A stretch of 39,279 nucleotides of DNA from Bacteroidaceae bacterium. Its GTDB lineage: Bacteria > Bacteroidota > Bacteroidia > Bacteroidales > Bacteroidaceae. Made by a program: the position numbers and the translations under genes. The DNA is taken from NCBI GenBank assembly GCA_017649485.1, contig JAGCGS010000052.1:1-39279 (forward strand), read 5' to 3'. The notes under the pieces were generated by a model that saw only the letters and a program-made list of their open reading frames with translations, made no database searches and was not told the origin of the DNA. The stretch's first letter is position 1; each line of letters opens with the position of its first letter. Positions 1-39,279 of this stretch are shown in pieces.

Positions 1-588
1 AACTATAGTTTTTCTTCCACCAGCGACGAGGCATTAGAAGCAGGCTATATTACTCCTGAAGGTTATGCTGCCATCGACTATATCTTGGGTATGGAGAAGG
101 ATGACCCCAATGCCCGCCCACTATTCGGACAGAGATATAAAACATTCAGTCCTGAGATGCAACGCATCATCAGAGCTTACACCGCCATAGGTGGCAACAT
201 ATTCGTCAGTGGAGCCTACATTGGTTACGATATGCAGGGAACTGACGAAACCCGCTTTACCCAAAATGTATTAAAATATCAGTTTGGCGCACAACATCGT
301 AGTGGAAACAATACATTCGGTGCGACTGGCATGAATCGCACTGTTCAAGTGCCCAGTACTCTGAATGCCCAGAGCTTTGCTGTATGTTCAGCCGACATCC
401 TCACAGCCGTAGGTGATGCCTTCAGCGCTATGGTCTATACCGACACTCGAGAGAGTGCCGCCGTAGCATATAAAGGTAATGATTATCATACATTCTCTAT
501 GGGTTTCCCTTTTGAAGCCATCAACGACCCTGTTGAGCGTGAGCATATCATGGCTTCCATCCTACGCTTCCTCATCAACAGAGATTAA
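1..588 (+). CDS. C-terminal part of a secreted Bacteroidales protein (xanthan-lyase/golvesin-domain-like annotation family), 5' truncated
   Basis: The frame is open from the first base, so the gene starts outside the window and only about 195 C-terminal residues are visible. The text reads like the last domain of large exported Bacteroidales proteins often annotated as xanthan lyase or golvesin-C-terminal-domain proteins. It has a stretch around 'FGQRYKTFSPEMQ', a 'GGNIFVSGAYIGYDM' segment resembling a flavodoxin/amidotransferase-like fold, and a closing 'ILRFLINRD'. No catalytic motif is visible in this fragment, so the enzymatic label is weak; only the family resemblance is claimed, from memory. 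The gene ends 77 bases before map, which has its own promoter, so the two are probably separate transcription units. Confidence 0.6.
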   Translation, partial: NYSFSSTSDEALEAGYITPEGYAAIDYILGMEKDDPNARPLFGQRYKTFSPEMQRIIRAYTAIGGNIFVSGAYIGYDMQGTDETRFTQNVLKYQFGAQHRSGNNTFGATGMNRTVQVPSTLNAQSFAVCSADILTAVGDAFSAMVYTDTRESAAVAYKGNDYHTFSMGFPFEAINDPVEREHIMASILRFLINRD

Positions 589-607
589 CTTTTTATTGCC
601 GTCTTTT

Positions 608-639
608 TTTGTGTATATACGTCTAAATTCGTAATTTTG
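608..639 (+). promoter_or_regulatory. Bacteroidetes-type promoter for map
   Basis: A -33 TTTG at 608-611 is followed by exactly 20 bases and a -7 TAATTTTG at 632-639, matching the sigma-ABfr consensus TTTG-N19/21-TAnnTTTG. Transcription would start near 646, about 20 bases before the map start codon. It probably serves map, lepA and the metallophosphoesterase together, because no second promoter is evident between them. Confidence 0.75.
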
Positions 640-665
640 CACGCAAAATAAAAGAATTAAGGAAG

Positions 666-1520
666 ATGAAAAAGATTTTCGGGGGCAACAAGTTTACCCC
701 TAATGGTTATAGCAAGGAAGTGGAGGAAAAGGCTCAGGATTGCATCCGACGAGGCTTTCACATGCCTAAACGCTCCTTGCTCCGAACAAAAGAACAGATT
801 GAGGGCATTCGTGCCGCAGGAAAGATTAACAAAGCCCTGCTCGACTATATCACTCCATTGGTGAAAGAAGGTATAACTACTGCCGAACTCGACCATGCAG
901 TATATGCTTTCACCACTGACCACGACGCCATCCCTGCCCCATTTTTGTATGAAGGCTTTCCTAAGAGTTCATGCATCAGCATCAACGATGTAGTATGCCA
1001 CGGGATACCCAGTGTGAGAGAAACCATAAAGGACGGAGATATTGTAAATGTTGATGTTACAACCATTTACAAAGGATTCTTTGCCGATGCCAGTCGTATG
1101 TTCATGATTGGCAATGTGAGTGAGGAGAATCAGAGACTGGTGCGTGTGGCAAATGAATGTCGTAACATTGGTATAGAATTGGCAAAGCCTTGGGCACGAT
1201 TAGGCGACATTGGTGCAGCAATCCAAGAACATGCAGAGAGCAATGGCTACAGTGTAGTGCGCGATTTATGTGGACATGGCTGTGGTGTGAAGTTCCATGA
1301 AGAGCCCAATGTGAATCACTTTGGCAAGGCTGGCACAGGCATGGTATTGGTTCCCGGAATGACTTTCACCATAGAGCCTATGATTAATATGGGAAAATTC
1401 CAGGTGTTTATCGATGAAGATGATGGCTGGACAGTCTTTACTGAAGACGGTTTGCCCTCTGCACAGTGGGAGAGCCATATCCTGATTACCGAAACAGGCA
1501 ACGAGATATTATGCGATTGA
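666..1520 (+). CDS. map: methionine aminopeptidase, type I
   Basis: A 284-residue type I methionine aminopeptidase, which removes the initiator Met from nascent proteins in the cytoplasm. The dinuclear-metal pita-bread fold is recognisable from its ligands in order: CHGIPS (substrate His), Asp in VNVDVT, Asp in FFADASR, His in GHGCGVKFHEEP, Glu in FTIEPM and Glu in QWESH. It carries an N-terminal extension of about 40 basic residues before the core, so it is longer than the roughly 265-residue form usually found in ribosomal-protein operons and may be a second copy in this genome (inference). The start at 666 sits directly after GGAAG and about 20 bases below the promoter. Its stop codon lies inside a TTGACCATTGA repeat tract that separates it from lepA. 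Confidence 0.95.
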   Translation: MKKIFGGNKFTPNGYSKEVEEKAQDCIRRGFHMPKRSLLRTKEQIEGIRAAGKINKALLDYITPLVKEGITTAELDHAVYAFTTDHDAIPAPFLYEGFPKSSCISINDVVCHGIPSVRETIKDGDIVNVDVTTIYKGFFADASRMFMIGNVSEENQRLVRVANECRNIGIELAKPWARLGDIGAAIQEHAESNGYSVVRDLCGHGCGVKFHEEPNVNHFGKAGTGMVLVPGMTFTIEPMINMGKFQVFIDEDDGWTVFTEDGLPSAQWESHILITETGNEILCD

Positions 1521-1560
1521 CCATTGACCATTGACTATTGACAGTTGACCATTGACTATT
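1512..1560. repeat. TTGACCATTGA-type short intergenic repeat tract
   Basis: Several near-identical 10-11 base units (ATTGACCATTG, ACTATTGACAG and so on) fill almost the whole gap between map and lepA, and one supplies the TGA stop of map. Similar tracts occur at four other places in this window (8788-8826, 20002-20031, 27149-27171, 35042-35098). Confidence 0.8.
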
Positions 1561-1566
1561 TAGAAT

Positions 1567-3348
1567 ATGAAGAATATTAGAAACTTCTGCATCATCGCCC
1601 ATATTGACCATGGGAAAAGCACTCTGGCTGATCGTCTGTTGGAGTTTACCAACACCATACAAATTACAGAAGGCCAGATGCTCGACGACATGGATCTTGA
1701 GAAAGAGCGAGGCATCACCATCAAGAGTCACGCCATTCAAATGGAATATCAATACCAAGGGGAAAAATACATTCTCAACCTCATTGATACTCCGGGACAC
1801 GTGGACTTCAGCTACGAAGTGAGTCGCTCCATCGCCGCATGCGAGGGTGCTCTGTTGGTTGTGGATGCCAGCCAAGGAGTGCAGGCACAAACCATCTCCA
1901 ACCTTTATATGGCTTTGGAGCACGACCTCGAAATCATCCCCATCATCAACAAGTGCGATATGCCAAATGCAATGCCCGACGAAGTGGAAGACGAAATTGT
2001 TGAGTTATTGGGATGCAATCGCAATGAAATCATCCGCGCCAGTGCCCGCACAGGCATGGGAGTTGAGGAGATTCTGAACGCCATCGTTGATCGCATTCCA
2101 CATCCTAAAGGTGATGAGGAAGCACCTTTGCAAGCGCTCATCTTCGACTCAGTATTCAATTCCTTTAGAGGAATCATAGCCTATTTCAAAGTAGTAAATG
2201 GCGTCATCCGCAAAGGTGATAAAGTCAAATTCTTCAATACAGGCAAAGAATATGATGCAGATGAGGTTGGTGTACTGAAAATGGACATGATACCTCGACC
2301 TGAATTGCGTACTGGTGATGTGGGCTATATCATCAGTGGCATCAAAACCTCTACAGAAGTGCGAGTAGGCGACACCATTACACATATAGCACGTCCATGC
2401 AGCGAGGCTATTTCCGGTTTCGAAGAGGTAAAGCCTATGGTCTTTGCAGGTGTTTATCCTATCTCTCCTGAGGATTATGAAAACCTGCGTGCCAGCTTGG
2501 AGAAGTTGCAGCTCAATGATGCAGCCCTCACCTTCCAGGCAGAGTCATCCGTTGCCCTCGGCTTCGGTTTCCGTTGTGGCTTCCTCGGACTGCTCCACAT
2601 GGAGATTGTGCAGGAACGCCTGGACCGTGAGTTCGATATGGATGTCATCACCACGGTGCCTAACGTAAGCTATAATATCTACGACAAGCATGGCGTGATG
2701 ACCGAAGTACACAACCCCGGCTCCATGCCCGACCCCACCACCATCGACCATATCGACGAGCCCTATATACGTGCCAGCATCATCACCGCCACCGACTATA
2801 TCGGTCCCATCATGACCCTCTGCTTAGGCAAGCGAGGCGAACTGGTGAAGCAGGAGTATGTCAGTGGCAACCGTGTAGAGATTTATTATGACATTCCCTT
2901 GGGCGAGATTGTGATTGACTTCTACGACAAGCTCAAGAGCATCTCCAAGGGTTATGCCTCATTCGACTACCACCCCAACGGTTTCCGTCCGTCCAAGCTC
3001 ATCAAGCTCGACATCCTGCTCAATGGCGAGCCTGTCGATGCCCTCTCTACCCTCACCCACGAGAGCAACGCCTACGACCTGGGACGCCGTATGTGTGAGA
3101 AGCTGAAGGAGCTCATCCCCCGCCAGCAGTTTGACATTGCCGTACAGGCAGCCATAGGAGCCAAGATTATCGCACGTGAAACCATCAAACAGGTGCGCAA
3201 AGATGTTACTGCCAAGTGTTATGGTGGTGACGTGAGCCGTAAGCGCAAACTGCTGGAAAAGCAGAAACGAGGCAAGAAACGCATGAAGCAAATTGGCAAT
3301 GTAGAAGTACCGCAAAAAGCTTTCCTTGCTGTTTTAAAATTAGACTAA
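1567..3348 (+). CDS. lepA: elongation factor 4 (LepA) ribosomal GTPase
   Basis: A 593-residue LepA/EF4 translational GTPase, close to the usual length of about 600. It acts on the ribosome, where it is linked to back-translocation and initiation quality. All G motifs are visible: P-loop HIDHGKST, switch [18 protein letters not shown] (commonly NKID in this family) and SARTG. EF-G-like domains II, III and V follow, and then the LepA-specific C-terminal domain rich in Lys/Arg ending near '[12 protein letters not shown]'. The start follows the repeat tract with only AATAT immediately upstream, as is common in Bacteroidetes. It lies 4 bases upstream of the metallophosphoesterase, suggesting co-transcription. 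Confidence 0.98.
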
Positions 3349-3352
3349 CAAT

Positions 3353-4327
3353 ATGATTATCAAGATGGTTAGAAGACGTCAATTCATACAGAGAATGATG
3401 GGTATGGGAGCACTCATCGCCACCTCTGACCTGCCTGCACTGGCTGAGGACAACCCCTCTGTATTTCCTCAACGCGGTGAAAACGAACGTATGTCTATCA
3501 GCTACGCCATAGTGAATATAGGTCTGGAGCACCCCTTCAGCGTGCTCCACCTTTCCGATACACACCTCACAGCTGCTTACGCTACAGAGAATGAAAAGAA
3601 ACAACAGCTGCGCGAACAACGCACCATCACCTTTGGTGGACGGCAAGAAGAAGCCCTGCGCGATGCACTGGCATGGGCAAAACAGCATGTTGATTATATA
3701 GTACACACAGGGGATCTCATCGACTGGCAGAGTGAAGCCAACTTCGACTTGGTACGCAAATACTTTGGTGATAGCACCATTGGTACTATGGGCAATCATG
3801 AGTTTACCCCCGACATGTGGTTGAGCGACCCCAAGGAGGAAAAGACTGAAGACTTCAAAGATTTGACACGTAGCAAGCTACAGGAGGTTTATCCCTTCGA
3901 TGTGCGTTTCCAGTCGCAGGTGGTTCATGGTGTGAACTTCATTACACTCGACGACGTCTATGGCTATGTCACAGCAGAGCAAGTGCTACGCTTCAAAAAG
4001 GAAGCACAAAAGGGACTTCCTATGGTATTGTGTATGCATGTGCCTTTCTTCACTGACAATATCTGGTGGGCCACCATGCGTTTCTGGCGTGACAAATGCC
4101 CTATGGATTACCAAGGTTTACCAGCCATTGACGGTGAGTATCTGTTGCAGAAGGAAGACCCTGTAACCAGAGACTTCATCTCCTATCTTCGTCAAGAGCC
4201 CCTACTCCATTGCATCTTAGCTGGTCATGAGCACATTACAGTTGAGGATCAGTTCTCCCCCACTTGCCGGGAATATGTCGTTGCAGGCAACTTCCTCTTT
4301 CACGGACGTGAAGTTTTATTTGTTTAG
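3353..4327 (+). CDS. calcineurin-like metallophosphoesterase, probably exported
   Basis: A 324-residue calcineurin-type phosphoesterase. The dinuclear-metal motifs are present in order: DTH (in LHLSDTHLT), GDLID, GNHE, a later MHVPFF histidine and GHEH. The N terminus carries basic residues (RRRQFIQR) followed by a hydrophobic stretch and an ALAE cleavage-like site, consistent with export by a Tat- or Sec-type signal. Start 3353 is the first ATG; an ATG at 3365 (MVRRRQF) is an equally good alternative. The physiological substrate (phosphoester or nucleotide) cannot be told from sequence. It ends an apparent map-lepA-phosphoesterase unit, and a long non-coding gap follows. Confidence 0.88.
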   Translation: MIIKMVRRRQFIQRMMGMGALIATSDLPALAEDNPSVFPQRGENERMSISYAIVNIGLEHPFSVLHLSDTHLTAAYATENEKKQQLREQRTITFGGRQEEALRDALAWAKQHVDYIVHTGDLIDWQSEANFDLVRKYFGDSTIGTMGNHEFTPDMWLSDPKEEKTEDFKDLTRSKLQEVYPFDVRFQSQVVHGVNFITLDDVYGYVTAEQVLRFKKEAQKGLPMVLCMHVPFFTDNIWWATMRFWRDKCPMDYQGLPAIDGEYLLQKEDPVTRDFISYLRQEPLLHCILAGHEHITVEDQFSPTCREYVVAGNFLFHGREVLFV

Positions 4328-4460
4328 TAAAACAACTGCCAACGTATTCTAAACACATCTTGTTGTCAAGTGTCACGTGTCACCAACAGTCAACATTTTC
4401 AGTATGGGAAACAAAGGAAGCGTCAAGTAAATCAGGAAAGTCACCATGCCCCCTTGCCTA

Positions 4461-4526
4461 TTACTTGAAGTAATTGACTCGTTTAACTGAGGTAATTGCC
4501 CCGATTACCTGAGGTAAATGAAAATA
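4461..4526. repeat. three tandem 22-bp imperfect palindromes
   Basis: Units begin at 4461, 4483 and 4505 with an exact 22-base period. Their cores are TTACTTGAAGTAA, TTAACTGAGGTAA and TTACCTGAGGTAA. The first and third are near-perfect dyads. The tails differ (ATTGACTCG, ATTGCCCCG, ATGAAAATA). The period is about two helical turns, so a protein would meet all three on one face of the DNA. This is the only clear structure in the otherwise featureless stretch 4328-4700. Confidence 0.6.
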
Positions 4527-4701
4527 CTGCCTCCAGCCACCAGGAATGATTGAGGCGGTAGATGTGCTATCACCCTCTGGCTGGGTTCGATAAGATAGCA
4601 CCATACAATTATGAAATTTTATGCTAAAAAGCATGTATTTTGGATAATATTGAGGGAAAAGCAATTATTTTTAGTCTTTATATTCATTTTTTATTATATT
4701 A

Positions 4702-4733
4702 TTTGGCGGTTTATAATATTTTATGTAATTTTG
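4702..4733 (+). promoter_or_regulatory. Bacteroidetes-type promoter upstream of a non-coding stretch
   Basis: TTTG at 4702-4705, 20 bases, then TAATTTTG at 4726-4733: a full match to the Bacteroidetes consensus with the same -7 sequence as the map promoter. The expected start is near 4740, which is 340 bases before the next start codon. This suggests either a very long leader or a separate small RNA. Confidence 0.65.
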
Positions 4734-4740
4734 CACCGCA

Positions 4741-5017
4741 TTTGGGAAATGTGATGTGACTGACGGTTGCGGCTCAGCGAAGGCCAAGCTAAACTGCCTC
4801 CACAGGAACAACGCAAGACCGACTGCAAACGCCAATGAGGACATGAGCTCAACCTCGGATGGCAAGAAGCGGGAAGTGACGACCCGGAGTAGTTCGTCGC
4901 AGAGTATTAACCAAGCAAGAATAAAAAAAACAATGACTACTAACACAATTACCATGAGAACCCAACCACTACAGACACAAAGTCGATGCTGGAAACAAAA
5001 GATTTGCAATGCGTCAA
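4741..5017 (+). ncRNA. candidate small RNA or long structured 5' leader (unidentified)
   Basis: Between two promoter matches lies about 280 bases of distinctly more GC-rich sequence, flanked by very AT-rich DNA and lacking a convincing plus-strand start or coding pattern. Short foldable pieces are visible: GCATTT-GGG-AAATGT at its 5' end, GACGA...TCGTC around 4877-4900, and CGCAAG near 4812 that can pair with CTTGCG near 5018. I compared it by eye with tmRNA, SRP RNA and RNase P signatures and recognised none. The 3' end is arbitrary because no terminator was seen. This is inference from position and composition only. Confidence 0.3.
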
Positions 5018-5049
5018 CTTGCGTAGGTAAATTGTTTTCCATAAATTTG
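5018..5049 (+). promoter_or_regulatory. promoter for the CE1-type esterase
   Basis: CTTG at 5018-5021 (one change from TTTG), 20 bases, then TAAATTTG at 5042-5049, a full -7 match. Transcription would start near 5056, giving a leader of about 27 bases before the ATG at 5083. This makes the upstream 4702-4733 promoter unnecessary for the esterase. Confidence 0.6.
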
Positions 5050-5082
5050 CAAGCGTATAGTAACAAAATAACCAAAGATATT

Positions 5083-6204
5083 ATGAGCAAGATTAATTTG
5101 ATTTTAGCAACAATCCTGGCTGTTGGTAGCCTGACTACTGCCCAAGCCCAGTTTCAGCGCACCCCCACCCCCAATGACACCTTACAGTCTGTCCGCAAGC
5201 AGGCTGATGGAAGTGTGGTGTTTAGCATCTATGCCCCTAAGGCAAGAACCGTTTCATTGGCAGGCGACATCATGCCCTGGGGTGCGACACCTGAAGTAAA
5301 GGAGAACCCCAATGGTGTGTGGAACATCACCATTAAAGATGTGAAACCCGGCTCTTACCGCTATCACTTTGTAGTGGATGGCTTGAACGTGTATGACCCC
5401 AAGGCACCATTGGCAAGTGAGACTTCTGCCATTGCCGATATCGACGACGGTAATCAGTTCTTCTCTATGAAAGATGTACCTCACGGAGCTATTACACAAC
5501 GTTACTACCACAGCAAAGTGCTGAACACCACAAGCCGCATGCATGTATGGACACCTGCAGGTTATGAGAACTCGAAAGAGAAACTGCCTGTTCTGTATCT
5601 GATTCATGGCGGTGGCGACAGCGACAACGCCTGGCCAACAGTGGGTCGCGCAGGATTTATCCTGGACAATCTGCTGGCAGAAGGGAAGATCGTGCCTATG
5701 ATTGTGGTAATGCCAAACGCCAACATACCAGCTCAAAAGAGAGATATGAGCGACTTGATGGATAATTTCACTAACGACCTGATGGGAAGCATCATGCCGT
5801 TTATCGAAAGCAACTACCGATGCCTGACCGATAAGGATCATCGTGCAATTGGAGGTCTTTCAATGGGTGGCATTCAGACGCTGGAAATCTGCCTGCAGAA
5901 CATTGACAAGTTTAGCTATGTGTTTGTGCTGAGTAGTGGATTCAACCCCAACATCGACTACGAGCAGCAAGCTGAGCGTTTCCATATCAAGGAGAATGCA
6001 GCCAAGATCAACAAGAGTTTCAAAATGTTTGTACACACCCAGGGAGGACCATCAGACATCACTTATCGAAGTGGTACGAATACGAACAAGATATTCGACA
6101 AGTATGGTATCAAGTATGAGTATAGTGAACCTTATCAGACAGGACATTCATGGAGTACTTGGCGGAATAATCTAAATGATTTGGCACCGAGGTTATTCAA
6201 ATAA
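5083..6204 (+). CDS. secreted carbohydrate esterase family 1 / esterase D-like protein with N-terminal CBM48-like domain
   Basis: A 373-residue exported alpha/beta-hydrolase. A Sec signal peptide (MSKINLILATILAVG...AQAQ) is followed by an E-set/CBM48-like domain at about residues 40-130 ('VVFSIYAPKARTVSLAGD', 'GSYRYHFVVDG'). The catalytic domain has LIHGGG (oxyanion side), the nucleophile elbow GGLSMGG and the catalytic His in TGHSW. This architecture is typical of Bacteroidales feruloyl/acetyl-xylan-type esterases that remove acyl groups from plant polysaccharides; the true substrate is unknown. I chose the ATG at 5083, not an in-frame upstream start, because it gives a clean signal peptide and lies just below a promoter. 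No SusCD pair or other polysaccharide-locus genes flank it. Confidence 0.88.
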   Translation: MSKINLILATILAVGSLTTAQAQFQRTPTPNDTLQSVRKQADGSVVFSIYAPKARTVSLAGDIMPWGATPEVKENPNGVWNITIKDVKPGSYRYHFVVDGLNVYDPKAPLASETSAIADIDDGNQFFSMKDVPHGAITQRYYHSKVLNTTSRMHVWTPAGYENSKEKLPVLYLIHGGGDSDNAWPTVGRAGFILDNLLAEGKIVPMIVVMPNANIPAQKRDMSDLMDNFTNDLMGSIMPFIESNYRCLTDKDHRAIGGLSMGGIQTLEICLQNIDKFSYVFVLSSGFNPNIDYEQQAERFHIKENAAKINKSFKMFVHTQGGPSDITYRSGTNTNKIFDKYGIKYEYSEPYQTGHSWSTWRNNLNDLAPRLFK

Positions 6205-6210
6205 CACAAA

Positions 6211-6245
6211 AATAATCCCTTCCAGAAATTTAGGAAGGGATTATT
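6211..6245. terminator. hairpin terminator between convergent genes
   Basis: AATAATCCCTTCC and its exact complement GGAAGGGATTATT form a 13-bp stem around a 9-base loop, seven bases after the esterase stop. The AT-rich base of the stem supplies U-rich ends on both strands, so it may serve both the esterase and the convergent phosphatase gene. The remaining sequence to 6385 shows nothing further. Confidence 0.75.
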
Positions 6246-6385
6246 TGTAAAAGGTATTCAACTTTCAGAGTTTATCACACTTCACCCGTTTCGTAAAAAA
6301 GCACACCGGACAAACACCTTCTGCCTTCAGGATGAAAAAAAGTAAAGGCTTGCCTTGTTTATCACATCACTTCACTAAAATCTTT

Positions 6386-7651
6386 TCATAAGTCCAAAGC
6401 GGTTTTCATTTTGAAAAACAGTTCGGTATTAAGCATTGCACCTACGAACTGAGCTGCCCCTGCACCATAGGCGAAATAAGGTACCATCACACCAGAGTGG
6501 TTCGCCATACCTGGCATTGTCCACTTAGCTTCCACTTGACCAGTTGCAACATCTCCACCCACAATGGTCATGCCTGATGCTTCGGGAGAGCCTGCCACAA
6601 GCACCAAGGTGTCTCCATGCTCATCGGCAAAGTCGATGGCCCGTCCAATTGCTTCGTCCATGTTAATCGCTTCCTGGCAGAGTAACTCCGTCTTGCCATT
6701 GTGTGATGCTCGGTCAGTAAACATGCTACTCGTCAACAGGAAGAACCCATTATCGTTTTGAGAGAGCAAATCCAATGCCAATGAAACCTCATCGGGATAC
6801 ATCGCTTTGTCGCGTCCGTTAGCCAAATTGGGAGTATCCACCTTATTGGTAAAGCCTGCTAACTTGCCACTCTTAACCTGTTTAATATCGTCCCAGGTAG
6901 AACAAACCTGCCATCCTTTCTGACGAAGTTCACCCAAGAGGTCGCGACCATCACTACGAGGCTCGAATGTCATTTGGCCAGCACCGCCTGCACCAGGTCC
7001 CCCTTGCAGCCTTGGTGCTCCTTGTTGAGCATTACCATCCTCTCTTTGTGAAACTTGTGCATTAGAAACAGTTACACCCGATGGAGGGCCAAATCCTTTC
7101 ACACTGTTGGTGAAGAAAGCCTCGCCAGCACCGATGAATACATCAACACCTGTGTCCACATATTGAGCAGTAATCTGTTCTGTCATCATTCGATTCTGAG
7201 CATGTCCAATGAAAGACACATTACTTCCTTCCACCAGTGTGTTGCTTGACACGATACCAGTGGCAAGACCAGCTTCCTTAGCCAACTCAATAATGTTCTT
7301 GACTGGGTTGTTGTCCTTATCTACTCCCACAGCCCCTTGGTGGCTATTCACTCCACAGGCCAATGCCGTACAATGAGAAGGTGCATCACCACAAAATTTA
7401 TCGCAAGGATTGGTTGTCATCAAGCCTCCGTGAGTCATCTTACCCACGTTCAACTTACCTCCATTGGCGATGGCTCCAGCCTGCCACTGAGCTACCCCCA
7501 TTCCGTCAGAAATAAATAATACAATGTTCTTTGGCGAAGCAGCAAACCCCTTTCCGTCTTTGGTATAATCATTACATCCAGCCAGTGAAGTACCCCCAAA
7601 TGTCAGAAAAGGAATGCTTCCTAAAAGTTTTAAAGATTCTCTACGTTTCAT
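6386..7651 (-). CDS. alkaline phosphatase-family lipoprotein with altered catalytic residues
   Basis: A 421-residue protein of the alkaline phosphatase superfamily. It has a basic, lipobox-bearing N terminus (MKRRESLKLLGS...LAGC), so it is probably an exported lipoprotein. Fold markers are clear: ISDGMG (the D51 equivalent), a DRASH segment (D327/H331 equivalents), and ANHSG before VPYFAYG (H412 equivalent). By eye, the nucleophile position reads D-A-P-S-H-C-T-A where E. coli has D-S-A-A-S-A-T-A, the E322 position is Ser, and the D369-H370 pair is replaced within VAGSPEASG. Several metal ligands and the usual nucleophile thus seem missing, so it may be inactive or have another role. A Gly/Gln-rich insertion lies near residues 200-230. 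It sits 45 bases downstream of the GTPase gene. Confidence 0.85.
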   Translation of the reverse strand: MKRRESLKLLGSIPFLTFGGTSLAGCNDYTKDGKGFAASPKNIVLFISDGMGVAQWQAGAIANGGKLNVGKMTHGGLMTTNPCDKFCGDAPSHCTALACGVNSHQGAVGVDKDNNPVKNIIELAKEAGLATGIVSSNTLVEGSNVSFIGHAQNRMMTEQITAQYVDTGVDVFIGAGEAFFTNSVKGFGPPSGVTVSNAQVSQREDGNAQQGAPRLQGGPGAGGAGQMTFEPRSDGRDLLGELRQKGWQVCSTWDDIKQVKSGKLAGFTNKVDTPNLANGRDKAMYPDEVSLALDLLSQNDNGFFLLTSSMFTDRASHNGKTELLCQEAINMDEAIGRAIDFADEHGDTLVLVAGSPEASGMTIVGGDVATGQVEAKWTMPGMANHSGVMVPYFAYGAGAAQFVGAMLNTELFFKMKTALDL

Positions 7652-7696
7652 AATAGTTTAAGTTAAAAAAATACCACAAGCTTGATTTTCTCTAAT

Positions 7697-8782
7697 TCAA
7701 ACAACTACGTCAAATCTATGGGTCGGATTGGGGCGACCAGGTTGCAGGTACTTCCAAGCCAGCACGTTTTCCGTAAGCTTGTCGCCAAGCTGGGCAGTCA
7801 CCTCACTGCGCACTACCCTATCCAATTCCTCGGGTGCCATCTCCACGCGGGCGTTGATAATGACTTTGGCTTCGTCACTGCTTCCAGCACTGTGGCGCAA
7901 GGACAGTTTGCCATCACCTGCCAAGTTGCCGACGATATATTGCTGACCATTCTCCACAATCACCTTCACATGTCCGATACCTGCATGCCTTGCTTTAAAT
8001 TGGCTGTCTAACGCGGTGAGCAGGTTCTTGGCAAAAGCATCCCAGTCAGTTTGTACTCCTTTTACGAGCAAAGTGCCGTTGAGCCAACCCAGCACAGCCT
8101 CTCCGTGAGCATAGATATCATAATTGATGTCGAGCAAACGCTTGCCTGCATCTGTGCGAGTCAGCACATCTTCCAACCAGGCCTCAACTCCCTCGCCTGT
8201 CTGTGCACTGACCTTGCTGACATTGGCACCGGCAAACTCGGCAGTTACCTTCAACAGCAACTGGTCCAACCCATCCTTGCTATAGGCATCAGCTTTGGTG
8301 AGCAGGATAACATCGCCCTCCTCCAACTGCTTGTGGTAGATATAGGCAGCATCTTGATGCAAACCGCCATTATCTCCTTTCATAATAGGAGTGAGACGTG
8401 CAGGGTCAGCAAGCACAGTAAACGGAGCCACCTCTAAATCTGCCTGATAGAATTTCTTCAAAGGCTGGATGATGGTAGCAGAAAGGTCGGCACAGCTGCC
8501 TACAGGCTCAGCGATAATCACATCGGGAGCAGCATTCAGCCGCAGCTCCTTAATAGCATTCGCAAAGCCAGGGAAGTTACAACAGAAACAGCTTCCGCTC
8601 ACTTCAGCCACCTCCAAACCCTCGTTTTGCAGCAAGGCACTATCCACCAATTCGGGAGCCTGATCGTTAGTTATTAGAGCCACTTTCTTGCCCTGTTTCA
8701 TCAAAAACCTGGCTGTTTCCCACAGCAAGGTAGTCTTGCCTGCTCCGAGGAAGCCACCTACGAGTAATAATTTTGTCTTCAT
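7697..8782 (-). CDS. COG0523 (CobW/P47K) family GTPase, putative metallochaperone
   Basis: A 361-residue G3E-family P-loop GTPase. The Walker A motif GGFLGAGKTTLL is at the N terminus, and the characteristic Cys motif appears as SCFCCNF about 60 residues in. The GTPase body has an LTKAD base-recognition motif. The family delivers zinc, cobalt or iron-type metals to client proteins in the cytosol; no metal can be assigned here. The C-terminal half is divergent from classic CobW and lacks a His-rich loop. I use ATG 8782 (MKTKLLL) because the longer frame begins with TTG inside a repeat tract. It lies between the aquaporin and the phosphatase-like lipoprotein and may be co-transcribed with them. 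Confidence 0.85.
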   Translation of the reverse strand: MKTKLLLVGGFLGAGKTTLLWETARFLMKQGKKVALITNDQAPELVDSALLQNEGLEVAEVSGSCFCCNFPGFANAIKELRLNAAPDVIIAEPVGSCADLSATIIQPLKKFYQADLEVAPFTVLADPARLTPIMKGDNGGLHQDAAYIYHKQLEEGDVILLTKADAYSKDGLDQLLLKVTAEFAGANVSKVSAQTGEGVEAWLEDVLTRTDAGKRLLDINYDIYAHGEAVLGWLNGTLLVKGVQTDWDAFAKNLLTALDSQFKARHAGIGHVKVIVENGQQYIVGNLAGDGKLSLRHSAGSSDEAKVIINARVEMAPEELDRVVRSEVTAQLGDKLTENVLAWKYLQPGRPNPTHRFDVVV

Positions 8783-8787
8783 AAAAT

Positions 8788-8826
8788 CTTCAATGGTCAA
8801 TCTTCAATTTTCAATCTTCAATCTTC
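8788..8826. repeat. TTGAAGATTGA-type short repeat tract
   Basis: On the minus strand, units of GATTGAAGATTGA, AAATTGA and GATTGACCATTGA run from the last codons of the aquaporin gene into the gap before the GTPase. They supply the aquaporin stop codon and its final Ile-Glu-Asp. They are the same family as the tracts at 1512-1560 and 35042-35098. Confidence 0.75.
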
Positions 8827-9611
8827 TTCATCGCCGGTTCCAACACATAGAGGAAGAAAAGAGTAGCAACAACACCTCCCAATATCGGACCTAAAATGTA
8901 AACGAAAAAGAAACCGCCGGTCGCATCAGGGAAAGCCGCATTGTCCCACCCTCCGAGCCAAGCCACCAAACGCGGACCGAAGTCGCGAGCGGGATTTAAA
9001 CCTGCCTGAGTGAACGGAGCAATCAGTGTGATGCAGACAGACACTGTCAAGCCTATAAACAAAGGAGCGATATTACTATCAGGACGTCCCACATTGCAGT
9101 CTTCTGTAAAGCAGAAGATGAACAGTACCAGCACAAAAGTACCCACAGCTTCAGCAACAATGGCAAGAGGCATGGATACCGTAGCTACAGCGGCATCACC
9201 AGGATTAGGATAAAACTCGCCAAACATACGGGCCGTATCAACAGAAGCTGCTGTACCTCGCTCAATTCCATGAGCCAACTCGTAAGTCTCAATGGAGGGG
9301 TTGAACAACAAAAGCAACAAACCTCCGGCAATGAAAGCTCCAATGAACTGCGCCATTAAAAAAGGAGCCAATTCACCTATGGACATACGCTTGCTCACCA
9401 CCATAGCCACAGAGACAGCAGGATTTAGATGCGCCGGACAGATATGGCGGGTAACATAGATGGCTAATGTGACTGCAAGTCCCCATACAATGGCAATCTG
9501 GAAAATACTACCATATTCGCCAAACAACACAGCCACTGCTACTGATCCACATCCAAAAAGGGTCAGGATAAATGTTCCCAACGCTTCACCTATCAGTTCT
9601 TTCTTCATCAT
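8811..9611 (-). CDS. aquaglyceroporin (MIP family channel)
   Basis: A 266-residue six-helix inner-membrane channel of the MIP family. The two half-helix signatures are HLNPAVS and GLNPARDFGPRL. The Asp after the second NPAR is typical of glycerol-conducting members (GlpF type) and not of water-only aquaporins, so glycerol or small polyols are the likely solutes. Length and helix spacing are normal. The track frame begins at a GTG; the paired ATGs at 9611 and 9608 (MMKKELIGE) are much better starts. A -7-like TATCTTTG lies at 9635-9642 on the minus strand, without a good -33 box. Its 3' end merges with a short repeat tract ahead of the GTPase. Confidence 0.93.
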   Translation of the reverse strand: MMKKELIGEALGTFILTLFGCGSVAVAVLFGEYGSIFQIAIVWGLAVTLAIYVTRHICPAHLNPAVSVAMVVSKRMSIGELAPFLMAQFIGAFIAGGLLLLLFNPSIETYELAHGIERGTAASVDTARMFGEFYPNPGDAAVATVSMPLAIVAEAVGTFVLVLFIFCFTEDCNVGRPDSNIAPLFIGLTVSVCITLIAPFTQAGLNPARDFGPRLVAWLGGWDNAAFPDATGGFFFVYILGPILGGVVATLFFLYVLEPAMKKIED

Positions 9612-9735
9612 GTATAGATAAAACTTTTCATCCACAAAGATAAAAAATTTTTACCAAAGCATGAGCGATTTCTAACTACAACACGAAGAAATGAAAATAA
9701 AAGCGAATGTTCATAATTTGACGAACAACGAATGA

Positions 9736-10962
9736 CTAAAGAACAGCATGATGCCAAAGTTTATTCAATGCACATACAGCCTCTATCAACATGCAACCTG
9801 TGAGATGGGCTGTAAGACAAACGGAAGCATCATCAGATGGGGCTTCCCACCAAGTTCCGCCAAAGAGCATAGTGCGAGGGTTCAGTCCATGTTCCACCAG
9901 TGTGATGGCACTGCGAGTAATAAAGTCGCGATACTTTGCCTGATGGGGTTCATCCAAAGATGGTTCTTTGGCTACTTTTACAAAATAACGAAAGAAGATA
10001 CCGTGGAACAAACCACCATCTCCCTTGGAGTCATCTTTCAGCATTCCATTATTATCCGTCATATTGTCGAGCACATAATCAGCAGCTTTCACAGCATCTG
10101 CCAAATACGAAGCATCACCTGTAATCTTATACAACTCAAATGCAGCTCCAATAAAAGTGCCAGGATTATAAGTGTAAACCGAGCGATTGATATGACCTTC
10201 CTTATCCATGTTGTCATAAACGGCTCCTGTCTCAGAGTCAAAGAGGTTCTTCCGTTCCCAGTCAAATATCTTCTTAGCTTCAGTTAGGTATTCTTCCTTT
10301 GCTTTACCTCCATGAAGATTGGCTTTGTCATAGAAATTATACAGGCGGGCAGCTATGATGGCAGCAGGACCGTTGGAGCAAGCATTCTTTGACTTGCTCA
10401 CATCGGTTTTCCAAGTGATGCCCCCATACCAAGGAGCCTCGTCTTCCGGTCCCCAAGTAGGCCAGATCCAACTATCGAAAAGCTGGCGTGCTTTCTTGAA
10501 ATAGAGGTCATTGCCCGTACTCTCGAACATACGAATCTGAGCTAAAGCAATCCACTCCATATCATCCACATATACATTCCACCAAGGGTCTTCGTCCTTG
10601 TCACCCGTATTGAAAGTGGGAGCTCCTTGCCACCACAGGGGAAACAAATCCACATATTCTTTTCGGCCAGTTCGCAAATAAGCATCAACCAACACATCCA
10701 TCGCATGAGCCTGTGGCCAATAATGAATGGTGGTCATATCTGTCAGGTCACTGCCATAATTAAAATAGTAACGCTGCTGATACCCTTCAAATTGGGCTCC
10801 CCAAAAATGATCAATCAGTGCATGAGACATACCATCGGCAATAGCTTGCCAGTTGTATTGACCATCATTCGTTTTCAATATAGCCTGTACCGATCCTGTA
10901 GGAGCCTGACAAGCTGTCAATGACAGCAAGAGAACACTGATTCCTAATAACAACTTTTTCAT
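9736..10962 (-). CDS. glycoside hydrolase family 76 (alpha-1,6-mannanase-type) lipoprotein
   Basis: A 408-residue surface or periplasmic lipoprotein (MKKLLLGISVLLLSLTAC). The (alpha/alpha)6 barrel fold of GH76 is recognisable by the paired catalytic aspartates in VDDMEWIALAQ, by GITWK, and by ACSNGPAAIIAARLY. Known GH76 enzymes are endo-alpha-1,6-mannanases that cut yeast-mannan backbones or related glycans. No other mannan-degrading gene is next to it, so its substrate is uncertain. The ATG at 10962 gives a lipobox signal; the longer frame starts at a TTG upstream. A -7-like sequence lies 19 bases upstream. It is separated by 73 bases from the ArsR gene and seems to be its own unit. Confidence 0.88.
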   Translation of the reverse strand: MKKLLLGISVLLLSLTACQAPTGSVQAILKTNDGQYNWQAIADGMSHALIDHFWGAQFEGYQQRYYFNYGSDLTDMTTIHYWPQAHAMDVLVDAYLRTGRKEYVDLFPLWWQGAPTFNTGDKDEDPWWNVYVDDMEWIALAQIRMFESTGNDLYFKKARQLFDSWIWPTWGPEDEAPWYGGITWKTDVSKSKNACSNGPAAIIAARLYNFYDKANLHGGKAKEEYLTEAKKIFDWERKNLFDSETGAVYDNMDKEGHINRSVYTYNPGTFIGAAFELYKITGDASYLADAVKAADYVLDNMTDNNGMLKDDSKGDGGLFHGIFFRYFVKVAKEPSLDEPHQAKYRDFITRSAITLVEHGLNPRTMLFGGTWWEAPSDDASVCLTAHLTGCMLIEAVCALNKLWHHAVL

Positions 10963-10980
10963 AGTTTCTATTATTACCTT

Positions 10981-10988
10981 CAAAAATA
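10981..10988 (-). promoter_or_regulatory. -7 element of a probable promoter for the GH76 gene
   Basis: The minus strand reads TATTTTTG here, a full TAnnTTTG match. The expected -33 position has only a weak TTTCTG. Transcription would start around 10974, about a dozen bases before the GH76 ATG. Confidence 0.4.
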
Positions 10989-11035
10989 CGGGAATAAGTT
11001 TATATCTCCAGAAAGGTTTGTTTCAACCCAAAAAT

Positions 11036-11404
11036 TTAGCAGCACCCATCACCATCAGCTTTCTCTGCCAAGTCAGAGAAGAATGCACCGAATAGGGTCT
11101 TAGCCAATGCCCAGTTAGGGCGATTGATGCAATACTTCACCTTAGGAGCCTCTATTTCTCCCTGAATCAGGCCTGCCTCTTTTAACTCTTTGAGATGCTG
11201 TGAAACAGTAGCCTTAGCTATAGGAAGTTCTTCATGGATGGCTCCAAAATAGCATTGTTTGCGCTTGGCTAAGAAGTGCAGGATAGCAATACGTGTAGGA
11301 TGTCCCATCGCCTTAGCGAAGCGTGCCAGTTTTTCTTCTCTGGCACGCTCCTGCTCAGGTGTTAATATTGGGTTATAGAAATATTTCTTTTTTTCTTCTT
11401 CCAT
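11036..11404 (-). CDS. ArsR-family winged-helix transcriptional regulator
   Basis: A 122-residue small DNA-binding repressor-type protein. The ArsR winged helix-turn-helix is visible from AKAMGHPTRIAILHFLA through the recognition helix ATVSQHLKELKEAGLI to the wing GEIEAPKVKYCINR. Cysteines occur at KQCYF, KYC and a C-terminal GDGCC, so metal or redox sensing is possible but no classic ArsR CxC metal box is present. It is the last gene of the long minus-strand cluster, 45 bases after a secreted beta-propeller gene, with no terminator visible between them. It may therefore regulate the cluster or its own operon (inference). Confidence 0.88.
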   Translation of the reverse strand: MEEEKKKYFYNPILTPEQERAREEKLARFAKAMGHPTRIAILHFLAKRKQCYFGAIHEELPIAKATVSQHLKELKEAGLIQGEIEAPKVKYCINRPNWALAKTLFGAFFSDLAEKADGDGCC

Positions 11405-11449
11405 ATTAAGGCTTTAACGAAGACAAGTAATGTTGAAAAACAACCTAAA

Positions 11450-12715
11450 TTACTTAATTGTATAAGCTTGTAGAGCTGAGCCGTGACGCACATACAATAC
11501 ACCATTGTTGATGACCAAGTGTGCCCAATACGGTCCCTCACCCTTAGAGATGCGGAACTCACTGACTATGTTCAGTTCGTTGCCTGGCTGAGCCAAACCT
11601 ACAAAACCTCGACGCTCGTCATAGAAATACAACATGCCATCGGCACTAATAGTAGAGCCTTTGCCCTTACCACCCTTCCAAGCAGTATTATAGATGGTCT
11701 TACCGTCTTTTACATTCACAGCCACCCAGTTGCCATTAGTATTGTTAATCCAGTTGGAACCGTAAAGCACTCCATTAAGAAGCACATAACCACCATGATG
11801 GGTACTCAGATCATTGTTTTTCCAAGCTAAGGTAACACTCTTCATGTCATCGGCCAACTTCAATGCTGTTGTATTAATACCATAGCCTTGCGAGAACACC
11901 AGTATGCCATTCACATCATCAAACACAGGACCATTGGGGGCGATGTTCTCTCTGGAGGTGCCTTGTACCCAATCTTTGGTAGCCCATTGCACCTCTCCGT
12001 TTGCAGGGTCAATGCCATAATAATAATTGCAGGTACCACCTACAATTTGATGCTTGCCTTTGTAGATAATCAAAGTTGGCTGTGTATAATTACGATTGTC
12101 GTTCAAAGGACGTGACTTCCAAATTTCCTTGCCAGTTTCTTTGTCAAGTGCTACGACAGTGGTCTGATTACCTCCAGGAGAATAAATCACCTTATTTTCA
12201 AACACCAAAGGGCATTCAGCTGTACCCCAGTTGCCAGTCTTTGAACCATAGGTGTTAAAACCATCTACTCGCCAGACAATCTTGCCATCAGCAATATTGA
12301 TGCAGGCAATCTCACCCATACCACTTATCACGTAAGCCTTGCCATTGTCAATGGTGGGTGTAGTACGAGTCTCAGGATAATTCTGGCTGAATGGTTTGCC
12401 ATAAACAGTAGTATAGAGCTTCTTGCCATCTAATGAGAATGCCATGAAGGTTTCCTGCTTCTCATCTTCAGTCATACCAGTGATGTAGAGGTGGTCACCC
12501 ACAATTACAGGACTTGAATAGCCCTTACCAATAGTCAGGTCTTCCCACAGCATCTGTGGACCCTCTGCTGGCCATTGCTTCATCAGCCCCTTTTCAGCTG
12601 GATAGAGTCCATCGCGATTAGGGCCACGGAAACCATTAAAATTGTTTTGCGCAGATGCGCCTATGGCTATCATAGCCAAAATAGCCATACTTAACAGCTT
12701 CATCTTCATATTCAT
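11450..12715 (-). CDS. secreted PQQ-like beta-propeller protein (FRG family), tandem copy A
   Basis: A 421-residue exported beta-propeller. A Sec signal (MKLLSMAILAMIAIGASAQ) precedes an N-terminal FRGPNRDG motif and then PQQ-like blades with repeats such as 'GKAYVISGMGEIACINIADGKIVW', 'VVALDKETGKEIW' and 'NGVLYVRHGSALQAYTIK'. The fold matches COG1520/PQQ_2-type propellers. The vicinal-cysteine pair of true quinoprotein dehydrogenases is absent, so PQQ binding is not expected. It is clearly a duplicate of the adjacent upstream copy, from the signal peptide to the near-identical last 30 residues. Starts at 12715, 12709 or 12703 are all possible. Function is unknown; context suggests an extracytoplasmic part of the redox cluster. 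Confidence 0.85.
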   Translation of the reverse strand: MNMKMKLLSMAILAMIAIGASAQNNFNGFRGPNRDGLYPAEKGLMKQWPAEGPQMLWEDLTIGKGYSSPVIVGDHLYITGMTEDEKQETFMAFSLDGKKLYTTVYGKPFSQNYPETRTTPTIDNGKAYVISGMGEIACINIADGKIVWRVDGFNTYGSKTGNWGTAECPLVFENKVIYSPGGNQTTVVALDKETGKEIWKSRPLNDNRNYTQPTLIIYKGKHQIVGGTCNYYYGIDPANGEVQWATKDWVQGTSRENIAPNGPVFDDVNGILVFSQGYGINTTALKLADDMKSVTLAWKNNDLSTHHGGYVLLNGVLYGSNWINNTNGNWVAVNVKDGKTIYNTAWKGGKGKGSTISADGMLYFYDERRGFVGLAQPGNELNIVSEFRISKGEGPYWAHLVINNGVLYVRHGSALQAYTIK

Positions 12716-12726
12716 ATTAATTATAG

Positions 12727-13983
12727 TTATTTTATTCTATAAGCTTGCAAGGCTGATCCATGTCGAACATACAGCACACCATTGTTGATAACCAGATGCG
12801 CCCAATATGGACCCTCGCCCTTAGTGATGCGGAACTCGCTCACCACATTAAAGTCATTGCCTGGCTGAACAAGACCAACAAAACCACGACGCTCATCGTA
12901 AGCATAAAGCATACCGTCGGCAGTGATGATAGATCCTTTACCCTTGCCACCCTTCCAAGCGGTATTGTAAATGGTCTTACCAGTATTCCAGTCGATAGCC
13001 AACCAGTTGCCACTGGTGTTGTTGATCCAGTTTGAACCGTAAATGACACCGTTTAATAATACATAACCACCATGATGAGTATCCAAATCATCCGTTTTCC
13101 AAGCTTTTGTAACACCGGTCAAGGTGTCATTGAGTTTCACTAAATAGCCACCAGTGTCATAACCTTGTGAGAAGAACAATGCACCATCCTTAAACAAAGG
13201 AGCGTTAGGCGCGATATTCTCGTAGGTATTAGGACTTGGCCAGTCGGTAAACGACCACTCCACAGCACCCGTCTCTGGATTCACACCAAAAAGGACTTCT
13301 GCTAAAGAACCGACAATCTGACGCTTGCCTTTCCACTCAATCATAATAGGAGAAACATACGCTCTGTGAGCCTTCAGAGAAGTAGTTTTCCAAATCTCCT
13401 TGCCTGTTTCCTTATCCAAAGCCACCATAGAGGTCTGGCTACCACCAGGGGTATAAATGACCTTGTTGTCATATACCAACGGACTTTCTGCTGTTCCCCA
13501 GTGGCCAGTGACACTACTATAAGTAGATTTGCCTGCCACCTTCCAAATAATCTTTCCATCAGCACAATTGATGCAAACCACATCACCTGAGCCACTGATG
13601 ACATAAGCCTTACCATCAACAATAGTGGGAGTTGTGCGGGTTTCGGGATATGCCTCATTCCAAGGTGCGCTGTAAGAGATAGTGTAAATAATTTTGCCAT
13701 CTAATGACAAAGCTGAGAATGTTTCCTGCTTCTCATCCTCGGTCATACCGGTGATATAGATGCGGTCGCCCACGATAACAGGACTTGAATAGCCTTTACC
13801 TATTTGCAGGTTTTCCCAAAGCATTTGTGGACCCTCTGCAGGCCATTGTTTCAACAAACCTTTCTCATTGACGTAGTTTCCGTCGTGATTTTGACTGCCT
13901 CGAAAGGCATTAACATTGTTCTGCGCCGAAGCACCTATGGCTACCATAGCCAGAAATACCATACTTACTAATTTTTCCTTCAT
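12727..13983 (-). CDS. secreted PQQ-like beta-propeller protein (FRG family), tandem copy B
   Basis: A 418-residue paralogue of the next gene downstream, 11 bases away. It shares the signal peptide pattern (...VAIGASAQNN), an FRGSQNHDG start, 'WPAEGPQMLWE', 'IGKGYSSPVIVGD', 'YITGMTEDEKQETF', and a near-identical C-terminal end (GEGPYWAHL...VRHGSALQAY). The middle blades differ more, for example in the 'FTDWPSPNTYENIAPNAP' region. The pattern indicates tandem duplication with divergence of the central blades. It lies 12 bases after the GT4 glycosyltransferase, clearly in the same operon. No catalytic residues are recognisable; a scaffold or ligand-binding role outside the inner membrane is inferred. 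Confidence 0.85.
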   Translation of the reverse strand: MKEKLVSMVFLAMVAIGASAQNNVNAFRGSQNHDGNYVNEKGLLKQWPAEGPQMLWENLQIGKGYSSPVIVGDRIYITGMTEDEKQETFSALSLDGKIIYTISYSAPWNEAYPETRTTPTIVDGKAYVISGSGDVVCINCADGKIIWKVAGKSTYSSVTGHWGTAESPLVYDNKVIYTPGGSQTSMVALDKETGKEIWKTTSLKAHRAYVSPIMIEWKGKRQIVGSLAEVLFGVNPETGAVEWSFTDWPSPNTYENIAPNAPLFKDGALFFSQGYDTGGYLVKLNDTLTGVTKAWKTDDLDTHHGGYVLLNGVIYGSNWINNTSGNWLAIDWNTGKTIYNTAWKGGKGKGSIITADGMLYAYDERRGFVGLVQPGNDFNVVSEFRITKGEGPYWAHLVINNGVLYVRHGSALQAYRIK

Positions 13984-13995
13984 ATTAATATTATT

Positions 13996-15264
13996 TTAGT
14001 TATTTATCAATTCATTATATAGTTTAAGCAATTCATTTGCCACATTCCTGTCATCATAGCGTTCCTTAGCCATTGTCAATGCATGTGCTTTGAATTGATT
14101 AAACAGGTGATGGTCAGTGAGCATCTTTTCCAAAGCATCAGCCAAATGTTGAGGGTCGTTGGGCTCATATATGAGTCCTGCATTACCCACAATCTCGGCA
14201 AACGAGCCAGTGTTTGGCTCAACAACTGGCCTCCCAGCAGCAAAAGCTTCACATAAATACAACCCTACCCCTTCCTTAAAGCGCAGCGGCACAGAAAGAA
14301 CAGATATTTTTCGGTAGAAGTCGGCATGTTCGTCCATATCGTAAGTTTCTTCTATCACCACATCGGCGGTATAAGGCGCCAATATTCGTTTCACCTGTCT
14401 CACTAATTTCTTATCAGGACTCATATATCCACCACCTATTCGAAGTTTAAGGTTGGGAATTGTGTCCCGTTTTTTTAGCAGCACAAAGGCATCGGCCAGT
14501 ATATCTAATCCATCGAGTTTATTCATGCGATAGAAGAATCCTATAGTAGGGTCAGCTGGATATTCATCTGTTTGATATTTTTTCAAATCAATTCCTGGGT
14601 ATATCACTTTCACACGCCCTAACTGTGGCAACTTCCTCTCGACTATCTGCCGATAGTAATAGCTTGTAGTGATAAAGTGGTCAACATATTGGGCATTATC
14701 CAACACACTTTGCCAAGCTTTACCAATAAACTCGCTCTTCAAACTGTCAATCCACACTTCCTCATCTTGGAGGGAGCAAACAATTGGTATTTCCGTTTCT
14801 TGCTTCAACTTTTTGGCAATACCCAATAGCAATGAAGTAGATAGCTGTATGATATCGGGCTTCTCGGTTTGTTTTACCCAGTCAATCAACATCCTCACAT
14901 TATCTTCGAAAGCTAATCCCTCACCCGATATCATACTGAGAGTCATACCTTCCATGCCCTCAGCTGAGGTAGTACCAGATAAAGAAGACGCCAAATCAAG
15001 CAATGTTTCAGAACCCAACATACGCTTCATCCATGATGGCATTTTACGGTTGCCAAACATTTTCTGCTCCACATAATAGGTTGTGGCAGGAAAGAACAAA
15101 GGCACATCACACTGAAATGTATTGCGTTTCAACGGCAGGTACAGGGGCATGATAATAACCTCGTGTCCAGCCTTGCGCAATGATAATGCCTGCAGGTTGT
15201 CACGGAAGCAGTTTCCACAATAGTAGGAATCGCCCGACCCTGGTTGTATAAACAGAACTTTCAT
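13996..15264 (-). CDS. GT4-family glycosyltransferase with N-terminal CGNCFRDN motif
   Basis: A 422-residue GT-B glycosyltransferase of family GT4. The C-terminal nucleotide-sugar site shows the EX7E motif in KEGVGLYLCEA, followed by 'AAGRPVVEPNTGSFAEIV'. The N-terminal Rossmann domain starts 'MKVLFIQPGSGDSYYCGNCFRDN'. As I recall, this short cysteine motif (CGxCxRDN) marks a GT4 subgroup also seen in Planctomycetes. The enzyme would act at the cytoplasmic side of the membrane on an unknown acceptor, perhaps a lipid. The ATG overlaps the TGA of the upstream permease by 4 bases, which links it to the ABC transporter. Donor and acceptor are not predictable from sequence. Confidence 0.88.
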   Translation of the reverse strand: MKVLFIQPGSGDSYYCGNCFRDNLQALSLRKAGHEVIIMPLYLPLKRNTFQCDVPLFFPATTYYVEQKMFGNRKMPSWMKRMLGSETLLDLASSLSGTTSAEGMEGMTLSMISGEGLAFEDNVRMLIDWVKQTEKPDIIQLSTSLLLGIAKKLKQETEIPIVCSLQDEEVWIDSLKSEFIGKAWQSVLDNAQYVDHFITTSYYYRQIVERKLPQLGRVKVIYPGIDLKKYQTDEYPADPTIGFFYRMNKLDGLDILADAFVLLKKRDTIPNLKLRIGGGYMSPDKKLVRQVKRILAPYTADVVIEETYDMDEHADFYRKISVLSVPLRFKEGVGLYLCEAFAAGRPVVEPNTGSFAEIVGNAGLIYEPNDPQHLADALEKMLTDHHLFNQFKAHALTMAKERYDDRNVANELLKLYNELINN

Positions 15265-16484
15265 TCTATCTTTCTTCTCACTATTCTTCTAACAAAATAA
15301 ATCACACCAGCTACCAGTAAAGCGGTATATGCCAAGCAGAGGAGCCAAGTGCCATAACTAACATTGGCAAAGCTTGTGCATACACTCAGTATGGCACCTG
15401 TTACGCCTATAAAAATAGCATACAGGGGCACCCTGAGATGCTCGTCAACCAACAGCTTTTCGATGATGAGCGACGGATAGCCCAGCATCTGGTAGAGGCG
15501 AATATCCTCGTCCTTCATCGCCAAATTCTTGCGGATGACAATAACAAAGCTGAACAAACCGACCAACAAACCGATGCCTCCCAAAGTGAGGAATATTGAC
15601 AAGTAGGTATCGGTCACCTGATAGAACTGGCGTAATCGTTCACCCGTTGGCATCACCCTCACTCCATACTCGTTCAGAGCAGTGGCCAAGATAGTCTTGG
15701 TTGGCTCTACTTCATGGTCATCCACCTTTACCAAGACTACTTCGGAGCCTGTTATCTCAGGCCATATTTCGGTAAAATATTCCTTGTCAATCACCACATT
15801 ACCTTGCAATATGGTATTGGGCAACGTACCTGCCAACAAGAGTTTTACTTCTTGCCCATGGGCATCTTGGTAATGCAAGGTATCGCCCAAGCTCATCATC
15901 AAGCCCCAAGTCAATACGGTTTCGTCAACATAACAGGGAACAATATTCCCATTGGAATGATATCCCTCTATATTTTCTTCTTTAGTTTTGTAATGGTCAA
16001 TGGCAAATGCTTGCTCGAACAGCTGCATATCTACTCCCAACACGGTGGGAGTGGAAACCTTATTGAGATTCAAGCAGGAAGCATCGTCAGCTGTATAACG
16101 CAGGAATTGCAGGAAGACTGCATCTTCTGGCAAATCCATTAGCGAGAGCTGGCGCCTACCCTCGTCGGTATTCATATCATAATAAACGGGCACGGTGGTT
16201 TCCATCCACAAACTATACCCCCCAGTACCTTGTACCAACTGTGAGGAATCGCCAAATCCCTTGCGGTTCAAGCCCACAGCAAAGACGATGAATACGCCCA
16301 AAGCAAGGGTTAGGAAGGATACAACAGCTTGTTTTCGGTTAGCATAGAGGGAACTCCACACCAATTGCTTCCTGTTGTTAGCATTTGGCTTACGACTATT
16401 GACAACGAGGAGGTGCCATCCGAGGTATGACCCTAAGATAAGCCACGCACAACCAATTAATATGAACAATACTACCTTCAGCAT
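15261..16484 (-). CDS. FtsX/MacB-type ABC transporter permease, second subunit
   Basis: A 407-residue integral membrane protein. Two N-terminal helices ('VVLFILIGCAWLILGSYLGWHLL' and 'VVSFLTLALGVFIVFAVG') are followed by a periplasmic domain of about 170 residues. Three C-terminal helices then form an FtsX-like core ('GGIGLLVGLFSFVIVIRKNL', then the last two hydrophobic stretches). It lies 3 bases downstream of another FtsX-type permease and overlaps the GT4 start by 4 bases. With its partner (591 residues) it resembles one long FtsX-type permease split in two. Such transporters work as mechanotransmission or lipoprotein/lipid-extraction systems and do not form ordinary channels; the substrate is unknown. 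Confidence 0.85.
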   Translation of the reverse strand: MLKVVLFILIGCAWLILGSYLGWHLLVVNSRKPNANNRKQLVWSSLYANRKQAVVSFLTLALGVFIVFAVGLNRKGFGDSSQLVQGTGGYSLWMETTVPVYYDMNTDEGRRQLSLMDLPEDAVFLQFLRYTADDASCLNLNKVSTPTVLGVDMQLFEQAFAIDHYKTKEENIEGYHSNGNIVPCYVDETVLTWGLMMSLGDTLHYQDAHGQEVKLLLAGTLPNTILQGNVVIDKEYFTEIWPEITGSEVVLVKVDDHEVEPTKTILATALNEYGVRVMPTGERLRQFYQVTDTYLSIFLTLGGIGLLVGLFSFVIVIRKNLAMKDEDIRLYQMLGYPSLIIEKLLVDEHLRVPLYAIFIGVTGAILSVCTSFANVSYGTWLLCLAYTALLVAGVIYFVRRIVRRKIE

Positions 16485-16487
16485 AAC

Positions 16488-18263
16488 TCATTGTTTATTA
16501 TTTACTACACCCTTAATGGCCCACCACAACACACACGATGCCATGAGCAGACTTACTATAATGCCGATGACCAGTGTATAAAGACTGATAGAAACATGAA
16601 AACCATCTGTTTGGGTGGCTCCTTGCCAAACATTGCCCAAAAGGAACATGATAAGCCAAGTATAAAGCACACCTACCACCAAACCAATCAACACTGCTAT
16701 CAATAAGGTGGGACAAGCTTCACGATATAACATGGTGCGTATGCGTCTATCAGACCAACCCAAGGATTGCAACAAGTGGGTTTCTCCTTGTCGTTGCCAG
16801 TACATTTCAGACAAAGGACTGTACATCAACAATAAAGCCGAAACGATGATGAAGAAGCCAAGAGCCAGGAACAAGCCTGCAAAATCTACACCATTCATAG
16901 CACTATACAAACCTGTCTCTCGGGGATGCACAACCTGTATCCCACACATAGTAGCATCAATACCCGAAAAATCTACATCGTTATTGCTTACCCTGATAGC
17001 CGTTGCCGAACCGAACACCGTTTTCCAATCATTAATAACGGCATTATAAGGAACTATGGCTTTAGGCGTTGAACGATAATCTGTCCAATATTGTTCATCT
17101 TCATCGGTAATCAGATCCATATCAATAGGCAGGTCGCTATCCCACTCGGTGCAACGCTCTACATCGGTCAGTCCTGGGAATTCAGCACTAAGTGTGCCGT
17201 CAGCTACCCACTCCTGCAGCGGGATGATGGCAGAAACCCTTAACTGCATAGAGTCGGTTTCCAAACGCTTCAGTCCTTTCATCTTGAAATAGCTAATGCT
17301 AATTGCATCACCTACCTTTGCCCCTATTCTTCTTGCTGTATAGTCAGAAAGGATTATCTCATCATCTGCCAATGGTTCTCCTCTATAACTATCCATTGCT
17401 GTAACGAATGAATAGGGCACCGACTTTCCATCCAAACGGATTGAGTTGGCTAAATAGGAATAGAGACGATTAGGATTCTGATTATGAGTGCATAAGAAAA
17501 CTATCAGGTCATCGGGCATAAATACACGTTCGGTAATGATTTCGGTACAATCATCTTTCTTGACCGACTTAATGCCTGCCATTGACACTTGCCAAGCTTG
17601 GTTGATGTCTGGCATTTCAACCTTTTGTGACGAAAGGATGACATTTACCTTGTCGCCCGTTTCCAACAAGTCGTTGAGCATCTCACGGTTGACAAAGATG
17701 TTTAGTGGAATAATCTGTTCATTCCGCAAACTGAGGTTGCCCCCATCTGAGGCATCAATCACCCCAGCACAGGATAGACGCAAACTGGCGGTATAGTTCT
17801 GGGTAACAAACAATGACCCAGAAGGTATTAAGCCATTTTTCGCCAAACGAAGCACAATGTCGTCACCAGCCAATACGCCTGCTTCTTTGGAGAGTTGCTC
17901 ATTGATAATGGCATCGCCATCAGCCAACGAGATACCATTTCTTAATCTATCGACACCCCATACATTGACGGGTATCAACTGACCGTTTACCTGCATAAAG
18001 CCATCGGTCATAACAGCTCCCCAGGCGCCATCTACAAGGGCATCTACCATACTGGCATTCATATAGTCGGTACTATTGAATATCACTGACTCGGTATCGC
18101 CCAAACGATCGGTCACCCTCTTTACCAACGTCATACGCACAGAATCACCCACCATCAAGCTACCAGTTACAACGGCCACCATAATGACAGTAGCCAGCGC
18201 TATCAATGCATAGAAGCGTCGGTAATAGCTGATATTGCCCTGTATGAGACGTTGATTGTTCAT
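16488..18263 (-). CDS. FtsX/MacB-type ABC transporter permease, first subunit
   Basis: A 591-residue permease. One helix near the N terminus ('FYALIALATVIMVAVVTGSLMVGDSVR') precedes a large extracytoplasmic domain (about residues 45-460). Three C-terminal helices follow ('AGLFLALGFFIIVSALLLMYS', 'LLIAVLIGLVVGVLYTWLIMFLLG', 'LVIGIIVSLLMASCVLWWAI'). The start 'NNQRLIQGNISYYRR' is typical of DUF214/FtsX proteins. It overlaps the ATPase stop by 4 bases (ATGA), so the two are translationally coupled. A partner permease follows after 3 bases. Together they form a type VII-like ABC system that probably moves a lipid-linked or lipoprotein substrate; this is family knowledge, not seen in the sequence. 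Confidence 0.87.
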   Translation of the reverse strand: MNNQRLIQGNISYYRRFYALIALATVIMVAVVTGSLMVGDSVRMTLVKRVTDRLGDTESVIFNSTDYMNASMVDALVDGAWGAVMTDGFMQVNGQLIPVNVWGVDRLRNGISLADGDAIINEQLSKEAGVLAGDDIVLRLAKNGLIPSGSLFVTQNYTASLRLSCAGVIDASDGGNLSLRNEQIIPLNIFVNREMLNDLLETGDKVNVILSSQKVEMPDINQAWQVSMAGIKSVKKDDCTEIITERVFMPDDLIVFLCTHNQNPNRLYSYLANSIRLDGKSVPYSFVTAMDSYRGEPLADDEIILSDYTARRIGAKVGDAISISYFKMKGLKRLETDSMQLRVSAIIPLQEWVADGTLSAEFPGLTDVERCTEWDSDLPIDMDLITDEDEQYWTDYRSTPKAIVPYNAVINDWKTVFGSATAIRVSNNDVDFSGIDATMCGIQVVHPRETGLYSAMNGVDFAGLFLALGFFIIVSALLLMYSPLSEMYWQRQGETHLLQSLGWSDRRIRTMLYREACPTLLIAVLIGLVVGVLYTWLIMFLLGNVWQGATQTDGFHVSISLYTLVIGIIVSLLMASCVLWWAIKGVVNNKQ

Positions 18264-18925
18264 GCTATCTTGCCTTCATTCAACAGTAAAACTCTATCGG
18301 CCACAGATGACACCTCATCAGAGTGGGTCACCATCACGATAGTGGTATGCAATTCTTTATTGACATCGGTCAACAGTTGTGCAATATTGATGGCATTCTC
18401 TCTGTCAAGTTGACCTGTAGGTTCATCGGCCAACAATACTGATGGTTTCATAACCAACGCCCGACAAACTGCTACCCTACTGGCCTCACCACCTGAAAGG
18501 GTGTTGGGATACTGGTGAGCCAACGACGAGATATGGGTAAGTTCCATCAACTTCTGAGCGTAAGCTATTTCTTCAGCCGAACTGCTTGACTGGGTTGCCA
18601 AAGTAGGTAGCAGGATATTCTGCAACACATCAAACTGAGGCATCAGTCGGTGATCTTGAAACACAAAACCTATCTTGGCATTGCGGATGGATGGCAAATC
18701 TACACCCATGGCAGTCAAATCTACGCCATCCAACTTATATGTACCGCCATCTGGTGGAAGCAATGTACCCAAGATGCGCAACAAGGTGGTTTTACCTGCA
18801 CCAGAGGCACCTTTGATGGCTACAAACTCCCCATCGGCCACATGCAGCGACAAACCTCGCAACACATGGTTCTCGTGGTTTTCTCCGTCCCGAAATCGCT
18901 TATTTATGTCTATCAGTTCTATCAT
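18260..18925 (-). CDS. ABC transporter ATP-binding protein (LolD/MacB type)
   Basis: A 221-residue ABC ATPase. Walker A is GASGAGKTTLL, the signature is LSGGEASRVAVCRAL, Walker B is VLLADEPTGQLD and the H-loop is VMVTHSDE. A FQDHRLMPQFD Q-loop and overall length match the LolD/FtsE/MacB group that drives FtsX-type permeases. It overlaps the 591-residue permease by 4 bases and starts 6 bases after the membrane-anchored propeller gene, so it belongs to the same operon. It would hydrolyse ATP at the inner face of the cytoplasmic membrane. Confidence 0.93.
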   Translation of the reverse strand: MIELIDINKRFRDGENHENHVLRGLSLHVADGEFVAIKGASGAGKTTLLRILGTLLPPDGGTYKLDGVDLTAMGVDLPSIRNAKIGFVFQDHRLMPQFDVLQNILLPTLATQSSSSAEEIAYAQKLMELTHISSLAHQYPNTLSGGEASRVAVCRALVMKPSVLLADEPTGQLDRENAINIAQLLTDVNKELHTTIVMVTHSDEVSSVADRVLLLNEGKIA

Positions 18926-18931
18926 ATTTGT

Positions 18932-20116
18932 TTATCTTTTATTGCCAAAGCACAACAGGGTACCTCTAACAGTAAGTATTAAGAAATGATCTTTGATGAT
19001 GGCTGGTGAGCCCACAATGTCTTCTCCTGCATCGTATTCCCACAACAATTCGCCATCCTTGGCACGAAAGATGCTTATGATACCCGTCTTGGTACATGCA
19101 ATTACCTTGTCACGGCATACCACTGGTGAACTTTCGCCAACATTGCCCTTAAGCATCTGTCGCCACTTCACATTGCCCGAATTACGATCTACTGCTGTGA
19201 GATAACGACTTCCCGTAAACACATAGAGCTGGTTATCATCGATAGCTGGTACAGACACATTATCGCCATCATCATCGGTGGCTTCGAGTAACTTCTGACT
19301 TTTTGCTATGCCATCTTTACGCATCTGCAGCTCATAGATATTGCCCGAATAATCGCCCACATACACATGATTGCCATCGATAGCCGGAGAGCATGGGATA
19401 TAAGCATCCAACAACAAAGAGTCGGTTTGTATGCCTGTTTCACAATTGATAACCCTTATCCACTGGTCGCATCCTCCAAAGATAACATACTTATCCCAAA
19501 GAGCAACGGCACCATTGAGATAATAGCCCGACTCAAACTGACTAATGGGTTTGCCATCATGCTGATCGATGCTATAAAGATAGTTGTCGTAACTACCAAA
19601 CACAATAGCATCACGCCCCTCAAAATCAACATGGTTAGGCGATGCCGATATCTGTCCCCACGTCTCGAATGTCCACAAGGTATCGCACTTCGTCAACGAC
19701 AACGCCACCATTCGTCCCTCTATAGTACCGACATACAACACAGAATCACGAATCATGGGTGTTGCCTCGACCAACATATTCAAATTGTAGTTGAACACCT
19801 GCTCGCCCGACAAATCAACGCCCAACACCTTACCCCGACGGTCACTCCAGTATGTTACCCCATCCAACACAACAGGAGAGCTGACCGTACGGCTTTGTGC
19901 TTTATACGACCACAGCAACTCGGGCTTTTCTGGCAAAAGTGTTGATGTATAGCCACTAAGTTGCTCATTGCCTCTAAACAATTCCCAATCTCTCGAAGAT
20001 TTACCATTGAACATTGACCATTGGCCATTAAACAAAGAATGACGACTGCTAAGCCATATTCCAAGAAATATAGCAATAACGCAGAAGCAGCCAATAGTCA
20101 ATAATTTTTTATTCAT
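18932..20116 (-). CDS. membrane-anchored PQQ-like beta-propeller protein (FRG family)
   Basis: A 394-residue protein with one N-terminal transmembrane anchor (about residues 5-22) and no clear cleavage site, followed by a short linker and then FRGNEQLSG at about residue 46. Blades of the PQQ-like type follow ('VVLDGVTYWSDRRGKVLGVDLSGE', 'HVYVGDYSGNIYEL', 'YLTAVDRNSGNVKWRQ'). Linker residues 28-38 (LFNGQWSMFNG) are the in-frame translation of the TTGACCATTGG-type repeat found elsewhere between genes. The gene overlaps the upstream Fe-S protein by 8 bases and is 6 bases from the ABC ATPase, so it joins the redox and transport halves of the cluster. No quinoprotein active-site residues were recognised. 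Confidence 0.82.
   Translation of the reverse strand: MNKKLLTIGCFCVIAIFLGIWLSSRHSLFNGQWSMFNGKSSRDWELFRGNEQLSGYTSTLLPEKPELLWSYKAQSRTVSSPVVLDGVTYWSDRRGKVLGVDLSGEQVFNYNLNMLVEATPMIRDSVLYVGTIEGRMVALSLTKCDTLWTFETWGQISASPNHVDFEGRDAIVFGSYDNYLYSIDQHDGKPISQFESGYYLNGAVALWDKYVIFGGCDQWIRVINCETGIQTDSLLLDAYIPCSPAIDGNHVYVGDYSGNIYELQMRKDGIAKSQKLLEATDDDGDNVSVPAIDDNQLYVFTGSRYLTAVDRNSGNVKWRQMLKGNVGESSPVVCRDKVIACTKTGIISIFRAKDGELLWEYDAGEDIVGSPAIIKDHFLILTVRGTLLCFGNKR
20002..20031. repeat. TTGACCATTGG-type repeat inside a coding sequence
   Basis: ACCATTGAACATTGACCATTGGCCATT runs through codons 28-38 of the membrane-anchored propeller gene. It is the same repeat family that elsewhere sits between genes, here kept in frame in the linker after the membrane anchor. 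Confidence 0.65.
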
Positions 20117-21083
20117 AAATATATAAAGCTCCTGTAGGACACAAATTTGCTAACTCCTCACTTACATGACTTCTGCTTTCATCAGGAATCACTACCTGCA
20201 TATCAAAGCCACGACCTTTGAATGTAAAACCATCTTGTGAGTTATACACACACAAGCCACAACGGATGCACTTGGCGGGTTCAAACCACAAGCGACCATT
20301 TACATGCTGCTTGATCTTGAATGGCAAACTGGATGATACACCAAAACGAGGCGTCTTGATACCCTCATTGGTGGCATATGCTCGCAACTTGCAATCATGG
20401 CGTGCCACACAAGCACAATGGATACAACGTGATTTGGCATCGATGCTTACCTTCAACCATTCTTGTTCCTTAGGTGAGAAACGTCCTATCTTAGACACAA
20501 ACTTGCTCTTGTCTTTTACCTCAACATCAGCAGGTTTACCCACCACCTCAATTTCCTCCATATTAGCCAATTCCCGCATGATGGCTTTTATCTCTACATG
20601 CTCATCGACCATTCCACGGCGACAAATTTTCTCGCACGGACCTTTGCATTCATCACAAGCTATAGTTGGCAAATCAAACACAGCTGCCATCAGTTTGCGA
20701 GCTTTCTGGAAATCTCCTTTATCATAGTAATACAGTACTCCTTCAACATTCAGATTCTGAGGACAAGCTATTACACAGGGAGCCTCACAGTCAGCACGAT
20801 GATCACTCAAAAGCAATTCCAGAGACATCTGGCGCATTTCCCGTATCTCATCATTATCTGTCTCAATCTCCATACCATCCAAAGCTAAAGAAGAACAAGA
20901 AGGCAGTAATTGACCATTCCCTACATTCTTCACCATGCAAACCATGCATGAAGGCTTGTGTTGCGCTGCTGGAGCATAGCACATGTAAGGAATCTCCACT
21001 CCTATTCGATGTGCCACCTCTAAGATGGTTTCACCCTCATGAGCCTCAGCCTTTATCTTATTTATCGTTATTTCCATAATCAT
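20109..21083 (-). CDS. 2Fe-2S / Fer4_20 / 4Fe-4S electron-transfer protein (NuoG- or HydA-N-terminus-like)
   Basis: A 324-residue iron-sulfur protein without a flavin or molybdenum domain. It begins with a 2Fe-2S ferredoxin fold (MCYAPAAQHKPSCMVCMV...LLPSC). A segment like the Fe-S domain of GltD/dihydropyrimidine dehydrogenase (Fer4_20) follows: CEAPCVIACPQNLNVEG, then CDECKGPCEKICRRG. Two more cysteine groups come next (RCIHCACVARHDC and KCIRCGLC...LCPTGA). This resembles the electron-wire half of NuoG or HydA with the catalytic part missing. Its ATG overlaps the stop of the NuoEF-type fusion by 4 bases, so it is very likely the next electron acceptor for that enzyme (inference). It is cytoplasmic, with no signal peptide. 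Confidence 0.85.
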   Translation of the reverse strand: MIMEITINKIKAEAHEGETILEVAHRIGVEIPYMCYAPAAQHKPSCMVCMVKNVGNGQLLPSCSSLALDGMEIETDNDEIREMRQMSLELLLSDHRADCEAPCVIACPQNLNVEGVLYYYDKGDFQKARKLMAAVFDLPTIACDECKGPCEKICRRGMVDEHVEIKAIMRELANMEEIEVVGKPADVEVKDKSKFVSKIGRFSPKEQEWLKVSIDAKSRCIHCACVARHDCKLRAYATNEGIKTPRFGVSSSLPFKIKQHVNGRLWFEPAKCIRCGLCVYNSQDGFTFKGRGFDMQVVIPDESRSHVSEELANLCPTGALYIYE

Positions 21084-23473
21084 TCTGTTTTTAATGGCAT
21101 CTTCTTAATAGCTTTGTAGCTGCATTCATCGATACACAACCCACACTGTACACATTTCTGCACATCTATCACATGCTTCTGGTAAGGTGTATAATCAATG
21201 GCATCGCTCGGACAAGCCTTGGCACACTTGGTACATCCCACACAATCGTCGGTCACCACATACTTCACCATATCTTTGCAAGTACCTGTTTGGCAGACAC
21301 CTTGAATATGCTCTTCATACTCCTCACGGAAATACTTCAAGGTAGATAGCACAGGATTGGGTGCCGTTTTGCCCAAGCCACACATCGCCCCCTTGGTAAT
21401 GCTCACAGCCAGTTTCTCCAATTTTTCAAGGTCATCTTCTTTACCCCTCCCGGAGCAAATACGGTCAAGAATATCCAACATCCGACGAATGCCCACTCGA
21501 CAGAATGTACATTTGCCACACGACTCATCACATGTGAAGGTGGTGAAATAGCGAGCTACATCTACCATACAACTATCTTCGCCCAACACGACCAAGCCTC
21601 CGGATCCCATGATAGCTCCCAAACTCTTTAAGGCCTCATAATCAACCTCTGTATCGCAAAGTGAAGCTGGGATGCAACCACCTGAAGGGCCACCTGTTTG
21701 AACGGCCTTCAACTTGGCATCGCCTTCCATACCTCCACCTATATTATCAATAATCTGATTCAGTGTGGTTCCCATAGGGACTTCAATCAAGCCACCATGA
21801 TTAATCTTCCCCACCAATGCAAACACTTTTGTACCCTTACTACTTTCTGTTCCGGTTTGGGCAAATTCATCTGCCCCATGATTGATAACATAACTCACCT
21901 GACTCAAGGTCTCAACATTGTTAATCAATGTAGGACAACCATACAAACCTGACACTGCAGGATAAGGGGGACGCAAACTGGGGAAACCTCGCTTACCCTC
22001 GATGGAGCTAATCAAGGCTGTTTCCTCTCCACACACAAAAGCACCTGCTCCTTCGAAGATGCGGATATCGAAATCAAAGCCTGAGCCCATGATATCCTTA
22101 CCCAGCAGCTGACGCTCACGGCACATCTCCAAAGCCTTACGGGTACGGATAACTGCTTGTGGATATTCGGCACGAATATAAAACACACCCTGATGGGCAC
22201 CAACGGCATAACCAGCTATAATCATACCCTCTATCACTCGAAAGGGATAGGATTCGAGCAAGATACGATCCATGAAAGCTCCAGGGTCACCCTCATCACC
22301 ATTGCAGATGATATATTTCTCTTGTTTGGGTTGCTGAGCTACTAAGCTCCACTTACGTCCAGAGGGGAAGCCACCTCCACCTCTGCCTCGCAATCCACTC
22401 TTGAGAATCTCATCAATTATCTGCTCTCGTGTCATCTCTGTCAAAGCCTTTCGCAATGCCTTGAACCCATCTCTATGCAAGTATTCTTCTATATCAAGAG
22501 GCGACATCAAACCATAGCCTTCGGTAGAAATGCGTTTTTGTCCAGCAAAGAAATTGTTGATGGTACGAGTGCGATGCTCTTCTGACGTCCACACACTACT
22601 ATCCCAAATCTCGTCTGTCTGGAAATGGTCAATGTGACGGAAAAGTTTATTACGCCATCTCAACAAACGACTCTTGGGTTCAAAATGATGCAACAAGATT
22701 TCCCTCACATCTTCAGGGTTGACATTGGGATATCGTTTGATTGTGCCATCGGGTAAAGCCAAGTCAATGAGAGGAACTTGGTTGCAAGCACCCACACAAC
22801 TAACTGGTTTGATGCGAACATTGATACCCAGTTCTTCTTTGGCTTCCATCACAGCTTTATATATATCAGCCGTACCACTGGCTTGACAACAATTCTCCAT
22901 GCCCAAACGAACCTCGCCTTGCACTTCATCATCCTCACCTTCTTTTGCTTCTTTTTCTTTCTGGTCGGCATAGGCCTTGAAAGCATCTATCACCTCCATC
23001 ACCCTACCGGGTTGCACATGACCATAAATCTTCTGGTCAATCTGCACTACAGGTGCCAAAGCGCAACAACCCAAACAAGCCACTTTCTCGATTGAGAATT
23101 CGCCGTCATCGGTGGTGATACTATCATCTTTTATCTTAAGATCACGACGTATAGAGTCATACACATTCTCAGCTCCTTTCACATGACAAGCTGTACCAAT
23201 GCATACCTTGATGATATGCTTACCATAAGGCAACAAGCGGAACTGGGTGTAGAAAGTGGAGACGCTCACCAATTGGGCTCGGTCAATCTCAGTGCGCTCA
23301 TACACTCTTTCCAGTACATCACTTCGCAAGTAGTTAAACTCTTCCTGTAATGCCTGTAACAGAGGAATGATAATGTCACGTGTAGTTCCAATACGATCTA
23401 TAATCGCATCGGTACGTGCTATCACCGCCTGCTTGTCTTGAGCTGCTTTATTTAAACAATCACCTCCACACAT
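21080..23473 (-). CDS. NuoE-NuoF-type fusion, NADH-oxidising diaphorase (HndA/HndC- or HydC/HydB-like)
   Basis: A 797-residue fusion. Residues 15-165 form a NuoE-like thioredoxin-fold 2Fe-2S domain (CIGTACH...CLGCC). Residues 185-265 form a second thioredoxin-like 2Fe-2S domain (NCCQASG...CVGAC), typical of HydB/HndC. The NuoF flavoprotein follows, with GLRGRGGGGFPSG (NADH/FMN), CNGDEGDPGAFMD, and a 4Fe-4S site in ESCGKCTFCRVG. Two ferredoxin clusters end the protein (CVGCTKCAKACP, CVQCGLCIDEC). It would oxidise NAD(P)H and pass electrons to Fe-S partners. The longer frame starts with TTG; ATG 23473 lies 2 bases after the upstream stop and is preferred. No hydrogenase catalytic subunit and no membrane complex I genes accompany it in this window. 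Confidence 0.93.
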   Translation of the reverse strand: MCGGDCLNKAAQDKQAVIARTDAIIDRIGTTRDIIIPLLQALQEEFNYLRSDVLERVYERTEIDRAQLVSVSTFYTQFRLLPYGKHIIKVCIGTACHVKGAENVYDSIRRDLKIKDDSITTDDGEFSIEKVACLGCCALAPVVQIDQKIYGHVQPGRVMEVIDAFKAYADQKEKEAKEGEDDEVQGEVRLGMENCCQASGTADIYKAVMEAKEELGINVRIKPVSCVGACNQVPLIDLALPDGTIKRYPNVNPEDVREILLHHFEPKSRLLRWRNKLFRHIDHFQTDEIWDSSVWTSEEHRTRTINNFFAGQKRISTEGYGLMSPLDIEEYLHRDGFKALRKALTEMTREQIIDEILKSGLRGRGGGGFPSGRKWSLVAQQPKQEKYIICNGDEGDPGAFMDRILLESYPFRVIEGMIIAGYAVGAHQGVFYIRAEYPQAVIRTRKALEMCRERQLLGKDIMGSGFDFDIRIFEGAGAFVCGEETALISSIEGKRGFPSLRPPYPAVSGLYGCPTLINNVETLSQVSYVINHGADEFAQTGTESSKGTKVFALVGKINHGGLIEVPMGTTLNQIIDNIGGGMEGDAKLKAVQTGGPSGGCIPASLCDTEVDYEALKSLGAIMGSGGLVVLGEDSCMVDVARYFTTFTCDESCGKCTFCRVGIRRMLDILDRICSGRGKEDDLEKLEKLAVSITKGAMCGLGKTAPNPVLSTLKYFREEYEEHIQGVCQTGTCKDMVKYVVTDDCVGCTKCAKACPSDAIDYTPYQKHVIDVQKCVQCGLCIDECSYKAIKKMPLKTE

Positions 23474-23475
23474 AA

Positions 23476-25323
23476 TCAATTCGCTTGAACACAATACAAA
23501 CTATTATTTGTTCTCACCACTACCCTTCCGTCGGTAAATGCAGGAGTGGCAAATGTTTTCTCACCAGTAGCAAACTGACTGATCAGTGTAAGCTTACCAT
23601 CGTTACTGAAAACATACATCTTGCCATCGGTATCAAATAGGTATATCTTACCCTCTACAATCATAGGGGAAGAATAGAATTGTGCACCTGAATCATATTC
23701 AGCCACCAATTCACCTGTCTGAGCGTTGTATGCCGCTAATACGCCATAGCTTGTGGCAACATAGAGATAATCTTTTGTGGCAACAGGGCTGGAAACTTCG
23801 GGTAAATAATCGTTGGCTTCCCAAAGCTGGCTTCCGTCAGCTCCATTGATAGCCACTACCTTGGCATATTCGCTGGCAGCAAATATGATGCCGTTGGCAC
23901 TACAAGCACTGGCACCTACCTCGCCACTCATACAATCCACTTTCCATATCTGCTCGCCATTGGCTGGGTTATAAGCGGTAACTGCTGGATTACCCATCAC
24001 AATCAGTTGGGCTTTATTGTCCACATAAGCCAATGAAGGAGAACTCCAGGTGGCCTTTTCTGAACGATTCTTTGACCACACCTGGTTACCATTGGTCAAG
24101 CTCAATGCCATCAACTTGGGAGCAGTATCATTGTCATATTGAATAATAAGCAGATTACCATATATCAATAACGACGAAGCAAAACCATAATGGTTGTCGG
24201 GTACTCCAACATTCTTGGCCCATAGCTTATTGCCATCCATATCGGCACAGATCACATCACCTGTTGCAAAGATGGCACACACCTGCTTGCCATTGGTAGC
24301 TACCGTAGAAGCAGCCAAACCTGTATCATCGTTAACACGGGGCATGGTGGAAGGAGAACCTGGGATACCCGTAGCCGCTAACGTCCAACGCAATTCGCCA
24401 GTAAAGAGGTCGTAGCAGTATAACTCGCGTGACGCTTCATCTGCTCCACTAAAGAAAATGTTACGTCCATTGATGACGGGTGAATTGAATCCATGCTTAG
24501 GGACGGCTGATCGCCAAGCTATATTAGTTCCGTCACCTGGGTTCCATTTGGCAGGGATACCCCTGGCTGACGACTGTCCGTTGTAGTTATTGCCACGGAA
24601 ACCATTGTGGGTCACTTTTGGAAGCTCTACTTCCTCTACAGCAGACGGTTGTTCAACAACTGCTGTAGATTGACTATTATCTTCTGTCGATTGGCTATTC
24701 TCCACATTCTGTGTATTATCGGTTGCTTGTTGTTCATTGTTTGACACTTCTGTTACTCCTAACACAGCTGCATACTCATCGGCATCCGATTCGAATGCCA
24801 CATCTTCCTCGCCCACAACATCGGCCATCAATGATTCATCATTGGTCTTTAGTTTATCCTTCAAAGATGTATAATATGGAGACGAGAGGAAACCCAGTAC
24901 TAAGGCCACAGCTGCCAATCCACAAACGCCCCAAGTTACATACTTGCGGGCTTTTGATTTGATCAGCCAATCATCTACTTCGTCAATCTCCTTATCGGGG
25001 ATATTCATGGCATTGGCATAGTAATAACGCAAACAAACCACCAATACACCCAGCATACCCAACAGGATATAGATGCCCGACTTTAAGTGACTCTCTTGCA
25101 CGAAATATGCCTTGCGTGCCAACAGATCCAACTGACGTATCTGCTCCTGCAACTCCACATTCTCAGAATTGGAATCATTCAATTCCTTCAATGTCTCCAT
25201 CACGGTAGTTTGCAGCGGTGTAGTACCTCTTACCTGGAAATAGTTGGTAATCAGCATCACACTCAGTGCCAAGGCAAAGACGGCTGTAACAATAGCAATG
25301 TTTCTAAAAATATTCTTATTCAT
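23476..25323 (-). CDS. three-TM membrane protein with Q/N/S/T-rich linker and C-terminal PQQ-like beta-propeller
   Basis: A 615-residue protein. Hydrophobic helices lie at about residues 8-27, 82-100 and 128-147. The segment between the first two (about 40-72) is heptad-rich and may form a coiled coil. Residues 150-240 are an acidic then Gln/Asn/Ser/Thr-rich, low-complexity linker (for example NNEQQATDNTQN). An FRGNNYNG motif at about 242 opens a PQQ-like propeller to the C terminus ('RELYCYDLFTGELRW', 'KVVAINGADGSQLWEAN', 'GVLAAYNAQTGELV'). The propeller probably sits outside the inner membrane on a flexible tether. It lies between the NapH-like gene (11 bases) and the NuoEF fusion (2 bases), a position suggesting a structural link between the two. 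Confidence 0.82.
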   Translation of the reverse strand: MNKNIFRNIAIVTAVFALALSVMLITNYFQVRGTTPLQTTVMETLKELNDSNSENVELQEQIRQLDLLARKAYFVQESHLKSGIYILLGMLGVLVVCLRYYYANAMNIPDKEIDEVDDWLIKSKARKYVTWGVCGLAAVALVLGFLSSPYYTSLKDKLKTNDESLMADVVGEEDVAFESDADEYAAVLGVTEVSNNEQQATDNTQNVENSQSTEDNSQSTAVVEQPSAVEEVELPKVTHNGFRGNNYNGQSSARGIPAKWNPGDGTNIAWRSAVPKHGFNSPVINGRNIFFSGADEASRELYCYDLFTGELRWTLAATGIPGSPSTMPRVNDDTGLAASTVATNGKQVCAIFATGDVICADMDGNKLWAKNVGVPDNHYGFASSLLIYGNLLIIQYDNDTAPKLMALSLTNGNQVWSKNRSEKATWSSPSLAYVDNKAQLIVMGNPAVTAYNPANGEQIWKVDCMSGEVGASACSANGIIFAASEYAKVVAINGADGSQLWEANDYLPEVSSPVATKDYLYVATSYGVLAAYNAQTGELVAEYDSGAQFYSSPMIVEGKIYLFDTDGKMYVFSNDGKLTLISQFATGEKTFATPAFTDGRVVVRTNNSLYCVQAN

Positions 25324-25334
25324 GTATATCGTAA

Positions 25335-26567
25335 CTATTTAGTTCTCAAAATCTTATTCTGTGGACAATACTCAAAGCATTTGGCACAAGCAATGCAATT
25401 GCCATAAGCAATTTCATACTCTTTGCGGGTTCGTTTCAACGATAGATTAATCAGCTTCAAGCCAACCACCAAACCCATCAAGGCACCTGCGATGGTTCCA
25501 TACACCTTGAAATCATCCTGTACCTGCTGATAAGAAGCTGTCAATTCTTCAATCGTTCTGCCCTGACTATAGAATGCTTCTGCCTCGAGGGTCAGTTCGC
25601 CGTCAGGATCAGCTTCATGCGCCATAATCATATGGTATAGGCGTACTTCACGATGGGCATTACTGAGGTTCTCGCTTCCCAGATACATCAGCACAGCTCC
25701 TGCTACCACCAACAATGGCAAGATTACAAAATAAGAGATCACACGCATCACACCTTGTCTGTGACTCTCCTCAACCTTATTCTGATAAGGAGCTCGGATG
25801 GTATCAACCGGACATGAGTTATGGCACAGTTCACAAGTGATACAAGGTTTTTGGGTAATCTTGATTTTCCAGATAGATACTGATGAGAATATACTGAGCA
25901 ATGCTCCGTAAGGACAAAGGAACCTGCAGAAAGGACGACCAGTGAATATCGACATCAGCAGTAAAATCGCTCCAAAAATAATTAATCCCCAGTCGCCTCC
26001 CAACCTGAAGATGCCAATAAAAGGATCAAACTGACAGATAATAAACCTGGTGCGAGTCAGAGCATAGAGCAAAGCAAAGATAAGATACAACCATGGTATG
26101 ATGCTCAAGGCACCAGAAACAGCTCTGGATAAGCGATAGTTCTTGACATTCACCAAATCCTGTAAGGCTCCAAATGGACAGACACCTGCACAGAATACCC
26201 TACCAAACAAATAGGCAAAGATGATAGGAATCAGGAAGAAGAGTAGTACCACAATAGGCAACCTGTAGCTATCCTCCACAAAAGCGTATGCCACATTTTG
26301 AATTGAACCAATGCTACAAACACAACCTCCACGGAAGAATCCGAAGTAGGCAATTGATACGATGGATGTCCAAAAAATAGGTTGACGCGTGCGCTTCTTA
26401 TACAATGCCCAGGTGACAATCCCCATCAAGAACAACAGCATGATAACATCCAACGTATCCCACAGTATCTCATTAGGTACAGCATAACTGTACTCAGGAT
26501 ATTGGTATCCTGATTCAAAATCAGGTCGTGGAAATCGGCTCACAAAAGCTAACAACAGATTCATCAT
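25335..26567 (-). CDS. NapH/NosR-like polytopic 4Fe-4S membrane protein
   Basis: A 410-residue inner-membrane electron-transfer protein with about six helices. Two membrane CxxxCP motifs (GRVFCAGVCPFGAL near 123-134, GRPFCRFLCPYGAL near 210-222) and an FFRGGCVCSIGS segment near 77-88 match the Fer4_5/NosR-NapH family. Two cytoplasmic ferredoxin sites follow: CITCELCHNSCP (about 242-252) and CIACAKCFEYCP near the C terminus. The N-terminal FMN-binding domain of full NosR is absent. Family members connect quinol or cytosolic donors to exported acceptors. Its ATG overlaps the stop of the exported polyferredoxin gene by 4 bases, mirroring the napGH pairing, though no nitrate or nitrous-oxide reductase is present. 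Confidence 0.88.
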   Translation of the reverse strand: MMNLLLAFVSRFPRPDFESGYQYPEYSYAVPNEILWDTLDVIMLLFLMGIVTWALYKKRTRQPIFWTSIVSIAYFGFFRGGCVCSIGSIQNVAYAFVEDSYRLPIVVLLFFLIPIIFAYLFGRVFCAGVCPFGALQDLVNVKNYRLSRAVSGALSIIPWLYLIFALLYALTRTRFIICQFDPFIGIFRLGGDWGLIIFGAILLLMSIFTGRPFCRFLCPYGALLSIFSSVSIWKIKITQKPCITCELCHNSCPVDTIRAPYQNKVEESHRQGVMRVISYFVILPLLVVAGAVLMYLGSENLSNAHREVRLYHMIMAHEADPDGELTLEAEAFYSQGRTIEELTASYQQVQDDFKVYGTIAGALMGLVVGLKLINLSLKRTRKEYEIAYGNCIACAKCFEYCPQNKILRTK

Positions 26568-27148
26568 GCTTTGTCTTTCATTTTATATGCCTGCTCAAAA
26601 GGTACCCTACTAATAGCACCCGACGCACAGACGGTAGAAATCTTACACTCATTACAATTTAGGCATAAGTCTTGCTTCACCTGCAAAAACAAAGAACCAT
26701 TGCCAAACGAGCCACAACCCTTGACACACTTGCCACAACCATTACATAGGTCATAGTCGATGGTGTATTCAAAGTAAGGTTCTTCCACGAACTTACGCTG
26801 AATGGCTCCTGTTGGACAAATCATATTTTCAGCTGCCGTATTCAGTTCCTTGGCATTCGTACGGTAGTATCCACCACACAAATCACAGTAGCCACACACC
26901 TTGTTAGCATGAAAACACCTCACAGCTGAAACAGGCATTACACAGTCGGTTTCACATCTGCCACACTGCGTACATTTCTCATGGTCAATCTGCCAATAGA
27001 GGTCGGCTGTCCCCTCGCTCTTCACCTTGGTAGCAGCCGCTCCACCCACGGCGATGATACCTCCTCCAGCCATGACAGTACCCAAGCGTCGGAAGAAATC
27101 TCGACGTTTCATCGGGCTATTGCTCAGTAGATTATCTTTTTTATCCAT
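26564..27148 (-). CDS. exported polyferredoxin with twin-arginine signal (NapG/DmsB-like)
   Basis: A 194-residue Fe-S protein. The N terminus has a twin-arginine pattern, KRRDFFRRLG, followed by a Gly/Ala-rich hydrophobic stretch (VMAGGGIIAVGGAAA), so it is probably exported folded. Cysteine groups for three to four 4Fe-4S clusters follow: CTQCGRCETDC, CGYCDLC with ICPTGA, CNGCGKCVKGC, and CLNCNECKISTVC. Its layout matches NapG-type proteins. The ATG at 27148 is preferred over a TTG nine bases upstream that lies in a repeat tract. It overlaps the NapH-like gene by 4 bases, strongly suggesting that the two proteins pass electrons across the membrane together. Confidence 0.88.
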   Translation of the reverse strand: MDKKDNLLSNSPMKRRDFFRRLGTVMAGGGIIAVGGAAATKVKSEGTADLYWQIDHEKCTQCGRCETDCVMPVSAVRCFHANKVCGYCDLCGGYYRTNAKELNTAAENMICPTGAIQRKFVEEPYFEYTIDYDLCNGCGKCVKGCGSFGNGSLFLQVKQDLCLNCNECKISTVCASGAISRVPFEQAYKMKDKA

Positions 27149-27171
27149 AATGGTCAATTGTCAATTATCAA
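27149..27171. repeat. TTGACAATTGACC short repeat between two cluster genes
   Basis: The minus strand reads ATTTGATAATTGACAATTGACC between the propeller-like gene and the polyferredoxin. It supplies the stop codon of the first and ends at the start codon of the second. It belongs to the same family as the tracts at 1512, 8788, 20002 and 35042. Confidence 0.65.
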
Positions 27172-28223
27172 ATGGTGACACCTACCCTCAGTGGGCAATC
27201 TATTCCACATAATGCACAGGCAGATGAAGAAGGTGCTTGTGCCGAAGCCTTAGCTAACTGCTCATCAAACTGATAAGTGGATATGCCGTTCTTTCCGGCT
27301 ACCAATATCTTTTCATTATCCAATATCCTCATCTCGTATGCATCATGACCACCACCCAACGTTTTTTCATCCAACAAAATACTTCTGAACTCTCCGTTAG
27401 TACTGTAGCAGCTGATACGAGGCACACCTTTCTCAGATGTTAGGATCTCACCTGTTGGCGAAGCTGTTACATGCACAGGGTTACAACATCCGCTAAACCT
27501 ACCAGCTGCTAAACCTGCCTCGCCAAATGAAGCCAGGAACTCACCATCCTGTGAATAGCTCTCTACCAAATGTCTGCCAGGATTAGAGCAATAAACGGTT
27601 TCACCGATATGGGTGATTGAGAAGGAATAGCTTGGCACCACAAAGCCCTTAGGACTATTGATAAACCTATTGAGCGTTCCGTCGGTATGATACTGACAGA
27701 TATTTTTATTCGACGCGTCAGTAACAAACACATGGTTGCCAAACACTGTCAGCGAGCAATAATCAGAGTTGTCGCTACAAGCCTCCCAATCCCTCAACAT
27801 ACCACCATCGGCATCATATACCTCAATACGTGTAGGAAACAACACAAAGATTTCATCTTGGCTGACAGCAATATCTCTCACATCAGAACCAATGGCGAAA
27901 TTGTTTAACAAGCTTCCATCCGATGCATATATGCTCAGATTGTTGGGAGTGGCCACAAGCAATCGGTCGCCCATCACTTCGAAAGCCTCAATCTCATCGC
28001 CTGTCTTAAATGACGACACCTTGCGATAAGGAGACTTGAATTCACTCCTTTTTGTTTGAGTAGTATTCTGACTTGTATTGTAAAACACATCGTCGGGTTT
28101 GGCAAACATCTTCCACAAAAGGCTACCCGTTCCACCAGCAATTACCGCACCTGCAGTAACTGAGCCACAGAGTTGCAGAAAGCCTTTACGTGACAACTTT
28201 TTATCTTCTTGCTTATTCTCCAT
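27168..28223 (-). CDS. exported NHL-like beta-propeller protein with C-terminal CxxCxxxC
   Basis: A 351-residue protein with a Tat-like N terminus (SRKGFLQLCG then VTAGAVIAGGTGSLLW). Six or so short blades of NHL/SMP-30 style follow ('NLSIYASDGSLLNNFAIGSDVRD', 'NICQYHTDGTLNRFINSPKG', 'HLVESYSQDGEFLASFGEAG'). The C terminus ends with CALCGIDCPLRVG, a CxxCxxxC group that could hold a metal or an Fe-S cluster, although ferredoxins need a fourth cysteine. It differs from the FRG-type propellers because the FRG motif is absent. It lies 10 bases after a membrane-anchored propeller and directly before the polyferredoxin, so it is probably an extracytoplasmic partner of the Fe-S chain. Confidence 0.78.
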   Translation of the reverse strand: MENKQEDKKLSRKGFLQLCGSVTAGAVIAGGTGSLLWKMFAKPDDVFYNTSQNTTQTKRSEFKSPYRKVSSFKTGDEIEAFEVMGDRLLVATPNNLSIYASDGSLLNNFAIGSDVRDIAVSQDEIFVLFPTRIEVYDADGGMLRDWEACSDNSDYCSLTVFGNHVFVTDASNKNICQYHTDGTLNRFINSPKGFVVPSYSFSITHIGETVYCSNPGRHLVESYSQDGEFLASFGEAGLAAGRFSGCCNPVHVTASPTGEILTSEKGVPRISCYSTNGEFRSILLDEKTLGGGHDAYEMRILDNEKILVAGKNGISTYQFDEQLAKASAQAPSSSACALCGIDCPLRVGVTI

Positions 28224-28233
28224 TATTAAAACC

Positions 28234-29664
28234 TTAAATTATTCTAATACATTTCACTTGGTGAGCATCGCGCAATACCAGCATACCGTCGGCATAAGCC
28301 ATAGGACCCCATGCGTCAATACCTTCCATAATCTGTTGTTTCTTCAACAATTTCATACTCTTGTCACCTATCTCATAAACATATAGTTCGCCTCCTTCGT
28401 TAAAGGCAAAGAGATACTGGTTGATGACAATATAAGGACCTAAGCCAAATTTCTCATCTGATGCTGAACGCCATACAGGGCTATGCAAATCCGTTGGCGA
28501 ATACATCACCAATCGTTCACGGTTGCCACCTGCATCCTTGGGCAAGATGGAAATAATCGTGCCGTTATAAAGGATAGGTGTCTGCTGCTCAGCCGACAAT
28601 CCTTTGTCTGACTTATACTGCTCTAACACTGTGGCTGTCCATTTGGATCCTGCACGATCTACTTGCAACAAGGCACCACCAGTTCCATATCCCGCCACCA
28701 TAAATATCCTGTTGGATGAAAGCCTCAAAGGAGATGGAGCCACTACTGAAGGTTGCCATTTATTGGTTGACCACAACAGGGTGCCTTTGTCTGCATCTTC
28801 TGCTGAGACGCCGCAAACACCACCTATGCCTACATAAACATAAGTTTGTTTACCTCCCAACTCCATGGGCATCACTGACGAATGACTCATCTTGAACTTC
28901 ACCGTGTTAGGGGTTGTCCAAAGCACCTCACCACTTTTCGCATCCACACCTGCCAACAGTGTTTCCTCACCAGCTGGTGCCAACACCAACACGCCTTTAT
29001 CGACCAAAGGACACTGACCTGTGTACCAAAACGGCACTTCTGTACCAAACTCTTTCTTCAAGTCGAGTGTCCACTTCATATCACCCGTCTCGGGGTCACA
29101 ACACATCACGTGCCCCTCAGGGCCAATGGTAATCACATAGCCATCGCCTACCACTGGTATAGTGCGAGAGAAACCATGATTACGCTTGATACGCAACCTG
29201 TACCAGCGTCGCCACAACTCCTTACCCGTCTGCAAAGAGAAGCAACGCACCATATCAGACATCAAGGTCTCGTCATAATCCATCACATACACCTTGCCGT
29301 TGTATATCACAGGAGCAGCATGTCCTTCGCCTGTCTCAAACGACCACATTTCCTGATAGTCGTCCGTCACATTGATAGTGGCCGAAGTCTTGATGATATT
29401 ATCACGGTTTGCCCCTCGGAAGGCAACCCACTTGCCCTCCATATTTGAGCTGGCATCAGCGGCATTCTCGTCATACTTCATAAAGAACTCGCCTATGACC
29501 ACATCATCTGCCTTACGTGCAGAACCTTCGGGACGGTTGTCGGCACCAGGCACCTGCAAAGCGAAGTTGCCAGCTGGCGTATATACATGCCACCCTACCA
29601 GCACCAGTGTATAGATCAAAGCCACACCGGCGGTAATCCATGTCAGTTTCCTCTTACTATCCAT
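28234..29664 (-). CDS. membrane-anchored PQQ-like beta-propeller protein (FRG family)
   Basis: A 476-residue protein. One N-terminal helix (about residues 9-26, 'WITAGVALIYTLVLVGWH') acts as signal anchor. A spacer of about 55 residues leads to FRGANRDN, which opens a PQQ-like propeller ('APVIYNGKVYVMDYDETL', 'CFSLQTGKELWRRWYRL', 'VMCCDPETGDMKWTLDL', 'LLAGVDAKSGEVLWTT'). A CC pair occurs in VMCCDPE; unlike the vicinal disulfide of methanol dehydrogenase it sits in a regular blade strand and has no accompanying active-site motif, so quinone-cofactor binding is doubtful. It is 9 bases after the next propeller gene upstream and in the same operon. Confidence 0.83.
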   Translation of the reverse strand: MDSKRKLTWITAGVALIYTLVLVGWHVYTPAGNFALQVPGADNRPEGSARKADDVVIGEFFMKYDENAADASSNMEGKWVAFRGANRDNIIKTSATINVTDDYQEMWSFETGEGHAAPVIYNGKVYVMDYDETLMSDMVRCFSLQTGKELWRRWYRLRIKRNHGFSRTIPVVGDGYVITIGPEGHVMCCDPETGDMKWTLDLKKEFGTEVPFWYTGQCPLVDKGVLVLAPAGEETLLAGVDAKSGEVLWTTPNTVKFKMSHSSVMPMELGGKQTYVYVGIGGVCGVSAEDADKGTLLWSTNKWQPSVVAPSPLRLSSNRIFMVAGYGTGGALLQVDRAGSKWTATVLEQYKSDKGLSAEQQTPILYNGTIISILPKDAGGNRERLVMYSPTDLHSPVWRSASDEKFGLGPYIVINQYLFAFNEGGELYVYEIGDKSMKLLKKQQIMEGIDAWGPMAYADGMLVLRDAHQVKCIRII

Positions 29665-29673
29665 CTATTGTTT

Positions 29674-30885
29674 TTACTTAACTTGGAAAGCCATCAAGCT
29701 GTATCCATGACGCACATACATTACGCCGTTATAGATAACAGGATGTGCCCAATGCTGCTCTTCACCCAGAGTGATTTTCTGACGACTCACAATATTCAAC
29801 TTGGTAGCATCGGGTTGTGCCAACAGTATTTCGCCTGTTGAGGTATATAGATACATCATGCCGTCAGCCAAGATAGGTACTGCCTGTGCGAGGCGCTCGT
29901 TCCACACCACATTGCCGGTGTTCCAATCCTGACAAACAAACTGATGACGACTATCGTTAAAGCCAAACACCAAATTACCCTGTTTCACGATACCAGAATA
30001 GCCATTCTCAATGTCTTTATTCTCCCAAACCTTGGTAACGCTTTTGCCACTCTTATCCAACTTCAGCATGAGTGAACCCGTCTTATTACCACTGGTGCAC
30101 ATAATCATACCATTTTCGTAAAGAGGAGAATTGGCATGTGTGTCCCAACGATCTGACCAAGGATAACTCCACAACACAGATCCGTCGTTGGGGTTAATGC
30201 CCAATACGCTATTAGCCGTAAAGGTAATGATTTGAGGAACATCTACTTCAGTTACATAAATTGGTGAGCAGTAAGCTGCAATATCGCCATTAGCCGATGT
30301 TGTCCACAACACATCACCTGTCTTTTTATTCAAAGCTACGATGTTGTTCTTTGAGCCTCCAGCGGTAGCAATCACCTTGTCGCCCACCACCAGTGGCACC
30401 TCGTTCATGGCAAACTGAATCATCTTTCCACCCAACTCGTTCACCAGGTCTTTCTTCCATTTGGTTTCCAGTGTCTGAGCATCCAGGCAATAGAACACGC
30501 CAAATCCGCTTTCTAAGTAAACCAATCCGTCGCTCACGGTCACAGCACCACGGGCACCACTATAGTTACCTTTCCACTCCTGGCCATAGTTTACTTGTTT
30601 CAGCACATTGCCATTCATGTCGAACACATGCAACCAACCTTGCTGGCCGTCACGCATACCATTCACGTAAATCTTGTCGCCATCAATAGCCACCGACGAA
30701 TAACCTTCGCCCAATTGGTCGTAGTGCCACAGCATCTTCAATCCTGAGTCAGGCCATTTTTTCAGCAAGCCCGTTTCGTTATACACTCCGTTGCGGTTTT
30801 CACCTCGCCATGAGATGTTCTTCTGCGCAAAAGCAGCAGATCCTGCTATCAAGATAGCAACCATTGTCAATACCAGCTTTTTCAT
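29674..30885 (-). CDS. secreted PQQ-like beta-propeller protein (FRG family)
   Basis: A 403-residue exported propeller. The signal peptide MKKLVLTMVAILIAGSAAFAQ is followed at once by SWRGENRNGVYNETGLLKKWP, the same opening pattern as the tandem copies at 11450-13983. Blades follow ('GVFYCLDAQTLETKWKKDL', 'NNIVALNKKTGDVLWTT', 'VLGINPNDGSVLWSY'), and the end GVMYVRHGYSLMAFQVK parallels the end of those copies. It is therefore the closest relative, within this window, of the tandem pair at the other end of the cluster. It lies 13 bases downstream of the DxDD cyclase. Function is unknown. Confidence 0.85.
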   Translation of the reverse strand: MKKLVLTMVAILIAGSAAFAQKNISWRGENRNGVYNETGLLKKWPDSGLKMLWHYDQLGEGYSSVAIDGDKIYVNGMRDGQQGWLHVFDMNGNVLKQVNYGQEWKGNYSGARGAVTVSDGLVYLESGFGVFYCLDAQTLETKWKKDLVNELGGKMIQFAMNEVPLVVGDKVIATAGGSKNNIVALNKKTGDVLWTTSANGDIAAYCSPIYVTEVDVPQIITFTANSVLGINPNDGSVLWSYPWSDRWDTHANSPLYENGMIMCTSGNKTGSLMLKLDKSGKSVTKVWENKDIENGYSGIVKQGNLVFGFNDSRHQFVCQDWNTGNVVWNERLAQAVPILADGMMYLYTSTGEILLAQPDATKLNIVSRQKITLGEEQHWAHPVIYNGVMYVRHGYSLMAFQVK

Positions 30886-30898
30886 AATAATGACTCGT

Positions 30899-32626
30899 TT
30901 AGTTATTGTTTATTCTATATTTCCTAATCCGTTTTAAAGCATTCAGCAGGAAGGTTACATTATATAAATCTTCCGAATACCATAACCTTGCAAAATACAA
31001 GCCTATAGGTTCTCGACGATAGATATCACCCTCCTGATAAACCTTATATAAATAATCAAAGCCTCGCTCTATCACTGAATCACTTACCTCAGCACAAGGT
31101 GCCAAAGCCGCCAAAGTGCGAGCTGTCAGCGTAACCTTCGAAGCTACACCCTTAGCACCACCCCATCCGCCATCTTCATTCTGAGCAGAAAGCAGATAGA
31201 TGATTCCCTTTGATGCCAACAACTTAACCTGAAGCTCATCAGAAGCTTTTAGGTAATCTACAGCTGTAGCAGTTCCATACACAGGGGAATGCTCGTCGTA
31301 AGCATCTTGATCACCAAACCAAAGCGGCACCCATACCCCCTCAGTTGTCTGTGATTTCTCCATAAACTTTATGAGCTTGTGAGCACTCTTCATGCATCGC
31401 TCGGCAATATCGCTTGGCAAACTATCTTTCCAACACTCAAACGCATAGAAAGTATGTGCCGTCAAATCAGGGCTACTTTGGTCAAACGGCAACTTCGTCC
31501 ATCCCTTACAGAATGTAGGAATACCACCATCGCTATTCTGCAAATCCATCAGCCATTCCACGCCATTGCCTATTTCCTTGCTATAAGCACCTTTCGTCAA
31601 CACATGCAATGCTATCAAAGCCCCAGGGGTATCATCAGCATCAGGCACAGAACCCGACAAATCTGTCCATCCCCATCCTCCCGGTTGTGCATTAGTAAAC
31701 GGATGTACCTCCTTCAAGGCATTTGCTTTCAGCTTCTTTATAAAGAACTCCCTGTCGGGTATATCTTCGTCCAAAGCTCGCAAGCTCAAAGATGTTACCC
31801 AACTTGCCAAATCCGTATCTATTGGCCATGCCCCGTCTTCGCGCACTGTATCTGTCAAGAACTGAGCCGCTTTTTGTGTCACCACATGTTCGCGATACCC
31901 TGCCCCACTCATACACATCGCCACAAAGGCTGTCAGCGGTGCTGCTTCTAAAAATCCACCATCTGCCGGTTGCATCTTTACCAACACGCGCAGACATCGG
32001 GGGATGAATTTTTCTCTGATGGAAGAGAAAACGCCCTTCCTTCCTCTTTTATATCTCAATATGCCAACTGCAATTAAGGCAGGTATGGCATAACTCACTA
32101 CCGGCAATTGCAAAAAACGGAATAGCTTTTGGGGCAACACTGCAAGTTCAAAAGGCAAAGGCGGTATCTTTTCCCAACTGGAAATCAAACCTGCCAATCC
32201 ACACATCGACAAGATAGGTACCGAGAAAGTCAGGTCATTGCCATAATACGCCAACACGCCTTTTATCAGTTGCTCTTCACTGTCACCACCCAACTCGCTC
32301 ACCAGATACTTCTTCGTTTCTTCAGGTGGAGTATCCACTGCACACAAAGCTGCATACGAAAGCAAGGTGGCAGTCATGTTGGCAGGGCTTTCCTCACTGT
32401 CGCCCCAAGCTCCTTCAGTTGTCATGGTACGCTTCAACCATGCAGCACCTTTTTCAATACAAGAGGCGTATCGTTCTTTATCAATCAGATAGAGGGCAAA
32501 CACCGATACAGAGGTAGAGATGGCACTCGATGACAAGTGTCCTCTCCACATACCACCAGGTTGCCTGGATGCCAGCAACTTGGCTTGTACCTCAGCAATC
32601 ATTTCCTCTACCTGTTCTCTATTCAT
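30899..32626 (-). CDS. squalene-hopene-cyclase-like class II terpene cyclase (DxDD)
   Basis: A 575-residue alpha/alpha-barrel protein of the squalene/oxidosqualene cyclase and prenyltransferase superfamily, shorter than the roughly 630 residues of bacterial squalene-hopene cyclases. The protonating motif D-A-D-D-T is at residues 329-333, after GGWGWTD. QW-like repeats are visible: TTEGAWGDS, REDGAWPID, QPADGGF, NSDGGIPTF, NEDGGWGGAKG. Class II cyclases use this motif to protonate an isoprene double bond or epoxide and cyclise the chain. No squalene synthase is nearby, but a polyprenyl diphosphate synthase is two genes upstream, so a polyprenyl diphosphate could be the substrate (inference). 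It overlaps the companion repeat protein by 4 bases. It has no signal peptide and is probably membrane-associated on the inner face. Confidence 0.8.
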   Translation of the reverse strand: MNREQVEEMIAEVQAKLLASRQPGGMWRGHLSSSAISTSVSVFALYLIDKERYASCIEKGAAWLKRTMTTEGAWGDSEESPANMTATLLSYAALCAVDTPPEETKKYLVSELGGDSEEQLIKGVLAYYGNDLTFSVPILSMCGLAGLISSWEKIPPLPFELAVLPQKLFRFLQLPVVSYAIPALIAVGILRYKRGRKGVFSSIREKFIPRCLRVLVKMQPADGGFLEAAPLTAFVAMCMSGAGYREHVVTQKAAQFLTDTVREDGAWPIDTDLASWVTSLSLRALDEDIPDREFFIKKLKANALKEVHPFTNAQPGGWGWTDLSGSVPDADDTPGALIALHVLTKGAYSKEIGNGVEWLMDLQNSDGGIPTFCKGWTKLPFDQSSPDLTAHTFYAFECWKDSLPSDIAERCMKSAHKLIKFMEKSQTTEGVWVPLWFGDQDAYDEHSPVYGTATAVDYLKASDELQVKLLASKGIIYLLSAQNEDGGWGGAKGVASKVTLTARTLAALAPCAEVSDSVIERGFDYLYKVYQEGDIYRREPIGLYFARLWYSEDLYNVTFLLNALKRIRKYRINNN

Positions 32627-33492
32627 ATTGATCCTAATGCCAATAATCCGTAAAATACATATTCCACATCACACTGTTTATCCAGCAAGGTGGCCATAAA
32701 ACCTCCGTTGTCGGCCAGATGAGCCTCTATAAAATCAGCAGGGTTCACCACAGGTTTCTTTCCGTAGTTTTTCAATGCGAACAAAGCTGTGGCAGTTGAG
32801 AGCAAATCAGGCATGGGCGCGTCTGCTTCCGCCTTAAATCCACCGTTATCTTCCTGCATCGCCCGCAATGCCTCTACTTCCTCATAGTCATATACCGCCA
32901 ACTGTGCCTTGATCATCAGCGCAGCTGCTGTAGCATTGGCAGAAGCCGTCTCCTGATGCTGCAGGTTCGAATACCCACCGCCTTTCACCTGATAATCCTG
33001 CAAATCTATCAGCGTCTGCTTTTTACCGATCAACCGGGCATTGTTATCCTCCAAAAGCGACAACCAGAAGAACTGGTTATAAGGATTATGCCTGTCGCCG
33101 TGAGGGAACTCTTGAAATGTGTCGAGCGAACGCAAATTGTCAACGCTCCACACACTGAGCCACATGCCCACAATACCCTGCGACACCAACTTATAAAGCA
33201 ACTTACACTTCATGAAAGCCATATAGTGAATCAAATCCAGCTCATCAGGATTGAATTGTTTCAGATATGCCGACATCTTATTCGAATCGAGCCTTACGCC
33301 CAATACATAAGACACCAGCCAACCGAACACCGTATAATACAAATCCTCCTGACCTCCTTTATTCACAAAGGCACCATTCTCTGTCTGTTGCGACAACACA
33401 AAGGCAGTTATCTTACTGCGTGTCTCGGGTGTCAAGCGTTTCTTGGCACGTCCCAAGGCAGACATCATCTTAGTGGAAATGCTTGTTTTCAT
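32623..33492 (-). CDS. prenyltransferase/squalene-cyclase repeat protein, possible partner of the DxDD cyclase
   Basis: A 289-residue all-helical repeat protein. Units such as QTENGAFVNKGGQ, EDNGGFKAEADAP and LADNGGFMATLL match the alpha/alpha-barrel repeats of protein prenyltransferase beta subunits and cyclases. No DxDD motif is present, and the zinc ligands of protein prenyltransferases are not evident, so it may be a non-catalytic or modified half that pairs with the larger cyclase. The ATGA overlap with that gene supports a stable 1:1 partnership. The gene starts 4 bases after the DUF116-polyprenyl synthase fusion. No membrane helix or signal peptide is visible. Confidence 0.75.
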   Translation of the reverse strand: MKTSISTKMMSALGRAKKRLTPETRSKITAFVLSQQTENGAFVNKGGQEDLYYTVFGWLVSYVLGVRLDSNKMSAYLKQFNPDELDLIHYMAFMKCKLLYKLVSQGIVGMWLSVWSVDNLRSLDTFQEFPHGDRHNPYNQFFWLSLLEDNNARLIGKKQTLIDLQDYQVKGGGYSNLQHQETASANATAAALMIKAQLAVYDYEEVEALRAMQEDNGGFKAEADAPMPDLLSTATALFALKNYGKKPVVNPADFIEAHLADNGGFMATLLDKQCDVEYVFYGLLALGSI

Positions 33493-33496
33493 AACT

Positions 33497-35074
33497 TTAT
33501 CCTATTATACGCTCAGTAATCCTAAACAAAAGTCTTTTCAGCTCCACCTGCTTCACATTCGCCAACGCTGCCAATGCCTGCTGGTGGTAATCCTCAGCCA
33601 ATGCCCGAGCCTTTTCCAGGGCTTCGTCTAAAATCGCCTTGTTGCCTGGCTGACTGAAAAACTCTTTCATGTTTTGTGTCGCAAATAGCTGCTGCAGGAA
33701 GTCCTTATCAGGATGCTGCTCGCATACCAATGCCAACACTGCCGAAGGACGGATCTCTATCGGCTCATCATTGTCGAAATCCTGTATATCATCCAGCAGC
33801 TGATAAGCAATGCCCAATGCCTTGGAATAAGCATGGAACACTTGCCGCAACTCCTTATCATCACCTGCACAGATTAAGCCCAACATCAGGGAAACCTCAA
33901 AGGCAGGCACCGTCTTGTTGCAGAAGATATCCAACACAAAATCGAGTGTCAGTGGCTGTGGAGCCTTGCTCCAATCCAACTCCAACCCTTGTCCTTTGCA
34001 TAAAGCCACATGCGCCTCGGCAATAGCAGCTATCAACCCTTTTGACTCACAACCGCCCAAGATACGATAACCCTGCCCTAACAGATAATCACCCACATTG
34101 ATGGCCAACGGCACACCATACACCTTATGGATGGTTGGCTTGCCATAACGCTCATCATCATTATCCTGTATATCATCGTGCACCAGCGAAGCCTTGTGGA
34201 AACACTCTACGGCAATAGCTGCACGCCTCACATCGTCCGAAGCACGATCCTCATTGGTCAAGGCGGTATAAACAGCAGCCACCAGATAAGGCCTCCATCG
34301 CTTGCCGTCACCACTCAACCAATCCAATGCCGCGATAGAAGTATAGTCAGCCGATTCGGGGAAAAACTCCTTCAAGGCATCTTTCTCAAACCAAGCCTTC
34401 GATTGTGCTCGCAACCCATCATAATCCATGAAGGTGGCATCTTTGTCCGACCTCATGCTCATCAGCTGCATCACATAGCCGTAATCCACCTGCGTATCCT
34501 TACATCCGTCGTAGTTCAAAGGCACAGCTATACCAGGCACCGCATTGCGTATCAGCAACGGAAATGCTTTCTCCAACGAGTTGAGACAGCTTACGCCAAT
34601 CACGGCATCCACCACTCCATTTTGTATCAAACCCACCACAGATGTAAATCCCTCTGCCACAATACTCATCACGCCCAGTTCATCTGCCTTCTCCTGCAAA
34701 TCGGGTATCGGACAGTGCCCGCATCTATGACACAACAACCCCAAGTCATCTATTTCTGCCTGGCATTTGCCAGAGTTACTCAGACACTTGGGCAACAACA
34801 GAATACGCCTATCGAACGGTATGGAAGCAATGGTATCTTTCCACACCTGATTGTGTATTTCCACCATCATCCAACCCCTATAGGCAGTATCTATATGATA
34901 CTGATTTATCAGTTCATCAGCCACCGTCTCCAGATTACTCATCGACAAAGGGGGTACCACCGATAGCGAACTTACCATTTCACCTATCAGGTTCCTTATC
35001 TCAGTTCTTTCCTTGAAAGTCTGTGGCGCAATATGTTTAGTATCAATCTTCAATTTTACATTTTCAATTATCAA
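33497..35074 (-). CDS. DUF116-polyprenyl diphosphate synthase fusion
   Basis: A 525-residue fusion (start uncertain). Residues about 60-210 look like DUF116, with the cysteine-rich segment CLSNSGKCQAEIDDLG and CHRCGHC, probably an Fe-S site. Residues about 255-525 are a trans-isoprenyl diphosphate synthase: GKRWRP, the first Asp-rich motif DDIQD at 300-304, K in GKPTIHK, and the second DDIQD at 428-432. It would elongate isoprenoid diphosphates; chain length cannot be read reliably. The frame opens with TTG in a TTGAAGATTGA repeat tract. A TTG at 35053 or the ATG at 34978 are alternatives. The gene precedes two cyclase-like genes, which gives an isoprenoid-supply role. The fusion is unusual among IspA/IspB-type enzymes. 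Confidence 0.82.
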   Translation of the reverse strand: MIIENVKLKIDTKHIAPQTFKERTEIRNLIGEMVSSLSVVPPLSMSNLETVADELINQYHIDTAYRGWMMVEIHNQVWKDTIASIPFDRRILLLPKCLSNSGKCQAEIDDLGLLCHRCGHCPIPDLQEKADELGVMSIVAEGFTSVVGLIQNGVVDAVIGVSCLNSLEKAFPLLIRNAVPGIAVPLNYDGCKDTQVDYGYVMQLMSMRSDKDATFMDYDGLRAQSKAWFEKDALKEFFPESADYTSIAALDWLSGDGKRWRPYLVAAVYTALTNEDRASDDVRRAAIAVECFHKASLVHDDIQDNDDERYGKPTIHKVYGVPLAINVGDYLLGQGYRILGGCESKGLIAAIAEAHVALCKGQGLELDWSKAPQPLTLDFVLDIFCNKTVPAFEVSLMLGLICAGDDKELRQVFHAYSKALGIAYQLLDDIQDFDNDEPIEIRPSAVLALVCEQHPDKDFLQQLFATQNMKEFFSQPGNKAILDEALEKARALAEDYHQQALAALANVKQVELKRLLFRITERIIG

Positions 35075-35098
35075 TCTTCAATCTGCAATCTTCAATCA
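35042..35098. repeat. TTGAAGATTGA-type short repeat tract at a gene junction
   Basis: The minus strand carries GATTGAAGATTGCAGATTGA, GATAATTGAAAATG and AAATTGAAGATTGATAC between the radical SAM gene and the DUF116 fusion. It abuts the stop codon of the former and runs into the likely 5' end of the latter, which makes the downstream start codon hard to assign. Confidence 0.75.
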
Positions 35099-36313
35099 TC
35101 CGTAAGCTCCGAATCCGAAGAAATACTTTTTCTTCAATATCTTATAAAACACATTCTGCTCAGGTATCAGATCCTCTTTCATATCATGACCAGGTACCGG
35201 GCACATCGCTTCATATTCTTGAGCAACCGTAGCTCGGGTGGTAGTATCCACTGCCCCCTGTGCCTGCAAGAACTCCCGCATCAGTTGGGGATTCTCCATG
35301 ATGATACACCCACGCGTATCCTCAGCCGTTATCTTGCGCAAACCCGCCAAGAACTCCGATTTATTAAACACCTCCGTCAAGTTGGAAGCATCCTCGTTCA
35401 ACCACTCTTTTGCCAACTGCATAGGTGGACAGAATTCCACTGCCCCACTGGGGGAGATATGGTGACTCATGCCCGTTGCTGCCGGACACATCGCCTTGCC
35501 CTTATCATCCCAATAAGTGTCGATGATAAACAAGGGAGCGTCTTTTCGTTGTTCGACAATGAACGAACGTAATGAGTGTATTTGTTCCTTCGTTAAGCAG
35601 TTATCGGAATTGGGTTGTGCCCCAACGGGACGATAGATATAGTACCACAGATACATAGCTCCCTCACGGGCGATATCCTCAATGTATTTCCTGTTTACCA
35701 GATCATTGTAATTACTCCTGCAGATACTTGCCGCCGCACCGAATATCAAACCTGCCTTTCTGCATGCCCTCACGCCTCTGAGTGTACGCTCATACACATC
35801 ATCACGCTGCCTTCTTTTGTCGCTCTCTTCCTTCAAGCCCTCAATGCTAATCAAAGGCGTTACATTGCCCAACTTACGCAATTTTTGAGCCACCTCGTCG
35901 GTGAGCAACGTTCCGTTGGTAAACAACTGGAAGTAGCAGTCACTATGCTTCTCCATCACCTCAAAAAGCCCTTTATACATCAAAGGCTCTCCACCTAATA
36001 AGCCAAAGAAATACGAGCCGTTTTTCTTCGACTGTGTGATAATGCCGTCAAGCTGTTCGTTGGTAAGTTGTTTCTTGCCACCTTGCGACACCCAACAACC
36101 TGAGCATCCCAAGTTGCATGTTTCAGTTAGCGAAACCATCACAAAAGCTGGGAAGAAAGGCTTTCCCTTTGCCTGGCGGCGCTCGAAAGCAGCCATGTTT
36201 ACCAGATTTCGCCATCCGAAGTTATAGCAGAATTTCCAAAGTAATCGCGGCGATGTCAAGGTAAACACCCTGCCCGCAGCCTTAAATGTTGCTATGTAGT
36301 CATGTAACGTCAT
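35096..36313 (-). CDS. radical SAM enzyme with SPASM-like C-terminal cysteines
   Basis: A 405-residue radical SAM protein. The cluster motif is CNLGCSGC (CxxxCxxC) at about residues 66-73, followed by GGEPLM, which contacts SAM. C-terminal cysteines (KAMCPAATGMSH, EFCPPMQL, RGCIIM, AMCPVPGHD) suggest an auxiliary cluster of SPASM type. In overall order it resembles HpnH-like and peptide-modifying enzymes but no exact family was identified. Context (polyprenyl synthase, cyclases, ferredoxin) favours modification of an isoprenoid or other small molecule over a peptide, because no small precursor-peptide gene was seen. It overlaps the ferredoxin gene by 4 bases, which could supply its electrons. 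Confidence 0.85.
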   Translation of the reverse strand: MTLHDYIATFKAAGRVFTLTSPRLLWKFCYNFGWRNLVNMAAFERRQAKGKPFFPAFVMVSLTETCNLGCSGCWVSQGGKKQLTNEQLDGIITQSKKNGSYFFGLLGGEPLMYKGLFEVMEKHSDCYFQLFTNGTLLTDEVAQKLRKLGNVTPLISIEGLKEESDKRRQRDDVYERTLRGVRACRKAGLIFGAAASICRSNYNDLVNRKYIEDIAREGAMYLWYYIYRPVGAQPNSDNCLTKEQIHSLRSFIVEQRKDAPLFIIDTYWDDKGKAMCPAATGMSHHISPSGAVEFCPPMQLAKEWLNEDASNLTEVFNKSEFLAGLRKITAEDTRGCIIMENPQLMREFLQAQGAVDTTTRATVAQEYEAMCPVPGHDMKEDLIPEQNVFYKILKKKYFFGFGAYG

Positions 36314-37014
36314 TTCTTAACCTTATTAATAACAAAGGCACTTGCCCTTCTGTTTGCCAATCTTTCGCGCAATGCCTGGTTATACAATGCTTTCGTATCT
36401 ACACGTATTGCCATATTGCCTTCTTCCTCCAAACCGCCGTTGATGGGCGACTGGTCATACTTGGGGAAAATCACAGCCGTCTTGGGGCAGGTTCTCGCAC
36501 AAGCAGGGCAATTGTTCTTGCAGTTTTCAGGATGCACCACCCTCACCTGCTTATCAACCACCGTATATACGCCAAACAAGCAGAAATCGTGGCATTTACG
36601 GCAATTAACACATCGTTCGGCATCGATTACAGGAAACCATGCGTCTTCACCAAACTCAGGTTCCATCGCCTTTATCTTGTCAGCAAACGCCTTGTCTGCC
36701 TCCACGAGTGCCACATCAGCGCCCATCTCCTTCAGCAGTGCGGCAGGTTCATTCTTCCGCAAATCATATAGCTTTTCAGCTTCATATCCTCTGTATCTCA
36801 GCAGGTTTCTCACGGCACGCTCATGACAGGCAATAACCGTTGTGCCAGCCACCTCTGCCAACCTTTTCGAGTTTTGCTCTACCATGCGGCACAAGTCTTC
36901 CTCCACATTCACCTCATATCCTTGCTTTGCCAATGCCGTTGCCAGCTCAGCCACCTGCTTCTTGTCAATGAAGCTTCTCGAAGCACATGCGCATATAGTT
37001 ATCTTTTTCTCCAT
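36310..37014 (-). CDS. cysteine-rich ferredoxin-domain protein
   Basis: A 234-residue protein. The N-terminal half, starting MEKKITICACASRS, has an alpha/beta look with cysteines at CAC, LCRMV and IACHE, faintly like heterodisulfide-reductase-type domains. The C-terminal half contains a ferredoxin pair: CVNCRKCHDFC and CKNNCPACARTCP, enough for two 4Fe-4S clusters. The tail 'ALYNQALRERLANRR' is basic and helical. ATG 37014 lies 2 bases after the stop of the response regulator; the longer start at 37032 would overlap it. Its stop overlaps the radical SAM start. A role as reductant or partner for that enzyme is inferred. Confidence 0.8.
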   Translation of the reverse strand: MEKKITICACASRSFIDKKQVAELATALAKQGYEVNVEEDLCRMVEQNSKRLAEVAGTTVIACHERAVRNLLRYRGYEAEKLYDLRKNEPAALLKEMGADVALVEADKAFADKIKAMEPEFGEDAWFPVIDAERCVNCRKCHDFCLFGVYTVVDKQVRVVHPENCKNNCPACARTCPKTAVIFPKYDQSPINGGLEEEGNMAIRVDTKALYNQALRERLANRRASAFVINKVKK

Positions 37015-37016
37015 GT

Positions 37017-37766
37017 TTATTTCACAATCCATAACTTAAACTCTGCCGCACGGTTCTTGCTTACATAGATGCGCTCAGGCGTATCCACACCCACACTCAC
37101 CAACAAGCGGCTGTCGAACCAAATAGTGATGTTGGTAATGGCTGATTTTGCCACGACATATTGCTTGTTGGCACGCATAAACTCGTTGGGGTTCAGCTGT
37201 GTCATCAGTTGGTCGAGAGCCATTGTGCAAGGGTAATGCCTGCCATCTTTCAAATAAACTTCCGTATTCTTGTTGGTAGAATAGAAACAAGCCACATCCT
37301 TCACCTCGATGGGCATGAGCTTGTCACGGAATGGTATCAGCAAGCGCGACTTGTATTCCTGCACAACGGCCAACTGCTTAAGCAACTGAAGATACTGATC
37401 AGTGTCCTGTTGGTTCAGCTTACTGAACTTCAGCAAAGCTTGACGCAACTCCTGCTCCTTGATGGGTTTCAGCAGATAGTCAATGCTATTCACCTTGAAG
37501 GCATCAATGGCATACTGGTCGTAGGCGGTGGTGAATATGATAGGTATTTCCACCTCCATTTGTTGGAAGATGGCGAACGAAGATCCGTCGCTCAGGTGTA
37601 TGTCCATAAAAATCAAGTCGGGACGCTCGTTGCTCTTCAACCAGCGTACCGTTTGCTGCACACTTTCCGTATTGGCCATCACCATGATGGCTGGGTCAAT
37701 CTCATTCAGCATCTCCACCAGGTTCTCGGCAGCAGCTGTCTCGTCTTCAACTATCAGTACCTTCAT
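37017..37766 (-). CDS. LytTR-family response regulator
   Basis: A 249-residue two-component regulator. The receiver domain (residues 1-120) has the acidic pair VEDE, the phospho-acceptor Asp in FMDIHL, Thr in TTAYD and Lys in LLKP. The LytTR DNA-binding domain follows (about 145-249: 'LLIPFRDKLMPIEVKDVACF', 'FMRANKQYVVAKSAI'). LytTR proteins bind pairs of short direct repeats upstream of target promoters. The ATG at 37766 is the true start, since the longer frame starts at a TTG. It sits 11 bases after the kinase gene and starts the Fe-S/radical SAM group, so it probably regulates the cluster. Confidence 0.93.
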   Translation of the reverse strand: MKVLIVEDETAAAENLVEMLNEIDPAIMVMANTESVQQTVRWLKSNERPDLIFMDIHLSDGSSFAIFQQMEVEIPIIFTTAYDQYAIDAFKVNSIDYLLKPIKEQELRQALLKFSKLNQQDTDQYLQLLKQLAVVQEYKSRLLIPFRDKLMPIEVKDVACFYSTNKNTEVYLKDGRHYPCTMALDQLMTQLNPNEFMRANKQYVVAKSAITNITIWFDSRLLVSVGVDTPERIYVSKNRAAEFKLWIVK

Positions 37767-37777
37767 CAATTATCCAT

Positions 37778-38800
37778 TTAGTCACCCAATGGCAGTTTCA
37801 CCACATAGGTTGCATCATCATTCTTCACCTCAATATGCTTGTCAAGCATCAACTGGAATCGGGCGTCGAGGTTCTTCAAGCCTGTACCGTTGGTAGCGGC
37901 AGGCGACAGCTTCGGGTAAACAGGGTTGCTCACTGTCAGCTCGTGCTCACCGCTCATACTTATGCTGATGTTCATCAAGTGCTCACTGTCAATCATGTTG
38001 TGCGTGGTGGCATTCTCCAACAGAGGCAACAGCGACAAAACGGGCAGTTGCAAATCGCGCTTATCGTCAGGCACATCCACATGAATCTTCAACTTGGCAC
38101 CATAGCGCACCTGCATCACATGGCTGAACGCGTCAACAAATTTCAGTTCTTCATCCAGTGTCACGAGAGTGCGGCTTCCGCTCTGTAGAATGTAGCGGAA
38201 GATGTCCGACAGCTCGTTGATGTAATTCAGGGTGTCCTCATCGTTCTTCTTTCTCACGAGCGATGAAATACCATTCAGTGAGTTGAAGAAGAAGTGAGGG
38301 TTTATCTGGTTTGTGAGTGCGTTGCATCGGCTTTCCAGATTCTCGATCTGCAGCCGTTCTATTTCTTTTTCTCTTTTCAGTTGATAGTCAAACAATACAT
38401 TAATATAGCTGATGAAAGCGGTGATTAGCCACACCACGATAAATTGGAAGAACAGGATGCTGAAGAAATGGTCGTAGTCAACCGTCAGGAATTTGATGGC
38501 TTCATACACCACAAAACCTATCAGCGTCAGCAGCAGGTTAATCCACGCGTGCCGCATAAACCTGATGTCGGCAATCTTCTTGAAGTCATACTTGAGTATC
38601 AACCAAATCAACACCCAGAAGTATGCCAAACGGAAGAAGAAGAACACGAAGTAAGCCATCTGTTCATCCGGCTTGATGAACATATCGAGGTCGCACATCA
38701 GCCAGGCGTTGTTCGGGTATGCCACGAAGAACGCACTGATGAGTGCCACCAGCCAAGGTTTCTTCCTAATCAGCGAAATGTCTTTATCAAAAGTTCCCAT
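37778..38800 (-). CDS. LytS/YehU-type sensor histidine kinase
   Basis: A 340-residue kinase of the His_kinase (PF06580) family. Four hydrophobic helices span about residues 13-30, 48-65, 80-100 and 112-135. A short coiled linker follows ('LKREKEIERLQIENLESR'). The phospho-acceptor region NPHFFFNSLNGISSL and an N-box (LPLLENATTHN) lie in the ATPase part. There is no large extracytoplasmic sensor, so the signal may be read within the membrane, for example a lipid or redox state (inference). The pair with the LytTR regulator is the first pair of genes of the cluster. A weak -7-like TTACTTTG lies at 38830-38837 on the minus strand, about 30 bases upstream of the start codon. Confidence 0.92.
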   Translation of the reverse strand: MGTFDKDISLIRKKPWLVALISAFFVAYPNNAWLMCDLDMFIKPDEQMAYFVFFFFRLAYFWVLIWLILKYDFKKIADIRFMRHAWINLLLTLIGFVVYEAIKFLTVDYDHFFSILFFQFIVVWLITAFISYINVLFDYQLKREKEIERLQIENLESRCNALTNQINPHFFFNSLNGISSLVRKKNDEDTLNYINELSDIFRYILQSGSRTLVTLDEELKFVDAFSHVMQVRYGAKLKIHVDVPDDKRDLQLPVLSLLPLLENATTHNMIDSEHLMNISISMSGEHELTVSNPVYPKLSPAATNGTGLKNLDARFQLMLDKHIEVKNDDATYVVKLPLGD

Positions 38801-38931
38801 AAATAACCTAAACCTAATTATATTTGATGCAAAGTAAAGAAAAAAATGCTAAAAAAGAAACATTCATGCCCTTAAAAGCGAAAAATGGGGAATAAAAGCG
38901 AACAGGGCGCACAGAATGAGGACTCTTTGGT

Positions 38932-38971
38932 AAAAAAAACAGAACACCCCGACTGGGCTTCAGTCAGGGTG
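38932..38971 (-). terminator. intrinsic-terminator-like hairpin upstream of the cluster
   Basis: On the minus strand CACCCTGACTG, a short GAAGCC loop and CAGTCGGGGTG (one mismatch) form an 11-bp stem, followed by TTCTG and a run of eight T. It would stop transcription coming from the right before the kinase gene. No gene for it to terminate lies between here and the window edge. Confidence 0.6.
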
Positions 38972-39044
38972 CTACAATGAAAAGCTATAACTGGCTTCTT
39001 ATAACATGTTATTCTCGCGAAGCCAAATCCTGCCCATGGGGGTA

Positions 39045-39148
39045 CCCCGTTCGTTCGGATTTGTAATCCGAACGTATTGAATATGAGCATTTGTAATGCG
39101 ATAAATATATATTCCGTTCGTTCGGAAAGTCCGTTCGTTCGGATTTAG
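39045..39148. repeat. 104-bp direct repeat, copy 1, with REP-like stem-loops
   Basis: The unit carries three copies of CCGTTCGTTCGGA. It has a perfect hairpin CGTTCGGATT-TGT-AATCCGAACG at about 39051-39073 and a smaller one, GCATT-TGT-AATGC, with the same loop. The second copy lies 27 bases further on. Together with 38801-39044 this edge region has no supportable gene. Confidence 0.8.
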
Positions 39149-39175
39149 ATAAATCGCTCACTCTCGGCATAGTTC

Positions 39176-39279
39176 CCCCGTTCGTTCGGATTTATAATCC
39201 GAACGTATTGAATATGAGCATTTGTAATGCGATAATTATATAGTCCGTTCGTTCGGATTGTCCGTTCGTTCGGATTTAG
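39176..39279. repeat. 104-bp direct repeat, copy 2, reaching the window edge
   Basis: Nearly identical to copy 1 over its full length (for example GGATTTATAATCC for GGATTTGTAATCC, and ATAATTATATAGT for ATAAATATATATT). It also has three CCGTTCGTTCGGA copies and both hairpins. The array may continue outside the window. Confidence 0.8.

Follow-up and report, generated by a model that had tools for sequence, protein, structure and literature searches.

A predicted electron-bifurcation-type core encoded with membrane Fe-S proteins, exported propellers and a probable polyprenyl lipid module in Bacteroidales

The BfuB subunit of the electron-bifurcating Bfu family (HydABC and relatives) is described by a set of InterPro domains comprising 51K FMN-binding, NADH 4Fe-4S and C-terminal 4Fe-4S ferredoxin domains, and nearly every BfuB has, at its B2 cluster site, a histidine that non-bifurcating HydB homologues lack (Schut et al. 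2022, PMC9304861). Here we analyze a gene cluster on 39,279 nucleotides of a Bacteroidaceae contig (JAGCGS010000052.1; this whole stretch is called the window below) that has the same BfuB/BfuC domain set, a neighbouring BfuA-like partner gene and B1/B2/B3/B4/C1-type ligands including the marker histidine, but where a single polypeptide comprises BfuC and BfuB and the third substrate would be extracytoplasmic. The terms "pqq", "naph", "periplasm", "fused" and "fusion" do not occur in the main text of that paper.

A related system is the Stn/Nfn-Bfu transhydrogenase (StnABC, PMC10482914): The best solved matches of the window's BfuA-like protein are 9bov_A, 8oh5_C and NfnA, and those of its core are NfnB, 9bov_B and 8oh5_B. 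The cluster departs from this group in the GltD-like NAD(P)H domain, of which a relative at locus L139 lacks the NAD(P)-binding segment and the window's protein lacks the whole. Like NapGH-type quinol dehydrogenases and NosR, the cluster combines an exported 4Fe-4S protein with a membrane protein in which CxxxCP motifs are paired, but here the scores lie far under the family cut-offs, a Bfu core is encoded next door, and no Nap or Nos reductase was seen in the cluster. One of the propellers, PQQ5, has the eight-bladed fold of PQQ_2/BamB-type proteins, YxaL and tetrathionate hydrolase, but carries its own conserved residues and sits in a redox operon. As with HpnH and NirJ, a radical SAM core is clustered with a cyclase, though the window's protein falls under both family cut-offs.

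Gene content and layout of the cluster

Open reading frames show 23 minus-strand genes from 11036 to 38800, with intergenic spacings of -19 to +45 bases (from the ArsR end: 45, 11, 12, -4, 3, -4, 6, -8, -4, -19, 11, -4, 10, 10, 9, 13, -4, 4, 21, -4, -16 and 8). The initial annotation had described about 22 tightly spaced same-strand genes, which is borne out, and the parts that it named are present as judged from Pfam matches, sequence reading and homologues in relatives. A Pfam scan of 20 of the 23 proteins backs the ArsR regulator, GT4, ABC ATPase, one of the two FtsX permeases, five PQQ_2 propellers, the squalene-hopene-cyclase (SHC)-like protein, a PF00432-type protein, the fusion of DUF116 and polyprenyl synthase, the radical SAM protein, ferredoxins, the NapH-like and NapG-like Fe-S proteins and the NuoE/NuoF-type fusion; PQQ2 (12727-13983), LytTR and LytS were assigned by sequence reading and homologues in relatives. 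Since gene order recurs in relatives, the cluster is not a chance array, and the suggested synteny of a conserved multi-gene unit across genera is found. The regulators, the transporter, the glycosyltransferase and the FRG-type propellers are as follows.

11036..11404, minus strand, ArsR-family regulator carrying a C-terminal CC and closing the cluster at its far end (Pfam)
11450..12715, minus strand, PQQ1, FRG-type propeller with signal-like N-terminus (Pfam and N-terminus)
12727..13983, minus strand, PQQ2, FRG-type propeller with signal-like N-terminus
13996..15264, minus strand, GT4 glycosyltransferase with conserved N-terminal CxxC (Pfam, conservation, gene order)
15261..16484, minus strand, FtsX-type permease B (position and hydrophobic pattern)
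16488..18263, minus strand, FtsX-type permease A (Pfam)
18260..18925, minus strand, ABC ATPase (Pfam)
29674..30885, minus strand, PQQ6, FRG-type propeller with signal-like N-terminus (Pfam, gene order)
37017..37769, minus strand, LytTR-type response regulator, which also precedes the lipid module in genome G170
37778..38800, minus strand, LytS-type histidine kinase

The Pfam scan gave no match for permease B; at loci L153, L154, L158 and L163, the permease is a single gene of 1033-1057 aa. GT4 comes after PQQ3 in 11 of the 21 NapG loci read in other families, and ArsR adjoins PQQ1 also in L154 and L169.

The Bfu-type core and its membrane and exported neighbours

18932..20116, minus strand, PQQ3, ACSF4-type propeller of the redox operon (Pfam, gene order)
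20109..21083, minus strand, BfuA-like Fe-S subunit ("NuoG", 324 aa) without the entire GltD-like FAD/NAD(P) part (Pfam, alignments)
21080..23494, minus strand, BfuC-BfuB fusion ("NuoEF", 804 aa; Pfam, closest solved chains, alignments, ligand conservation, His marker from section 6 of PMC9304861)
23476..25323, minus strand, PQQ4, propeller of the redox operon with N-terminal hydrophobic segments (Pfam, gene order)
25335..26567, minus strand, NapH-like membrane Fe-S protein with about 6-7 hydrophobic segments, two CxxxCP motifs and two 4Fe-4S sites
26564..27157, minus strand, NapG-like exported 4Fe-4S protein with twin-arginine signal (profile matches, alignment)
27168..28223, minus strand, NHL-type propeller with RK-type signal and invariant GCCNP; C-terminal CxxC-x3-C in near relatives
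28234..29664, minus strand, PQQ5, 8-bladed propeller with N-terminal hydrophobic anchor (Pfam, conservation, fold comparison)

Judged by its sequence, "NuoEF" fuses BfuC and BfuB into a core of the electron-bifurcating type, kin to HydBC and StnAB, whose bifurcating activity is a prediction. It comprises a NuoE-like domain, a Trx-like 2Fe-2S domain, a 51K FMN/NADH domain, an N3-type cluster, a B2-type site and two C-terminal 4Fe-4S clusters. The BfuC domain is present (PF01257, 152 bits, cut-off 24.8), as are those of BfuB (PF01512, 148 bits; PF10589, 110 bits; PF00037, 32 bits; all above cut-offs), the Pfam equivalents of the published InterPro set; the SLBB domain scores slightly below its cut-off of 27 (PF10531, 25.5 bits, E 1.2e-5). 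Nearest among solved chains is NfnB (9n5u, E 3e-204), with 9bov_B, HoxF/Stn-type 8oh5, HydB 7q4v, 8a6t, 7t2r and 7p5h, while complex I ranks behind these Bfu-type chains (3e-109). The fusion falls short of the family cut-offs for complex I NuoEF (TIGR01959, 476.6 versus 558.65 bits; TIGR01958, 119.9 versus 142.4).

Across 25 sequences including the window, the cluster ligands are the same in all, with the exception of the C680 position. This holds for C98, C103, C140 and C144 of the NuoE-like domain and, in the B2-type site formed by C642, C680, H729, C734 and C739, for the four residues other than C680, whose position is occupied by C in 12, T in 7, S in 3 and R in 3 sequences; the matching place is Thr in about two thirds of BfuB (PMC9304861). 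H729, which was placed in the numbering of that paper by spacing, aligns with a His of HydB/NfnB chains.

The BfuA-like partner has its 2Fe-2S and 4Fe-4S domains above cut-off (PF13510, 46 bits; PF13459, 26 bits), and its alignment omits residues ~178-541 of the solved chain, i.e., the GltD-like part. L139 omits residues 290-424 of 9bov_A and keeps the FAD half only. BfuA measures 509-545 aa in 12 of 15 deep relatives, L139 among them, versus 324 aa in the window, and the chain therefore differs in part between loci. Since the pair is of Bfu type, reduced ferredoxin is a likely second donor. The earlier proposal that NADH electrons are sent to extracytoplasmic propellers retains a plausible route via the membrane Fe-S proteins but had overlooked both the type of this pair and ferredoxin as a likely donor.

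The NapH-like protein scores far under the cut-off for NapH quinol dehydrogenases (TIGR02163, 69 bits versus 213), and R18, R19, F21 and the Cys ligands of the NapG-like protein are unchanged in 18 of 18 sequences. Relatives of both operate with quinone elsewhere, and quinone could be a partner of NapH here. The NHL protein matches only DUF5711 in Pfam, below threshold, and the ScyF NHL family weakly (27 bits, cut-off 350), with a match to TRIM-type NHL domains at E 5e-11; its predicted model folds as an NHL-like propeller. Conservation among the propellers is highest in PQQ5, with the motifs RNHGxSRT, GQCP and MSHxS, but its fold match is generic (Z of 33.5 to YxaL, 32.1 to tetrathionate hydrolase, 31.7 to BamB and 27.9 to L-sorbose dehydrogenase), and the conserved residues may therefore be structural. 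For the PQQ quinoprotein dehydrogenase family PF01011, PQQ5 scores 26.4 bits, close to the cut-off of 26.7. No terminal oxidoreductase of recognisable type was found among the 20 scanned proteins, in agreement with the initial annotation.

A probable lipid module separable from the redox operon

30899..32626, minus strand, class II (DxDD) squalene-hopene-cyclase-like protein, 575 aa (profile matches, alignment)
32623..33492, minus strand, PT, single-domain prenyltransferase-type protein without DxDD; nearest solved relative Rab GGTase beta
33497..35074, minus strand, Cys-rich DUF116 fused to trans-polyprenyl diphosphate synthase (Pfam, alignments)
35096..36313, minus strand, radical SAM protein (CxxxCxxC), NirJ/HpnH-like
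36310..37032, minus strand, two-cluster ferredoxin with N-terminal Cys-containing domain (profile matches, alignment)

The 575-aa cyclase matches both SHC Pfam domains and shares the DxDD motif of class II terpene cyclases (D329-A-D331-D332, with D329, D331 and D332 unchanged in 20 of 20 aligned sequences). It differs from squalene-hopene cyclases in its length, in its score below the equivalog cut-off (TIGR01507, 58 bits against 431), in the clustered DUF116 synthase fusion and in that squalene synthase has no match in the window's own genome (82.6% complete). Of two cyclase-like proteins proposed earlier, this one alone carries DxDD, and PT resembles Rab GGTase beta. The synthase (PF00348, 147 bits) has both Asp-rich motifs (D300 D301 D304 and D429 D432), kept in at least 92% of 60 sequences, and the radical SAM protein scores 49.6 bits for HpnH (cut-off 225) and 79.9 for NirJ2 (500). 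From these parts, the module probably makes a cyclised polyprenyl compound, a ring-shaped lipid that is probably not squalene-derived; its link to a redox reaction is one of association.

The cluster consists of two separable modules, this lipid module and a redox operon with the order propeller-NHL-NapG-NapH-propeller-BfuCB-BfuA-propeller. That order was read in 21 loci from families other than the window's, picked among the 67 genomes with NapG; with cut loci counted as misses, the pairs are PQQ5>NHL 19, NHL>NapG 19, NapG>NapH 20, NapH>PQQ4 18, PQQ4>BfuCB 17, BfuCB>BfuA 16 and BfuA>PQQ3 14, with true breaks in L137, L145, L151 and L164. Lipid pairs in 37 loci (L032-L068) are Fdx>rSAM 33, rSAM>DUF116PPS 35, DUF116PPS>PT 35 and PT>SHC 34. 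Where at least 900 bases are available past SHC (32 loci), the next query-gene match is a propeller in 30. Records with the lipid module are labelled Bacteroidales, Planctomycetota and Verrucomicrobiota. The Parabacteroides records ZJ-118, PH5-46 and PF5-6 bear no MAG label, suggesting that testable strains exist.

In a sample of 393 Bacteroidales genomes, NapG occurs in 67 and the DUF116/polyprenyl synthase in 17, of which 15 have NapG (p 7e-11). The fused core is accompanied by NapG in 57 of 60 genomes (p 3e-54), and its proposed co-occurrence with the synthase is likewise found (14 of 17 synthase genomes, p 4e-10). The modules adjoin in records labelled Bacteroidaceae, Tannerellaceae or Prevotellaceae, and likewise in G314. 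Against a single system, as initially proposed, stand G170 and G325 with the modules at separate places on long contigs, G222 and G224 with the synthase (in G224, the lipid genes) but no NapG match, and the 52 of 67 NapG genomes in which, at the cut applied, the synthase is missing. Outside Bacteroidales, a search of 16 Planctomycetota/Verrucomicrobiota-type genomes with lipid-module genes gave no NapG match in any of them.

Possible electron routes and competing explanations

We lean, with modest confidence, towards a Bfu core that feeds exported propellers through NapH and NapG, with an adjoining lipid module welded on in this lineage, as the best explanation. NADH and reduced ferredoxin would be merged (confurcation), and BfuA, its NADP site lost, would act as an Fe-S wire into NapH in the membrane and NapG in the periplasm. 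If electrons exit the cytoplasm in this way, this Bfu enzyme would have its "third substrate" outside the membrane. NapH and NapG may pass electrons to the exported propellers, with PQQ5, together with the NHL protein, as the likeliest terminal or docking protein. Ferredoxin, radical SAM protein, DUF116/polyprenyl synthase, PT and DxDD cyclase would yield the cyclised polyprenyl compound; in the window's lineage, where the modules are welded and probably co-expressed, this lipid might serve the exported chain as substrate, anchor or membrane partner. A bolder version, which we regard as a long shot, has a membrane-spanning Bfu complex, helped by the membrane potential, driving electrons at or below the ferredoxin level into the periplasm, PQQ5 and NHL acting as terminal oxidoreductases of a new class that use neither heme nor molybdenum nor a known quinone, and the cyclic lipid of the neighbouring module as acceptor, anchor or product in welded lineages.

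That the lipid and redox modules are functionally unrelated, and that chance or a niche-related sharing of regulation brought them together, seems somewhat unlikely. The separated loci, the synthase genomes and the searched planctomycete/verrucomicrobial-type genomes without a NapG match and the occurrence of NapG in 52 of 376 synthase-free genomes fit it, but the enrichment of NapG among synthase genomes and the adjacency under several family labels argue otherwise. Ordinary NADH oxidation, in which a non-bifurcating dehydrogenase passes electrons via NapH to menaquinone and the propellers are BamB-like assembly or scaffold proteins, would agree with the quinone-linked relatives of NapH/NapG and with BamB among the nearest folds of PQQ5; we consider it unlikely given the invariant bifurcation-type ligands, including the B2 His that non-bifurcating homologues lack, and the recurrence of propellers in operon order across other families.

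Electrons might also flow inward, from a periplasmic donor oxidised by the propellers to NAD+ and ferredoxin by bifurcation, charging the membrane. Bfu enzymes are reported to be reversible (PMC9304861) and the parts of the cluster fix no direction, yet this route would demand a donor near -400 mV, and the 20 scanned proteins contain no catalytic domain of hydrogenase or formate dehydrogenase, which makes it quite improbable. Least credible is an arsenic or metal-response island of ArsR with adjacent aquaglyceroporin, CobW GTPase and ArsC-like genes, in which lipid and propellers would be protective. The module does have CobW and aquaporin genes close by in the window and at L049, L061, L064 and L154. 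CobW recurs at L132, ArsC-like genes are seen at L154 and L132, and L056 has an ArsR together with a thioredoxin/permease row; several of these names come from sequence reading. The other listed loci, within their limited flanks, have no CobW, aquaporin or ArsC match, and by eye none appears in the redox-operon flanks that were read.

Gene order and co-occurrence link a Bfu-type core with exported propellers and with an Fe-S relay of membrane and periplasm, in an operon that recurs across Bacteroidales families. The lipid module with its radical SAM protein, DUF116-polyprenyl synthase and DxDD cyclase is a second lead open to testing. If the favoured reading is true, bifurcation chemistry would extend beyond the cytoplasm in anaerobes, and some unexplained BamB/PQQ-like propellers would acquire a redox role.

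Gene content and neighbours of the cluster

The host draft genome (2.6 Mb in 69 contigs, of which the window is contig 60) is 82.6% complete, and the synthase of the closest named record, which is labelled Bacteroidaceae, shares 83% identity with that of the window. Most of the cluster parts named in the initial annotation were confirmed by Pfam and NCBIfam, and the underlying observation is real. The LytS, LytTR and PQQ2 assignments come from sequence reading and homologues in relatives, as does that of the second FtsX-type permease, which gave no match. The features of the window are:

38800 to 11036, minus strand: 23 genes from the LytS/LytTR pair to ArsR, with spacings of -19 to +45 bases
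15264 to 13996, minus strand, within the cluster: GT4
6386-7651 and 9736-10983, same strand: an alkaline-phosphatase-like protein and a GH76-type protein flanking the cluster
7697-9635, beyond ArsR: a CobW/COG0523 GTPase (PF02492) and a MIP-family aquaporin (PF00230)

The N-terminal YCxNCxRD of the GT4 is conserved in 11 aligned sequences including the window and seems unusual for this family. The CobW and aquaporin pair also adjoins the module in four loci fetched from relatives (L049, L061, L064, and L154), and L154 additionally carries a low-molecular-weight phosphatase/ArsC-like gene (PF01451; 2221-2742) with a signal-like N-terminus. Arsenic-type genes, named by sequence reading, adjoin the cluster in two other lineages: a permease and ArsC-like genes in L132 (803-2654), and ArsR, thioredoxin-like, CcdA-like, and permease genes in L056 (1657-5175).

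The redox module and its Bfu-type core

The redox operon (PQQ5-NHL-NapG-NapH-PQQ4-BfuCB-BfuA-PQQ3, where PQQ and NHL denote propellers) encodes a fused 804-aa protein that had been read as NuoEF. Among solved structures it comes closest to NfnB (9n5u, E 3e-204), 9bov_B, the HoxF/Stn-type chain 8oh5_B, and HydB from electron-bifurcating hydrogenases (7q4v, 8a6t, 7t2r, and 7p5h); complex I chains follow from E 3e-109 onward. The protein scores below the cut-offs of both the NuoE and the NuoF models. The Bfu family is defined by BfuB and BfuC domains, and a histidine of the B2 cluster is present in virtually all BfuB and missing from non-bifurcating homologues (PMC9304861). In an alignment with five bifurcating-type chains, H729 of the window protein falls on a histidine and C642, C734, and C739 fall on cysteines, the residues being equated with the numbering in that paper by spacing. 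When 25 fused proteins of differing sequence from these loci, that of the window among them, are compared, no substitution occurs at the C1, B1, B3/B4, N-terminal, or B2 positions other than at position 680 (C in 12, T in 7, S in 3, and R in 3), the equivalent of which is threonine in about two thirds of sequences according to the same paper. The ranking of solved relatives, the sub-cut-off NuoE and NuoF scores, the B2 alignment, and the invariant ligands together identify the protein, by sequence, as a BfuC-BfuB fusion; a plain complex I-type NuoEF is ruled out by the structure ranking and the B2-type ligands. We infer that BfuCB would carry out bifurcation.

Its partner BfuA, initially described as NuoG-like, comes in two sizes among 22 homologues including the window (509-545 aa in 12 and 321-370 aa in 10), and an FAD-type motif, tried in five spellings, is present in 8 of the 12 longer proteins. 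In L139, a redox-only operon, the BfuA relative has 522 aa and covers 9bov_A in two stretches (3-289 and 425-671); its FAD-type half is kept, and the segment left out holds the pyridine nucleotide domain, judged by its place. The 324-aa BfuA of the window skips residues 178 to about 541 of the same chain. Given these skipped segments and the architecture of StnC, in which a NuoG-like part is combined with a GltD-like domain for NADPH and supplies a HydBC-like core (PMC10482914), the window protein seems to be an Fe-S wire lacking the NADP site. NADP+ as a third substrate is unlikely because the NADP domain is missing from BfuA.

Across the phylum sample, the NapG profile matched only in the host genome (1/296), the rows displayed being mostly of the same class, which implies few close relatives in this sample. 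A fused BfuCB match was absent from 10 of 67 NapG genomes at a cut of E <= 5.4e-246 (set after a natural break in the list had been seen), and 3 fused-gene genomes gave no NapG match. Since two candidates were scored per genome, some fused genes may be missed; G405 counted as a miss although its locus L150 carries an 812-aa fused gene. Gene order was followed in 21 loci selected from the 67 NapG genomes (8 from genomes also encoding the DUF116 synthase): real breaks, with unrelated neighbours, occur in L137, L145, L151, and L164, and the other misses are cut ends. PQQ5 could be assigned to neither tetrathionate hydrolase, YxaL, nor BamB because these folds lie too close together, and a Foldseek search with the NHL model listed mainly eukaryotic NHL domains, which are uninformative on function. 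No description of the operon was found in the titles and abstract openings searched, a scope that excluded subscription papers and bioRxiv preprints.

Genes and expected product of the lipid module

Each neighbouring pair in the order ferredoxin (Fdx), radical SAM protein (rSAM), DUF116-polyprenyl synthase (DUF116PPS), prenyltransferase-type protein (PT), and cyclase (SHC) is preserved in 33 to 35 of the 37 loci L032-L068, a set containing repeat genomes or near-identical loci (L032/G029, L034/G082, L058/G058, L067/G262, L042/G035, and L038/L039). These loci include Parabacteroides, Tannerella, Bacteroides, and Prevotella records as well as one labelled Eubacteriales (L039); no SHC match was seen in L046, L047, or L051. 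The Prevotellaceae-labelled genome of L051 holds there a second, incomplete module (Fdx, rSAM, and DUF116PPS without PT or SHC; 1882-5315) besides a fuller one (L057). DUF116PPS and SHC also occur in Planctomycetota- and Verrucomicrobiota-labelled loci, several with PT, rSAM, or ferredoxin, at 31-43% synthase identity.

In Schlesneria-type Planctomycetota, a 152-aa gene precedes the ferredoxin (L071 6220-6678, L078 6274-6732, and L086 6392-6850); its product, scanned in L071, is glycine-cleavage H-like (PF01597), which raises the possibility of a link between DUF116 and lipoyl carriers. A marine planctomycete (L072, 12390-18248 onward) has PT, an ABC/FtsX pair, and an FAD-dependent reductase-like gene, so named by sequence reading, downstream of SHC-DUF116PPS. 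In two Chloroflexi/Dehalococcoidia loci (L101 and L110), genes of 20-29% identity for a polyprenyl synthase, a radical SAM protein, and an SHC-like protein may form a remote relative of the module.

Both Asp-rich motifs are present in the synthase. Of the two DxDD cyclases originally proposed, one does carry the motif, invariant in 20/20 aligned sequences; the other, PT, lacks it and resembles Rab GGTase beta. The cyclase is far from SHC proper by family score, and its nearest solved chains are SHC and SQHop proteins of 514-539 aa. A squalene route was set aside since squalene synthase (PF00494) had no match in the host genome, at 82.6% completeness, and a role of rSAM in heme d1 or PQQ biosynthesis was set aside with sub-cut-off scores among the matches listed (25 of 59 families). 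A cyclised polyprenyl compound would be the product to expect. The titles and abstract openings searched held no description of the lipid module.

Association of the two modules and proposed electron path

The cluster had been proposed to form a single redox/terpenoid system. In 393 Bacteroidales genomes, the synthase (E <= 1e-40) was found in 17, of which 15 also have NapG, and NapG occurs without it in 52. G170 and G325 carry both modules on long contigs, each module at its own locus, and G222 and G224 have the synthase without a NapG match. None of 16 planctomycete/verrucomicrobial-type genomes, drawn from 30 non-Bacteroidales loci (L069-L098), gave a NapG match (E <= 1e-5); an empty result of this kind carries little weight unless a positive control accompanies it, and the same profile does match the host genome in the phylum sample. 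The modules lie next to each other in G314 and in numerous records labelled Bacteroidaceae or Tannerellaceae. Where the sequence past SHC leaves room (32 loci; L048 and L055 have no room), the next query-gene match is a propeller in 30; in L061 a propeller comes after three other genes, and in L065 none was seen. From these co-occurrence counts, the separate loci, the synthase without NapG, and the frequent adjacency, redox and lipid genes form two modules, the association between them being strong and one-sided, and the single system was not borne out, the modules being separate in G170 and G325 and NapG lacking the synthase in 52 genomes. An arsenic island is kept as a rival reading of the cluster; it was rejected as the main story because arsenic-linked genes lie near a minority of loci only.

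For the two-module arrangement, NADH and reduced ferredoxin would most likely meet at the Bfu core, and electrons would then most likely pass from BfuA through NapH and NapG to the exported propellers, with PQQ5 as the best candidate for a terminal or docking site; we infer which way the electrons flow, what accepts them, and what part the lipid plays. We regard the cluster as a putative novel form of Bfu system that has a lipid module alongside, and its redox side is more interesting than the initial annotation recognised.
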